Assembly: GCA_031213475.1 (NCBI GenBank)
Contig: JARUPZ010000034.1
Coordinates: 5,102,547-5,166,546, forward strand
Source: Nereocystis luetkeana
Lineage: Eukaryota > Sar > Phaeophyceae > Laminariales > Laminariaceae
Direction: 5' to 3'
Length of the DNA: 64,000 nucleotides
Made by a program: the position numbers and the translations under genes. This document shows positions 1 to 64,000 of the stretch, piece by piece (position 1 is the stretch's first letter; each line of letters starts with the position of its first letter). The notes beneath the pieces are model-generated. The model searched no databases and had not been told where the DNA came from. It saw only the letters and a list, made by a program, of their open reading frames with translations.

Positions 1-33
1 CCGTTCCCAACTGTGACTGCAAATCCGACTGCA

Positions 34-416
34 CATAAGAGATGGTCTAAAGAGTCATTATTTTATCGGAGAGCTTTTTCCAATTTTTTTACATTTTTTT
101 CGCGCAAGTTTTCATTCTTCCATATTTTCCTGATCTTTTTTTCCAAATGTATGTGTGAAATTTAACGAACTCGATGTTTTTGCTTCTGGAGAGTTTCACG
201 AATAGCGACAGAACGCCTCCGTATATAGATACATATATCTCCAAATATTTCCAAACTCAGGAAATTATGGAAAAAACGCTCTCCGATAATGAGCCTACAG
301 TAAGTAGTACGAGTAACTTTTTTGTATAAGGTAGCACCTGGCATTTATTGTACTCTCCATATTTACACGAACAAACGCGTATGAAGCACTCTCCGTGCTT
401 AAGGCCATCTCTTATG
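34..416. mobile_element. Inverted-repeat element (MITE-like)
   Basis: CATAAGAGATGG at 34 is mirrored by CCATCTCTTATG ending at 416. An inner pair (TATCGGAGAGC near 67; GCTCTCCGATAA near 280) adds a second inverted arm. Part of the same terminus recurs alone at about 1097. There is no coding content. Confidence 0.4.
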
Positions 417-469
417 GGAGGGTTTAGGAAACTGAAAAACTTACCCGAAACTGTGTTTTATACGTGTTT

Positions 470-670
470 TGTGAAGGTGTTACCTACTGAGCTATAGTAG
501 GGGTAAAAGACCGATCGATTACCCAGCCCAAGGTAATCCTTATCCAATCCATTGTGATTTCACGCGCAGGTTCGTGTCCTGCCGACGACGCCAAATGTGA
601 AGGTGTTACCTACTGACCTATAGGGGTAAAAGATCGATCGATTACCCAGCCCAAGGTAATCCTTACAACA
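470..670 (-). mobile_element. TRIM element remnant: two ~75-bp LTRs around a tRNA-Ser-like segment
   Basis: Two direct repeats beginning TGTGAAGGTGTTACC and ending near CCTTA lie at 470-545 and 596-670 (the latter is exactly 75 bp, TG...CA). Between them, 552-593 matches 40 of 42 bases of the 3' half of the tRNA-Ser-like sequence at 1921-1962. This is the long primer-binding region of the same family as the 3987-4337 insertion; most of the internal DNA is missing. Confidence 0.7.
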
Positions 671-1360
671 GCTTTCACGTATTTTAGACAGGGAGTCCGA
701 CCGAATCAGGCTCGCTCTTCTCAGAATACTTGCAGTCTTTTCGGGAGAGGTATCTAGACCCGTTTTTCTTCATCTCCAGGGGTGTCGTTCGAGGTTTTTA
801 CGATGTTGTCATTTTCAGACAAGAAAATCAACAAGGCATTTTCAGATATATGTCGACGTTTCAGCCGAAAAAATGGCCTCTTTTTCAGATAAATCGCGTC
901 CGAAACTGAATAGAGGAAACTGGAGTGTACCGACAATTTTTCAAAATGCTAGCTTGAAGAAACGGCAAACGGCGTTGCATGCCTCTCGCAAAATGGCTGG
1001 TGGGACTTCAAGAAAAGCTGTCCCGATTCGCCATTTTTTCCCTGTTCAAATATACGCCTGCGAAGGTGCTGGAACCTCGATTTCCAGAAACCAATACCGG
1101 TTTGCCATAAGAGATGGTCTAATGAATTGTTTGAGTTGCATGACGGACGACTCAGATAACCTTATTATTACTACTGCTGTATGCGGAGGGGGGAGAGTAG
1201 AAACGGGAAGTTTGCGTTATTTACTTTGTGATCTTGAAAGTATTTATTTCCGATTGGGGATGCAATACTGTAATAAAAAATATCTTATTACATACCAGTA
1301 GTCCCTTGGGCTTTGCACTGACTGGTAAAATATTAGCCGTTCGCCTGCCCAACCTAAGCC
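671..1360. other. No gene recognised
   Basis: Open frames here have no recognisable domain, and low-complexity T/A-rich stretches are common. The CATAAGAGATGG terminus of the 34-416 element recurs at 1097. Confidence 0.4.
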
Positions 1361-1480
1361 TTAGGGTCGATCTTAACGAGGAGTGGTTTTCAGTTTTTTT
1401 CAGTATTTTCCCAAATTTTCAGTATTTTCGAGGGGGAAAAAAAACCCTGAAAACACAGCCCTCGTTAAGATCGACCCTTT
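1361..1480. mobile_element. Foldback MITE
   Basis: A perfect 18-bp inverted repeat, AGGGTCGATCTTAACGAG (1363-1380) and its complement (1461-1478), flanks about 80 bp of T-rich DNA ending in an A-rich segment. There is no coding capacity. Confidence 0.7.
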
Positions 1481-1615
1481 CAACACTCTCCCCCCTTGGA
1501 ACGGACCGGATATACGGGTCGACGCGTGTCGCCAACACGCGGTTCCAGTATTTGGTGCTCCACAGACGTATTTTTGAGATCCTTGACATACATGAAGCAA
1601 GTCACTTGCAGTTTT

Positions 1616-1645
1616 CATGGTGAAGGTGGGATTCGAACTCATGTT
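1616..1645 (+). other. tRNA 3'-end-like segment (possible primer-binding site)
   Basis: TGGTGAAGGTGGGATTCGAA starts two bases after an LTR-like CA and is complementary to a tRNA 3' end with its T loop. It may be a retroelement primer-binding site; no paired LTR could be found. Confidence 0.3.
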
Positions 1646-1920
1646 TTGATACTGCCTTGAATATGGCTGAAAACCCGGTCAATACCTGGGTTCAGGCGCT
1701 GGGATCGTATTCGTAGTACTTCGAAGGCGTACCTTAGGGGGAAAACCAGGGATTTTCCAGAGACGCACGAGCTTTTGGTTTCAGTCTCCTCGTGCACGAA
1801 AGGGATAATAAAGCTGATCTTCTTCTATCTCTAAGCAAACAACACACGTGAGTACCAACGAGTACCGACAGGCAAACCTGTTCAGGGATACAAAGTGTTC
1901 CGCCTGCTGATCTTAGCAAG

Positions 1921-2006
1921 TGGCGTCGACGGCAGGACTCGAACCTGCGCGTGAAATCACAACGGGTTTCGAGCCCGCGTGCAACAACGCTATGCGCTAC
2001 ATAGCC
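1921..2006 (-). pseudogene. tRNA-Ser(CGA)-like pseudogene
   Basis: On the minus strand the 3' half is tRNA-Ser-like: a CTCGAAA anticodon loop (CGA) on a 5-bp stem, a long variable arm TGTGATTTCACGCG, T arm GCAGGTTCGAGTCCTGC, and an acceptor strand ending CGTCGACGCCA with CCA present. The 5' acceptor strand (about AGGGCTA) cannot pair with it, and the D arm is atypical. An encoded CCA suggests a retro-copied or retroelement-borne tRNA. It is very similar to the TRIM segment at 552-593. Confidence 0.65.
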
Positions 2007-2249
2007 CTTGGCCGGCCGGAAATTTTGCCAGCCGACTTGTTGTCGTGTTTCCCTTCCCACCAGCGCCCTCCCTTTCCGGAGGCTCAGGAGCTGGCCACCA
2101 AAGGCCGTTTGTACACCACCGAAGCGGGCATCGTTCTACTCGTCCGGCAGTCTTCCTTCCCCCCCTTGCGTTAGACACGCTACGCCCGGTGGGTCGTACG
2201 GCCTGTTTATTGAACGACGAGCCTATAGATTCGCATCTATGTGCCGCTG

Positions 2250-4480
2250 CTCTTGCGCTCCTGGGCCATGCAGGCTTGCCATTCCGCGCCTTACCGCCAC
2301 CTAGGAACCGCGCGCACCCTACGTATGCTCGAACGTTTCTTCTACTACTGGTGGATCGGTAGGAGCATCTGCACCCGGTGGTGATAACGAAACTGCTTGA
2401 AGGGCCAAGCACGGAAAACGTCACGGCAGACGGTCCGGCGGCCCATCATCACATTGCTCCTGCGAGAAGGACCCGGCATCGCCGTCAGCGTCGACTTTTT
2501 CTGCCCTCTCCCGGTGACGCCTCGAGGAAATACCTACATCTTGCTTTTCACTGATTGTTTCAGCCCCCGAGCCGACATGTACGCCGTCACTGCGGCAGAG
2601 TTCACCGCTGAGGGCACGGCTAACACTCTCGTCAACCGGTGTATTCCTCTCTGGGGGTGCCCGCGCAGCATCCTCTCGGATAACAGCCTCCAGTTCTGCT
2701 CCAAGCTTTCGCACGCCGGACATCAGCTTCTCGGGGTTTCGCAAAATTGACACCAGCTCCTACCACCCAAACGGCAACGGTGGGGTGGAACGTGTAAACC
2801 ACAAGATGGCCCAGATGCTGGCAATGCTCGTCAACGAGCTCCAAAACAACCGGGATGAACAGCTCCCTCATGTCGAATTTGCGTACAGCAGTTCGGTCAG
2901 TGCCGCCACGGGTTTAGCTCCCAACGAGGTCGGCACCCTCGCCTCCCTCTCACGATTTTCGAGCGTGCTGGAGTCGCCGGCCACCAGAGCTTGGCCCTGC
3001 GACCTGGCGACGGATCGCCAGCAGCGCGCGTACGATATCGTCCGCGAACACCACGCCCTCACTGCCGCTCGCGTGAACCACCGCAACTCCGCCCTCCCCG
3101 ACGCTCTGCGTCCACTCTCCAAATTTAACGTTGGCGGCTGGGCGTGGGTGTACAAGACGGCGGCCACCATCCACCAGGGCGCGAAGCCCGACACGGACGC
3201 CAAGGCCCTCAAGGCCAAACTCTCCCTCAACTGGACAGGCCCCTACAAAGTTCTCGCAGTTGGCCCCTGCTCCGCAGCGGACGCCCCGGACGGATTTCCT
3301 CTCGGGGCAAAGCTCCTGTATTTGGATCTTCCTTCCGATATGCCCGGCGCGGGTGCTCGCCGGCGTGCATCAGTTCAACGCTGCAAGCCCTGTGCCAACA
3401 ACCCCCACGACCGTGGCGGCATGCCGAAGTATTTGCCAGCGGGGTTGACGCAATACGTGCTCAACAACTTCTCCAAGAAATCCTCCCCGTACCACGTTAC
3501 CCAGGACGACGTTTCGACCCCTCTTCAACGATTCGAAGTGGAAAAGATTACCGGACACCAATCGGTTCGAGGTCGAGGTGGCGCCATCGCGGTGATATGT
3601 ACGAGACGCACTTCAGTAGACAGGACTATTATCCCGCCCATCCCGGGAACGAGAAATAGACCTTCAGCTTTCTCGCCACGCAATTTTGCGCTATGCTTGG
3701 CCGGCACCCCGAACCAGCACCGCCAAAACCGACCGCCTGTACCGCCGAATGAGAATCGGCGCGGCACAACGGGAGCTCTCTCGGAGTAACGGCGAGCGGT
3801 TTCTGGCGCCCGGCTATGGCTGCGTATCGTACGCCGACCGGCTTCGCCGATACTGCAACACCGTGCTTCCCAACGGGGCCCACTTTTCGGACAAGGGCAA
3901 CGGCGGTCTGTGGTGGCTCGGGAAAATCAGCGCGACTACGCCGACGGGTGGAGTATATTCGGTTCGAGTTTTGGACGACCCGGGACTGTTATAAGGATTA
4001 CCTCGGGCTGGGTAATCGATCGATCTTTTACCCCTATAACTCAGTAGGTAACACCTTCACATTTGACGTCGTCCAGGTCACGGGTTCGAACCTCACTTCG
4101 AACGTTTCTTTTTTTACAGAAACGCTTGCGCGTGCACACCTAAAAAAAACACATCTCCCTGGTTCCCCAGGTAATGAAACGAAGCGGGTACGTCAGCGTA
4201 CGGACGTATACGGTTCCGACGCCCCAAAGACCCCGCCGTTCAGAGGGGGGGAGAGTGTTCTAAGGATTACCCTGGACTGGGTATTTGATCGGTTTTTTAC
4301 CCCTATACCAGGTAGCTCAGTAGGTAACACCTTCACAGGACCCATCAAGCTTCCTCTTTCTCCGGCGCGCTACACGACTTTGACGAAAGCTGTACGAGGT
4401 TCTTGGTGTCTGAAAATTCACTTGGCTAGTAGCGCGGTTGCCTGGGGGGTCCAGCGTAACGTAGATGAATCTCGAGACGC
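2250..4480 (+). pseudogene. Ty3/gypsy retrotransposon pol 3' part: integrase and C-terminal tail, broken
   Basis: This is the relic of an integrase, which inserts the element's cDNA. It begins with an HHCC-like zinc region (about 2280-2400) interrupted by adjacent TGA TAA stops at 2382-2387, with one Cys lost. The DDE core follows: first Asp in AVSVDFF (about 2490), second Asp in SILSDNS (about 2680), and Glu in NGGVERVNHK (about 2790). A +1 shift occurs near 2735-2750 and others near 3595 and 3660. The C-terminal region (FNVGGWAWVYKTAA..LNWTGPYKVLAVGP) is an SH3-like tail. A long extra domain follows, ending LDDPG, is split by the TRIM at 3987-4337, and resumes GPIKLPLSPARY. Reverse transcriptase and LTRs were not found. 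Confidence 0.9.
3987..4337 (+). mobile_element. Complete TRIM (miniature LTR retrotransposon)
   Basis: This is a 351-bp insertion in the gypsy pol frame, flanked by the 4-bp direct repeat GGAC (3983-3986 and 4338-4341). The 5' LTR is 3987-4061 (75 bp, TGTT...CACA). The 3' LTR is 4256-4337 (82 bp). They are diverged but colinear and differ in length by a 7-bp insertion that turns TA into TACCAGGTA. A purine tract AGAGGGGGGGAGAG (4242-4255) abuts the 3' LTR, and a tRNA-complementary segment follows the 5' LTR. It has no protein-coding capacity and must have used another element's enzymes. Confidence 0.93.
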
Positions 4481-5100
4481 CCCCGTGGGTAGCCGGTTTT
4501 CGCTTCTCGGCTGTTCTCGATTTTTTTTTTTCTTGACGTTTTCGTGGGCTTTCTTTGGGGGTGTGGCTTTTCTACTTATTGACGTTTCCCGAGCTTTTGG
4601 GTCGGGGGGGGGGGTTCTGGCAGGAAGGTGTGTTCCTGGGCTTTTTTCTTTTTTTTTCTTTCTTTGCCTTCGTTGGGGATGGTTTTTTCGTATTTTGTCC
4701 TGCCTATCGCTCAGTAGCGCGGCTGGTCTGGTCTGGGTAATCTGGCCACTAATTTGTGACACAGGACGCGTTTCCAGAGTTAGTTGTGGTCCGGGTTTAG
4801 GTGGTTTTTGGCATCTATCTTCCGTTTTATTTTTCTTCTTGTTTTCGATATTCACTCTTTGCTTTTCCATGCATCTTCCTCGCCTCCCCCCCCCCCCCCC
4901 CCGTAGCGGGTGACATGGCGATGGCTTGCGTTGACGATTTCCTTCCTGCCCCTTCAGGCTAGGTCTTCCTTTCAAAAATTTTTAACGTACCTTCCCGGCT
5001 TTTTGCCTTTCTGTTCAGAGAGAGGTGTGGGAGTGGGTTTTGAGGATCCGCATCTTCGACTCGTGTTCTTCTGTCTAACACCCGTGAGCGTCGGTTCGGT
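4481..5100. other. Gypsy 3' flank, T-rich
   Basis: T-rich sequence downstream of the pol relic, possibly 3' UTR or LTR, with a 16-C tract near 4890. It ends in a diverged copy of the TCTAACACC...GCGTCGGTTCGG sequence seen inside the neighbouring inverted repeat. Confidence 0.35.
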
Positions 5101-6828
5101 CTACGCCAAGGTGCGTGTACTGGTCTACGATCGGCAATCATCTTCTCCCTTCCAACTGAAATTTACCGGGTTTACCTTATCTTCGTTACTAACAACTGCT
5201 GCGCATTTCTTGACGTCCGCCATCACCCTTCATTTCATAGTGTATCTGCGAGCGCCTTCTCTGTTTGTTTCTGCAATCCTTCGGGGGTTTCTGATGTCCC
5301 CACGGAGTCATCCGCGTACATCAACCCCGACACCGTATATTCCCCTGCCGTGACTCCCTGTCTTGCTGTTTCGACTGCTACTATCAGGTCGTTAATATAT
5401 ATATAGATATATATATATATTGAATAGGTGAGGTGACAACGTACATCCCTCTGCGACTCCTTGTATAAAATATCAACATCCTTGAAATATATCCCCGTCC
5501 AGCATCACAGCACTTCTCTCACATTCCGTCATATTTTTCATCATTCTCCACATATTCCCTCTGATGCCTACGTATTTCCCGCACTTCTTCCACAATCCGG
5601 GGGGGTGTACCCATTGTTATGCATGGCCGTAGTCGTATGACAGACCCTCGCATCCCTATAATGTGCCGGGGCGGAGCACGACGGGTTTTCACCGACCAGG
5701 CAGGCATTGCTTGCACCAAGCGCAAAGCGCCGTGAGGTGTTAGACAGGGGAGGAATCATACTAAAATGCTGTAGGTTGGTTGTCATGGTTTCTGTTCAGG
5801 TTGGCAGTTCCGAACCGACGCTAACACCAACCACCATCACCACCACCACCATCGTGAGGTGTTAGACAGGGGAGGAATCATACTAAAATGCTGTAGGTTG
5901 GTTGTCATGGTTTCTGTTCAGATTGGCAGTTCCGAACCGACGCTAACACCATCCACCTGTCTAACACGATGGTGGTGGTGGTGTTAGCGTCGGTTCGGAA
6001 CTGCCAATCTGAACAGAAACCATGACAACCAACCTACAGCATTTTAGTATGATTCCTCCCCTCCTGTCTAACACCTCACGATGGTGGTGGTGGTGGTGGT
6101 GGTTGGTGTTAGCGTCGGTTCGGAACTGCCAACCTGAACAGAAACCATGACAACCAACCTACAGCATTTTAGTATGATTCCTCCCCTGTCTAACACCTCA
6201 CGGCGCTTTGCGCTTGGTGCAAGCAATGCCTGCCTGGTCGGTGAAAACCCGTCGTGCTCCGCCCCGGCACATTGTAGGGATGCGAGGGTCTATGGTCATA
6301 CGACTACGGCCATGCATAACAATGGGTACACCCCCCCGGATTGTGGAAGAAGTGCGGGAAATACGTAGGCATCAGAGGGAATATGTGGAGAATGATGAAA
6401 AATATGACGGAATGTGAGAGAAGTGCAGTGATGCTGGACGGGGATATATTTCAAGGATGTTGATATTTTATACAAGGAGTCGCAGAGGGATGTACGTTGT
6501 CACCTAACCTATTCAATATATCTATATATATATGAACGACCTGATAGTAGCAGTCGAAACAGCAAGACAGGGAGTCACGGCAGGGGAATATACGGTGTCG
6601 GGGTTGATGTACGCGGATGACTTCGTGGGGACATCAGAAACCCCCGAAGGATTGCAGAAACAAACAGAGAAGGCGCTCGTAGATACACTATGAAATGAAG
6701 GGTGATGGCGGACGTCAAGAAATGCGCAGCAGTTGTTAGTAACGAAGATAAGGTAAACCCGGTAAATTTCAGTTGGAAGGGAGAAGATGATTGCCGATCG
6801 TAGACCAGTACGCGCACCTTGGCGTAGA
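5101..6828. repeat. Large inverted repeat (arms ~850 bp)
   Basis: The left arm 5101-5950 is the reverse complement of the right arm 5979-6828, around a spacer of about 30 bp near 5951-5978. Arms carry LINE reverse-transcriptase DNA, a SINE-like segment and several TCTAACACC/GGTGTTAGA blocks with (ACC)n/(GGT)n runs. Small indels separate the arms. The right arm continues into a longer LINE relic, so the left arm looks like a secondary inverted copy. Confidence 0.9.
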
Positions 6829-8000
6829 GATTTCGAAAGACTGCTCTTGGGATACAAGATACAAACATAGAAAAAGTAGCAATAGGAATAATAGTAATAG
6901 GAAAGGGTAAAAAGCACACGTAGGCAAGATGGATGCGATCCTAACAGATTCGCACCTTGACACCAGGATTAAGAGATGTATCCTGATGAATGCGATAGTA
7001 CGAGAAGGGAACGCGAAGCTCGTAAAACAGTTGGAAACAGTACAGATGGCAGTGAGTGGCTGAATAAATCCTAAGACGCTCAAGTACGACTATTACTAGT
7101 AATACAAGCAGTATTAAAAACAGAACTGGTAATAATGCATCCACTCAAGACCAATAGACACGAGGAAGTTGAAACAGCAATATAAAGTGAGGAACATACC
7201 AAGAAAGGGGTTGCCAGCCATATAGCTGGTAGAGCTGTATGGGAGAAAGCCACAAAAGGGCGAGCTGGAACAAGGTAGGATAGCGTAATTGAGAAAACAT
7301 GGAAGGACATATAGGGGGGAACCAAGAAGACTTGATGTCCGCCCGGAAGTTTGGGAGGTATAAGGCAGAAGTAGAAGGAAGGATAGGAAGAATGGAAAGG
7401 GTAGCGCTAAGATAGACGGTGGAATCGGAAAAAGACTTGGAGATATACGGGGGGTTGAGCGAAGGAATAGGAATGAAAACGTATTTGCACGACCCAATGG
7501 ACTTATTCGCGAAAACGCAGGAACTGAGATTTCGTGTAGGTGACCTGGACCTGCCAGAAAGAAGAAAGAGGCTTTTACCGGTAGTAGCTGGGAGGAGGAA
7601 ATAGATGCACAGATGTGCTCGTGTTGGCAATGCCACAGAGTAGAACTCACATAGTAGGAGAATGTGAAACATAAAAGGAGGAACGGGATGTGTTAGAAGA
7701 TATGAGGGGATATAGACGAATGTGACATGGAGGAGTTTGGTACCCAAGGCAAAAACGAGAAAGCGATTGATATCCTAGGAGATGGATGGTGACCACAGGC
7801 GGCCAAACAGGAAGGGATAACATTATAGCAAAAAAACTCTACCAGGTATGTAATACATGGAAACAACCTAATGAGCGCCAAAATGTTAGGAGGTGTCTCT
7901 ATTAGGAGTAGGAACGGTGCTTGCTCCGTCTCTAAAGGGATGCGTTGGTCAATACCAGGTAGTCAATTGCCCAAGATAAGGCAAGCAACAAATGAGTACG
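6335..8000 (+). pseudogene. LINE reverse transcriptase relic
   Basis: This decayed non-LTR retrotransposon retains QGVAEGCTLSPNLFNI (about 6470-6520, RT palm motif) and YADDF (6609-6623, the catalytic Asp pair). C-terminal fragments follow: ILTDSHLDTRIKRCILMN near 6930, FRVGDLDLPERRKR near 7530, and GGVSIRSRNGA near 7890. Several frameshifts and stops break it. It ends AATGAGTACG followed by a C tract at 8000, the same terminus as the other LINE tails in the window. TACCAGGTA scars occur at 7840 and 7950. Confidence 0.88.
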
Positions 8001-8048
8001 CCCCCCCCCCCCCTCTCCCCTGCCTACGCCTCGGAATTTGGGAAGCGT

Positions 8049-9090
8049 GTGTTTGGTGGTACCTTGTAGGAAGATCGGCAGAGTGGGCGCATTGAGGATT
8101 CTGCGTGTGAAATCTCCACCAAAAGTGCATTTTGGCCGCCGGCACGTACAGAGCACCCCGCCATTTTCGGAGGAAACTAAATAACGGCCGCCTCAGAACG
8201 TATACAGTACGATTTCTGCTTTCTTCCTTCGCCCATGAGTCTATCTGCAGACGCACATACATGCATACACTGCGAACTACAGCAGCAGGAACAGGAATAA
8301 ATTCAAGCCTCGGCCGTTCTGCTCTGTTCCCCCCGCCTAAAACTCCTCACTATAAGGAAGGCCACTCTGCCCTACATTCGATAAGTAGCACGTAATAGCA
8401 TTCAACTTCGTATCAGGTACGATATTCTGGCATTGCCTGTATATACCTTGCGATCGTCGCAGGCCAAGCTTTCGTCAAGAGCAAATTCAACAGAAAAAAA
8501 CTGCTGCTACTAAGAAACAGTAGAAACACATTTTCTTTTCGCTATCACCCCCGCCACCCCCGCTCCGTCCGCCCCCATACAGTACTATCAAGCAGAGCCC
8601 CAGCCTGCGAAGCATCCGTCAGGCCAACCAGTCAGCACCAGCCAAGCCGGGCCAATCAAATCACTCATAATAACCATGTCATTCCATCCAATCAAAATCA
8701 ATTCGTCCCTCACTCAATCGCATAATAGTTGATACGATTGGTTGAACGCTACCAGAGTATGTTGCAAAATTCCGGCTCTTCAGCGCATGCGACATAGTAC
8801 ACGTATCATCCGCCGCCAAGAACTATCACCATAACGCCGGCAGAAACCAAACCAATGGACATACAAATAGCCGAACGGACCGGCCAATCAACCCAACGGA
8901 CCGACCAATCAACCCAACGGACCGACTAATCAACCCAACGCACCGACCAATCAATTCAACAGCCTCAGCCAACTCAACACCAACGCATCACACACTGCTG
9001 CGTGGCAGAGACCCCAGTAACCCCAACCCCAACCCCGACCACTCCTGATAAGTTTGACCAAGCACTTTCCAGATAGACGATAAGCTCCCC
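8049..9090. other. No gene; tandem ACCGACCAATCAACCCAAC at 8880-8965
   Basis: C/A-rich intergenic DNA without recognisable domains. A unit of about 21-24 bp (GGACCGACCAATCAACCCAAC) repeats about four times. Confidence 0.5.
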
Positions 9091-9194
9091 ATGTCGTCTG
9101 TTCCACCGTTAGTCGGGTTCAACATTGTTGTCCGAGCAAAATCCCCTCCTACAAAAAAAAACACGCTCTTCCGCACTATCGCACTACCGGCCTC

Positions 9195-9312
9195 ACTGCT
9201 ATTCAGCACCGCAACTACCGTTGTCCTCATACCCAAGGATGCGTGGTCAATGGTCAAACGGCTAAGGCAGGCAATAAGGGAATACGCCTCCTCCCCCCCC
9301 CACCCTCCCTCG
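9195..9312 (+). mobile_element. LINE 3' end fragment with poly(C) tail
   Basis: GCGTGGTCAATGGTCAAACG followed by GGCTAAGGCAGGCAA matches the end of the LINE at 7930-8000. It runs into GAATACGCC and a long C tract. Confidence 0.7.
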
Positions 9313-9449
9313 CACCGCCTGCATTCCCCCGCCCCCCCTTCCCACACGCCTCCTCTCCCGCGCACCCCCCCCCCCCCCCCCATCAAACACCCTCCCACCC
9401 TCCCCCCCCACCCTCCCTTTCCCTCCACCTACGCAAGCCTAACCTAGAT

Positions 9450-11220
9450 ACATGGCGCGCAGTTTCTGGGGTGGATTTACAAGCCGGTATCCTGCCGTAA
9501 GCGTGTTCAACCGCGAGTCCCCCTACCCCCTACCCCCGCCCACCCCCCCCCCTAACGCCGTCACAACGACCGCCGATACGATCCCACCTTGACGGACGCG
9601 CTAGGAACGGCAAACCGAGTAGTGCTGTCGTATTAATAGTACAAAAATGCAAGCATGGTGTGTTCAAGCGGAGGCGAGATCCGTCCATAACGCCCAACCA
9701 CCGAAAACACAAAATCCAAAATCCAAAAGTCCGAAACTCATAACGCAAACTCAAAACGCAAATTCGAAACTCAATATGCAAATTATCCAATAGAAAGAAG
9801 AAAAAAAAATCCAGAGCGGAAAAACCCACAGGAGAGCTAGAAAGCCGCACAAGCCAGTACAGGCAGGCAGACACGCAGGGAGTGCAGCAGAGGATACTCA
9901 ACCAACTGTCGCCGACCAACTGTTAATAAAGAAAAGAGGAAAAAATAATGAAATAAAGAACGAACGAAGGAAAGAAAAAGGATAATGAAGCACCAATCAA
10001 GAGACCACTAGTTGTAGTGGTGCTACGGTGGGCATACGTTTTCGTTTTAACGCCTGGCGGGGTCCATAGGCGATTCCAACCCAATCCGGTCCACCCTATC
10101 CTCTCTCCCATTCCATCCCCTTTCCACGCCCGCATTTTGGTACCGCCTTCCATCTCTCCTCTCCCGTCATTTTTCCCGCAACTACGCCAAACGCCCTGCG
10201 TCGCAAAAAAAAGAAGATAGAACCGTGCCTTGGGGGGGGTTACAGAGTCTTTTACGGCAGCCACGAGCAGGCGCCGCAACAGCAGCAACAGCAGCAACAG
10301 CAGCAACACCACCTTTATCATCACCATCACCACCACCACCACTAGCTCAAAACCCGCCCAATACCAGGTACTATATAATATATAAAAAACAAACAAGATA
10401 CATCACGCCTATCTGTTGTTTAGCGCGCTACTACACCGTGAGGGATAAGATGCGCTACACCCCGACCAAGAAAAAAAAAAAAAAAAAAAAAGCGAAGAGA
10501 CAAAAATTACAAGCACGTACGTACGTATGGTAAACCTAATTCACTGCAGACCGGTCAGTAGATCGGCCGATCGCAACAACGCTAATTGCTCCGTTCGTAC
10601 GTGTGCCCGTGCCCTCCGTTCTTGTCCCTCCCAATTTCCAATTTTGATTGTCGATTTCATTCCCGTTTTCCGCTGCCGTTTTTTGCCTCCATTTTTGTTT
10701 CCGTTTCCGCTTCCGTTTCCATTTTGAGTCGTGCGAGTCAAAAGCCAGACTCCCCCGCATCGCAATTATCCCTTCATTTATCTCTTCCCTGTCCCTCGAG
10801 ACAGGGAGAAAATAACTCTTAGAGTACCACGCGATGCCGCGAAAAGCCCAGCAACGTTATACCCGTGCAACCCCCCCCCCCCCCCTCCCCCCCCCCTCCC
10901 ATCCCTCCCGACATCCTTGGAAACCCTGTCCATCATCACCACCACTCAAGACAGGAGAGATAAAGAAATGACGAACTATACGATGCCGTGTTAAGCCCAG
11001 CAAAGTTACACCCACCCGTACAACCCCCGCCCCTTCCCCCCCCCCCCCCCTACACCCACCAATCTGGCCGTGAATATAACAATCGTTTTGATACTCACAC
11101 CAGAATCCAAAACGCGTACTATGTTCGCGGCCATACTGGTAACGGCAAACCTCCTGTTCCATCGCCTTCATCGCTACTACCGTAACACCTTCTGTAGCAT
11201 TTACACACCCCGTTCGTCCC
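9450..11220. other. Low-complexity intergenic DNA
   Basis: Poly(C), poly(A) and triplet runs, with no recognisable gene. (CAGCAA)n occurs near 10280-10310 and a 20-A tract near 10470. Long open frames are C- or G-tract artefacts. Confidence 0.5.
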
Positions 11221-11224
11221 ATTT

Positions 11225-11348
11225 CCGGGTGGGCATACCTGGTATGTAATACCTGGTAAGAATCAGGACCAAATATGCTGTGCAAAACACATGGGGATAA
11301 CCGAGTTTTGGGTCCATCGTGGGTCCTGATTCTTACTACATTAGCCCA
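11225..11348. mobile_element. Family C MITE with two TACCTGGTA scars
   Basis: Inverted arms GGGC...AAGAATCAGGACC and GGTCCTGATTCTTACTAC...GCCC flank about 50 bp. The left arm has TACCTGGTA twice (11237 and 11249) where the right arm has plain TA. Confidence 0.7.
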
Positions 11349-11439
11349 CCCGTGAAAAGGACATGCATGCCGAGGGTCATCGGGGTCTATACACCAATGG
11401 TCGTTGTGCTGGCAACCAACACTCCCATGACGCAAGGGG

Positions 11440-11670
11440 TGTGTCCTCATGTCATGCATGGACGCAGTAGTCGTATCACCACAAGACCCCCACATTCCTG
11501 CAGTGTCGGAACGGAGCACGGAGCACGTCGGGTTCTCACCGGCCAGGCAAAGACATTGTGTGCTTGCACCAAGCGCGAAAAGCTGCGAGGTGTTCGGCGA
11601 GTCACATGAAAGGCGAGCTGCATCCTGTGAAGAACCGCTTGTGAGGCGGACTTTTTTGCACATTGATGAC
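11440..11670 (-). mobile_element. SINE-like family S copy, truncated
   Basis: On the minus strand it runs CGGACTT-side to GACTAC..TGCATGACATGAG, with the shared GCTTGGTGCAAGCA core near 11565. A 20+ G tract follows at 11671. Confidence 0.7.
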
Positions 11671-12844
11671 TGGGGGGGGGGGGGGGGGGGGGGGGCTTCC
11701 TCTGCGAACCCCCCCCCCCCCCCTAACAAAACGCCGCTTGGGGGAGAGGCCCATAAACTACTGTACTGCACTGCTGTACTGGCGGGGGGTCTTTCTCGGC
11801 GAACCCCCCCCCTTACAAAACGCCGCTTGGGGGGAGGCTCATACACCACTGCTGTGTACCGTAGTGTATCATCGTACTGCTGCTGTACTGTACCAACGGC
11901 ACTGCAGTAGGCTGCATCGACCCACCTTGTGCCACATTGCAGCAACTAGTTTTCATCGGTTCTATGCTTCCTTCTCTTCCGTCAGTATCACCTATCGGAT
12001 AAATCATCACCCAAAATTGTGGCGCTGCAAACCGAAGACAAAAAAAAGGCACCGAAGAAACAGTGGAAACCAAACCTTAGACCTAGACGTACATCTAGAC
12101 CCAGATCCAGCAGACCCTAGATCCAGGTTCAGACTCAGACCCACCAAAGAAAAATGAAAAAAAAAAAAAAAGGGAAAACAAAAAAACGAGAAGAGAAAAC
12201 GAGAAAAACTACAGATCGAACGTAAACAGGGCAACCGAACGTTTCACGTCCCGTCCCGTCCCCTCCTCCCCTCCTTCCTTTCCCTGGCCTCGGCTGGCCA
12301 TTTCTGGCTCAGCCCGCCTGCTTCCCCACTAAATAATAATCATATTGCTGCGGGCGCCGAACTAGAAAAAGTTACGACGAACGCGGTAAAAAGATAAAGA
12401 ATGACGTTTTACACAACGCGAAAACAAAGAATAAAAAAAAAAGAAGATAAAACAGCAGAACAAGTGGGGAACACAAGGGCGGCTCTGGCCAGATAGGGTC
12501 AGCGTAGGGTAGGGTAGGGTAGGGTACGGCGGGGGCGGGCCGAGGCGAGGGTCCAGTCCAGGAGGGACAAGACCCGCCAGCAAGCAGCACCGCGACGCCA
12601 CCCGCGATGCTACCGGAGCGTCTCTTGGTTCACGAGAATACGGGCATGCGGGCACCACTAGGCGCGAGGGGGGCGGGGGGGGGGGGGGGGGGGGGAGGGC
12701 GGCGACCATACCCGTTTCACCTCATAAAAAGCCAACAAACAGGGGGGGGGGACTATACCCGCCTCCTCTGGTGAAAGCCAACAAGCAGGGGGGGGGGGGG
12801 GGGGGGGGGGATATTTGCTTTCTTTTGATAACGCCGAAACACAC

Positions 12845-12875
<31 letters not shown>

Positions 12876-12900
12876 GGGGGGAACGTAAAAAAACAACAAG
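11671..12900. other. Poly(G)/poly(C) tracts, no gene
   Basis: Pure G runs of about 20-30 bases lie at 11671, 12790 and 12848, with shorter ones at 12672 and 12740. Two copies of a segment CAAAACGCCGCTTGGGGG occur at 11728 and 11816. (TAGGG)n at 12508-12530 is short and internal, so it is not a telomere. Confidence 0.6.
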
Positions 12901-13014
12901 TGGGTTGCTTCGTTCACCTACCTCTCTCCTAACCGTCCCAGATAATCACACAAACTACTTTTTTCGGTACAGGCGAGAGAAAAAGACTGAACAAACCGCG
13001 GCGCTGAACGTACC

Positions 13015-13480
13015 AGAATCAACCGACCGACGTACGACAGCCTGGCCAACCAACGAACGACTGATCGAACAGCCAATGCACGACCGACTCACTAACCAGC
13101 GCACGACCAACAACCAATCAGCGTACGACTGATCAACCAGTCAACGAACGACTGCCCAACCAACGCACGACCGAACGACCGATCAGCGTGCGACTGACCG
13201 ACCAATCAAGACTGATCAATCAACGCACGTCCGAACAACCAATCAGCGAACGACTGACCAACCAACACACAACTGAACAACCAATCAGCGTATGACTTGA
13301 CCAACCAGCGTACAACTTGACCAACCAGCGTACGATTGATCGACCAACGTACGACTAAACGACCACTCGGCGAGCGACTGACCGATCAACAAGCGACTGA
13401 ACAACCAATCAAATCAGCGCACGACTGACCAACCAACGTACGACTGGCCAACCAACTCACCACTGCTCAACCAACCTACG
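13015..13480. repeat. Degenerate minisatellite of CGACTGACCAACCAA type
   Basis: Irregular tandem array of units of about 20-40 bp built from ACCAACCAACG, GTACGACTG and CCAATCAGCG. No coding content. Confidence 0.75.
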
Positions 13481-13489
13481 GCCGCGAAC

Positions 13490-14250
13490 ATTTTCTTTTA
13501 ATAGATGTACCCCCAATGACCCCCTTTCGGCTCCCTTTTGTTTTGGACCAACCGGCCTATCGACACAAATCGCCCATTTTCGACCAGCATATATTTTCTC
13601 TCGCTAAAACATAAGAGACGACAATCCAAATCTCAATTCCGCCACGAGTAGCGGAACGAAAATAAAAAATCGAGAAGGCGTTTAGAGGGTGACCGCACAC
13701 ACATGCAAGAATGGGCGCGACAAAAAGGCGCGACTCCGCCACCTCTACCCCCACGCACTCGACCCCCGCCCCCTACTTCCCTCGCCTCCAATCCCCCCGC
13801 ATGCATGTGACACATCCTAGGCAGACACAGACCGAACGCCGACCCAGCACACCTGCCTCTTGATCCCCAGGTCTCTCACGCGCCGCGCCGCGCCGCACCG
13901 CTCCCTCCCCCTTCCCTCCCCATCAAAAGTCTCGGCGTGACGACACTCTGCGCCCTGCGCCTTAACCCCTCCCCTCTCTGCGCAAAGACTTCGCGCGTGG
14001 CGACGCCCTGCGCTCCTTCCCCTCCAGCAACCCTTCCTTGGCAACCAGTCGCCACAGCGGACTAGCTTGTTACCCTCGGGCGCGTCGCGACCGGTATAGT
14101 AGCGCCGACTCCCCCTCCTCCCGTGGCCAACAAAAACATAAAACATGTCCTTCTTCGCCGCCCGCCAGCCTCCGGAACAAAAACGCAGCAAGCAAGGGCG
14201 TGTTTTCCTTCCCTTTGGGGGGAAAAACTTTTGAGGGAAAATTCTGAGTT
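13490..14250. other. C-rich intergenic DNA, no gene recognised
   Basis: Open frames on both strands lack domains and look compositional. Confidence 0.4.
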
Positions 14251-14255
14251 TAAAG

Positions 14256-14310
14256 AAAGTTCTTAGAAAGTTCTTAGAAAGTTCTTGGAAAGTTCTTGGA
14301 AAGTTCTCGC
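14256..14310. repeat. 12-bp tandem AAAGTTCTTAGA
   Basis: About five units of AAAGTTCTTRGA. Confidence 0.8.
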
Positions 14311-14499
14311 AACACCCTTGGAACTTTCAGGGAAATTCTTCTGGAAAAATGTCTTCGAAAAAGACGTTTCCTTCCTCGCCCGCCCTCCCCTCTCTCCTTC
14401 CCGCACCGTCGACTTGGCGCCTGAATCGGCCAGAGCTTTCTCCTCCTGCGCCTCCTCCTCCTCCTGCCCTCCAAGGCTTCTCACATCCGTCTACACCTC

Positions 14500-14740
14500 G
14501 GATAGACAGATCACGATCTACCTATCTACAGGTAGATCATCTAGGTCCTACCCGGCCGTTATGAGGTGTTGCGCAGGATCTGCACATCAATAGCACAGAT
14601 CCAACCCGGGAAACATGTCCTGGATCATGCAGATTATACGGTTCCCACCCGGCCACAACATGAGCTAGATCATAACAGATCATACAGATCATACAGGTTG
14701 GTGATATATCTGCCCTGAAAGATCTAGATCATCCACTGTG
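14500..14740. repeat. GATC-rich dispersed repeat (family G)
   Basis: Contains GCAGGATCTGCA, AGATCCAACCCGGGAAACAT, CCCACCCGGCCACAACATGA, tandem AGATCATAC and CCTGAAAGATCTAGATCATC. The same order recurs near 18850, 29290, 34880, 41790, 50265, 53165 and 56950. Confidence 0.75.
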
Positions 14741-14819
14741 GGAACTGAAAATCTGTCCGACGTCTGCATCCGTCCAACCCAAAACGAAGACCCCCTCCCT
14801 CCCTCCTGGAAAAGGGCAT

Positions 14820-15070
14820 GCACTCGTACACGCTACCGACGAAGCTTCCGCTGCGCCCCCCCCCCCCCCCCCCCGCCCTTGTTCCCTTCTCGCCTCCAAA
14901 CAGTATAGCTGTCCAGCTACCGACGAAGCTGCGGCTCCGATTGCACCCCCCCCCCCCCCACCCACTCCCCCCCCCCCCCCCGCCCCCCGTTCCCTTCCCG
15001 CCTGCACATAGGGGCTATAGCACGCAGCACGTACACAGGGGCTGCTATAGCTGCCCCCCCCCCCCCCCGT
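14820..15070. repeat. Poly(C) tandem repeat in AMPK beta 3' flank
   Basis: Blocks CTACCGACGAAGCT and GTTCCCTTCYCGCCT separated by C tracts repeat two to three times just 3' of the kinase stop codon; probably 3' UTR or immediately downstream. Confidence 0.55.
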
Positions 15071-15093
15071 TTTCTCTTCCGCCTGCACAAAGG

Positions 15094-15210
15094 TTACCCC
15101 GGCATGGTGCTGTAATAGACGGTCGTCACAAACTTTTGCTTGTACCGCTCGGTCATTCCCAGCACCATCATCCCGTCCTTAATCGCTGTACAGTACAGAT
15201 GGTTGAGCGC
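15094..15210 (-). CDS. PRKAB: AMPK beta exon 5 (end of ASC domain, stop)
   Basis: This exon has 38 codons plus TAA: ALNHLYCTAIKDGMMVLG, then ERYKQKFVTTVYY. It matches the conserved C-terminus of AMPK beta. The acceptor is excellent (ttttttttgcttttcag|GCG). Decayed copies of the exon start and its acceptor lie upstream in the intron at 15260-15745 and about 16840-16990. Confidence 0.94.
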   Translation of the reverse strand, partial: ALNHLYCTAIKDGMMVLGMTERYKQKFVTTVYYSTMPG

Positions 15211-16157
15211 CTGAAAAGCAAAAAAAAGGGGGTTTGCACGCCAGGTGAGCAGGGGAATGGAGGGGGGGGCGGGGGCTGGACATCTATCCCGTCCTCAATT
15301 GCTGTACTGTACAGAAGGTTGAGCCCTCCTAAACAGCAAGAAAAAAGGTTTACACGCCGGGCGAGTAGGGGAGCGGGGGGGGGGGGGGGGGGGGGGGGGG
15401 CTGGACCATCATCCCGTCCTTATTAGACCTGCACCGTACAGAAAAACAATCTTACTTGAAATTAAAAAAAAAAATGTCCCCAAAATGAGAGTCCAGTCCT
15501 CAAGGGCCTTAAGGACTGGTTACATGCTATTTGCCGTAAATATGTTAATATGGTACAGATCATTGAGTGCTTCAAGAAAAAAAAACAGGGTTTACACCGC
15601 GGGTTTGTAGCGGAACGGGAAGGGAGGGGTGGGGGGAAGGGGGGGCTAGACCATCACCCCGCCCATGTTTGCCGTACGGTGCAGATGGTTGAGCGAATGA
15701 AGAAAAAATGGGTTTCCTCGCGTGGTGAAAAGGGGAACGGGGTGGGGCGGGGCGGGGGGGGGGGTACTAATTATCACGCATGGCCGTAGTCGGATGACCA
15801 AAGACCATAGACCCTCGCATCTCTACAATGCCGGGACGGAGCATGTCGGGTTTTCACCGACCACGCAGACATTGTTTGCACCAAGCGCGAAGCGCCGTGA
15901 GGTGTCGGGCGCGTCGCATGAAGGGTGAGCAGCATCCTACTAAGAACCGCTGGAGAGGCGGCCTTGCACATGGATGACAGCGTCAACGGACTGATCTATT
16001 TTATGGTGTGGCCACCTCCAGAGACATCAATGGGTTCACTACGTAACTGCCTCGTGGGTGCCTCACCATATACACACGACGTGATACGATCACACCCCGG
16101 GTGCGGGGTCAAGGTTCTCCCCGCACAAAAATGATCTAACTCAACCTCAAAGCCGTG

Positions 16158-16192
<35 letters not shown>

Positions 16193-19100
16193 AACGGTAC
16201 CCTACCCTGCTTGTCGTAGCTCACGCAAGGGGGCTGGGATAGACCTTGGCCAAGCTTCGTCAAACAGGTTGAAACATAAAACACTTCGTACACAGTATTA
16301 CGGAGGGCCATAGTAAATAGGACCAGATATGGTTAGTAAAAATAGCGAAATATGTACCAGGTAGGTCTTTGTGTGTGCCGTAGGTCCTACCAGGGTATTT
16401 AATATGGTCCCCCGTAAGAGTCGTCCCTACGTAGCACCGGATGAGTATAATATTACGGGGGACCATAGTTAATAGGACCCAATATTGTTAGTAAAAATGG
16501 TTATATATAGTTTTTTATGTATACCATAGGTCCTATTAACTATGGCCCCCCGTAATAATGCCGGCTACCCGATATAGTGCCGGTGGAATCGCTTGGAACA
16601 GACAGGAGGAAAAAAACCGTGTAGCATCGTGCGGAATCGTGCCGGCTGCCGCTACGTATAGTGCCGGCTGCCGCTACGTATAATATCGGCTGCCGCTACG
16701 TATAGTGCTGGCTGCCGCTACGTATAATATCGGCTGCCGCTACATATAGTGCCGGCTGCCGCCACGTATAGTGCCGGCTGCCGCTACGTATAGTGCCGGC
16801 TGCCGCTACGTATAGTGCCGGCATTGCATGTATATGGACCACTACTGCACTACTGCACCTTACTTTACACCCAGGGAGGGGGGGGGGGGGGGGGGGAGGC
16901 GGGGGGGGGGTGCGATGTGTACATGCGGCACACAGATGGGTGAGCGCCTAAAAGCTTCCGAACAAAAAAAAGGAGAGAAGGGTGTGCACGGGGCGAGGCT
17001 GTGGATAGAAGACCTCCGTCCGGCTTCAACCAAAAATTATTGAAATATACATATCTAAGACCTATGCCAATGGTACAGCGAAGTTGCAATAAAAAGTTTG
17101 AATTTCAAAGATACCCGCCAAAACAAATCAGAACACGCTTCCTGTGGGCCACCTGGAAAAAAAAAAAAAGTTCCTAACTTTAACTTTTGGAAAAGCCCGA
17201 AAAAAAGCAAATCTGGGACCGCTGTTGGGCCAACATCGGCTTGAGAAAAACTCAGGCCGATCTTTGGTTCGAAGCGGCGAGATTCCGAGTCCTCGACAGA
17301 CATCGATCAACAAAACCAACGATTGCGTCATGAATTCTGAACGGAGTGCGCTCGTTAGGGGCTCCGATCCACCCTAGGGTCACCGTCTTCACACCATGGC
17401 CGGTGTCATGTGGCGGGAGCTGACCAGGCGTGTGATAAAAAAACATTTGGCCGCTGGTTTGCACAAAACAGAAGACAAAACTTCTCCATCCGTCTCGAAT
17501 GGCAAAAAATAGTCTTTTTTTCAGGTTTGGGAGGATACCGTAGGACGCCGCCGGCAAGCTCTCGCCCCCAAGACCATGGATCCGCCTCATATCTTCGAGG
17601 CCGTCATCTATACTCGTTGGGCTTGCCAGATACCGAGTGGGTTGGCTGTGGGCTGAGTCTATGTCGAGATCGAGCGTCGATTGTCGCACGAGCTGGTTTC
17701 GATCACCGTGTTGACAAATTGCGACCAGAAAAACACAAATTGCGCCGCCTGCAGCCGTTGGGGAAAAAAAAGGAAAAATCAAACATTTTTCTCTTTTTTT
17801 CCCACAGCGGCGGTACGAGAAATTTTTCGGCTGTTTTTTGAAAGCGATATATTTGAAAAAAAACTTTTGAACTTCGCGTTGCCATTGGCATAGGTCTAAC
17901 CCCCTACTCTTGTGGTAATTAATCCTTGTAGAACCGCAGTCCCGTTTTGGGGACAAACTACTTAAAATTTGAGTGGCTTGTCCCAAAAACGGGACTGCGG
18001 TTCTAAAAGGGCATTGACAGGACGTGTTTCGAGAAAAAACTGGTTGGGGCCAATTTGTTTGCGGATCTTTGAGGTCCCTTTTCGATGGAATAGCGATCAT
18101 CTCAGCCCACTCGAAAAAATAGAATCATCCTGCCGGGTAAATACGTACGCAACTGTCGCGGGAAAAAAAGTGACCAAAATTGACTCTTTTCAGCCGCAGT
18201 GAAATTCTTGGGTGTTCTTTTAACTCCGTGGGTTGGTTATACAGCAAACGGCGTAACTTCTGATTGGCTACTCGTACGAGATAGTAGTTAGTGCCTTCGA
18301 GTTCCACTTGTTTTTTTAGGTTTAGCCAGTCAGCTCCCCTCCTGTTTATCGGCTTTTAAAACAATTTTATGACTCAACCAAGATTTCGATTTTCGCCAGG
18401 ACCCCAACAAGCACCACTGTGCGGAACGTGCAAGGAGCGTGTAAACACACAGTAACTACATGTATGAACACTAAACGATCCGCATGTGTTCTGCCCAGAG
18501 CAATATATCACCAGGTATGTACTTGACGTCGGAAGGGGAAGGGGGGTGGAGGGGGGGGGGGGGGTACTCATTTATTGCTTAGCTAGCTTGCCGTAGTCAT
18601 TTGGCCATCGACCACGCATCCCTTTCGAGACGGAGCACCGTTCCTACTCCTACTATTAATAATACTAGAGACAACTCCAACAGTTGGGCGTTCATTACGT
18701 TGTTTCCATATATGACATGGTTTTTTTTTGCTTTATTTTATCTCCTTCCTGTTTCGCCGCCTGTGGCCACCATGATGGGGAAGGGGGGGGGGGGGGGGGC
18801 TGTAGAGACCTTAGCTAAGCTTCGACGAAACAGTTCACACGTCGGAGAGATCTATCGTCTACAGATAGATCACCTACAGATAGATCCTGACAACTACAGA
18901 TATCCTCACCTGCGGCTATGACAAGGTAGTGCAGGATCTGTATGAAGCACAGATCAGTATGAAGCACAGATCACAACCCAGGAAACATTGCCTTATCCAT
19001 TAGATCATGCAGACAAATACGGCTCCCACCCAGCCGCATGAGTTACGGGTCTATGGTCACACGACTACGCCCATGCATGATATCAAGTGCACTTCCTTCC

Positions 19101-20166
19101 CCCCCCCCCCCCGCCCCAGGGAGATAACGCGGGTGGCATAAGTTATTCATGCTTCCTTTCCGTGTTTTCATTTGTAGCGTGCGGCACACGGTACGTGACG
19201 AGACCATCCGACAAACCCCTCCGACCCCGCCGAGGTATAAAAGTACGTACAGCAGCAGATCGTGTGTGCAGACCAGGAACATCTGCACCTGATATATCTT
19301 TCGTAGACCATGCGTTGGGGATCAATCATCTGTCGAACATGAGCTATACACCGCAGATAGTATGTACAGATCAGAGCTGCTGTGCGTATCTGCCCTGACA
19401 GATGTGGATAAGATCATGAACTGGGAATGATCTGCAGATGATCTGAACGACGAGGCGCGCAATTTTCGTGACTCACCACGTGCTGCGGTACCGGGAGAGC
19501 CGACGGAGAGGGGTCGTGGAGTGGCGGGTTTTTGTTGAGGATGATGTGCCTAAGGTGGGGGGGGAGCGGGGGCGGCTCCTTCGTGTACTCGTCCATGTCT
19601 GGAGTGCATTGGCTGTACTGTTCCTTCCCCTCCGCCTGCTTCATGTTTGAAAGATTTTTTTTTGCGATACAATAAAAAACATTCGAAACAACACAACGTC
19701 GTTGGGTAATATTAAATGATTGAAAATACTGTAAACATTTTAGATTACAAAACGGTTACAAAAATGGTGTTACAAAAACGGATACCTAAATAACGCCACG
19801 TTCATTCAGTTGCGATACTGAAACGGATAACAAAAATGTCACAGCAAGAAAAAAAAACTGTTACAAAACTGTTACAAAAGCGGTTACAGAAATCACGCTA
19901 CCTTGCTTACGTTCGGTTGCGTTGCAAAAATACTTTCTTTCTTTTTTTTTCTAAAGCCACAAAAAAGTCACAGAAACAAGTTTTTACAAAGGACGAAAAT
20001 GGTTGCGAAAACGGTTAAAAAAAAAAAATAACGGTTACAAAAACGGTTACAAAAAACAACGGTTACGAAAAACAGGTTGCAAAAATAACGGTTACGAAAA
20101 CGGTTACGAAAACGGTTACAAAAATAACGGTTGCGAAAAACAGGCTGCAGAAAACAGTTACATACA

Positions 20167-20218
<52 letters not shown>

Positions 20219-23200
20219 CCCACCTTCATTCGGTTGGCCTCAAAGTTTTCCTCTCCGGTGTAACCCACGAAGTCGCTCACGTCGATGAAATTGTTGACCC
20301 TGCCCTCGATGTCAGCCACGGTCGGCTGGTCTGGGGCGAATCGCCACTCGTCGTCAACGATGAACTTGAACGCGTGCTTCCCCTTCTGAGCTCACCACGC
20401 CGAGTGACAAAAAAAACACGAAGAAGAAACACGGTAACAACGAAAATAACAGAAACAAACGTAAAAAAAAATGGTACATTTTACGTTCAGCGACGAGTTG
20501 TTGAAATGAGGCATGTCGATTTTTGCTTACTACGTCGAATACGTACTCGTATAGACGTACAACAAGCACCAAAGAAACATTGAAGAAAAAACCCAACGAA
20601 AGTATCGGATTGAACGCGAGGTTCTCCCTTCCTCTGCCCACCACCCCGCGCGCGGGAGGGAGGGAAACATTTTTATTTTATTTTGTCGAGGAATTAAATT
20701 TTTGAAAAAATTGCCGCCTCCCCAGAAACAAAACCTGTTGATCTAATAAAAATATAAATCCAGCGCAGAGTTTTGAAGGTGAACCGAAAAAACCCCGAAC
20801 CTATTCAATACAACGCATTCGATTGATCATTACCGGTACCTGGTACCGTGGTACACACCTGGCGCGGATTCAACATCAGCTGTGAGATCGACGCTTTCGT
20901 CGAGACTCATCTTTGCAAGCTTTGATCGGTTTTTACAAATGCATACTCGTACTCGTCACAAAAAGAATACTAAAAAACATGGGGGGGGGGAAACTACTAG
21001 GAATTTGAGTGGTTTGTCCCCAAAAAGGGGACTGCAGTTTTAGCCTTAAAAGCGGTCACAATTTATACCACCATGTCCGGAAATACACAGATGGTTCAAG
21101 CAATAAACATGCCATTGAACGGTTGCTTACGTTTCCGGACAGAGTAGTGGCATTTATCGGTCGATTCACAGCCGGTGTATAATGTGATATTGTGTGAAGG
21201 AAACAAAATAAAATAAAAATGTGAGGGAAACGTACTGAGACCAACAAAATTCCAGTTCTTTCTCCCCGAAGCGTGCGGGCTCGTATTCTGTAACAGCTAA
21301 CTAAATTGCAAATGGGACACGAGCAAACATAATAATCAGAACCGAATATGGTGTATACACATACAGGGATATCTCGTGGGTTCTGATTATTGCGGGGGGG
21401 GGCATAGTAAATAGGACCAAATTTTGTTAGTAAAAATAGCGAAATATGTAGGGTTTTGTGTCTACCGTAGATCCTACTTACTATGGTCCCCCGTAATACA
21501 GTATACATAACCGTATATAGGGTATTCACACGTGAACGAAAAAAATGACACGCACAAAGATGCATTTTCTGGTGAGACAAGGGTGGGGGGGGGGGGGGGG
21601 GCGGGGGGGGGGAGGGGTGATCTAAAACCAAGTGAAAATATACACCAGGTACATGAAAAAAAAACGCTTATTTCTGACTTCGTCTTATGATCACAACGCT
21701 TCCGTTGGTTTTCCATTCTGAGCTCTGGACGTATGGTGTGTGTCGTTACCTCTTTCTCAGGGACGCCCCCGCCGTACATGGTGTAAACGTAAAGCATGGG
21801 CAACACTCTGAAATTTGAGCGCCTTCTTCTCGGACTTCTGCATATATGCACCTGGTGCTGGTATTAACCCTTTTAGAACCGCAGTCCCGTTCTGGGGACA
21901 AACCACTCAAATTTCAAGTAATTTGTCCCCAAAACGGGACTGCGGTTCTAAAAGGGTTAAGCAACAGGTTAAATTGTGAAGGGCGTACGTATGTATGCAA
22001 CCGCAAAAACGAGCGCAACTCTGATTTCGAGTGCACTCTCTCCGATACCATGCGTGCTTGTACATGTTTACATAATAAAATCGAGTACCTGGTACAACAT
22101 TTTTATTATATTTTTAAAAAATCATCGCTTTCACGTTCCAGCTTTAACTCGTAGGAGGTTATATTTTGACCCTCAGCGATCTTCTTCTGGACAAGCCGTG
22201 GTCACAGGTGTCGTCCCCTCTCCCCCCCGGTACGTGCCTTCATTTTTTGTCGCGCATAGGGTTCATTCAGCATTCCCACTGCTCGTCGATTTTCATGGGA
22301 TGTACCAGGTAGCTAACTCAGACAGCGTGAGATCGAGGATACCTACATGGTATATATCAACATCAGCTGCGTGAGATCGAGGATACCTACATATATAGGT
22401 ATACATCAGCTGCGTGAGATCGAGGATACCTAGATATATAGGTATATAAGCGAACGCCCCGGAGGGAAACCTTGTATATATAGGTGTACATTCTGGTGAA
22501 ACCTAAATTTGATATATATACCAGGTACCAGGCACGCAACTCTGGCGGGTAATATACGCACAATTTCGAGCCTGACGTGAATACTAAACGGTTACCTCGT
22601 ACTATATTCCCCGCCAGAGCGAAGCAAAAGGGTTGTAGGTTACAACTATTACCGGGGGCCATTGTAAATAGGACCTACGGTACAGACAAAAACCTACATA
22701 TTTCCGTATTTTTACTGACAATCTTTGGTCCTATTTACTATGGTCCCCCCTAAATCTGTTAATATTTTCCTGCTGCAACCCAAACCATGCAAGACAACTT
22801 TCCAGGTACGTCCGTACCTGGGTCATGCTACAGCATGGGGTCAGAAAACGGTCATCAGAAAAACAGGCATCTCCCTATAAAAGTTTTACACGCGATACTC
22901 AGTTCTGATATGCTACCACGGAGGAACACAGTAATCAGGACAAATACGCTCAGTAAAAACGGTGGAATATATAGGTGTTTGTCTACACGATGGGTCCTGA
23001 TTACTTTGGGCACCTGTACTACGGTTATTACAGGGGAACATATAGTAGTAATCAGGACCAAATATGCTTATTACGGGAGACCATAGTTAATAGGACCTAT
23101 GGTATACATAAAAAACTATATATTTAACCATTTTTACCAACAATATTTGGTCCTATTAACTATGGCCCCCCGTAATAGCAAAGATGGTGGAATATATAGG

Positions 23201-26200
23201 CTTTTGTCTACACGATGGGTCCTGATTACTTTGGGCACCCGTATCACAGTTACTACAGGGGAACCCACAGCAGTAATCAGGACCAAATATGCTTAGCAAA
23301 AACGGTGGAATATACAGGTTTTTGTTGACACGATGGGTCCTGATTACTATGGGCACCCGTACTACAGTTATTACGGAGGAACATACAGCAGTAGTAGTAA
23401 TCAGGACCAACCATTTATGCTTAGTAAAAACGGTGCAATACATACCTTGGTAGTCTTTTTGGGTGAACAATGGGTCCAGATCAACTATTGATATGGTCGA
23501 GGTTAAAATGTACATGCAATTGTTCCCCCGAGAAGTCGTAAGTGTCGTAAGTGTCGTAAGTAGTTTATCATATCGATGATGGCGGGTGCAGTTACTCAAC
23601 TATGCTATACCGGCAACCTCTTGGGACTTTTGATTGGAGAGAAAAACAAAAGAAAAAGAAAAAAGACGGAAACGACAAAACGACAGAAGATGAAGTTGCG
23701 AGCTTGTTGCAGCAAGCAGAGCACCGGCAGCGAACATTAACCCTTTTAGAACCGCAGTCCCGTTCTGGGGACAAACCAGTCAAATTTCAAGTAGTTTTGT
23801 CCCCAAATGGGACTGCGGTTCTAAAGGGGTTAAGGCAGGCAAGCACGCAGGCAGGCAGGCACGCAGGCAGGCAGCCCCGGGCAGCTTGCTTGCTTTGCTG
23901 GTGGGCTGACGTATCAGTAACAAATAAAACATAATCAACGGCTACAGAGAGCAGCACCGCCTGACAGTGAACCAGCCCACAGGCAGGTTGCTTGTTTTTC
24001 CCGGGATAGGGTCATAAAAACAATACCACCGCTGTGTATGCCCCTAAATACAAGGATCGTGCGAAGAAGAAGCAGAGGTTACCACGAGTGAGTGCTTCGT
24101 ATACTGATATTCAATATAAACGGTTACTATATTTAGGGACAACGTGGTACCTATCTACAAACAGTGCACCTGGTTATACCTGGGATATATACCAGGTATT
24201 GCTATTACCAGGTATTAACCCTTTTAGAACCGCAGTCTCGTCTTGGGGACAATTGGGGACAACTTACTTGGAATTTGAGTGGTTTGTCCCCAAAACGGGA
24301 CTGGAGTTCTAAAAGATTTTCATCCCCTCGATGACGGATACCACTCTCTGGGGGCGGACGTCGCAGGAGAGGTCTTCATGTTAGCCGTGTTTGCGGGCAC
24401 AGGAGGCTGGACGCCCAACGCTCCCGAAACGAGAGTCTACAAGCTCCTCGTGTTTCCCGCCAGAGCCTTTACGGGGTTTGATACAACCCGTACTCGTACA
24501 TACACGTTAATAGTACGGGCGTTCGTGCGCTCTATCACACGCAGCTTGCACGTACTAGGGTAACACGAAAGATTTTCCACGAAATCCTCCATCTCACGGC
24601 TCAGGTTGTGTTAGATACCCTGGTATGTAACAAGTACGTATAGAAAGAAATGAGGCGTATAATACCGACTTCAACACGAAACAGCCAGCCCCGGCTGTCT
24701 GCTGGGATAGCAGGATATATAAATGAGGCGTAAGAGACAGCAACGACCTCAACACGAACCAGCCAGCCCCGGCTGCCTGCTGGGACAGCAGTAGGGTGCA
24801 TATATGGGGCGTACAGCACCGCCCAACACGAACCAACCAGCCTCGGCTGCCTGCTGGGATAGCAAGAGTATTTACACAAGAGGCGCACAGAAACGCCCCC
24901 AAAATAAACCAGCCCTGGCTGCCTGCTGGGATAGTAGGGTATACATACGACATATATATATTTATAAGATCGAAAACAACAGCTGGGAGATCGAGGATTT
25001 CGTCGAAACTCATACCTGGTACCATGGTATTTCGCAAGCTGTGTGATTTTTCGATCGCGCGCACTACAGGCTTTAAATGGCCTCATGCAGGGTACACCAC
25101 AGCAGTAGTCTGTCTGTGTATGAGGAAGACAAAATCTTAACCCATTTAGAACCGCAGTCCCGTTTTGGGGACAAACCAGTCTATAATTGTAAGTAGTTCG
25201 TCCCCAAAACGTGACTGCAGTCCTGAAAGGGTTAAGCTGCAGAATTCAAGGAGAGGGTGTGCCTCTATTTATTAATAGGAAAATAATATATAATATATAT
25301 ACATGTGTATATACCTGGTATATATATTTCCGAAGTTGCACGTAGCTTGCCATACATGTAGATATATACATATATGAGGCGTACAGCACCGCCCAACGTG
25401 CACCGGCCCGGGCTGCCAGCTTCCTCGCTGGGATAGGGTGTATGCACATCAAGAGGCTTTCGCAGCAGCACCGGCCACACAAAAAAGAAAGCAGCCCGAG
25501 CTTGCTGCTTGCTTGCGTGCGTGCGTCATGACGACGAACACCAAGGCCCAACAAAACATACGCGGTATCATCACTTCTGATCGGAAACCTGAGAGATACG
25601 TTTCGTGTTCATATCGACAGAAACGTCCAAAACAGCGAGCATTGCTTCCGGCCAGAGCAGGCATATGGCCGATTCGTATACCAGGCATATGAGAGAAAAA
25701 CTACTTGTCCCCCCGCAGTACAAGGGCCCATAACCCACTATTATTACGGGGGGCCATAGTTAACAGGACCAAATATTGTTGGTAAAAATGGTTAAACATA
25801 TAGGTTTTTATGTGTACCATAGGTCCTGTTAACTATGGTCCCCCGTATTAGTATCAATAGTGCCGCTGTCCCGTTTTTCGGGGGACAAACAAAACTCGAT
25901 TTTGGAACCGCTCTGCCCCTTAATATAAGAACCATTTACATTGAATATTAGTGGACAAAAGCTCCTTATATTTAGGGGCAGTGTGGTAAGAATTATGTCC
26001 CGAAAAAGGGGACGGAAGTTCGGAAAGGGTTTAATTGAACCCCTCCCTCCCTCCCCGGGGACTTGAGAGAGATCAAAGTCGACGATAAAGAAGTGACATT
26101 TTTTTCAGCGAAAACCGGAACTGCGCGGGGATATGGGGTTTAGACGAGGAGGAGGGGGGGGGGGGGGGGGAGGAGGCCGCTGATAAAAAAAAATGATTGT

Positions 26201-29200
26201 CGGGTTAAGATGCAAGGACTCATCCGCACGGCGAGAAAAAAAAAGAAGCGCAAACTGCTGCCCGTGCTGCGTCTGGGCCCTCACCACGAAAGCACGCCGC
26301 TCGTCGAGACGGGCGACAGAGACTAAAAAAGCGACCAATTGCTCTGGTCGCTGGTAACCCTCGGGTCGGACTGAACCCATGCATGTACGGCACATAGAGC
26401 GTACAGTACTCGCGACACAATGTTAACTGGAGGTGTACATGAGTTCCGAGTGTATGGTCTCGTGCATAAATTTCCCAAAAATACGAGTCTGCCGCAGTTT
26501 CAACTATTTTTTTCTTTTCCCCTCCATCACTCCGGTTCAGTCAGTTGGAAAAAGCTGGTAGAAATCACTGGTACCCTTATACCATCACCTCGTAACCAGG
26601 TTACCTGGCATAGGTGTATAGCCAGTAGTAGTGAGTGTGGCACATTCTTGTTCCAAGGAATATGTGGTACTTCACAATTTGAGGGCAAACACCTCTGTCC
26701 CGAGCGCGAGGACATTTTGCACATGAACGTGTACTCCAAACGACCCCTTATATTTCGGAACGCAGTGATATTTCATAACCGGGACCACTATGTCCCCAGA
26801 TGTGAGCACGGTCTGTACACTAATATTCAATCAGAACGGTTCTTCTGCGTTGGGACAGAGTGATAGTACGGTATACTTTCCATGTCCAATGGCACCTATC
26901 GTACAAACTCGGTGTATTGTACCACTGTGTTTCGTCGGATCTCAGGTCGTAGGGTCTCTCAAGAAACGGCTCTCTCTCTCTCTGTCTTCCTCCTCCCTGG
27001 TGACCCAAGTGCTCGAGGGTTCACTCAGCCGACAGGCCGAGAGAGGGACCGGTGGGATGCGAGGATGGGGGGCGGGTTCACACGGTCGCGCCTCAAGCTT
27101 GGACGCTCCAAGAGCCATCACGGCTTGAGCTCCACGCTAGAAGAAGAAGAAGAAAAAAAAAAAAAAAAAAAAAAACGAGCCCCAAGCCTCGAGCTCCATG
27201 CTTCAAAACCAATGCTGCAAAAGCCTCGAGCATCATGCCCCAGACGCAAAGCAAGCCCTGACTGATCCTAGTGCCACTGCTGGTGAATCATCATATGCAC
27301 AACAGTATTCTAATTCCTATTGTGAAAATACAGAGTTATGTTCCCAAAAAACGCAGACGCGAGCGCAGTTCTCCATGGGCATCAAGACACAAGGCCTCGG
27401 CCCAAGCTTCAACCCGAGCTTCACGACAATTGAAGCCAAAATCACAAAATCGAATTCTCAAGCCAAGACTCAGGCCGAGCAGCAAACCGAAGATAAATCA
27501 CGCCCTCAAGCCAAGACTCAAGCCGAGCAGTAAACCGAAGACAAATCAAATCCGCCAGCCCAAGATTCAAGCCTAGGAGCAAAAGCCGAAAGCCCTCTCA
27601 GGCCAACCTCCAAGCGAAGCTCCATGTTTTGTTTTTTGCTTCTTACTGCCCCTTTTAGGGACGTACTTCCGCCGTGGGGGAAAAACACTTAAAATTGGAG
27701 TCATATTTAGATTTTCTGTACAGTGCCCACCTAAAAGCGATAAGAACTGCTTACACGCACGTTGTTGGGTTCAAAGCACTTGAAAATAGTATAGGTTGGT
27801 TTTCGCTCTACAAAAAAGGGAGAAAGCAAGAAAGAAAAAAAACTATACCTGTATATTAAAACGCTCAAAATAGGCAAGTTTCGTATTTTTCTATTGGTCC
27901 GCGATGAAAAACCGTTACAGAAGGCAGAAAGCTGTCACATACCTGGTGGTGGAAGGTAGGAGAAGGGTTGCTATATTTCGGAGGCTTGCGCAAGGCAAGT
28001 CCCATACTTGCTGAGTTTTTTTCACGGTGCAGTTTCAAATAGGTATGGTTCGGTGAGGTTGTGGAGGTTGTCGACTCCAAACAGATGCGAACCGAACCGA
28101 ACCGAACCGAACCGAACCGAACCGAACCGAACCGAACCGCACCGAATCGAACCGAATCAAAACGAGCAACCAGGGGGGGGTCAACCACAAAACGAAACGA
28201 AAAACGCGCACATCGACAGGAGCTCCCAAGTTATCCCGGAGGCCGGCATCGAGCGGGAACATACATTTTCGATATACGTGCAGCAGTACGGGTCACGTTT
28301 GAAGAGCTATCGACTTCAAGCGAAAGTACTGGTATGGTTCAAAAAGAGAGGCCAAAAAAGGATTGGCACGGCCCGTACGAAAAAAGAATCTACTCCACAG
28401 GTATAGATAGCACTCATTCCGGTTGAACCACCCATCACGGGGGCTTCCTGTCAGAGGGGTGGAAAATTGACGGGAAAAAAAAAGTTCATCACAAAAGTTG
28501 ACGCAAAGAAAATAACAGCAACAACGGGCGGCCACTGCGCGCTTGCGGGATGATTCCGACCTCGGTGTCCGAGAGACACGACGCAAGGAGGAGGAGGAGG
28601 AGGAGGAGGAGGAGGAGGAGGTCGCATACACGGGGTACTGGAGCAACAATGCTCCTGCCCGTACGACTGCTGTACTGCCTGCTGAGGGCTCACACCGCTC
28701 GTGGGCGGTTTTTGACAACACCGAAGTAATACCAGCAATTGGTCTGGGAGGCGTACTACGATGGAGGTTCAACCTGAAAAAAAAAAAATGAGGCTTCCTT
28801 GTCCCACCGAGGTGTAATGCGGAATTCAAAGGGGACGAACACATGAATACGACTGATCGAAGCTACGCGAATCTCGCACGTGTACGTAACGCATCATATG
28901 CCTAAAACTGTAGAGCACAGGTTACATACGTACTGTCATCCTTTAACAGGCGGCGCCCGCCCGGCAAGGAAAAAGCCCCCCTGGCGGCTGGCGGCTGAGA
29001 AACATTTCGTTTCCCAAAATGTGATACCTCTTATCGTAGAACGCCTCTTGGTCGGTATCCCATGACAAGAGGTACCAGAGCGGCTCTCACCCCCTTTTTA
29101 CTGTTTACCACTGCACCCCCCGAGTTGAGGGACAAAAACACTTCAGGGTTAATAATAACCCTTCCAGGACTGCAGTCCCGTTGTGGGGAACACATCAGCC

Positions 29201-32200
29201 AAATTCTAAGTAGTTTTGTCACCAAAACGGGACTGCGGTGCTAAAACAAAGCACCAACCATTTGTTTTTGGAGTATGGGGAAAGGATGCACACTTCGAGC
29301 AGACCATCTAACAGATCATCTACAGGTCACCATCTAGATCGTGCAAGGCAGATGGATCATCTATTCCCGTGCGTGTATGATCTACACCAGCAGCTCGTCT
29401 TGCCGGGTGGGCATGCTTCCTGGGTTGGATCTGCCCTAAAAAGGCAAATCCTGCACAAACCTCTTACAACGGCAGGTGACGGAACAACAGTATTGTAGAT
29501 AGATCACGATCTGTCTGATCTATCTGAGGTGTGAAAGTTTACCGACATGTTCTGCTGTAGTACCCGCTGCACATGAAACATATATCTGACTCGAATCCCA
29601 ACTAATCTGTCCCCATAACGAGAGCGCAATCCTGAAGGAGATATTCACCCATTTCGTACTGCAGCCCCGTTTTGGGGACGAACCACTTGGAATTAGACTG
29701 GTTTGCCCCCAAATCGGGACTGCGGTACTGAAGGGGTCAACTCCTTTAGAACAGCACTCCTGCTGTGGCGACTAACCACTCGGAACTACTGCTGTAGAGC
29801 CAAAGGTAGGTACACATGTGCAGCAGCGCAGTACTACGAGCAAAAACATTGTAAGACAACTTCGGCCTTGAGAGATTGAGGCCAGCCAAACAGGCCACTG
29901 CCTGACTCGACACCCCCTCTCTACAAGCGTGAACCCCCCCACCCCGTCCTGCCCTCCCATCTCCCGGCATCCCCGTACTTTTAGTGCTTTCGAGGGGCAG
30001 CTTTTTCCACATACTCGTAAATAGTAGGGCCGGTCTCTCTACTGCTACAGCGGCCACCGGCATTATTCCGCACACTGCCACATTGGTTACTGTAATCCCA
30101 TCTGTGCCAAGCGATATCATCGGCATTGTATCTATCGGGCACCGGCATTATCAACAACCCTTTTTAGTGCGACAGTCCCGTTTTGGGGACAAAGTACCCG
30201 AAATTAGTGCGGTTTGTCCCCAATACGGGACTGCGGTCCTAAAAAGGGTCAAGCCGGTAGGTTATTGTAGAGGGACCTCTACTATTACGGGGAACCATAG
30301 TAAATAGGACCTATGGTACAGACAAAAACCTATATATTTACCTATTTTTACTAACAATATTTGGTTCTATTTACTATGATCCCCCGTAATACTGCTGTAA
30401 TGTTACTCGAGAAAGTGGAGGGACACACCCCTGTGTACAGGACGAAAACAACTGGCCCTAACCCCAACCTTAGCCCAAGCCAAGACCCAATCAACCATTA
30501 CTACGGGGGCCATAGTAAATAGGACCAAATATTGTTGGGAGAAATAGGGAAATAAATATGTTTTTGTATGTACGGTAGGTCCTATTTACTATGGACCCCC
30601 GTAGTACTTACATGCCATGAGTCCCTTTCTGCCTCGTCCACAGAGTATGTGCGGCAACCATTTCTGTTCGAAAAAGTTGGTTGGTGTAAGGCTCTACTTT
30701 TTAATACTGTTAATACAGAGTGCATCTGCTGACACCGAACGAAAAGTTTCAAAATATTTCGACCATGATGCCAGCATCGTAATCGCAGACAGCAGTCAGC
30801 GGTGGTGTTACCCTCCATAGTGCCGCTAGGCGGCAACCAATCAGGCCGGCACTACAGCGGCAACAGGCACTACTCCCGGCACTACCACGCCCGTTAACCC
30901 CTTCAGGACTGCAGTCCCGTTTTGGGGACAATTGGGAACAAACTACATGAGTGTTTTGTCCCCAAAACGGGACTGCGGTTCTAAAGGGATTAACCCCATC
31001 TGTGCCCAGCGATTCCACTCGTCCCATAGGCCGCAGCCGGCACGGCACTATAGGGAGACCGGTACTACCGCTGTATTCATAGATGGGATTATTTTTTTAG
31101 TTCGTCGGTATCATATCGAACTCGATTTTACCGTTCGACACCATACAATATCACTACCTCCCGCGCTGCTATTAATACCACCGTTCGATACTATATAATT
31201 TCACTATCATAATACCTCCCGCGCTGCCGGTCCCAAGGTAAAAACGCAAAAAAAAAAAAAAAAAAAAAATGCGGCTGCTTCTCTTTGTCATCGTTCGGGT
31301 AAAAATACAAGCCGGCCGGTAATCTGCAATTTGTCGTTTTGTATGACCGCAATGGAGAAAGAGCCGCGGCGGGCGCCGACGGGCGGCATCTTAATAACTC
31401 CTTTCATCGGTACAAAGAAAAACAAGAAGAAAAAAAGAGAAAAAAACTTGGCTTCCAAATATGATTTCCACGTTGTTGTTGCTGTTGTTGCTGGCGTGGT
31501 TTGTCGTTATTTGGTACGGTTGTGGTCGTTGTTGGTTGTTGTCCCCCACGCTCGCCCATTGCGGTACGCATTATGTTATTTTACGGGGGACAATAGTAAA
31601 TAGGACCAGATGTGGGTGGAGAAAAATAGCGAAATATACACTGGTAGGTTTTTGGGTGAACGGTAGATCATACCTGGTATGTAATATGGCGCCCCGTTTT
31701 AGTACGGTTGGTGTTGTTTGTTCCCCGCTGTTGCTGTTGCCGCTCGTTCTCGCGGCGGTTCATTACCCTATGCTATTGATGGTGTTGTTCGCGTCTACGT
31801 TGGCTCACTGCCCTACGCTGCCGTAGGCAGTGTTGGATGTTCGTGCGCACCGCTATTACGGGGAACCATACATAGTAAATAGGACCTATGGCACACATAA
31901 AAACCTACCTGGTATACATTTACCTATTATTACTATTACGGGGGGCCATAGTTAACAGGACCAAATATTGTTAGTAAAAATGGTTAAACATATAGGTTTT
32001 TATGTATACCATAGGTCCTGTTAACTATGGTCCCCCGTAATAGCAATAATTGGTCCTATTTAATATGGTCCCCCGTAATATAGCGCGTCAGCGCCGTCCG
32101 TCGGATTCCCCACTAACAGCAAGAGTGAAAAGAACGAGGCACGCGTAGCAAGGCGAGACAAGGCGAGGCCAGACAAGGCAACGCGGGGCAATGCACAGGG

Positions 32201-35200
32201 TGAGACAACACGAACACGAAACCAAACCATGTCTCACCGCAACAGGACACGACCAGAACAAAAACAAAATGAAACAAGAAAAAATATCCCACCGCACGTT
32301 CGGCGCAATGATCAAAATTCTAAACTTTGAGCACAGGGTTATAACCCTTTTAGGACCCCAGCCCCGTTTTCGGGACAAATCACTTGGAATTAGACCCTTT
32401 TAGGACCCCAGCCCCGTTTTGGGGACAAATCACTTGGAATTAGACCCTTTTAGGACCCCAGCCCCGTTTTCGGGACAAATCACTTGGAATTAGACCTGTT
32501 CGCCCCCAAATCGGGACTGCGGTACTAAAGGGGTTAAGAGATCCAGCGGCGGCTCGGATTTAAACCGCTCTAATTCTACGACGCAACATCGCACACTTAG
32601 CAGCAAGCAGGGCCTCAACATAAGAACTGGTTGTACCACATTGATCATGGATGGTCTTTTCAGGGGGGGAGCCTCGATCAAGACAAACAGACAAGCCTGA
32701 GTCTCGGTTGAAACAAACAAAACAAGCTGACACACAAAAAATACACGAAACACACAAGACACACAAAGCCACACACACATAAAACACATAAACACACAAA
32801 AAATATAAACACACACACAAGAAATACACAACACAGCAACAGGACCAAACGACCCCACCCCCTCACTCCCCCCCCTCCCCCCCGCCGCCTACCTACAGCA
32901 GCTACCCCCGCCCCCCACCACCCCCGCCCCCCCTCCCCACCACCACCACCCCCGCCCCCCCCCCCCCCCCCACCACTCCCGCCCCCCTTCCACCCCTTCC
33001 ACTCCCGCCCCCCCCCCCGCTCCACCCCGCCCCCAGCACTCCCCCGCCCGCGCTCGCTGAAACTACCGCCACCACTACCCCTTACCTTCAAGGTATGAAT
33101 GTAGGTGAAGTCGTTCCCGCTCCTATGCATCGGGATCTGCTTCTCCCAATTGTTGAACGTCCCCGTAATGTACACCTGCCGGCCTCCATGCTCCCATCGG
33201 AACACCGTCGGTACCAGCTGCTCCTCCCGTCACAAGAGAAGAAGCATGCAGAGCATAACAGGGGTTTCGGGGGCGGGGGCGGCCGGGGGCGGTCGGTCGG
33301 TCGGTCGGTCGGGTGTCAACAAGGAGAAGGAGAAAGTCATTTTTTTTCGAGCGGATTTTGCGAGTATTTTTTTCCCCCGATTTGTACAGGCGCAAAAAAA
33401 AAAAAACAGGGTTCTTCACGGGTCATGACCCCCACAACCCGCGCGTCCGGTCAGGATTTTTTTTAATCTCACGGGTCGGGTCGAGTTGGGTCAGATCAGG
33501 ATGTTTCAAACTCTCACGGATCGGGTCGGGTCGGGTTGCCCACTTTACCCGATCCGACCCGCGAGGTTTGACCCGAACCCGTGAAAAATCCTGAAAAAAA
33601 ATAGGGATCTTTGAGTTTGTATTAAAAAAATATAAGGCGCCACAAAGGGAGGACGCCTTTCGAGATGGCTCAAGCGATCGACAAACCGACCGACCGACCG
33701 GGATGCACCGGCGCACACGAGCTGATGACAGTTACATACATCCTGCTGTGAGCGAGTTCCCAGTGACAGCTTTCACTATCGCGTACCCATCTGACCCGAA
33801 ATTTAAGGACCGTTTCGACAAATTATTACCGACCGATCGACCGACCGACAAACCGACCGACCTGGATTCAACAACGCATACAAGTTAACGACAGTTGCAT
33901 ATATCCTGCTATGAACGAGTTCCTAGCGACAGCTACACACCATACTGCACGCATCTGGCCCGAAGCGAAAGGACCGTTTCGAAAAACTATTAATATACGA
34001 ACGGTCCGTAGAACGGTCCGGACCTCGAGAGACATACCAAGACGTGCTTGATATTCGTACAGCCTACGAGTACGGGTGCAGTCCTTCAAGGAGGGACCGG
34101 GGGGGGGGGGGGGGGGGGGGGAGCAAACAGAATAAGAGGCATTTCGGGGGGACGTTCGGGCGCTGAACAAGATAAGGAGGCATTCAGAACTTAGAGATGG
34201 GGAGGGGGGCAATATTTGCACGAGTCCGGGAGGGGCCGATTGGAAAGGATACGTACAAGCGTGCCGGTACGTAGTTTCAAGGGTATGGTACTGGGTCAAA
34301 TGATGAGCCTTCCCGATAACCCGGGTGTAGTGCGTACATCGATATCAGATTCAGTAATATTATACCAGGTACTATACACCTCGGACGGACAGATCATCTA
34401 CCGATAGATCATGGACGCGTTCTACAATAGAGGTAGCATAGTTCCACCATAATGACGGGGCTCCTTAACCCTTTTAGAACCGCAGTCCCACTATGGGGAC
34501 AAACCAGTCAAGTTTCAAGTAGTTTGTCCCCAAAACGGGACTGCGGTTCTAAACGGGTTAACCCAGAATCGTGGGAATGCCAATCTTGTTCAGAAAAATA
34601 CCGTAGCTATATACTTGGGCCATGGGATTTTTTTATCGGGGCGCAAGTTGATTTTTGCTGAAGTCAGTGTTTGGGTCAGGTGTGGAGTTGTTCAAATGAG
34701 AAGTCTCAGAAAATTGAGAGTGCCTCTCTATCGCAAACGCCTCCATGGTCTATTACGGGGGACCATAGTTAATAGGACCTATGGTATGAATACAAAACTA
34801 TATCTTTAACCATTTTTACCAACAAGTTTTGGTCCTATTAACTATGGTCCCCCGTAATAGGGCATCTAGCTCCTCGCCTGCCATTGTGTGAGCTTGTGCA
34901 GGATCTGCATAGTACAGATCCAACCCAGGAAACATGTGCTGCTGTCCTAGATCATGCAGATCATACGGGTCCCACCCGGCCACATGAGCTAGATCATACG
35001 GATCATACAGATCATACAGACAATCTGCCCTGAAAGATCTAGATCAACTGTGGGAATAGATGATATGTGCGTGGTGTGTAATCTTACGACGGGTAAGGTA
35101 TCGGAGGTGGAGTTGTAGAAAGCAAGAAGGCGTCGGTTAACCCCTCAGGAAAAAAACGAGGATAACTCCCCCGCCCAACAAGCGGTTCTCAGTATACAAG

Positions 35201-35554
35201 ACGAAGCCCACCCTTCAGGCGACTCGCCGAAAACACCTCACGTTTCGCTTCGCGCTGGGTGCAAGCAAGCAACGTCTGCTGCCTGGTCGGTGAAAACCCG
35301 GCGTGCTCCGCCCCGGCATCGTACGGATGAGAGAGTAAATGGTCATACGACTACGGCCATACATGATATGAGTACTTCCCCCCTCCCCCCACCCCAGCAA
35401 AGGGGGGTAACCGTCAGTACCGTAAAGGGCCGTTGACACTCGCAGAGGGGTGCGATCATTTTTTCAGTGCATGTTTTCTCTTGACAACCGAACGGTAACG
35501 GAAGGGTGCTTGTTGATGTCGAACCTTATCTTTTCAGAAGGCTCTCTCTCTCTT

Positions 35555-35601
<47 letters not shown>

Positions 35602-38600
35602 CGACCAGGTTTCTCCGAAAACGCCTCCTTTGTTCGGTATTGGCGCTCAAAAAGGATTGCCCATCGCCCATACATGTGCGAATTATATTATATTTGAGGT
35701 ACACCCCCTCTATATACCCCTGCCTACCCTTTCACGACTCACTTGGGTACTAGAACACCAGGTATTACACAAGTTTCGGGGACGAATACTTGGGATATAC
35801 GACAGTCAGTAAACAAAATCATAGGTAGGCCTACATTTATATTCAGGAGTACATACCTGGTATTTTATTTGCACACATAATCAACATAGATCGATGCGTA
35901 AGTTTCGTGTTGCTTTTTCTCTCCGCAGGTAGTTCATATCTCCGTTCATAAAACACAGAACAACATCCAAACGAACATACCCTTATGACACACGCGCGAG
36001 ATAACACACCCCTTCCCTAGGACGATTTTCGAAGCTGGGTTTCTCGACAAAAACGGGGAGGGCGTACTGACTACGCCGAGCGACGCGTCTACGCAACCTT
36101 CTCGGCGAAATACTTCCAAAGCCACCATTTTCGTTGTGTGTGCCTGCCCCTTAACCCCTTTAGAACCCCAGTCCCGTTTTGGGGACAAACTACTTGAAAT
36201 TTGAGTGAATTGTCCCCAAAACGGGACTGCGGTTCTAAAAGGGTTAAGGCATGTTTTTGGAGGAAACCGGGTCTGAAATTCGTCCGAGGGGGTGTGTTAT
36301 CCTATCACCCGGTGTGATATTAATAGTGTGGTACGGTATCAACATCCAAAAATAATATAAACATCCGAACGAATATGTTATACACCCTTTCAAGGCTGCA
36401 GTCCCGTTTTGGGGATAAACCACTCAAACTCCAAGTATCACGGGGGACCATAGTTGATAGGACCTATCGTATTCACAAAAACCTATATATTTACCTATTT
36501 TTACTCACAATATTTGGTCCTATTTATTATGGTCCCCCGTCATAGTTTCCCCCCCCAAAAAACGGAACCGGACACTAAAAGGGAAAGAAAGGGTATTCGT
36601 CAGGGCTGTGAGTTGGCTTGACTTTCTCGGCTACGAAATATACCAGATACTAGCTGGCATTGCCAGGCGACCAACTAGCTTTAGTTGACCTCCGTACGGC
36701 AGTTGGCTGGCGCTATTTTTCTCGGTTATACATGCAAAACCTGTTGCAAAGACAAACGCCGACGGTCTGGTCTTCGGCACTGCCATCGGCGGCACCGGCA
36801 CATAGTAGGCGATGGCGACGGGTTTTGATGCACCATGAGTTGCGGTAGACCTCTCGGCTCTCCCCTCCCTCGCTGAGCTGAGCGGGCGGTATCTCAACAA
36901 GGGATTAAACGCACGCGCACCCCGTAGCGAAGAATCCTTCCACAATCAACAAAAAAAAACAAAAGTCGGATAGTTGGCACCGCCGCAACCACCAACTATA
37001 ATACCCAGCCAACTATTAAGAATCAGGACTACCACTCTAGGCCGAAAATATAAGCCCCATTTCACGTTCATATCAGAGTCCAAACGGGTATTACATTCCC
37101 GACCAGAACGTTCGTTCGAGGGATGACAGTGAAGCAGAAGTATCCGGGGCTCATCACGGGTCACGACCCGGCCCGCGGGTCGAGTCAGGATTTTTTTCAA
37201 GTTCACGGGTCGGGTGTGGAATCGTGTCGAGTCGAGTCGAGGGTCGGGTCGGGTCGGGTCGGGTCAGCAGGTTTTCAAACCCTCACGGGTCGGCTCGCCC
37301 CTACCCGACGCAACCCGGCCTGAGCCGCGAGGCTTGACTCCGCCCGTGAACATCCCTGGAAATATCAGAATTTCCGTCAATCATCTCTCGGCCTGAGACC
37401 GGGATCTCCGTTACTGGCCTATCCCCGCGCCCGCACTGTAGGGGTCGCGCGCCGCCGCCGAACGGAGCGACCCTGAACAGCGGGTGGATCTTGCGGAGAT
37501 GGAAAAACATATCGAGGTTGCTACTTGGAGATAGACAGCGAGGTTCTACTTTTTTTTTCTCATGGTCTGGTGATATCTATGTATATACTTCGCAGTATCT
37601 ATGTATCTATCTATATATCTATATATCTACCAGGTATCTGTTTTTTCGTGCTGCGGTCTGTTTTTTTGTCTGTCGTCCCGAGCTTCGACGTTTCTTCTCT
37701 TCGATATCTCGGTCTCTCGCGGTTGCGACCGTTTTCTACCTACAGCCTTCCTGGGCGGGGCGGGGCACCTTCGAGCCTCTTCCACCCCCTCCGCCTTGCC
37801 TCGTCGGGACGCGAGTACGGCAGTACTACAGCAGCAGGAACAAACGGCATTTTTTTGCGCAGTGCAACAGGACAACAAGACCTCGGCTTAATTATTCCAG
37901 GGTGTCTTATGTTCGCGGGTGAATTCATACCCGATACAGAGTCCTGATTTATTTTCGCGGGGTATTTCATACCTGGTACTGGTAACTACCTTTTCGCGGC
38001 GTAATTGCTGTAAAATACGGCAGCAGGACTGCTGTACAAAGTAGTACTGCTGCAGTAAACCATACCAGGTACACACCATTTCAGCTCAGAAACGAGCCTG
38101 AGAGAGGAACGAGATACACCGCAGCAGATGCACACATACACTGCTGCTGCACCCACGAACTGAGCCCCTCTGGTGGGGCGAGAAATCAGCCTCAACTTTA
38201 AAACTGAGTAGTTTCAGAAAGGACGATCATGAGAACGGAGAACACAAATTTGGCAGCGATCAACCATCATGAAAAAAACGCTTTTGCCCCGAAAGAGAGA
38301 CTGGTAAAGGAACACCAGGTACTATTACGGGGGACCATAGTAAATAGGACCTACGGTACACAACAAAACCTATATATTTACCTATTTTTACGAACAATAT
38401 TTGGTCCTATTTACTATGGTCCTCCGTAATACTACACACGAGCCTGAGAGACACATGGGACCACTGCTGTGGGAGTTAACGCTTGCAGAATGGGAGCGAG
38501 GACTGAATACCACAAAACAACGAGCCTGAATGAATGATACTGTTGTTGTAGCTGTAACTTACTAGTAGAAGATTGATCTGGCTGCTGACAAAATTGGCAT

Positions 38601-41600
38601 TTTACCTGCATCCTACAACGCACTACTACCGAACCTTTGGCGTTGCTTGGCTTCGTTGCTCTCGGAAAACACAGTTTATTTGGCATTGCCTTCCTCCATC
38701 CTGCACGCAAAATAACCAGGTCTCAAAACATGAAATACACTTAGGTATACCTCCAGTCCTCTTCGCGGGTCATGACCCGACCGGCGGGTTGGGTCAGGAA
38801 TGTATCGAAAATTTCACGGGTCGGGTCGGGTCGGGTGGGGGCGGGTCGGGAGGTTTTCAAACTCTCGCGGATCGGGTCGGGCCGCCCTTACTCGGCGACC
38901 CGACCCGGCCTGACCCGCGAGCTTTGACCCGACCCGTGATTTGCCCCGATATTTTCCTATCCTTGCGGAGCCCTTGTGTATACTACGATACTGCCTGCGG
39001 GAAGTACCCGCCGCAGACCTGTCCTCGGAAAGTTCTGGAAGTGGAAACCCGAAACTGGTTACGGGTAACTCGGGCGGGGGGGGGGGGGGGGGGGGGTACT
39101 CGATAGGAGAGATGTAATCGATCTCATGCACGGCCGTAGTCGTATGACCATAGACCCTCGCATCCCTACAATGCCGGGACGGAGCATGTCGGGTTTTCAC
39201 CGACCAGGCAGACATTGCTTGCACCAAGCGCGAAGCGCCGTGAGGTGTCTGGCGAGTCGCATGAAGGGTGAGCTGCATCCTACTAAGAACCGCTTTTGAG
39301 GCGGACTTGCATATGGACGACAGCTTCAATGAGTTGATTTAATTTCCGGTGGAGGCATTTCCAGAGACAGCAATGGGAGTACTATGTAACTGCCCCTTGG
39401 GTGCCTTACCTTGAACACTACGTCATACGATAATTCCCAATTGTGCGGAGTAAAGGTTCTTTACCTCGCACAAATGATCTAACTCGACAACCAGCTGTGG
39501 GCAACCGCCAGAACAAAAAAAAAAACAAAAAAAAAAAAGGTCAGACAAAAATACTGCTGTAGGATTGGCCTTCATTCACCAGATTGTTTAGAAAGGAAGG
39601 AACGCAAAATCAGATTCAAATTTTTCTCTTATTCCACAAGATTTTTATGGGGATGTATGTACGTATCTTTTGGTGAAATTGGGCCACCGGCATCGGAATA
39701 TTATTTCGTAACCGACTGCCACCACAAAAGCTTCAGCTGCCATCATGCCGATCGGTGCTGCTGCCGCCGCCGTCGCCGCCGTCGCCGTCGCCGCCACTGC
39801 TGCTGCTGCTACTGCCTTATAACCCGCATGATCAAAACACCCCCGCCGACGATTTTCCGAGGTTGATTCTCTCGAAAATGGGAAGTAAGGTGCAAAGGCC
39901 GAGTGATGCGTCCATGAAAAGATCTCGACGAGATACTTCCAAATCCGTCATTTTCGTTGTGTGTGTTGTCATTGGGGTTTCCATGAATTCGGCTCGAAAT
40001 TCGTCCCAGGGGGGGGGGGGGTTATCTTGTCACCCGTGTGGTACACGATATAGCTGTGGCGGCAGCAGCGGCGGCGGCGGTGGTTTAAGGAGGAGGACTT
40101 CGTTTTCAATATCTGGTCGAGATTATATCTCCTGCCGAGCACCGCTTTTCTCTTCAACGCTAGCTAGACCTGCTCACACACATACATACGTATGCTAGAG
40201 CTGTGAGTCGGCACGGCTCAAGTCACCAACTATAAATAGCTATTGGTCGGAGTCAAAGTTAGTCGTTCCCCTGAGGTGCCGACTATCCGACATATATTGG
40301 GTGTATCCATGCTTGTATTAGGAAAGGGCTGCTGTTGAACGCGGCACACATCGTTTATTGTTTGGGCGGGGTCCTCTCGGCCGGGGAGGGTTGATTTGGA
40401 TAGCTTCGCTCGCCTGCTTAAGTCGGCAACTAGGCTGGCCATCAGCTGGCTTTCCCAGCCGACTTGCCGACAAAATTCGGTAAGTTGGCTAACGGCACCT
40501 ACCGATTAGTTACAAGTCGTGAAACCGTGGCGACTTACGCACCAGGTACACATCAGCACCGTGACTGCTACAAAAGAAATAGCTGAAAGAGCGGCTGCTG
40601 CTGCTGCTGTGTCGTGGCATGTCACATACCTAGATCACAACCCCTAAGCGTGCTCGGTTGGTGCATCCCTGGTCTCTCAGAGCTCCCACTTCCAAACCGC
40701 CTCCTTTCATTACTTGCCGGACCTTTCCAGCAGTTCTTTGTTTTCTCCATTTCTCTTGGCACTCTCGGTCCTTTCATTTCTTCCTTTTTTCTTCTTTCGT
40801 TTCGTGTGCGTGCGTGTACTCCGAGCACGGCACCGCGGGAGAGCCCGGCACCGTCGCGGGTGTCAGCGGGTGCTGGCGGGGGTAGAGGGGGGGTTGCAAG
40901 GAGCGCGGTCGCCGCTTTCGTGCCTAGGCGTCGGGTGTGCCTCGAGACACGAGGGATGCATGAACGGGCTTTGTCTGCCCCTCCATTTATGACTCTTAAT
41001 AGAGTATGTACGAGTTATAAGGGTCGTTCGGGACGGCAAGATAATATTCAAGCGGTGCTTATTTTTGCGACCACGCTGAAGTTGAAAGAGGGAGATGTGC
41101 AGTTTGAACACCAACGTTATCGAGCTGGCGAACGACGGCCACGGTGAGCACCGGGCTTCACGCGAAGCGGGCGACGGGGCTAATTGTAGCATAGAGTGAT
41201 AAAAGCTTTACCCGGACCGAATCGGTAGCGAGGTGGTCGCGAGAGGGGCGGGAGGCGTACGAGGCTGAGAGAGAAGCTCTTCTGTGCGTTTTTTTTTTCT
41301 TCTTTTTGACCGGGTGTAAGGTGTTTCAATCAGGCAGAAAATTATTACACGAGAGGGGACGGGGATTTCTTTTTCCTTTCCGAGTTTTCGGTTTCATTTT
41401 CATTGTTTTTGCAGCTGTGCAGTGCTGTGCTTTCGCCAAACATACGAGTACAGACAGAAGAGCATACCAAAATAAGAAAATAAGTACAGACAGTAGTATC
41501 CTACCTGGGGTATGTACGTACGTACGACATCCGCGACGCGAAGCGTATGTGGCATCCGAGCTGGCGTCGGAGCTGTTTTTTCCTGAAGCATGGCGGCGGG

Positions 41601-44600
41601 ACTCTTGGCAATATCAAGTCGCCAGTTTGCAATTACGAACTAAACTCAATCGTGGACCTCTGTCATTTCGCATAATTTGATGTACTTTTTTCCTTCCTGA
41701 GCGAGCGTAGCGGGCGGCGTAGGCCGCCCGCGGAGCGAAGCGCCTTGTAATAACCTACCATGGACCCGAAGGCCACGCACTCTCCTGTACAGATCATCCA
41801 GACCCCTGACCTGCCGATATGATGTGTTGTGCGGGATATGTGTAGGAACAGTTCCCACCCAGGAAACTGTGCAACATCATTAGCTTGTCGGCTCCCACCC
41901 GGCAACATGAGCTAGATCAATACCTGGTACAGATCAGGAACAAATGATCTGTCCTGAAAGATCTAGATCATCACGTGGGAAATATCTCCCCTCACCAGCC
42001 CGATGTGCGCATGGTTCCCCTCCGGGGTGTGGTCGGGTTCTCACTGGGACGACGCAAGATTGAGGGTGCATGCTGCATGGGTTTGTAATATCTATATTTT
42101 TGGTATCTGGCTTGTGTTGTCGTGTTCTCGTACCCGGTACGTTGGGATTTCACTTGCTTCACCGTCCTTCGTTTACGATGATTTTCTTTTCATTTGCGGT
42201 GATTTTTTGGGTTTCTCAGTCCCAAGCACAGCAGTCTGTGACCACAGAACTTTTATCTTTTTCTGCTCTAGGGTGAAGAACCAGGACGGACACTGGGTGT
42301 ACTGATGCAGTTTTTTTTTTTTTTTTGCTCATCCCATTTATTATCTTCGCACATCTTCCTTCTCTCTCTCCTTCCAACTCGTGACTCAGATCCGGGGTCA
42401 CATAGCAGGCTCTTCTACCCCCTTCCCGCTACGGTACGTGCCTTCATTTTTAACGCGAGAAGATTTCAGCCTTTTCTTCCTTCGTCGACTCGCATCGAAT
42501 TGTGCCTACCCACGCTGCAAGGCGCTCTCCACAATTGAATCCTTTTTTATTTTTTATTTTTGCAAATAAAGTCAAATGTCCGACCCACCTGGGGCTCGAA
42601 CCCAGGACTCAAACACAAGTAGAATTCGAGGTTAACCACTTGGGTAGAAAGAACGGTCTGAGGTGTAGACAACACACAGTACACAGGTGTCTTGCTATTA
42701 ACCGAAGATGTCAGGAGACGGTACTTTTGCCCCTTGACAGACGGTGTCGTGGCAAATGCCTTGACGGGCAAAACTGGGGTCACGGAGTACAAACCCCCGT
42801 TCTTTGGCGACGCCTCGCCATGATATTGAAAACTTCTACCAAGTACTCGTACATCCTTGGTTGTTTTTTCTCGACCCTTTTTCAGTTTTTGGCGTCAACG
42901 TGTGCAAATCCACAACCACTAAGCGGATATTCCTCCGCAAGTCAAAATTCCCGAAGCGAAGCAAACGCTGTTGCCTAAATATACCAGTTTTAGTGGGGGG
43001 GCGCCAGTCGAAGGATCAAATCGTAGTCTCCTGCAGTATTGGACGGAATTATGGGGAGTGCTTGCTCATTGGTATGAATACCCAGCCGTACGACTTCCAT
43101 CCAACAGATAGTGGGAGCATATTTGGTACGTACAAAGTACCACCCTGTCCCGAAATATGAGGACCGTTCGTATTGACTGTTATTAAAAGTATATAAATAC
43201 TCCCTATCTTCCGGGACGGAGTGGTATTTTGCCAACAGGTATAAACTACCAGGTACCTACAGTATACCATATAGCACTATCCCCCTAGGGTGGTAAGATA
43301 ACACACCCCCCCTCGGACGATTTTCAAAGCTGGGTTTCTCACCAACGGGGAGGGCGTACTGAATACGCCGAGCGATAGTGCGTCTACGCAACCTTCTCGA
43401 CGAAATATTTCCAATGCCACCATAGTCGTTATGCGTGCCCCCCATGGTTTTATAAAACTATGAAATACGTCAGCTGTGAGTTCGACTGATTAAATAGTTG
43501 ATGCTCAGCTCTGCTTTCAGGAAACCGGGCCTGAAATTCGTCCCAGGGGGGGGGTGGATTATCGTATCACCCAGTGTGATAAGGTACATCGTCTATAACC
43601 TGACAAACAGATAGAATTAATATTAATAGTAGTAGTGACCACGTTACGCGACGACGGCCTCGTACTCGTATTGTATCGTCACGGAAAAATGTGTAATGAT
43701 TTGAAATATTATTTGGATCATACAGTAGTTAATACCAGGTAGGACCTTTTGTATACATAAAAACCTACCTGGTATATATTTAACCATTTTTGATAACAAT
43801 ACTTGTCTTACCAGGTATTAACTATGGTCCCCCGTAATAGCAAAACTCGTCCATACCAGTAAACATACCACGCACGCACCACGCACCAGCGCACCAGGTA
43901 AACACGCATGCAAACATCGGCCGCCGACATCTATTATATGGGGGAACACAGCAGTAATCATGACCAAATAACCTTAGTGAAAACACTGGAATATATAGGT
44001 TTTAGTGTGTACGATGGGTCCTGATTACTGTGGGCACCCGAAAAAATAATAACTATTACGGGGGACCATAGTTAACAGGACCAAATATTGTTAGTAAAAA
44101 CGGTTGAATATATAGGTTTTTATGTACACCATAGGTCTTATTAACTATGGTCCCCCTTAATACCAGTACGTTGTACCTGGTATTTCATACCAGTATAAAC
44201 TATTACGAGTAATACAAACAACTACCAGGTACCTGGTATTACCGGGGATCTTAGTTAATAGGACCAAATATTGCTCGTAAAAATGGTGAAATATATAGGT
44301 TCTTACGTCTACCATAGGTCCTATTAACTATGGTCCCCCGTATTATTAATAGCGGGGAACGGTTGTAGCTGTAAAAACCCTCACAAGACCATATGATACC
44401 AAGTACCAGGAAGAAAACTCCCAGTATCTTTACCCTGGTTTTACATTTCAGGAACCTTTCGTACCAGGTACTCGAACGTATATATACCTGGTACTCTCAG
44501 CTGGACTACATACGTACGTACTCCGTTCAGGAGGTACGAGCAGTACTCTCAACCAAAACGTGCCAGATATCAATCCGTCCGCAATTATAAGTTTCATTTG

Positions 44601-45948
44601 AACATTGGTATTTCTACTCAAACGGTGGTTACATTCCCGGACAGAGCGATGCCAAGGCAAAAACGTGCAGCAAGAAGAGACCCACAACATTTTGATGCCG
44701 CTATCGACCTACGTAGCACACCCTCGAGCACACCGGCCTACACTCGAGTAGCTGGTGTGCGTGCATCTCGCACCATCGTGAGTGCTAAGAAAAGCAACAA
44801 TGCAGGCCCCCACGCCTCTCGACGATATGCAATCCAGAATGCAAGGGCCAGATTCCACACAGAGGAAGACAGTAGGGGGGGGTATCCGCACTGCTCTCTC
44901 TCTGCCTCTTGCTGTTTGTCCTTTAGTATTCCTCTTCATGTTCGTATTCGATACTGCTGTACTATAACGGGGGGCCATAGTTAACAGGACCTATTGTATA
45001 CATAAAAACCTACCTGGTACATATTTGAACATTTTTACTACAGCAGTAACAATATTTGGTCCTATTATTACGACAAAGACTGCTCCGCAAATCATACGAG
45101 TACCTCGTGGGCAAGGTGCTTCTCGTTCGAGTGTTCTAAATGCACGCTGGACAGACAGCCTGGATTTTGTGGGTGTGGCACGAGCAGATGGGGTCCGCGG
45201 CAAAGCTTCTTGAGCGTGCTTCGAGGCAGGGCGAAAGGGGAACATTGTGGGCGTGCTGCTGCTGCTGCTGCCGCTGTAGCTGGTGGTGTGTGGTCCTGCT
45301 GGTACTGCCTCGTTTGTCCACAGGCAAGAGCTCGCTCCTCCGAACATCGAACCAAAACAGCGGAAGAAAAGCGCTCGAGAACAAACAGATATGCCATGCT
45401 GTTCGAAACCGTAAGGGTCATTTCTATATTAAGATGAATATCAAACCGGCCCTTACATTTCCAGACATGTTGACACACCAAATATGCGCTCGCTCGCGCA
45501 TGAATGCTGGCTGTGATTGATACCTACAGCAAGTACTTTCGAATCGTAGCATTTTCATATGCGAAGGCAACCAACTTCTCCACACATAAACCAGCATAAA
45601 AAATGAAAATATCACTTTTTCAGTGAAAATCATGTCTCATCTCCCTTCTCTTCCTGATCTCACCTCCTCTTCCTCGCCTTCGTCGACCGGCTTGGACTCG
45701 ATATCCATGTCATCCCCCGCCGCCGGAGTACCTCTAGAAGCGGCCTCGATTCCCGGCACAGCCGCCCCACCCCCCGGGTACGACGATCTACCATCTGGTC
45801 CTCGCAACGGAGGAGCAAAACCCGCATCCGTGAAAGGACCAGGTGCTCCTGGTGCTGTTCGAGTCTCCGAGTAGCCGTCGTAGCCGCCGCCCTCCCGGCC
45901 TGACCCTCCCTCCCCATCTTTCGCGCTGTTGAACTGGGAATTACCCAT
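15094..45948 (-). CDS. PRKAB: AMPK/SNF1 protein kinase beta subunit, 5 coding exons, complete
   Basis: The gene encodes the scaffold and glycogen-binding subunit of the heterotrimeric AMP-activated (SNF1) kinase, which senses cell energy. Exons are 45948-45664, 33223-33086, 20385-20224, 19635-19477 and 15210-15094. Every junction is phase 0 with GT/AG borders, giving 95+46+54+53+38 = 286 residues (animal beta subunits are about 270). The protein starts MGNSQ, an N-myristoylation signal, followed by a Gly/Pro-rich acidic linker. A CBM48 domain spans about 99-180: FNNW with Trp121, Ser130 at the position of animal Ser108, Lys148, Trp155 and Asn172 match known glycogen-contact positions, but the usual Leu146 is Glu168. 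The ASC/AMPKBI domain spans about 216-286 and contains PPPLPPHLRHIILNK, ALNHLYCTAIKDG and QKFVTTVYY. Introns are about 12.4, 12.7, 0.6 and 4.3 kb. The family call is near certain; acceptor choice for exons 2 and 4 could move by one or two codons. Confidence 0.95.
15255..15750 (-). repeat. Tandem decayed copies of AMPK beta exon 5 and its acceptor
   Basis: At least four diverged copies of a unit of roughly 115-130 bp lie here. Each holds the polypyrimidine/AG acceptor and the first 40-60 bases of exon 5 (sequence resembling CTCAACCATCTGTAC and GACGGGAT on the minus strand), separated by long G tracts on the plus strand. Copy boundaries are near 15300, 15410, 15545 and 15660. Frames are broken (for example TAG after LRTG), so they are pseudo-exons. 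Confidence 0.75.
15765..16155 (-). mobile_element. SINE-like family S copy, nearly full
   Basis: On the minus strand it ends TGCGTGATAATTAGTACC then C tract. Upstream blocks GACATGCTCCGTCCCGGCAT, GCTTGGTGCAAACA and AACCTTGACCCC match copies at 39095, 57655 and 60970. Confidence 0.8.
16160..16192. repeat. (AAC)n
   Basis: About ten AAC units. Confidence 0.9.
16298..16417. mobile_element. Family B MITE, two scar insertions
   Basis: Termini TTACGGAGGGCCATAG and TGGTCCCCCGTAA with TA flank. TACCAGGTA (16352) and TACCAGGGTA (16387) stand where other copies have TA. Confidence 0.85.
16453..16555. mobile_element. Family B MITE
   Basis: TTACGGGGGACCATAG...CTATGGCCCCCCGTAA, 103 bp, TA on both sides. 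Confidence 0.9.
16639..16822. repeat. 22-bp minisatellite, 8.4 units
   Basis: The unit is GTGCCGGCTGCCGCTACGTA plus TA. Units 3 and 5 begin ATATCGG instead of GTGCCGG, so variant types alternate. It lies in AMPK beta intron 4. Confidence 0.95.
16835..16995 (-). repeat. Distal decayed copy of AMPK beta exon 5 region
   Basis: On the minus strand a T-rich tract leads to an AG acceptor-like site, then GCGCTCACCCATCTGTGTG, which resembles the true exon 5 start. Poly(G)/poly(C) follows, as in the tandem array at 15255-15750. It is not expected to code. Confidence 0.55.
17030..17915. other. Intron 4 DNA, no gene recognised
   Basis: A long minus-strand open frame (17252-18100) crosses a family A MITE and has no domain. 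Poly(A)/(T) tracts are frequent. Confidence 0.45.
17922..18011. mobile_element. Family A MITE (piggyBac-like)
   Basis: GAACCGCAGTCCCGTTTTGG and its inverted partner, about 90 bp, with TTAA on the left. Confidence 0.85.
18560..18665 (-). mobile_element. LINE 3' end fragment, poly(C) tail
   Basis: The minus strand reads GGAGTAGGAACGGTGCTCCG...AATGAGTACC then a C tract, matching the LINE end at 7900-8000. Confidence 0.75.
18850..19050. repeat. GATC-rich repeat, family G
   Basis: TCTACAGATAGATC, GTGCAGGATCTG, CACAACCCAGGAAACAT and CCACCCAGCCGCATGAG in family order. Confidence 0.7.
19050..19112 (+). mobile_element. SINE-like family S tail fragment
   Basis: GGTCTATGGTCACACGACTA..CATGCATGATATCAAGTGCAC then C tract. 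Confidence 0.6.
19240..19445. repeat. GATC-rich repeat fragment, family G
   Basis: Multiple AGATC/TCTGC words, ending GATAAGATCATGAACTGGGA, just 3' of exon 4 in AMPK beta intron 4. Confidence 0.45.
19477..19635 (-). CDS. PRKAB: AMPK beta exon 4 (start of ASC domain)
   Basis: This exon has 53 codons, AEGKEQYSQ to LPVPQHV, with the signature EPPPLPPHLRHIILNK of the alpha/gamma-binding ASC (AMPKBI) domain. The donor is CACGTG|GTGAGT. The acceptor is gcag before GCGGAG; an alternative AG three bases upstream is also in phase. It is separated from exon 3 by a 588-bp intron made almost wholly of simple repeats. Confidence 0.93.
19745..20162. repeat. 12-bp minisatellite GGTTACAAAAAC
   Basis: Degenerate tandem array of AACGGTTACAAA units fills most of the short intron 3 of AMPK beta. 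Confidence 0.85.
20170..20216. repeat. (CAG)n next to exon 3 donor
   Basis: About 15 to 16 CAG units on the plus strand (CTG on the gene strand), starting eight bases inside intron 3 after GTGGGGTT. Confidence 0.97.
20224..20385 (-). CDS. PRKAB: AMPK beta exon 3 (second half of CBM48)
   Basis: This exon has 54 codons beginning KGKHAFKFIVDDEW and running through PTVADIEGRVNNFIDVSDF to NRMK. It completes CBM48 with the conserved Lys, Trp and Asn ligands. The acceptor is gagctcag after a T-rich tract. The donor is AAG|GTGGGG, which lies directly against a CTG trinucleotide array. Reading through would append a poly-Leu tail, so splicing here is inferred from the family alignment and from the next exon. 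Confidence 0.93.
20700..20990. other. Intron 2 DNA; dispersed GAGATCGA..TTTGCAAGC repeat near 20870
   Basis: TCAGCTGTGAGATCGACG...GCAAGC recurs near 22330, 24980 and 61985, marking a small dispersed family. One TACCTGGTA scar at 20846. Confidence 0.5.
20991..21047. mobile_element. Family A MITE, right half
   Basis: GGTTTGTCCCCAAAAAGGGG then ACTGCAG; left arm lost. Confidence 0.75.
21068..21150. mobile_element. Family E MITE
   Basis: TA-CCACCATGTCCGGAAATAC...TTTCCGGACAGAGTAGTGG with an AAACGGTT-type inner arm; 83 bp. Confidence 0.75.
21326..21389. mobile_element. Family C MITE
   Basis: ATAATAATCAGAACCGAATA...GGGTTCTGATTAT inverted arms, abutting a family B copy. Confidence 0.7.
21390..21496. 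mobile_element. Family B MITE
   Basis: TTGCGGGGGGGGCATAG...CTATGGTCCCCCGTAA. Confidence 0.85.
21868..21956. mobile_element. Family A MITE, intact
   Basis: 89 bp between two TTAA target copies. CCCTTTTAGAACCGCAGTCC and its inverted partner form a near-perfect palindrome around TCAAATTTCAAGTAA. Confidence 0.95.
22310..22455. repeat. ~57-bp tandem repeat, 3 units
   Basis: GTGAGATCGAGGATACCTAC repeats three times with AT-rich spacers; TACCAGGTA scar at 22308. Confidence 0.85.
22535..22621. mobile_element. Family E-like MITE
   Basis: ACTCTGGCGGGTAATATACG...CTATATTCCCCGCCAGAG inverted arms. Confidence 0.6.
22649..22753. mobile_element. Family B MITE
   Basis: TTACCGGGGGCCATTG...CTATGGTCCCCCCTAA. 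Confidence 0.85.
22918..23475. repeat. Tandem array of family C MITEs
   Basis: Four to five units of about 115-120 bp (AGTAATCAGGACCAAATATG...CACGATGGGTCCTGATTAC). The second unit is split by the family B copy at 23071-23175, inserted at a TA. Confidence 0.85.
23071..23175. mobile_element. Family B MITE nested in family C
   Basis: TTACGGGAGACCATAG...CTATGGCCCCCCGTAA; flanking TA/TA joins ATATGCT to GCAAAGATGG of the host repeat. Confidence 0.92.
23741..23829. mobile_element. Family A MITE, intact
   Basis: 89 bp with TTAA on both sides. Confidence 0.95.
24026..24147. mobile_element. Family E MITE
   Basis: TA-CCACCGCTGTGTATGCCCC...TATTTAGGGACAACGTGG-TA, longer centre than usual. Confidence 0.7.
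24219..24316. mobile_element. Family A MITE
   Basis: TTAA on left, right end decayed (AAAAGATTTT). Contains a local repeat of GGGGACAATT. Confidence 0.85.
24650..24955. repeat. ~75-bp degenerate tandem repeat
   Basis: Four units around CAGCCCCGGCTGCCTGCTGG plus GATAGC and ATGAGGCGTA; a fifth unit lies apart at 25370-25440. Confidence 0.8.
25141..25231. mobile_element. Family A MITE, intact
   Basis: TTAA on both sides (25137-25140 and 25232-25235). Confidence 0.92.
25744..25847. mobile_element. Family B MITE
   Basis: TTACGGGGGGCCATAGTTAA...CTATGGTCCCCCGTA. Confidence 0.9.
25862..26033. mobile_element. Family A relic with nested family E
   Basis: GCTGTCCCGTTTTTCGGGGG...GTCCCGAAAAAGGGGACGG are family A arms. 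The family E copy 25908-25986 (CCGCTCTG...AGTGTGG) sits between them. Confidence 0.7.
26040..28080. other. Intron 2 DNA, no gene recognised
   Basis: G tract at 26155, family E copy about 26790-26864, poly(A) at 27150-27175, and imperfect Gln/Ala-type repeats CAAGACTCAAGCCGAGCAG at 27370-27600. Confidence 0.5.
28083..28144. repeat. (ACCGA)n
   Basis: About 12 pentamer units CGAAC/ACCGA. Confidence 0.95.
28200..28800 (+). other. Two unexplained protein-like open stretches in intron 2
   Basis: The plus strand reads VIPEAGIEREHTFSIYVQQY (about 28230-28290) in one frame. From 28587 it reads a Glu run then VAYTGYWSNNAPARTTAVLP in another. No family is recognised. The second starts in a (GAG)n array and ends in poly(A), so chance is possible. 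Confidence 0.25.
29157..29245. mobile_element. Family A MITE
   Basis: CCCTTCCAGGACTGCAGTCC...GGGACTGCGGTGCTAAAAC. Confidence 0.85.
29290..29530. repeat. GATC-rich repeat, family G
   Basis: CAGATCATCTACAGGTCACC, GATCTGCCCTAAAAAGGC, AAATCCTGCACAAACCTCTT. Confidence 0.7.
29648..29740. mobile_element. Family A MITE
   Basis: CCCATTTCGTACTGCAGCCC...GGGACTGCGGTACTGAAGG. Confidence 0.85.
30155..30250. mobile_element. Family A MITE
   Basis: CCCTTTTTAGTGCGACAGTC...GGGACTGCGGTCCTAAAAAG. Confidence 0.88.
30285..30389. mobile_element. Family B MITE
   Basis: TTACGGGGAACCATAG...CTATGATCCCCCGTAA, TA flanks. Confidence 0.92.
30501..30604. mobile_element. Family B MITE
   Basis: CTACGGGGGCCATAG...CTATGGACCCCCGTAG; both ends carry the same compensating change. 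Confidence 0.88.
30898..30989. mobile_element. Family A MITE, intact
   Basis: TTAA on both sides; centre shortened. Confidence 0.93.
31000..31570. other. Intron 2 DNA, no gene recognised
   Basis: Poly(A) near 31250 and a GTTGTTGTTGCTG stretch near 31470. Confidence 0.45.
31581..31701. mobile_element. Family B MITE with scar
   Basis: TTACGGGGGACAATAG...TGGCGCCCCGTTTT; TACCTGGTA at 31671 replaces TA. Confidence 0.85.
31856..32078. mobile_element. Family B MITE split by another family B
   Basis: The outer copy TTACGGGGAACCATAC...TGGTCCCCCGTAA is interrupted at 31936-32040 by a second full copy at a TA. The outer copy also carries TACCTGGTA at 31906. Confidence 0.93.
31936..32040. mobile_element. 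Family B MITE (inner)
   Basis: TTACGGGGGGCCATAGTTAA...CTATGGTCCCCCGTAA flanked by TA on both sides. Confidence 0.95.
32343..32537. mobile_element. Family A MITE with 50-bp internal triplication
   Basis: The left half (CCCTTTTAGGACCCCAGCCC to AATTAGA) occurs three times at 32345, 32395 and 32445, exactly 50 bp apart, before one right half ending at TTAA 32533. Confidence 0.93.
33086..33223 (-). CDS. PRKAB: AMPK beta exon 2 (first half of CBM48)
   Basis: This exon has 46 codons encoding VPTVFRWEHGG..VYITGTFNNW and ending IHTLK, the first beta strands of the glycogen-binding module. The acceptor follows a CT-rich tract (cttcttctcttgtgacgggag). Three in-frame AGs (before GAG, CAG or CTG) are all phase 0, so the start may shift by one or two codons. 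The donor is AAG|GTAAGG. The DNA just inside intron 2 is strongly C-rich on the plus strand. Confidence 0.93.
33420..33600. repeat. GGGTC pentamer element (family P)
   Basis: GGGTCATGACCC, TCAGGATTTTTTTTAATCTC, ACGGGTCGGGTCGAG and mirrored GACCCGCGAGGTTTGACCC. The same layout occurs at 37150, 38768 and 63245. Confidence 0.8.
34375..34430. repeat. GATC-rich fragment, family G
   Basis: CTCGGACGGACAGATCATCT then ACCGATAGATCATGG. Confidence 0.55.
34469..34557. mobile_element. Family A MITE, intact
   Basis: 89 bp, TTAA on both sides. Confidence 0.94.
34753..34857. mobile_element. Family B MITE
   Basis: TTACGGGGGACCATAGTTAA...CTATGGTCCCCCGTAA, TA flanks. Confidence 0.93.
34878..35070. repeat. 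GATC-rich repeat, family G
   Basis: GTGCAGGATCTGCATAGTAC, AGATCCAACCCAGGAAACAT, tandem AGATCATAC, CCTGAAAGATCTAGATCA. Confidence 0.8.
35210..35395 (+). mobile_element. SINE-like family S copy, 5' truncated
   Basis: GCGACTCGCCGAAAACACCT...GACTACGGCCATACATGATA TGAGTAC then CT-rich poly(C). Confidence 0.75.
35540..35600. repeat. (TC)n
   Basis: Nearly pure CT dinucleotide run. Confidence 0.95.
35996..36313. mobile_element. Family F MITE split by family A
   Basis: GATAACACACCCC...GGACGATTTTCGAAGC and GAAATTCGTCCGAGGGGGTG form the ends. A family A copy sits inside at a TTAA. Confidence 0.8.
36155..36243. mobile_element. Family A MITE nested in family F
   Basis: TTAA at 36151-36154 and 36244-36247. 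Confidence 0.95.
36384..36585. mobile_element. Family A MITE split by family B
   Basis: The left arm CCCTTTCAAGGCTGCAGTCC is followed by a family B copy 36438-36543 (TCACGGGGGACCATAG...GGTCCCCCGTCA), then the decayed right arm GGACACTAAAAGGG. Confidence 0.82.
36600..37030. repeat. AGTTGGC-rich diffuse repeat
   Basis: Ends rich in AGTTGGC/GCCAACT in both orientations resemble 40200-40500; no gene. Confidence 0.4.
37150..37350. repeat. GGGTC pentamer element (family P)
   Basis: GGGTCACGACCC, then GTCGGGTCGGGTCGGGTC and mirrored GCCTGAGCCGCGAGGCTTGA. Confidence 0.8.
38325..38429. mobile_element. Family B MITE
   Basis: TTACGGGGGACCATAGTAAA...CTATGGTCCTCCGTAA, TA flanks; an ACCAGGTA scar adjoins the left TA. 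Confidence 0.92.
38768..38945. repeat. GGGTC pentamer element (family P)
   Basis: GGGTCATGACCCGACCGG...GACCCGACCCGTGA. Confidence 0.8.
39073..39500 (-). mobile_element. SINE-like family S copy, nearly full
   Basis: The minus strand runs from CACAGCTGGTTGTCGAGTTA to CATGAGATCGATTACATC and GAGTACC then C tract. Confidence 0.85.
39842..40040. mobile_element. Family F MITE
   Basis: CCCCGCCGACGATTTTCCGA...GAAATTCGTCCCAGGGGG. Confidence 0.7.
40060..41785. other. Intron 1 DNA, no gene recognised
   Basis: A CT-rich open frame at 40614-41147 has no domain. AGTTGGC-type repeats at 40200-40500; (GCT)n near 40595. Confidence 0.4.
41785..41985. repeat. GATC-rich repeat, family G
   Basis: CAGATCATCCAGACCCCTGA, CCCACCCGGCAACATGAGCT, CTGAAAGATCTAGATCATC. 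Confidence 0.7.
42577..42650 (-). other. tRNA-like segment
   Basis: The minus strand has an A-box-like ACCCAAGTGGTTAACCT and a B-box GGTTCGAGCCCC 35 bases later, with a paired T stem CCTGG/CCAGG. Acceptor pairing is not convincing; possibly a SINE head or tRNA relic. Confidence 0.35.
43140..43224. mobile_element. Family E MITE, good copy
   Basis: TA-CCACCCTGTCCCGAAATATG...TCTTCCGGGACGGAGTGG-TA, 85 bp. Confidence 0.88.
43291..43581. mobile_element. Family F MITE, best copy
   Basis: TAAGATAACACACCCCCCCT CGGACGATTTTC at one end; GAAATTCGTCCCAGGGGGGG TGGATTATCGTATCACCC at the other. Confidence 0.8.
43720..43837. mobile_element. Family B MITE with three scars
   Basis: Against sister copies, TA is replaced by TACCAGGTA at 43733, TACCTGGTA at 43768 and TACCAGGTA at 43810. 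The left terminus is eroded; the right is CTATGGTCCCCCGTAA. Confidence 0.9.
43935..44045. mobile_element. Family C MITE
   Basis: GGGGAACACAGCAGTAATCA...GGTCCTGATTACTGTGGGCAC. Confidence 0.8.
44056..44160. mobile_element. Family B MITE
   Basis: TTACGGGGGACCATAGTTAA...CTATGGTCCCCCTTAA. Confidence 0.92.
44239..44343. mobile_element. Family B MITE
   Basis: TTACCGGGGATCTTAG...CTATGGTCCCCCGTA; scars TACCAGGTA/TACCTGGTA adjoin the left flank. Confidence 0.9.
44964..45072. mobile_element. Family B MITE, right end lost
   Basis: TAACGGGGGGCCATAGTTAA...GGTCCTATTATTACG; scar TACCTGGTA at 45012. Confidence 0.85.
45664..45948 (-). CDS. PRKAB: AMPK beta exon 1 (myristoylated N-terminus)
   Basis: This exon has 95 codons from ATG to GAG, followed by the donor GTGAGA. 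Gly2 and Ser4 in MGNSQFN fit N-myristoylation, which in this family tethers the kinase to membranes. The rest is low-complexity Gly/Pro/Ala sequence ending in an acidic run (DEGEEEE). The reading frame continues eight codons past the donor to a stop, so the donor is needed. The start context is ACAATGG. No TATA box or other core promoter element stands out just upstream (45949-46430). Confidence 0.92.
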
Positions 45949-46430
45949 TGTCTCTACGACACGGAAGAGCTCCGCTCTGCCACTCTCTCAGCCCGTCTAG
46001 AGAAGCGTGGCGCGTGCCACGGCGTGTCCGCTAGCCAGCACAGGCTAAGCTCTCAGGAGATACTTTGCCGTCGCAGCCTGAGGTGCTGCTTTATTTTCGA
46101 TTGTTTCTTGGGTTTTAATTTGTTTCTGTTTGCGTAGGCTTTGGGGAAGCCCCCCAGTTTGTCTTGGGTGCTCCGATGTCTTCCTGATTGGACAGTACAA
46201 GCGCAAGGACCAACAAGGCGACACAACCACGGCACTAGGTGTCGCTCGTTCTTCTGCTCTGGGTCTCACGCCCTGCCAGGTACTATGCTTCGCTGTTGGT
46301 GTGTACTTTCGCTTTTTTTCTTCTGCTTGAGGGATGTGATGACGAAACAAACCCGGGGATACGTCTTTGTACCAAGAAACGCCTGCCATATCTCGTAGTT
46401 TTGTGGATATTTGATATCCACCGATTACAA
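45949..46430. other. AMPK beta upstream region
   Basis: GC-rich for the first ~100 bases then mixed; it should hold the 5' UTR and promoter, but I see no TATA box or other core element. Confidence 0.4.
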
Positions 46431-46433
46431 ATC

Positions 46434-46525
46434 CCTTTTTAGTACCGCAGTCCCGTTTTGTGGACACATTAGTCTAATTTGAAGTGGTTCGTCCCCAAAA
46501 CGGGACTGCGGTTGTAAGAGGGCTG
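46434..46525. mobile_element. Family A MITE
   Basis: CCCTTTTTAGTACCGCAGTC...GGGACTGCGGTTGTAAGAGG; right TTAA decayed. Confidence 0.85.
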
Positions 46526-46529
46526 ATAC

Positions 46530-47990
46530 GAGTATACCTACAGCGCCGGTGGTGTGTGTCTGTTGGAGGATGCGGTGGAGATGTGTCTCGCTGTGTGTCT
46601 ACCCGGACACACTGTCGGTTGTTCTAATGACAGCGGGAGGTTTTTTCCCCGGTGAAACCTCCCTGGGCCCTGGGTCTTCCCTTGCACCCCAAGTGATGGT
46701 GTTGCTTTTTCGAGAAAAAGATAGCGGGTACAGGCTCGTACAGAAGTAAAATCGTCACCAGTACAGGGTAGTCGAGTTTGATGAGTACGAACAGCAGTAC
46801 CAGGTACGAATGAAAGTTGTTTCATACCAGGTACGACATGCCACGCATCGCTTTTGCATGTGAGATTTTACTAGGAAATCTGAAATCTTTACCCCATCGC
46901 GGCCCCTCACGCACGGCAGTCTAATAATGCCCCATGGCACAGTCAATTGCTGCTGCTGCAGTCGAGAGTAGGTAGAACGGGAACCGCGCGCTAATCAATA
47001 CCAGGTACCTGGTAGTCTCTGTTTGTTCTATTGGGAGGGATAGGTATACTCGTACCGTGGTGTACCTGCTTGGTTGGTACGAGGTATCTGTGGTACTTAC
47101 TCGTTCGTGTACCTGGTACACTTCGTTACTGGGGCATTGTTGTTGTTTGGCACAGAGTCGTTGAGACAGATTGTTCTTCCAACCGATCGAATCATACGTC
47201 ACACTGCTGTTATCACAGAAAGAGTTACATACCTGGTTGGTATATATGCACAGCAGCACAGTATGTAACTAATTGTCTACGAGCACTTATAGTAGCAGCT
47301 ACGAGTATACTGCCTGTAGTATAGACCTGGTATAGGTTCGTAGTTCCGTTGTGTGCACCACAGGTCTGCGGGGTATACACACATACATGCATGCATGTCA
47401 ACAACGAGAGACACCCGACCGAGCAAGTACACACGTCGAACTATTTTCACTCCGTCATACATAAGACGTACCACGTAAGCAAAGCAGAGGAGCAACTTGA
47501 TTAATTTATGGTAGGTAGGTAAAACTTTAGATGAATGATTAATATTGAATAGTAGTATTAAATAGTAATGGTAGTAATATAGTATAACAGTAAATGAAGT
47601 GGGGGGGGGGGGGCTAAAACATTAATTTAAAAGCATTGATCGTTGCCCCCCATCGAGCACTCCTTTTGTTGTGTGCAATGCATCTACTCATATACTCGCA
47701 CTCACTTGCTCTTGATCCCGAGGCCACGACGATGGCGTTTCACACGGGCACCTATACCTGGACATTGTGTGGAAAAAGAACGAACGCCTATACATATATT
47801 ACATACCAGGTATATAGTACCTGTGGCACTTTATAGGCATCCTCAGCAAGCAGTACATGCGTTTTGATCCCCCTCGGAGCACTCGCTCTCCGTATATTGC
47901 AATGTGTCGGATAACGACAACAAACAGACTGCCACATATAATAAGGTGGTATTAGTAGTTGCTGTGTCCTACGGTACTACGTATACTTAT
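46530..47990. other. Intergenic DNA, no gene recognised
   Basis: Dense in TACCTGGTA/TACCAGGTA scars (46798, 46826, 46999, 47110, 47804). AT-rich TAGTA repeats near 47510-47590. Confidence 0.45.
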
Positions 47991-47991
47991 A

Positions 47992-48070
47992 CCACTCTGA
48001 CCCGAAATATAGGGAAAGTTAGCATATAATGATTCAATCCAAACGGTTCTTATATTTTGGGTCCGAGTGG
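47992..48070. mobile_element. Family E MITE, good copy
   Basis: TA-CCACTCTGACCCGAAATATA...TATTTTGGGTCCGAGTGG-TA, 79 bp. Confidence 0.9.
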
Positions 48071-48297
48071 TACTATTTAATACCAGGTACTTAATTATTA
48101 TTATTTCCCTTGCCATCCGACAATGTGCAACATGATCTTCAACATTGATCACTCATAACTTTCCCGAAAGAAGAAAACCTCGGAAACAAAAGGAAACCCA
48201 TGCACCAAGTCTACCTCCCTTCTGTACCAACTTTCGGCTTGTCTACTCCATTCTCTGTCCTTGCTCCTTCCTTCTCATTACGTTCTATTCTTAAATC

Positions 48298-49050
48298 CTA
48301 AGCTGCATCCAAGCTCCATCCCCACGCCATCGGTGTGGGTCTGTCGTCCCTCACCCCCCTGTTCCTTCTTCCTTCTTGGCGGTCCCTAAGCTGGAGCTTG
48401 AACCTCGACACCCTCCTCGAGTTGGCGATCTGTGTGGTCACCGGGACCGTTTGGAGCAGGCGTTCCTTCACCACCCCCGTCCTTGCCATCGACCCACCAT
48501 CCCTCCCCCCCACGACGCTAGCTGCAAGCTGGTCGATGAAGTTGCTGCCCTCTACCCCGAGGCGCCCAAAGCTTTCCACCGCTAAGGTGGCTAGTTTGTG
48601 GCTCCGCTCGTCGAAGGACACATGTCCCGGACGCGCGTAGTGTTGGCGCTTGCGCGCCTCGGAGGTAGAGGCAGCGGATCCATCATGATCAGCGCTGCCT
48701 CCTCGCAGGTGGGCCTGCGCTTGCGGGTCTGCATGGGTGACGTCCAGCAGGATGGACTTTTCCCTGTATTCCCTGTTAGGAGCGTCCCGGAGACCTCCTG
48801 TCCTGACAACGATGTCCATCCGCAGGTTCCGGTCTGCAGTGAACGGCTCGCCGCTCTCTACTTGGTGTGGGATTCCCAGCCGCTTCAGCGTGCGGGAGAT
48901 CGCGTGAACCAACGGTTGATGTTGGTTTACCTGTGCCCCTGCTCTGGAACAGATGCGTGCGTGGCGTGTGTGTATGTCGACTGCGTCGCAGCAGGGGCAC
49001 CTCACTACCGCGTGCTCCTCGATCCCCATGAAGCGCCTTCCCATGCCCAC
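48298..49050 (-). pseudogene. R2-like non-LTR retrotransposon, C-terminal zinc knuckle and endonuclease module
   Basis: This is a 250-codon open frame. A CPCC...H..H..C zinc-knuckle-like motif (residues about 19-35) precedes a restriction-like endonuclease domain: MDIVVR, then KSILLDVTHADPQ, where the Asp-rich core resembles PD-(D/E)XK folds of R2/CRE-type retroelements. HYARPGHVSFDERSHKLAT and FGRLGVEGSNFIDQLA follow. In intact elements this module nicks target DNA for reverse transcription. The reverse transcriptase is absent or scrambled beyond 49050, where related pieces lie in shifting frames. The frame ends naturally (MAWGWSLDAA). It lies between AMPK beta and the unknown gene. Confidence 0.75.
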
Positions 49051-49275
49051 GAGCTCCGCTGCTGCTATTATACGGAGCGAGTCTGTTTGCCTCGCCCGAA
49101 GGCAAGCAGTGGCTCCTGCTCCTTGTAGACTTCTGTAGCGAGCTTTGGCGAAGGCCTTGGTCTCTTATTGTAGGGTGGTCTCGATTCAAGTCGGGCTGCA
49201 ACATGTTCGATACATTTTGTCCGAGAGCACAAAAAAAAAAAAACAGAGGAATCACTGAACATAAACAACATACTA

Positions 49276-49323
49276 TTACGGGGGACTTATAGTAAATAGG
49301 ACCTACGGTATACACAAAAACCT
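49276..49323. mobile_element. Family B MITE, left half
   Basis: TTACGGGGGACTTATAGTAA to CACAAAAACCT; right half lost at a duplicated AACATAAACAACATACTA. Confidence 0.8.
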
Positions 49324-49329
49324 GAAGCA

Positions 49330-50255
49330 ATGAACATAAACAACATACTACTACTAATAACAAGAACGAAAATTCCAACGGTCAGTGAGTGCCTGCCGTG
49401 TGTCGATATCACAAAAAGTTACTTCTATTACTGTATGTATAGTATGAACTACGCACGCGTGACGGCAGAGGGCACTCCCTCACTCTGTGCGTCATAATAT
49501 CACACATTCCAACTCCTACAACAATACCTGGTACAGTACATGGCATAGTGCAGCAACTCAAATGTCAATATTCTTAATAATATCTCGTGCTGGTTAGTGT
49601 GCTGTTGTTTCCGGGCCGAGGATCAGATAATGGATAATGTTTAGCTGCGTTCACTGTGTGTTATGATACTTCTTGTGTATATACTGTAGGTTGCACTACT
49701 GCTGTACTCCTGTACATAATACCAGGTGCAGTTACTCGGACTGCACCTGTGGTACGAGTAGTAACTCCAGTTTTTGCCTGCACTTCGTACCAGGTAGGCA
49801 TAAAGTTACATCATGCATAAATCAATCCGCGTCATTCCGAGATGCTGCCACAGGACCGCGGGGGGGAAAGTTTCCACGGCGCTTATTGGCTGCAGTGAAG
49901 AATACTGCTGTGCTGCGGTTGTGTAATTATGCTTATTAATATTAATAGTAGCGCAGGCAACATCCATCCAGCCGCCCGACGAAACAACCACCACACGTCA
50001 ACACTAAAGCTCAGAAATGTGTACACACATCGAACCATATTGCTACCTAAACTCCTTCCCAGTGTCGAAATGAAGACCAAACCAGCGCGTTGGGATTTCT
50101 GGACGAAATTACCAGAAAAGGCTGTTTTTCATGTCTGTATTTACTTGTGGTTTTAGTATATACCCCCCCCTCTGCCTGGGTCTCGCGAATGAATAGAAGT
50201 AGAGGGGTATCGGGAAAACTTTTTTCGTGGACCCCTGATCGGACAGGTCATCGAT
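49330..50255. other. Intergenic DNA, no gene recognised
   Basis: Scars at 49526 and 49788; otherwise no repeats or domains recognised. Confidence 0.4.
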
Positions 50256-50261
50256 CCCCAC

Positions 50262-50470
50262 CTAGTCTATGAATTGGTCTAGATCTTTCAGGACAGACAT
50301 ATTCCTGATCTGCATGATATGTATGATCTGTATGATCTGTATGATCTGTATGATATAGCTCATGTTGCCGCGTGGGAGCGGCATAAACTTGTATGATCTG
50401 ACAGGACACAAATGCGTTTTTCTGGGTTGCTCGATCTGTACTATAGACAGATCTCGCACAACAGCTCGAA
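50262..50470. repeat. GATC-rich repeat, family G
   Basis: GTCTAGATCTTTCAGGACAG, four tandem TGTATGATC units, TAGCTCATGTTGCCGCGTGG. Confidence 0.75.
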
Positions 50471-50656
50471 ACAGCAGCTTTATTTAGGTTCTAGATTGTC
50501 TACATCGTGATACGTCCGTCATGTGCAACCATATATCAAAACACGACGACAACGACGACGATGGCGCCAATCCTGATGGCGACAACGCCAACAAGCGAGG
50601 GGAAACCCAGGAACCCCGCGGTCACCGCTCTGCCCGGTACACGCACTACCGTGTCA

Positions 50657-50880
50657 CACGGGTGAAAAGATAACACAACTCCGCCGCCGAATTTCCAAGC
50701 CGATTTTCTCGACAAGTGGAAGCGGGTGTAAAAAAACACCGACTATGGTGCATCTCCTGGAAATATATGTCGCCGAGATCTGTCCAAGCCCGCCTTTTTC
50801 GTTGTTTGTACCCCCATTGTTTTTTGGAGAAAACCGCGACTCGGGAAATCAGTTCGGGGGGGGGTGGGGGTGTTGTCGCT
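50657..50880. mobile_element. Family F MITE, diverged
   Basis: AAAGATAACACAACTCCGCC...GGAAATCAGTTCGGGGGGGG. Confidence 0.6.
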
Positions 50881-52225
50881 ATTAATAGAATAATAGATTG
50901 TTTTATGGTATCCATGTTTCCCTCTCTCTGCTGTGCCCATCTGCTGATTTTGAAGGAATGCTAACTGACTATAACCTATATATCCGAAGTTGATGGAGCC
51001 CGTGCTCGGCTTCCATGTGGAGAGACGAGAGCCGCACAGTCGTTGTGACGCCCCGCTCGCCGCCTCTCCGCGGTTCCCGCATGTTCCTGTCGGAAAGGAG
51101 GAGACCGGCTCCTTGGTGGATTGATGGAATGGTTGATATAATTGATAGATTGGCTGATTGGTTGGTAGGTCGACCCTTCCAACTAAAATGTTAATTACAT
51201 GCGTGAGTTTCGATTCATGGCGATCATCCCTTTTCCAGGTGGAAAAAAAAAGAGGTGGGTTCCTCTCCTCTGATTCTGACTAGTAATAAATAGCACGTGG
51301 CGAGAGGTCCGGCCTCATCATCAGTCAGCTTCCACCAATCAATGACCTCTCCCCGCTTTTCGCAAAGTGCTCCTCTTTCTGACCGAGCACACTGTCCTCG
51401 GTTATATGTTAGAGCGCTTGATGCAAGACCCCCCCCCCCTCGAACTCCCCGCGACTCCGACCAACCAATCCGCTCCTCCCCCCTCCACAATAGGCAGTCG
51501 AGGCATTCTACGATGTAGATCCACCCTAATTTTTCTGAGGCTCCTCACATAAGGAGCTCCATACCTCACCCGAAAACTGACTTGAGCGAAAGTAACATTG
51601 CATCCCGATAAATGATCCCATGGCCCAAGTATACAAAAAACGTCTTTTTCCGGAAGAAGGTTGGCATTCCGACGATTTACCCCCGTCACTGAGACAACAG
51701 TTCAGCGGCAATGTGCTACCTCTATCGTAGAACGCGTAAGTCGCTAAACGAAACGGCAGAGTCGACAGAGGCCAACCCACACTGGTGAGAGACTCATCCC
51801 ACCCTAAGGGTCGCACGTGTTGGGACTTTTTTTGCCGACGGGTTCACCTCCTCAAAAAGTGAGCAACTAGCGATTGGTATCGCAAATTTTGCTACTGTAC
51901 GTACCAGGTACCAGGTAGTATATTTTGTTTTGGAACCAATTCATAGGAGCTGTTTGGTCGGGTTCCGCTAACAAAATTCTTCGAAGTAATGTTTCGGGGG
52001 GCATATTGGGCTCCTCGTGTGATTGGAGAGCTCAGAAAGTGAAGCACCAGCCCTATAATGCGCTCAGAAAATAAGCCACCACCCCTATATGGCACTACCC
52101 CGATAAGACACCACCCCTACACCAAGACATCGCCCCCCCCTGCCTACGACATGTACCACGACATGGGGGCAGTTCTTTTTGGCCAAAACCTTTCTGGCTG
52201 ACGGGGTTCCTCGGTCCAGGAGCTT
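50881..52225. other. Intergenic DNA; small dispersed repeat 51525-51690
   Basis: GATCCCATGGCCCAAGTATA and GGAGCTCCATACCTCACCCG also occur, inverted or diverged, near 34560-34740 and 60190. No gene. Confidence 0.45.
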
Positions 52226-52489
52226 TTACCCTGTGCCTAAATATGAGGACATTTTTTATGTTAATATGTAATCCCAGCTGTCGTTATATTTTGGTACAGC
52301 CTGGTACCTAATACGTTTGGAATCCACATCGATGTTTCACGACATGATTCGCCGTACGCATACCTCAGCTACACGTATTTATATCGGATCGGCCATCGGG
52401 TGAAGCTTGAATGCTTTCTCAAAGCCATCTTTTGGGTTCAGGTGTGCCTCAGGGTTGTGCAAGCTCATCTTCGCAGTGAGTGGTGAATA

Positions 52490-52850
52490 CCGGAAATGAA
52501 AAGCATTAGGGTAAGACTGGTGCCCGGGGCATGCCCACACGGCGAGAGTCACCTCCATGTACTTTGAATGATGGTGCACGCGTATATAGACGATTTTTTT
52601 TGTAGCGTGGTGTCCAATCCGAGAATTGTGCTCGGTTCCCCTCACTGTCTCTTGCTCTTTGGTTTAGTGTGCCCTCAAGTTAATGGGATGACGTTGTTGG
52701 GAAGACGGTGGCAAGCCCACACCGCGAGAGTTGCCCCCCTATTTGAACGAGAATGTCCGCGGAGACGATGTTTGTGACATGGTGTCCAATCCGAGAGCCG
52801 AACTCGGGTTGCCTCAGTGTCTTACTCTGGTTTAGAATTGGTCTGACATG
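52490..52850. repeat. ~185-bp diverged tandem duplication
   Basis: GTGTCCAATCCGAGA followed by CTCGG..CCTCA and GTTTAG occurs near 52607 and 52781, with similar upstream GCCCACACSGCGAGAGT. Confidence 0.65.
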
Positions 52851-53164
52851 TTTCTGTGAGCGCCGATGAATGATGTTGGTCTGCCTTTCTCTACTACTGT
52901 AGGGGGTCATGTTGAAGGTCGGATGGAGGCCTTGATTTTAATTGTTGTCTTTCAGACATACTATATGCTATAGCAGTAAAAAAAAAAACATACATTTTTC
53001 TACGTACATGGGCAAAGACGCAAACCGTTATGACATTTCGCCAAAAACACCAGCATGATGTATCTCATCTCGTGATACATCTGGAATACCGGTAATGCGG
53101 CCCTCCTGTTAGATTATCGGGAGAGCAGACCACAGGCCTACCAAAGGAAAACCTTGAACACTTC

Positions 53165-53396
53165 GCACAGATCATCTATAGATCATTCCCATCGTTCATG
53201 ACCTAGATCACTCAAGGCAGATCCGTGCCCGATCCTGCATGTTTAGCTCATGCTACCGGGTCGGGCCCATACAATTCGCGTGATATAGCGCATGATTCCT
53301 GGGTTGGATATGTGGGTTGGATCTGTGGGTTGGATCTGTGCCATATAGATCCTGCGCAACCTCTCACAACGGTAGCCGGGGAGCTATTACGGGGAA
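53165..53396. repeat. GATC-rich repeat, family G, split by family B
   Basis: GATCATCTATAGATCATTCC...CCTGCGCAACCTCTCACAAC GGTAGCCGG; continues after 53491 with ATCTGGATCATGATCTG. Confidence 0.7.
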
Positions 53397-53491
53397 CCAT
53401 TGTATATAGGACCTACGGTAAATACTAAAACCTACATATTTACCTATTTTTACTAACACTATTTGGTCATATTTACTATGGTCCCCCGTAT
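53397..53491. mobile_element. Family B MITE
   Basis: TTACGGGGAACCATTG...CTATGGTCCCCCGTA, TA flanks. Confidence 0.88.
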
Positions 53492-53894
53492 AGATAATCT
53501 GGATCATGATCTGTTCGATGTGTGCAACATCCTAACGAACGCCACTGGCGTTGCTTCGAGTTTGAAGAGTCTAAAAGGCGCCAACCCATATTGTGTGCAT
53601 ATTGAGCGGGTCAGCCCATTACCCCAACCGGCCGGCTCCATTCTTTAACACGTTTTTCTCCTGGTAACTAAACGTGGCTTTGCTGCTTCGTTGTGCTATC
53701 CCCACCCTTCCCCGCTGATGCGATCAAGACACGGATACTACAGGGGAACGGATTGGATCGGATTCAAGAGACGAACTGATTCACCAACACACATGTTATA
53801 TCCTTGCCCCCGCCACTTCGCCGATCCGACACTTCTTCTAGCAAGCACCAACCCACACTTCGTACTCCGTAGTAGAGGCGGTCGCGGCCGCGGC

Positions 53895-53931
<37 letters not shown>

Positions 53932-54480
53932 CTACGACTACCGCTACCACTGCCACCAACACAACCATCTACCGCAAGCCCTTCACCAACACTGCCAGGA
54001 GAGGTAGCAGAAGCAGCAACAAAAGCAGCAGCAGCAGTCCTCAAACGGGAGCCAGGGACGCCTGAAAATTCCCCCACGCCCCACGAACTGCTACCACTCC
54101 CACTACTACTACCGCCCACTACCAATAGCACAGGCACTAGCACTAGCAACACCACTATCAATAGCTCTAACACTAACTCTACCAATACCAGGAATGGTAG
54201 CAGAAGCAGTAGCGGCAGCGGTAGCGATAGCGATAGCGGCAGCGATAGCGATAGCGATAGCGGCAGCGGCAGGGAAAACGGCAGAGGCAGTAGCGGCAGT
54301 CCTCAAGCGGGAGCCAGGGACCCCCGTAAAGTCCTCCCGCGCTCCAGAGACCACTACCGCCCCCAGAACCTCCAAAAATGTATACCACAAGCACAGGCAC
54401 AAGCACTAGCGAATGGTAGCAGCAGCAGCGGCAGCGGTGGCAGTAGCAGCGGCGGCGGCGGCAGCCCTCAAGCGGGAACC
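53895..54480. repeat. Triplet/hexamer repeats with three copies of a 50-bp block
   Basis: (AGC)n at 53899-53932 and (AGCGAT)n at 54210-54275. The block CCTCAARCGGGARCCARGGA appears near 54036, 54301 and 54466. Could be low-complexity coding DNA of the unknown gene. Confidence 0.7.
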
Positions 54481-54781
54481 AAGGAACCCTGCAAGTTCCT
54501 CCCGCGCTCCAAAGACTGCTGCGACGGGTGCGCAAGCCGCCCCGGCGGTCGCTCCACCGATTCCACAGGCAGCGGAAGCCGCGCGCCCGACACCACATCG
54601 TACCCTCGCCGTCCGGCCCCCTCGTCCCACAGCATCTGGGAGCGAATGCGCGGGTCCGACTTGGAAACCCTTTCTCTCGCCCCGAGGATGTTGATGAACG
54701 TGCTGCTGCGCCTCTCGCACTGCGCACCGCCGTCGTCGTCGTTGTTGGCAGGGTCTCGCCCTGCCGGGCGTGTCCGCTCTT
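54468..54781 (-). CDS. Unknown gene, possible terminal exon
   Basis: An open frame encodes NNDDDGGAQCERRSSTFINI, then SDPRIRSQMLWDEG and RRGYDVVSGARLPLPVE, ending at TGA (54470-54468). Four AGs (54783, 54780, 54762 and 54756) give the phase required by exon e, but none has a good pyrimidine tract, so the 5' border is uncertain. The coding end runs into an Ala/Ser triplet-repeat block. It could instead belong to another gene. Confidence 0.4.
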
Positions 54782-56408
54782 CTTGCCCGGCCCTTCTCCT
54801 CCTAGCCTATATTTGTTTTTCGGGATCCGATCCCCCCAGTCGGGAGGGGAGGGTCGAGGGGAGAGGGTGTACTCATGTCATGCATGGGCGTGGTCATATC
54901 GGGGCGGGAGGGGGGACGTACTCATTTTTTTGCTGGTTTAAGTCGTTCGACCTTTGACCACGCATCGCTTTCGGGACGGAGCGCCGTTCCTACTCCTCAC
55001 AGAGACGCCTCCAGCATTTTGGGCGCTCATTACGCTCTTTCCATTCACCAGGTACCACATTTATTCATGTATTGTCCGCCTTTTCCCCTTCCTGTTTTGC
55101 CTTTAGTGGCCACCATCTTATCTCCTAGGATAACGATCGTATCCTCGCTATAATAGCATCGAAAGGTCCTTTCACATCGTCGGATTGACGAAAACAAAAA
55201 CAAAAAACATACCAGGCACAAGGTTCTCCGTCGGGATTCTGGTCGACGTGAAAATCGCGGGGGTGTCGCCAGCTAAAAAGGGAGAAGACAAATAGGCGTT
55301 CGTCCTTCGTACCAGCTTCGTGCTTGTACCTAACCACCGGGCAATACCGACGAACATTTAAAGAGCTCTTGAAATCAAAAATAAAAAGAACTGCGAGCCA
55401 CCGGGCAAGTACCCGGGCAAGCAACGCCTACCAGCCCAAACGACTTTAGAGATACACTAGGTCTATACACCACTCTGGTGGGGAATACAAGGACCTCTTG
55501 CTATTCATATTAATGCCTGAACGATCCTTATGTTTTCGTCCGAAAGTGGTATGCATACACTCATTAATTTTCTGCTGCGCCGCGCGTACCTTAGCCTGCA
55601 TGAAGTGCTCCCCGCCATTTCCCCCGATCGGCTGGCATGTTACGGCCCGGCTACCGCCGCTGCTGGCGCCGCCGCCACCAATCGCAGTAGCGGCGCCTCC
55701 AAACACACTGTACTGAGCGCGGCCTCGCGCGGGGGGGTCGGGGTGCTGCCAAGGGTTGTACCCGAACCGAGCGTGTGGTTTTCCCCGAATTTCATCGAGG
55801 CGTTTCCATCGCGCGGCAGCTTTGGCGCACGAGGCCGCCTGATAGTATAGGGGGCGCAGAGAAAGAGGAAACAGGGGTGGGGTGGATTGTTAGTTTCGGA
55901 CGGTTTCTGAAGCTCGCAACAACAACAACAACAACAACAACAACGACGAGGCAGCAGGTGGATTATATCGGTGTGAAGACGTCAAGCTTATATATGTAGG
56001 GCCGGGCACTGGCACAGTATGTACTAACTAGCAGTAGTAATACACTGATAGATCTGGCCAGTATACTATTCGTCAGTAGTTTCTATCTGACGTAAACCCA
56101 AGAAACACGCCATATCATAGTAAGGGAACCCACTAAAAGCGTTTCGGGAGGAGAGGGTAGAGAGGAGAGACAGTATTCTGCTGCAATGCAGTATGCTGAT
56201 TGACGTTGACGACAGCGGTAGAATCGCTTTTGACTGAGTCGGTCAGGTTCCTTTTTCGGTTTCCCGTTTGTCTTGTTTATCCCCCCTATTTGTCGGGATG
56301 TTTTAGAGTGATCGACGTTGAAGGAACATGCTGCAACATCGTCGGATAGCAGAACGCAACGATATCAACGACGACGACAACAGCAACAACAACAACAACA
56401 ACAACAAT

Positions 56409-56455
<47 letters not shown>

Positions 56456-59400
56456 CGGTGCGCAAAAAAGCTCAGTCTGAAATCACGCACGCCACCGCGC
56501 GAGACGCTTGCGAAGGGGTTAGCGTAACGGCAGAACGTACGGCGTCTGTGTCTGCGCCAAACCTCGGGGCTGCTACATACGTACGAACAGTATACGAAAA
56601 GGCGAGAAAGGAAATTGGTGCGCGCGACGTGAGCCATCCCGCGGTAGGGGTGCACCAGACGTTCCTGAGCCCCTCACAATAGAATCTGACTCGATACAAT
56701 ACTTGGGAAAAAATGGTTTGCGCCACCCGACCGGCACTTGTATGCGCTAGCCCTAAAACTAATATACGGGGAGTGAAATTTTCATCCTAACTGCTGGTTC
56801 AATCGGTCAGAAACCTTCCGCCCAAAAAGTGCAACCCCTACCGTGGGGTGCGCGCGACTTGAACTCTCGACACTGCCCGCTACCTCCCTCTCCCCGAAGT
56901 TGAGCAAACTTCAGCACAATGTTTCGCAGGGTAGGAAGCGTTTTCACAAATCGGACAGATCAGATAGATCATTCCCACAGTTGATGACCTATAGGTATTT
57001 CAGGGCGGATATATCATTTGTCCCTGAGCTGTATGATCTGTATGATCTGTATGATCTAGCTCATGTTGCCGGGTGAGAGCCCTATCTAACGTGTATGATC
57101 CAGCGCCTGGGTTGGATCTGTACTACTACAGATCCTGCGCAACCTCTCACAACGGCTGGTTGGGATCTTGATAATCGATTTTTATCTGATCTGTAGATGA
57201 GCTGCGTATCTGTCCCATGTGTGAAACCTTTGACCGCCATGCCTCTACAGTGCGGTAACTGCTGCGGTAGACCGCGATCCAATGTGTGACGCGTTTGACT
57301 GCCATGCCTTTACAGTGCGGTAGCTACAGCAGTTTGGGTCCACACCGGTGTCTGACTGACGGGTCTCCTGGATCAAGGCACGCTCCGATACCTTCCCAAT
57401 CCCAGTAACATTATTACACTCTGACCGGCAATATATCACCCGTTTGATAATATAATTCGAGTGAATAAGGTCACTCGATTTCCGGCCACAGAGCGGTACG
57501 TTTTATTTGTAACAATGGCCTGTTTCGTCGAGTGGCACGCAATGCTGGTAGACATATTTATTAAACATTGTCGATAATCACACTCGGGTGTTGGATGCGG
57601 GATGGACCTCCTCATACCAGTAACCTGGAAATAATTAGGCACAATCCCCCCCCCCCCCCATATTTTATATAGGTTGGGTTGGCGTCGGTCGGCAGCGACA
57701 CTGTAAAACTTGACGCTCACTACGTGAAACCAGGGTACCGTTTTTTTTGTTTTTTTTTTGGCGGTCCCCCACAGCTGGTTGTCGAGTTGGATTCATTTGT
57801 GCGAGGTAAAGAACCTTTACCCAACACTAGTGAGAAGTATTTTATCACGTAGCGTTCAAGGTAAGGCACCCAAGAGCCAGTTACATAGTTATTCCCATCA
57901 TTGCTGTCTCTGGAATTGCCCACACCGGAAATTAAATGAACTCATTGAAGCTGTCATCCATATGCAAAAGTCCGCCTCACAAGCGGTTCTTAGTACGATG
58001 CTGCTCACGCTTCATGCGACTCGCCGGACACCTCACGGCGCTTCGCTCTTGGTGCAAGCAATGCCTACCTGATCGGTGAAAACCCGACATGCTCCGTCCC
58101 GGCATTGTAGGGACGCGGGGGTCTATGATCATACGACTACGGCCATGCAGGAGAACGAGTACATCTCTCCTATCGAGTACACCACCCCCCCCCCCTCGAC
58201 ATATTACTACGGCCATGCACGACATGAGTACACCCCCCCCCCGCGCACCCGGTACCGTAGTCAATAGTCAAGCGACTGCGAAAGGCAAGCCGCAAACCAC
58301 TACGTCCCCACGCCCGCGCTCAAATGCTGGAGCCGTCTCTACTAGGAGTCAGGAACGGTGCTCCTCCGTCTCCAAAAGGGTTGCGAGGTCAACGGTCGAA
58401 CGGCTAAGGCAAGTAATCGAGTGAGTACGCCCGGCTCCCTCTCCCTCGCCACAGGAGCATGCGAACCCACAAAACCGTGAGCTTGCTCCCATCGACCCTG
58501 CTCGGGATACCTCAAAAGGAGCGCTGAGATCGCACAGGTATGGTGCCATCGTTTTTGCAGCGGCTGATTTTTTCCAGAGCAAGAGGGAGGTTGGTTGCCA
58601 GTAACACCGAACGACAAGGCGCCTTTTCCTAGGGGTAAAAAAAAAAGTGGTCAAATAGCCCTCCGAAAAAAAAAGAGAGACGAAAAAAAAACTTTCGGTT
58701 ATACCTGGTAGGTAGCAAGCACTATTGCCGTTCGTTGTCGAGAAAACTATCAATAGCGCTGAAGAAAAACGATCGCACCCTTGCGTTAAATTCAACGCCT
58801 TTTTGCGGAAACCCCGGGGGGTCTCCCTTGATCTCCGAAGCAAATACATCGGGCGGCCCGCTCTCATCCCTGTCTGCAGTGCACCGCTGTACATGTACCT
58901 AAATATGGCCGCAATATTCGAAGTTTTTTTTTCTGTCCCCACGACGGTCGTGCGTGCGGTCTTAAACGGGTTTTTAAGAAAAAAAAAAAACGGTCGTGGG
59001 AAGTTTGAGGCTTGTTATTCTTTCTCAAAAGTTAAAAAGAAAAGAAAAGAAAATAAAAAGAAAGAAGAGAAAAAGGAAACTTGACCGAAGAAACGGGGGG
59101 TCGGGTTTGGAGGCCACATTCAAGATCACGCACATGATATCTAATACCAGATACGCCGTACTGTAGTACTGTAGCTTGCTGCTCAATGGTGCCAGCGAAA
59201 CAATAAACTGAGCTGATATAAGGCTCAGCCCTTTTAGGGCAAACTGCAGCCAGTCCCGTTTTGGGGACGAACTGCTCCAATAGAACTGCAATCCCGTTCC
59301 GGGGACGAACTGCTCAAATAGAACCGCAGTCCAGTTTTGGGGACAAACTGCTCAAATTCTAAGTGTTTTCTCCCCTAAACGCCGACTGAGCGCAGGCCTC

Positions 59401-62400
59401 AAAAGGGTTATACCGGTAGTCTGGGTAGGTACGAGGCAAGGGGTTGCTACACAACTCGTGCCTTAACCCCTAAAGGGCTGCAGTCCCGTTTTGGGGACGA
59501 TTTACTTAAAATTTGACTTGTTTGTCCCCGCAATGGGACTGCGGCCCTAATTGGGTTAACCCGTTTAGGACTGCTATCACGTTTTGGGGACGATTTACTT
59601 AGAATTTGACTAGTTGGTTCCCAGAATGGGACCGCGGTTCTAAATGGGCTAAGGGCGAAGGCCAAATATCCCGCTGTTCGGAAGGGGGGGGGGGGGTTGT
59701 TGTAAGACTTACTGTAGTTTGGGTTGGCATGTGGTCAACCTGTTTACCAGCGGCTCCAGCATATAAATGAATACCTTAGCAGAGCCTCGACGTCAAATTT
59801 GGCTTTTCTTGCTATTTACGGAGATCCACAGCAGTGAATAGTACCCGCAAAACCCCGCAAAAAAAAAAACGGTTTCGTGCATTTATGTCGAGAACCACTG
59901 CGTGAGTCGAAAAGGTTGTCTGTGTGAAACATGCGGTTAGTGACAGGCTTCCCATCGATGCTACATTTGTATTATTCAGAAACACATCTGGAAACCTCTC
60001 TCTCTCTCTCTCCGTTTTTGGGCTTACCACTCTGTCCGGAACAATAAACACCGTTTGATATCGGTCTCAGATTCCAAAGGGGTCTTATGTTTTCGAGTCA
60101 AAGTGACAGCGCTACGGTAGCGGGCGCCTTGTTTCTGTTCGGGATGCGCGCTTGCCTTGTAGGGGTAGCGCCTAAATTTTGTGAGGATTTTCACTTGACT
60201 ATAGTACAAGAGCTCCATACATCACCCGAAAAAAAGAAGAGCTCAAAAAGTGCAACCCGATGAACTGCTACGTCAAAGCCTATATATTTAAGTACATATT
60301 AGGTACACTATGAATAATAATATACCAGGTAAAACACTGAAGGTATTCCAACAAGGTTTTGGCTCAAGGAGCCCTGGTCAGTCAGAAACATTTTGGGGCA
60401 AAAAATAGTGGCGATGTATCGTATTCGGCACGCCTCGTTTTTCGAGACGAAAAAAGGCGTCGTCGGATCGATCCGGCGCCTGACAGATTGTCCATGACCT
60501 CTACAAGTACGCCCTCTTAAAAACTAAAGTGGGGGAGATGATCTTAGCATCAGAACTGGATAAAAGTCGTTTTCGGTACGAGTTCGAGTGGAGAGTCGTG
60601 ACAAAAGTAAGGTCCAAATTTTCAAACCTGGAGAAAAAAAACATTGTAACTGAAAAAAACAAGAAAAAAATGATTTTCTTCTTAAACAAGACTGCATGCA
60701 GTTCTCTTATGCCCCCCCCCCCCCCCACCCCCCCGAAGGAGCCCCTTTTAAGGATCTCTGGTCAAAAGTGCAAAAAAAACTGCAGGCCAAAAAAGTGCTG
60801 AATGCCTCTCGTATATATCGCATACCAATCTGGGCGTAAATGTGATGACCGCATAGCATTCATGAAGAGCGTCTAAACGGAGTGAAGGTGTTGGCCTGCT
60901 GACCTTTCGGGGTAAAGGACCGATCGATGACCCAGCCCAGGGTAATCCTTACAACACCCCCCCCCCCTCCCTGAACGCTTATTTTATATAGGATGGGTTG
61001 GCGTCGGTTGGCAACGACACTGTAAAACTTGACGCTCACTACGTGAGCTAGACAACCAGGGTACCGTTTTATGTTTTTTTTCGGCGGTCGCCCACAGCTG
61101 GTTGTCGAGTTAGATCATTTGCGCGAGGTGAAGAACCTTTCCTCCGCACAAGTGAGAATGATCGTATCACGTACCGTTCAAGGTAGGGCACCCAAGAGGC
61201 AGTTACATGGTGCTCCCATTGCTGTCTCTGGAATTGCCTACACCGGAAATTAAATTAACTCAATGAAGCTGTCACCCATATGCAAGTCCGCCTCACAAGC
61301 GGTTCTTAGTACGATGCTGCTCACGCTTCATGCGACTCGCCGGACACCTCACAGCGCTTCGCGCTTGGTGCAAGCAATGTCTGCCTGGTCGGTGAAAACC
61401 CGACATGCTCCGTCCCGGCATTGTAGGGATGCGAGGGTCCTTGGTCATACGACTACGGCCATGCATGAGAACGAGTACATATCTCCTAACAAGTACACCC
61501 TCCCCCTGAACAGCGGAATATTTGGGGCGTCGGTACCGTATTCGGGCGTAATACGCTGACATACACACTTCGTTTCAATACCTGGGGAACCAGGGAGACA
61601 TACGTGTTCAGGGACTCACGCGCAAGCGCTTCTATGAAATAAACGTTCGAAGTGAGATTCGAACCCATGTCCTCCCGACGACGCCAAGTGTGAAGGTGTT
61701 ACCTACTGAGCTATTGCGGTAAAAGAACGATGGATTACCCAGCCCAGGGTAATCCTTACAAAACAACGGCCTTTCTATTTCGGCCCAGAGAGTGGTATGT
61801 ATATCAGTCCTCACTTGTGTCCCCCCCCTCTTTTTTTGCTCACCTCTTTGGCCTCCCTTAGCGAACTCCTTTCGGCGTGCACCTCCGACGAAGGGTTAAA
61901 GGGGGAACCCTCTGGGTAGCAATTCCTCATTATAAAGTCCAGCCTATATAATATATATGAAATAAATAAACAGAAGCAACAGCTGTAATGAGATCGAGGA
62001 ATAGAGAAGAAACTCGTCTTTGCAAGCTGTTGTGTGATGTTTCAAATCGCGGCGCGTACTACTACGGGTTTTGAATGGCCTTATGCAGGAAACATGTATA
62101 ATATATCAGGTATACACATATGTACTGCCGGTCGGTGCAATAAAAGAATGCGGCATTCACAGCAGATACGTACGTACGTACCTGGTACGACATTGGGGAT
62201 AATTGCTGTTGCTACAGCACGCAAAAAGGACGCGCACTTTTGTTTTCGCGTGGAAATGAGGGGGGGGGGGGATAATTCAACGAATTTCGACGAACCAGCA
62301 GGAATGATGAATGAACTAAACCCTCTGCTCAATGAATATGGAGGCATGTATATATCGAGGGGGGGGGCGGGGGGGGGGGGGCTCGATATCAGGTGTACTC

Positions 62401-63650
62401 GATATCATGCGTTGCCGTAGTCGTATGACCATAGACCCTCGCATCCGTACGATGGCGGGACGGGGAGGAAAAATACACCTATTCTGTCACCACGGGCGGC
62501 TTGATCAGCAGGTTGTCGAGTGCAACAGCAAGAGGGGTGAGCCGGCAACAAGAATGACGGTTACATCGAACGATGACACGAAACGATCGATCCCACCGCA
62601 GGGGCCCCGCTGCTTGTTTTTGGCTCAATACGTTCGGTCACAATGGTTGAGCTCCGCAATCGAGAAACTATCGACGGTTACAGGCTGTACGTAGTATGAT
62701 ACTCGTACTAACGTGATAACTTTGTTTTTCACGACGATACAGCTCATAGAAAATGATGGTAAGGGCTATGTATGTACCCCCCCGAACAAGCTTCTTCGAA
62801 TTGTCATGCTTCGGAGGAGGTGTTTGAGCCCCACATCATGAGATGAGAGGAGCTCAGCATTCATTCTAAGGCGCCACCCGCCCTCCCCCTGCTGTGAGAT
62901 TTCGCTCGGAACTATCGCACAGCCGAACCTCGTCTTTTGGTGCCGGGCCTTTCTGCCCACCCTCACGGCGCTCTGCATTTTCGTCTCGTAGTCGTTAATC
63001 AGGCGCCGCTCTTCCGGAGTCAGCAGCGCACCGTCCCCCTGCGGCCCGGCCCTGCGATCGACGTGGCAGCGGTCACTCCCGTTACAGTAGAAACAAAACG
63101 GCAAATTAACTCGTCTTTACGAATGTAGAAGTTGCTACAGCTAGGACTCGCGCGGTGAGACGTTCTTTTGTAACTGCTATCGTCAGCTTGTGTGCATTGG
63201 ATCCCGGTCGGTCCAGCTAAAAATCTCCCCCACGATTTCTTTGAACCGGGGCTGTTCGCGGGTCGGGTCAAACGTCGCGGGTCGAGTCGGTTTCGGGTCG
63301 AGTCACCTATAACCCGACCCCGAAGCGACTCGCGTGATATCTTGAAATGCCTTCTGACCCGATCCAACCCGACCCGACCCGACCCGACCCGACCCGACCC
63401 GACCCGACCCGACCCGACCCGACCCGACCCGACCCGACCCGACCCGACCCGATCCGACCCGACCCGACCGGACCCGACCCGACCCGACCCGACCCAACCC
63501 GACCCGTGGTCATGAACCGCGAACAGCAGTGATGACTTCGACCAGCGGCGGCGTTTACCTCGGCATGCAAGTGGGAGGGCGGGAGGCCTCAACCTTAGGC
63601 ACCAGCGCAACGGTGGAGTCGAAGTACGGCCTGTCGACCACCACGCTTCC
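54468..63650 (-). CDS. Unidentified multi-exon gene, partial (5' end not located)
   Basis: Six minus-strand exons chain with compatible phases: 63650-63594, 63038-62967, 58886-58779, 55838-55559 (ends phase 1), 55272-55213, and a candidate last exon from about 54781 to the TGA at 54468. Internal exons have GT/AG borders, and most acceptors have pyrimidine tracts. Translated pieces look like ordinary protein (for example SVVVDRPYFDSTVALVPK and LLTPEERRLINDYETKM) but I do not recognise the family. A basic, helix-prone segment (ARWKRLDEIRGKPHARFG) is followed by Gly-rich linkers. It lies head-to-tail upstream of AMPK beta. The upstream exons are probably outside the window, and more exons could exist between 62966 and 58887. 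Confidence 0.6.
54860..55010 (-). mobile_element. SINE tail and LINE 3' end fragments
   Basis: On the minus strand: ATGACCACGCCCATGCATGA CATGAGTACACCC (family S tail), and GGAACGGCGCTCCGTCCCGA..AAAATGAGTACGTCCCCC (LINE end). Confidence 0.7.
55213..55272 (-). CDS. Unknown gene, exon e
   Basis: This is a 60-bp exon between acceptor cttctccctttttag and donor CCTG|GTATGT. Entered in phase 1 it reads GDTPAIFTSTRIPTENLVP, a clean protein-like segment, and leaves phase 1. The preceding intron is only 286 bp. Confidence 0.6.
55470..55549. mobile_element. Family E MITE beside exon d donor
   Basis: CCACTCTGGTGGGGAATACA...TGTTTTCGTCCGAAAGTGG-TA. Its right TA is eight bases from the exon d donor. Confidence 0.8.
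55559..55838 (-). CDS. Unknown gene, exon d
   Basis: This 280-bp exon follows acceptor ccctatactatcag. It encodes a basic segment (RWKRLDEIRGKPHARFG), YNPWQHPDPP, a Gly/Ala/Ser-rich stretch, CQPIGGNGGEHFMQAK and AAQQKINE. Donor GAGT|GTATGC leaves phase 1, which joins correctly to exon e. A donor AAG|GTACGC at 55590 is possible but would put exon e in a less protein-like frame. A family E MITE begins eight bases into the intron. Confidence 0.6.
55918..55943. repeat. (AAC)n
   Basis: Eight or nine units. Confidence 0.9.
55999..56360. other. Intron DNA, nothing recognised
   Basis: No repeats or frames of note. Confidence 0.35.
56374..56456. repeat. (AAC)n, long
   Basis: About 27 units with one AAT interruption. 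Confidence 0.95.
56945..57170. repeat. GATC-rich repeat, family G
   Basis: GATAGATCATTCCCACAGTT, tandem TGTATGATC, TAGCTCATGTTGCCGGGTGA, CCTGCGCAACCTCTCACAAC. Confidence 0.8.
57419..57497. mobile_element. Family E MITE
   Basis: CACTCTGACCGGCAATATAT...GATTTCCGGCCACAGAGCGG-TA. Confidence 0.75.
57655..58230 (+). mobile_element. SINE-like family S, full copy with two poly(C) ends
   Basis: It starts ATTTTATATAGGTTGGGTTG after a C tract and has CACAGCTGGTTGTCGAGTT, GCCCACACCGGAAATTAAAT, CCGCCTCACAAGCGGTTCTT and GCTCTTGGTGCAAGCAATGC. It ends GAGTACACC-poly(C), with a second partial tail ATGAGTACACCCCC at 58222. No open frame or clear A/B boxes. Confidence 0.85.
58335..58435 (+). mobile_element. 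LINE 3' end fragment
   Basis: CTACTAGGAGTCAGGAACGG...AACGGCTAAGGCAAGTAATC GAGTGAGTACGCCC. Confidence 0.8.
58779..58886 (-). CDS. Unknown gene, exon c
   Basis: This 36-codon frame contains DVFASEIKGDPPGFPQ and ends FNAR before GTGCGA. Acceptor candidates are tgtacag (chosen) or atatttag 12 bases upstream; both are in phase. The donor G|GTGCGA is weaker than its neighbours' donors. Confidence 0.45.
59228..59410. mobile_element. Family A MITE with internal duplication
   Basis: Left-arm words CAGTCCCGTTTTGGGGACGA..ACTGCTC occur three times with 40-60 bp spacing before one right arm and GGGTTA. Confidence 0.8.
59467..59555. mobile_element. Family A MITE
   Basis: TTAA at 59463-59466 and 59556-59559. 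Confidence 0.93.
59560..59650. mobile_element. Family A MITE sharing a TTAA with its neighbour
   Basis: Begins directly after the shared TTAA (59556-59559); CCCGTTTAGGACTGCTATCA...GGGACCGCGGTTCTAAATGG. Confidence 0.92.
60026..60103. mobile_element. Family E MITE
   Basis: TA-CCACTCTGTCCGGAACAATA...CTTATGTTTTCGAGTCAAAGTG. Confidence 0.75.
60881..60956 (-). mobile_element. TRIM solo LTR
   Basis: 76 bp, AGTGAAGGTGTTGGCC...GGTAATCCTTACAACA, matching the LTRs at 596-670 and 3987-4061. Confidence 0.85.
60970..61499 (+). mobile_element. SINE-like family S, full copy
   Basis: ATTTTATATAGGATGGGTTG...GGCGCAAGTGAGAATGATCG-type body...GACTACGGCCATGCATGAGA ACGAGTACATATC..AAGTACACCC; colinear with 57655-58230. 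Confidence 0.88.
61500..61766 (-). mobile_element. TRIM copy, 3' LTR missing
   Basis: On the minus strand: the LTR (61766-61689), then TTGGCGTCGTCGGGAGGACA TGGGTTCGAATCTCAC (primer-binding region), body, and a purine tract CAGGGGGA at 61500 where the second LTR should begin. Confidence 0.85.
61800..62380. other. Intron DNA with dispersed GAGATCGAGGAA repeat
   Basis: 61980-62100 matches 24970-25095 (GAGATCGAGGA..TTTGCAAGCTGTT..GCATGCAGG-type). Scar TACCTGGTA at 62179. Confidence 0.5.
62385..62465 (-). mobile_element. SINE-like family S tail fragment
   Basis: The minus strand ends GCATGATATCGAGTACACCT then C tract. Confidence 0.7.
62967..63038 (-). CDS. Unknown gene, exon b
   Basis: This is a 72-bp phase-0 exon, GDGALLTPEERRLINDYETK plus MQSA, with donor GCC|GTGAGG. 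An upstream AG at 63066-63067 would give the wrong phase, so the AG ending at 63039 is preferred. The frame stays open past the donor for about 70 codons, so the 3' border is inferred. Confidence 0.55.
63245..63515. repeat. GGGTC pentamer element with long GACCC array
   Basis: Ends GCGGGTCGGGTCAAACGTCG / GACCCGTGGTCATGA; centre 63362-63508 is about 29 GACCC units with a few substitutions. Confidence 0.9.
63594..63650 (-). CDS. Unknown gene, exon a
   Basis: This is a 57-bp phase-0 exon, GSVVVDRPYFDSTVALVPK. The acceptor tract gtctgtctctcttctcag is near ideal and the donor is AAG|GTTGAG. Product unknown. Confidence 0.65.
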
Positions 63651-63659
63651 CTGAGAAGA

Positions 63660-63968
63660 GAGACAGACGCATCACAGGTTGTGTTTTACCAGATCACATC
63701 AGATACGTCAATTTTCTTGATCCATAGGTCTTTCGGGATAGATGCTGCTGTGCCGTAATTATAGCTCTCTAGGGACCGCAGAGGGGAAACTTGACGATCC
63801 CAAAAAAAGGGGGGTGACTACATCAAAACGGGGCGGTACGTGCGTGATTGCGGGAGGTTTGCTGACTGGCGTCCGAGATACGATCCAAAGGAACGGTGCA
63901 CCGCACGGGCTTAACGTGATCCTATCCTCCCTGCTGAGCGCTCGGCTCACGCTGCTCGTACATAAGTG
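63660..63968. other. 5' flank of exon a, no exon found
   Basis: Open frames on both strands without domains; upstream exons may lie beyond the window. Confidence 0.35.
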
Positions 63969-63969
63969 A

Positions 63970-64000
63970 TACAAAGATTTCCCTGGGCTGGATACGTAAT
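63970..64000 (+). mobile_element. TRIM LTR start, cut by window end
   Basis: TACAAAGATTTCCCTGGGCT GGATACGTAAT resembles the first 30 bases of the TRIM LTR. Confidence 0.5.

Follow-up and report, generated by a model that had tools for sequence, protein, structure and literature searches.

TACCWGGTA, a probable transposon excision scar at TA dinucleotides in the Nereocystis luetkeana genome

Abundance of the word in the window and the genome

The window analysed here is a stretch of 64,000 nucleotides from Nereocystis luetkeana (assembly GCA_031213475.1, contig JARUPZ010000034.1, positions 5,102,547 to 5,166,546). It contains 47 exact copies of the 9-base word TACCWGGTA, 21 reading TACCTGGTA and 26 reading TACCAGGTA on the + strand, some of which lie in copies of a MITE (family B), in a family C arm, in a TRIM/LTR copy and in a LINE-like tail (Table 1). 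The term scar in the table expresses our reading of the junctions, and the base evidence for each entry is an exact match to TACCWGGTA.

Table 1. TACCWGGTA copies and other TA insertions in the window. Sisters are aligned copies of the same repeat.
Feature	Position	Strand	Evidence
scar TACCAGGTA in one TRIM/LTR copy	4306..4314	-	word match; 3 TA sisters, also AA
scar TACCAGGTA	7840..7848	-	word match; sister CA
scar TACCAGGTA in LINE-like tail	7953..7961	-	word match; sisters TG/AG
scar	10362..10370	-	word match
scar, family C arm	11236..11244	+	word match
scar, family C arm	11250..11258	+	word match
scar at MITE B hot-spot TA	16355..16363	-	word match; 8 TA sisters
6-nt variant TACCAGGGTA in MITE B	16388..16397	+	12 TA sisters
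scar	20837..20845	+	word match
scar	22086..22094	+	word match
scar	22303..22311	-	word match
scar	22519..22527	-	word match
scar	24190..24198	-	word match
scar	24206..24214	-	word match
scar	25013..25021	+	word match
scar	25312..25320	+	word match
scar in MITE B	31671..31679	+	word match; 4 TA sisters
scar at MITE B hot-spot TA	31906..31914	+	word match; 11 TA sisters
scar	34363..34371	-	word match
scar	35854..35862	+	word match
scar	37628..37636	-	word match
scar, then TACTGGTA (CTGG form)	37970..37978	+	word match
scar	38063..38071	-	word match
scar	41921..41929	+	word match; sisters align with gaps only
scar	43247..43255	-	word match
scar in MITE B	43733..43741	-	word match; one TA sister (looser alignment)
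scar at MITE B hot-spot TA	43766..43774	+	word match; 11 TA sisters
scar in MITE B	43809..43817	-	word match; TA or TG sisters (looser alignment)
scar	44174..44182	+	word match; sister TG (looser alignment)
tandem scar, TA common with 44230 scar	44223..44231	-	word match
tandem scar	44230..44238	+	word match
scar	44462..44470	-	word match
scar	44485..44493	+	word match
scar at MITE B hot-spot TA	45011..45019	+	word match; 5 TA sisters
TA insertion of different sequence, TACAGCAGTA	45039..45048	+	9 TA sisters
scar	46798..46806	-	word match
scar	46825..46833	-	word match
tandem scar	46999..47007	-	word match
tandem scar	47006..47014	+	word match
scar	47110..47118	+	word match
scar	47804..47812	-	word match
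scar	48081..48089	-	word match
scar	49525..49533	+	word match
scar	49788..49796	-	word match
tandem scar	51902..51910	-	word match
tandem scar	51909..51917	-	word match
scar	58702..58710	+	word match
scar	60323..60331	-	word match
scar	62179..62187	+	word match

An earlier, sequence-only reading of the window had put the number at about 45 copies, with less than one expected by chance. Its figure was slightly low and its estimate of chance holds: dinucleotide-shuffled windows contain 0.49 copies on average and never more than 4, and an order-2 Markov model of the window predicts 0.73. The centre base is A or T in 47 of the 48 TACCNGGTA words in the window, with A:T at 26:21 there and 87:96 in a larger sample. 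The genome-wide count, named beforehand as a check that could overturn the reading, is far over expectation; the 465-Mb genome carries 182,395 copies, or one per 2.55 kb, compared with 1,744 copies of the reversed control word and 3,884 expected from a Markov model, an excess of 47 to 105 times. One-mismatch forms are also abundant, with 120,477 more than for the control.

A word this frequent might be functional and under selection, as a binding site, a splice donor or a methylation site: the splice donor CAG|GTA lies within TACCAGGTA, and CCWGG is a methylase/EcoRII site. We find this hardly credible, given that the two orientations are equally frequent, that a 7-bp gain at TA is visible in repeats, and that the abundant one-letter variants have the same flank preference as the exact word.

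Direction of change in the repeats

For the direction of change, a site was counted only where repeat copies align across the junction under our filter, which is the case for 7 of the 47 window sites. At least one sister copy has a plain TA at six of these seven (4306, 16355, 31671, 31906, 43766 and 45011), compared with 0 of 64 other TA-N5-TA words in the window (Fisher p 5e-8). In a 264-kb sample, a TA sister is present at 22 of 36 TACCWGGTA sites and at 17 of 280 other TA-N5-TA words (p 2e-14). The TA in sister copies of filled sites indicates that 7 bp, CCWGG and a second TA, were gained at TA, as had been proposed.

The proposal that the motif always replaces a TA was too broad. It stands at the six sites above; the sister of 7840 reads CA, and for 40 of the 47 sites no repeat aligns across the junction. 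The individual repeats put forward as examples also fared unevenly. Empty TA sites are seen opposite 31671 and 31906 and opposite the TRIM LTR site at 4306. Among three insertions described in the family B copy at 43720-43837, 43766 is borne out, while 43733 and 43809 face TA only in looser alignments, in which some sisters of 43809 read TG; of two described at 16298-16417, 16355 is the 9-mer and 16388 is the 6-nt variant. The LINE-tail site at 7953 has three sisters reading TG, AG and TG, and none reading TA, and the empty TA was not confirmed for the family C arm (11236/11250), where a looser alignment gave no sister.

The opposite history, in which the repeats originally carried the 9-mer and a deletion reduced it to TA, had been named beforehand as the outcome that would speak against gain; alternatively, scars could have spread only as passengers of repeats. 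Some were evidently copied along with their repeat, since an identical filled sister exists at 15 of the 36 sites in the 264-kb sample, nine of them without any empty sister. As a general account we consider both versions most improbable: the five MITE B window sites tested have more empty than filled sisters (e.g. 11 to 1 at 31906), most window scars lie outside junction-aligned repeats, and a single clade is rejected for four scars at one MITE position (AU test p 0.0044 on a poorly resolved tree; p 0.0073 minus one partial row and p 0.0059 on the shared half).

Target preference and junction products

TACCWGGTA sites display a symmetric flank preference extending to +-7 bp, which is nearly missing at control words. 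At 180 distinct sites the flank composition gives chi2 values of 146 at -7 and 136 at -6 (3 df), with 0.31 and 0.25 bits of information; the corresponding values for the 1,097 other TA-N5-TA sites are 0.006 and 0.005 bits. The preferred target has the form W-A-N-N-W-N-R-TA-Y-N-W-N-N-T-W. The preference persists when tandem scars are excluded (72 of 328 halves have TA at -7, where 25.5 would be expected), and a leave-one-out target score averages 1.37 over 147 non-tandem sites and -1.68 over 15,257 TAs (p 4e-42). A matrix built from 136 sites not in MITE B predicted the hot spot of this family out of sample, ranking its TA first of 19 (99.8th percentile). Across 47 MITE B copies 11 scars were found, 6 of them at this TA; five of the six have an identical centre orientation, so some may share inheritance.

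Target preference is retained by one-mismatch sites in the sample (n=47, p 5e-7) and by CCAGGG sites (n=6, mean 2.63, p 2e-4), and in part at TACGAGTA (58 sites, mean -0.36, p 4e-5). Other TA-N5-TA words have it to a very slight degree (983 sites, mean -1.44, p 0.002). The preference was not found at CCAG/CTGG (29 sites, p 0.14) or CCGG (19 sites, p 0.65), though our model predicts both words. T is depleted at -1 in several word classes, not at TACCWGGTA alone.

Minor junction products were tallied in the sample as seen/expected, and the predictions of CCAGG and CCTGG element ends were compared. The CCAGG-end products are CCAG or CTGG (30/9.9), CCAGGG or CCCTGG (7/0.85) and CCATGG (2/0.26); the CCTGG-end products are CAGG or CCTG (10/13.0), CCCAGG or CCTGGG (0/0.85) and CCTAGG (0/0.18). 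Two further CCTGG-end words are in excess, CCCCAGG (4/0.27) and CCTGCCAGG (1/0.01), and longer CCAGG-end words number 0 in the sample, where at most 0.27 were expected. Genome-wide, TACCAGGGTA occurs 11,422 times against a Markov expectation of 1,230, TACCTGGGTA 1,578 times against 1,232, and TACCAGTA 46,688 times against 14,339, with 29,541 copies of its reversed control. The total for TACCAGGGTA takes in repeats, for example an array with eight copies (C1:1.304-1.308 Mb). As joining of CCAGG ends accounts for the junction words better than joining of CCTGG ends does, we infer that both ends of the element read 5'-CCAGG inward from the TA, the first four letters more strongly than the fifth.

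A micro-insertion process could in principle dispense with a transposon, if host repair or a polymerase added a fixed CCWGG and TA at TA breaks. It would agree with our failure to find a parent element in the searches described below, and with the occurrence of other TA-flanked inserts of different sequence (CAGCAG, CCACG). We think it unlikely: such a process gives no reason for a symmetric target preference over 7+7 bp, or for TACCAGGGTA to exceed TACCTGGGTA 7-fold; slippage in the CC and GG runs would yield these two words equally. The direction of change, the target preference and the CCAGG-type minor products support the excision-scar alternative that the sequence-only reading had also raised. 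Very probably, then, nearly all copies of TACCWGGTA are scars of a cut-and-paste DNA transposon that entered at TA and then left.

Excision might also be programmed or obligatory, with germ-line or life-stage elements removed in the sequenced material as in ciliate internal eliminated sequences, only imprecisely. Scars that far outnumber any element seen, and their great uniformity in the window, would suit such a process. One-letter decayed scars are abundant, which argues that many are old and inherited and are not remade in each life cycle, and we know of no programmed excision of this kind in brown algae; we regard it as very unlikely. The Paramecium-type internal eliminated sequence itself is excised precisely, leaving one TA, and is ruled out by the 7 bp that stay beyond the TA.

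Excision model, parent element and comparison with known systems

In the excision-scar model, insertion at TA would duplicate the dinucleotide, a Tc1/mariner trait that can be read from the TA sisters and the two TAs of the scars. On excision the transposase would cut with a 5-nt stagger, leaving a putative CCAGG overhang on each flank. The two overhangs would anneal through C:G, C:G, G:C and G:C pairs around one central A:A mismatch, and repair of this mismatch would give CCAGG or CCTGG equally often (87:96 observed), with the second TA remaining. So strong a four-pair joint would explain the uniformity of the scar. Since each cut-and-paste move would leave a scar with no gain in copy number, scars could come to far outnumber elements. 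Tandem scars show that scars were struck again, and the abundance of one-letter near-copies indicates a family active over a long span, of uncalibrated age.

No family with TACCWGG ends was found in the window, the 264-kb sample or 320.5 kb. The single significant inverted pair (C34:5077036-5077171, 136 bp) pairs at 9 of 10 inner letters, a value reached by 0 of 300 null draws; its ends read CCTGG, not CCAGG, its end word has only three copies in the genome, its site lies at the 56th percentile as a target and is thus not preferred, and no empty site was seen for it. Contexts inspected by eye (100 of 2,120 and 100 of 591) have no common end save in a few repeat copies. A PF13358 search gave no match; PF01359 and PF17906 also gave none, and as both matched nowhere they are uninformative about absence. 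PF03184 gave 28 matches, 12 of which were fetched, with ends seen for two families, both beginning with CAG. The pogo-like elements (L040 and L038; L046 and L048) match a DDE_1 transposase and are TA-flanked, and L040, spanning 2,612 bp, carries a perfect inverted repeat of 24 nt. The ends, CAGTGGGG and CAGTACCGG, would fit TACWGTA and not TACCWGGTA; these elements were rejected as the parent, as L040 and L046/L048 begin CAG where the scars imply CCAG. With the parent missing, the term transposon scar stays a reading of junctions. Either the parent is scarce or extinct, or divergence or introns put it out of reach of these searches.

More tentatively, an undescribed transposase lineage might have combined a 5-nt staggered cut and nearly self-complementary CCAGG overhangs with near-constant resealing to one 5-bp scar. 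Such a cheap, harmless exit could have permitted several hundred thousand jumps without amplification or purging, with the scars, as favoured targets, drawing more, until the parent was lost or hidden and the scars became its main record; we hold this fuller account to be possible but doubtful.

A genome with some 182,000 scars would be a record of jumps by an element itself not found. Excision normally leaves little that is recognisable, whereas this scar is uniform and frequent, so that a single genome could be used to tally past excisions and to read off which targets the transposase preferred, which repair products arose and how these decay over time. It makes testable how often transposons depart without a trace of themselves, how brown algal hosts perform end joining, and what share of the small indels around repeats excision accounts for. 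Between strains, the scars could act as markers.

The Sleeping Beauty footprint, TACWGTA, is a quasi-palindrome with alternate central A or T. This Tc1/mariner element makes a staggered cut with 3' overhangs, which after end joining gives a footprint between two TAs (PMC7827188, available portion). TACCWGGTA resembles it in the two TAs and in the quasi-palindrome with central A/T, and differs in footprint length (5 nt, CCWGG, compared with 3 nt), in number and genome-wide spread, and in having an unseen parent. The symmetric AT-rich preference around the TA at scar sites is likewise a Tc1/mariner feature, as taken from the available text on ZB (PMC9976928). The pogo-like elements of the same genome are similar in being TA-flanked and differ in their CAG ends. 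In the brown alga Ectocarpus, Mariner-Tc1 transposons form 17 families with almost 12,000 copies (PMC12477816); neither "excision" nor "footprint" appears in the main text of that paper.

In the accessible parts of three sources, Tc1/mariner footprints are mostly 0-4 nt (PMC7913693, PMC9976928, PMC9632168). Plant mariner and Stowaway elements (Osmar5, Ppmar2, Triticeae Stowaway) are described in similarly partial sources as leaving TA and short end pieces, at a TA that can be re-hit after excision (PMC1925063, PMC9632168, PMC4561436). The main product here, at 5 nt, is over the 0-4 nt range and within the 4-6 nt that we obtain by our own summation of putative Triticeae Stowaway scars such as TACTC...AGTA (PMC1925063, in part), and a 5-nt total thus has precedent. 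Among the footprints in the portions of these sources covered (0-4 nt, or varied 4-6 nt), none is as uniform or as numerous as TACCWGGTA: plant Stowaway scars are varied mixtures, whereas here one nearly fixed quasi-palindromic 5-nt product is present in about 182,000 copies.

Abundance of the 9-mer and the direction of change at TA

The 9-mer TACCWGGTA (W = A or T) is present in 47 exact copies in the window against 0.49 in shuffled sequence, which bears out the sequence-only reading that it is scattered there far above chance. Across the genome (465,085,209 bases in 1,987 contigs, the window lying at C34:5102547-5166546), a search with this word, which is its own reverse complement when W is kept degenerate, returned 182,395 copies, compared with 1,744 for the control word read backwards and 3,884 expected from a Markov model built on our sample; the scar density was derived from this genome-wide count alone. 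The original observation is therefore correct, and its scale is far beyond what the window revealed. Allowing up to one mismatch raises the genome-wide count to 367,383, against 66,255 for the control. The one-mismatch excess is 120,477 over about 181,000 exact copies, equivalent, were decay its sole source, to around 7-8% change per letter; the same calculation in the sample gives 6.9%. One-letter transition variants (six patterns, 47 sites in the sample) retain the target preference described below. Since these decayed variants are both abundant and faithful to that preference, many scars are old, and the excision events probably number more than 182,000, from which scars copied inside repeats have to be deducted.

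The direction of change was examined by joining the flanks of each site over a single TA and searching the result against the remaining sequence, for sites at least 60 bp from an end. In the window 7 of 47 scar sites were testable and six of these had a sister copy with TA, whereas none of the 64 testable sites among 287 other TA-N5-TA words did. In 264 kb, made up of the window and 200 kb more, TA sisters were found at 22 of 36 testable scars compared with 17 of 280 other TA-N5-TA words. This sample is non-random, with 100 kb adjoining the window and 100 kb of contig C1 chosen where scars had been listed. The remaining 14 scars have only filled sisters (nine, all on C1) or substituted sisters (five). 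By these TA sisters, 7 bp were gained at TA in most testable sites; the earlier claim that the motif replaces a TA thus stands for most of them, and its "always" does not.

Independent gains in MITE B and target preference

The alternative that the 9-mer is ancestral in the repeats can be weighed in the MITE B family, which has 25 copies in the window, some of them partial. Four of these bear the scar at one shared TA. On a tree of 19 of the 25 copies the four scars need four changes, and a single scarred clade is rejected (p-AU 0.0044), on a tree without a strongly supported branch. As row 31850 of the alignment is only partly alignable, the analysis was repeated without it (three scars, three changes, p 0.0073), and once more using just the shared half of the alignment (four scars, four changes, p 0.0059). 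In the wider sample, 47 MITE B copies hold 11 scars at just three positions, six of them at one hot-spot TA, where the centre has the same orientation in five of the six. Near this TA, TACACTGGTA was considered as a further insert and rejected, as it shows no clean TA gain.

At 180 distinct scar sites, a symmetric, non-random base composition extends 7 bp into the flanks (A/T at -7 in 83%, A at -6 in 52%, A/T at -3 in 71%, T at -1 in just 6%). Tandem scars contribute to the -7 and -6 signal, which persists without them. The signal is about 50 times weaker at 1,097 TA-N5-TA sites of other sequence; other C..G words also have a low T at -1. Tandem scars were left out of flank scoring and prediction, and a matrix built on 136 non-tandem sites outside MITE B ranks the hot spot first of the 19 TAs in MITE B, at the 99.8th percentile of all sample TAs, and the other two scarred positions 4th and 7th. 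Such a pattern would be expected from a dimeric integrating enzyme. Seventeen tandem scars occur at 7-bp spacing, compared with 0.17 for random TAs, a null that is too easy because each scar adds TAs; by hand we estimate an expectation of about 4-5, and the real excess is perhaps around four-fold. A repeat with the sequence GGTACGAGAGGAGC, or close to it, often comes after tandem scars, its distance from them varying slightly (8 among 100 contexts listed of 2,120, and 1 among 100 listed of 591); it may be a preferred target or a repeat that was copied.

Putative joining products and related words

A 5-nt stagger at CCAGG ends would leave CCWGG as the main product, the joint pairing both overhangs at 4 of 5 positions; the scars read alike for 3' and 5' overhangs. 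In the scar centre, A and T are equally frequent (87:96). Under a 3-nt stagger (CCA), one letter would have to be lost from CCATGG nearly every time, and we prefer the 5-nt stagger because CCATGG itself is rare (two seen). When two like ends are joined after a staggered cut, rarer products would combine a prefix of the end with a suffix of its complement. For CCAGG ends these would include CCAG/CTGG, CCAGGG/CCCTGG and CCATGG, which are found 30, 7 and 2 times in the sample against 9.9, 0.85 and 0.26 expected. For CCTGG ends they would include CAGG/CCTG, CCCAGG/CCTGGG and CCTAGG, with counts of 10, 0 and 0 against 13.0, 0.85 and 0.18; the first of these, the TACCTGTA control, was counted in the sample alone. 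Contrary to this trend, longer words of the CCTGG-end set are in excess in the sample (CCCCAGG 4 vs 0.27; CCTGCCAGG 1 vs 0.01), and no longer words of the CCAGG-end set were seen there.

Slippage in the CC/GG runs would yield TACCAGGGTA and TACCTGGGTA alike. Their expectations are equal, and genome-wide they number 11,422 and 1,578, with part of the TACCAGGGTA copies in repeats (for example, eight in one array). Among 2,120 contexts of a scar plus an end, the 100 that were listed contain, by eye, 22 copies of TACCAGGGTA, seven of them from one repeat, and none of TACCTGGGTA. CCAGGG sites have the scar target preference; at CCAG/CTGG and CCGG sites it is not significant, and these two classes may therefore be mixtures. 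TACCACGTA faces TA sisters at three sample sites, and TACCACGTA/TACGTGGTA has the CCWGG preference (10 sites, p 0.001); it is a further variant product. The fifth letter of the element end is the least certain.

Among other short TA words, TACAGTA occurs 104 times in 288 kb against 49 expected, some bases being counted twice, and was rejected as a scar class with TA sisters at 0 of 17 testable sites. TACGAGTA/TACTCGTA, which we take to resemble a Minos-type footprint, has 54 copies against 11 in 288 kb; TACGAGTA has a TA sister at one of nine testable sites and the CCWGG target preference in part. TACAGCAGTA/TACTGCTGTA has 36 copies against 0.97 in 288 kb and TA sisters at 3 of 11 testable sites, and is probably a separate scar class with a 6-nt insert, left by a different TA element.

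Coordinates of individual features (plain numbers are window positions)
Feature	Position	Strand	Observation
TACAGCAGTA/TACTGCTGTA	1172, 23384, 29787, 30390, 39552, 44952, 45039, 49697		8 copies vs 0.18 expected
TACGAGTA/TACTCGTA	e.g. 308, 18269, 44204		17 sites vs 2.0 expected
TACACTGGTA	31637-31646		6 letters longer than sisters
TACCACGTA facing TA sisters	C1:200001-270000 at 44417 and 45021; C34:5000001-5100000 at 56619
Inverted pair	C34:5077036-5077171 (region L025, 7036-7171)		136 bp, TA-flanked; ends TACCTGGGGCTCCATTT and TACCTGGAGCTCCATTT (TACCTGG ends)
Third copy of its end word	C26:6995681
Half-site	55210		repeat starts at TA in one of four alignments, a weak one
Pogo-like element	region L040, 2151-4762		perfect 24-nt (24/24) inverted repeat CAGTGGGGGGCCCTATATAGTGCA; DDE_1 match
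Inverted duplication	region L043 (C34:4444001-4450000)		near-perfect, 1,888 nt, 99.5%; two DDE_1 matches in 325-aa frames
LINE-type protein	48298-49164	minus	relatives named Undaria, Ectocarpus, Scytosiphon among 120 of 334 matches listed, most of the 120 nameless; source most likely a brown alga
Large palindrome	5100-6828		arms 313, 239, 235, 105 nt, 98-99% complementary
Exon-like frame	32678-33229	minus	AMPK1_CBM (glycogen-binding) match, E 1.9e-15

The presumed parent element and known transposons

Taken together, we consider it very probable that TACCWGGTA is the scar of a cut-and-paste transposon with a TA target, CCAGG ends and a 5-nt stagger. Evidence that does not depend on the word itself gives good support to the excision scar proposed from sequence alone; its parent was not found. 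In the window, the best inverted pairs TACCWGG..CCWGGTA lie in MITE B or near chance. The 264 kb hold one significant pair, the 136-bp structure on contig C34, whose end pairing was reached by none of 300 null draws. It does not lie at a preferred target, and no empty version of its site was seen. We do not put it forward as the parent, since its end word has three genome copies, two of them within the structure, and so forms no family at that identity; it is possibly a relic of a TACCTGG-ended element. We hold the scar model slightly less firmly because of this structure. Were it derived from the parent, that element would have had CCTGG ends and the minor products would have to be reinterpreted, with the scar model left standing.

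No repeat starting exactly at TACCWGG was convincing among 127 half-sites, and the tandem-scar contexts (100 listed of 2,120, and 100 listed of 591) had no shared end. TACCTGGTG is enriched (8 in the window; 18 vs 4 for TACCAGGTG in 288 kb) and was rejected as an element end, the letters after it not being conserved; we would guess at a splice-donor background, CAG|GTA. Profile searches gave no match for PF13358 and none for PF01359 and PF17906, two profiles that are silent everywhere and hence give no proof of absence. PF03184 gave 28 matches, of which 12 were fetched (five, then seven in six regions); ends were identified for just two families, both CAG. The two pogo-like families end in TA-CAGTGGGGGG (regions L040 and L038, with the same left end) and TA-CAGTACCGG (one end; L046 and L048). 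Mos1 begins with CCAGG, which offers a lead. IMG/VR scans with the LINE protein and with two MITE words returned no relatives, and phage records gave none for one repeat; the doubled scar on nine IMG/VR contigs (2-3 copies each) was taken as chance.

Among the matches listed in the open-licence literature, including those for the word TACCTGGTA, the titles and passages mention neither this scar nor an excision scar at such scale; the comparison included work on Mariner-Tc1 transposons of the brown alga Ectocarpus (PMC12477816). Passages on ZB, Passer, Osmar5 and Ppmar2 give footprints of 0-4 nt (PMC7913693, PMC9976928, PMC9632168, PMC4561436), and one on Sleeping Beauty gives 3 nt (PMC7827188). 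The 3-nt CAG stagger of Sleeping Beauty yields its footprint in the way a 5-nt CCAGG stagger would here. Putative Stowaway scars in Triticeae sum to 4-6 nt in the passage concerned (PMC1925063), and this precedent makes us rate somewhat lower the idea, which we regard as rather doubtful, of an undescribed transposase lineage with nearly self-complementary 5-nt CCAGG overhangs, whose exits are resealed to one scar. What is new relative to these systems is a quasi-palindromic scar of 5 nt that is almost fixed in sequence and enormously abundant.
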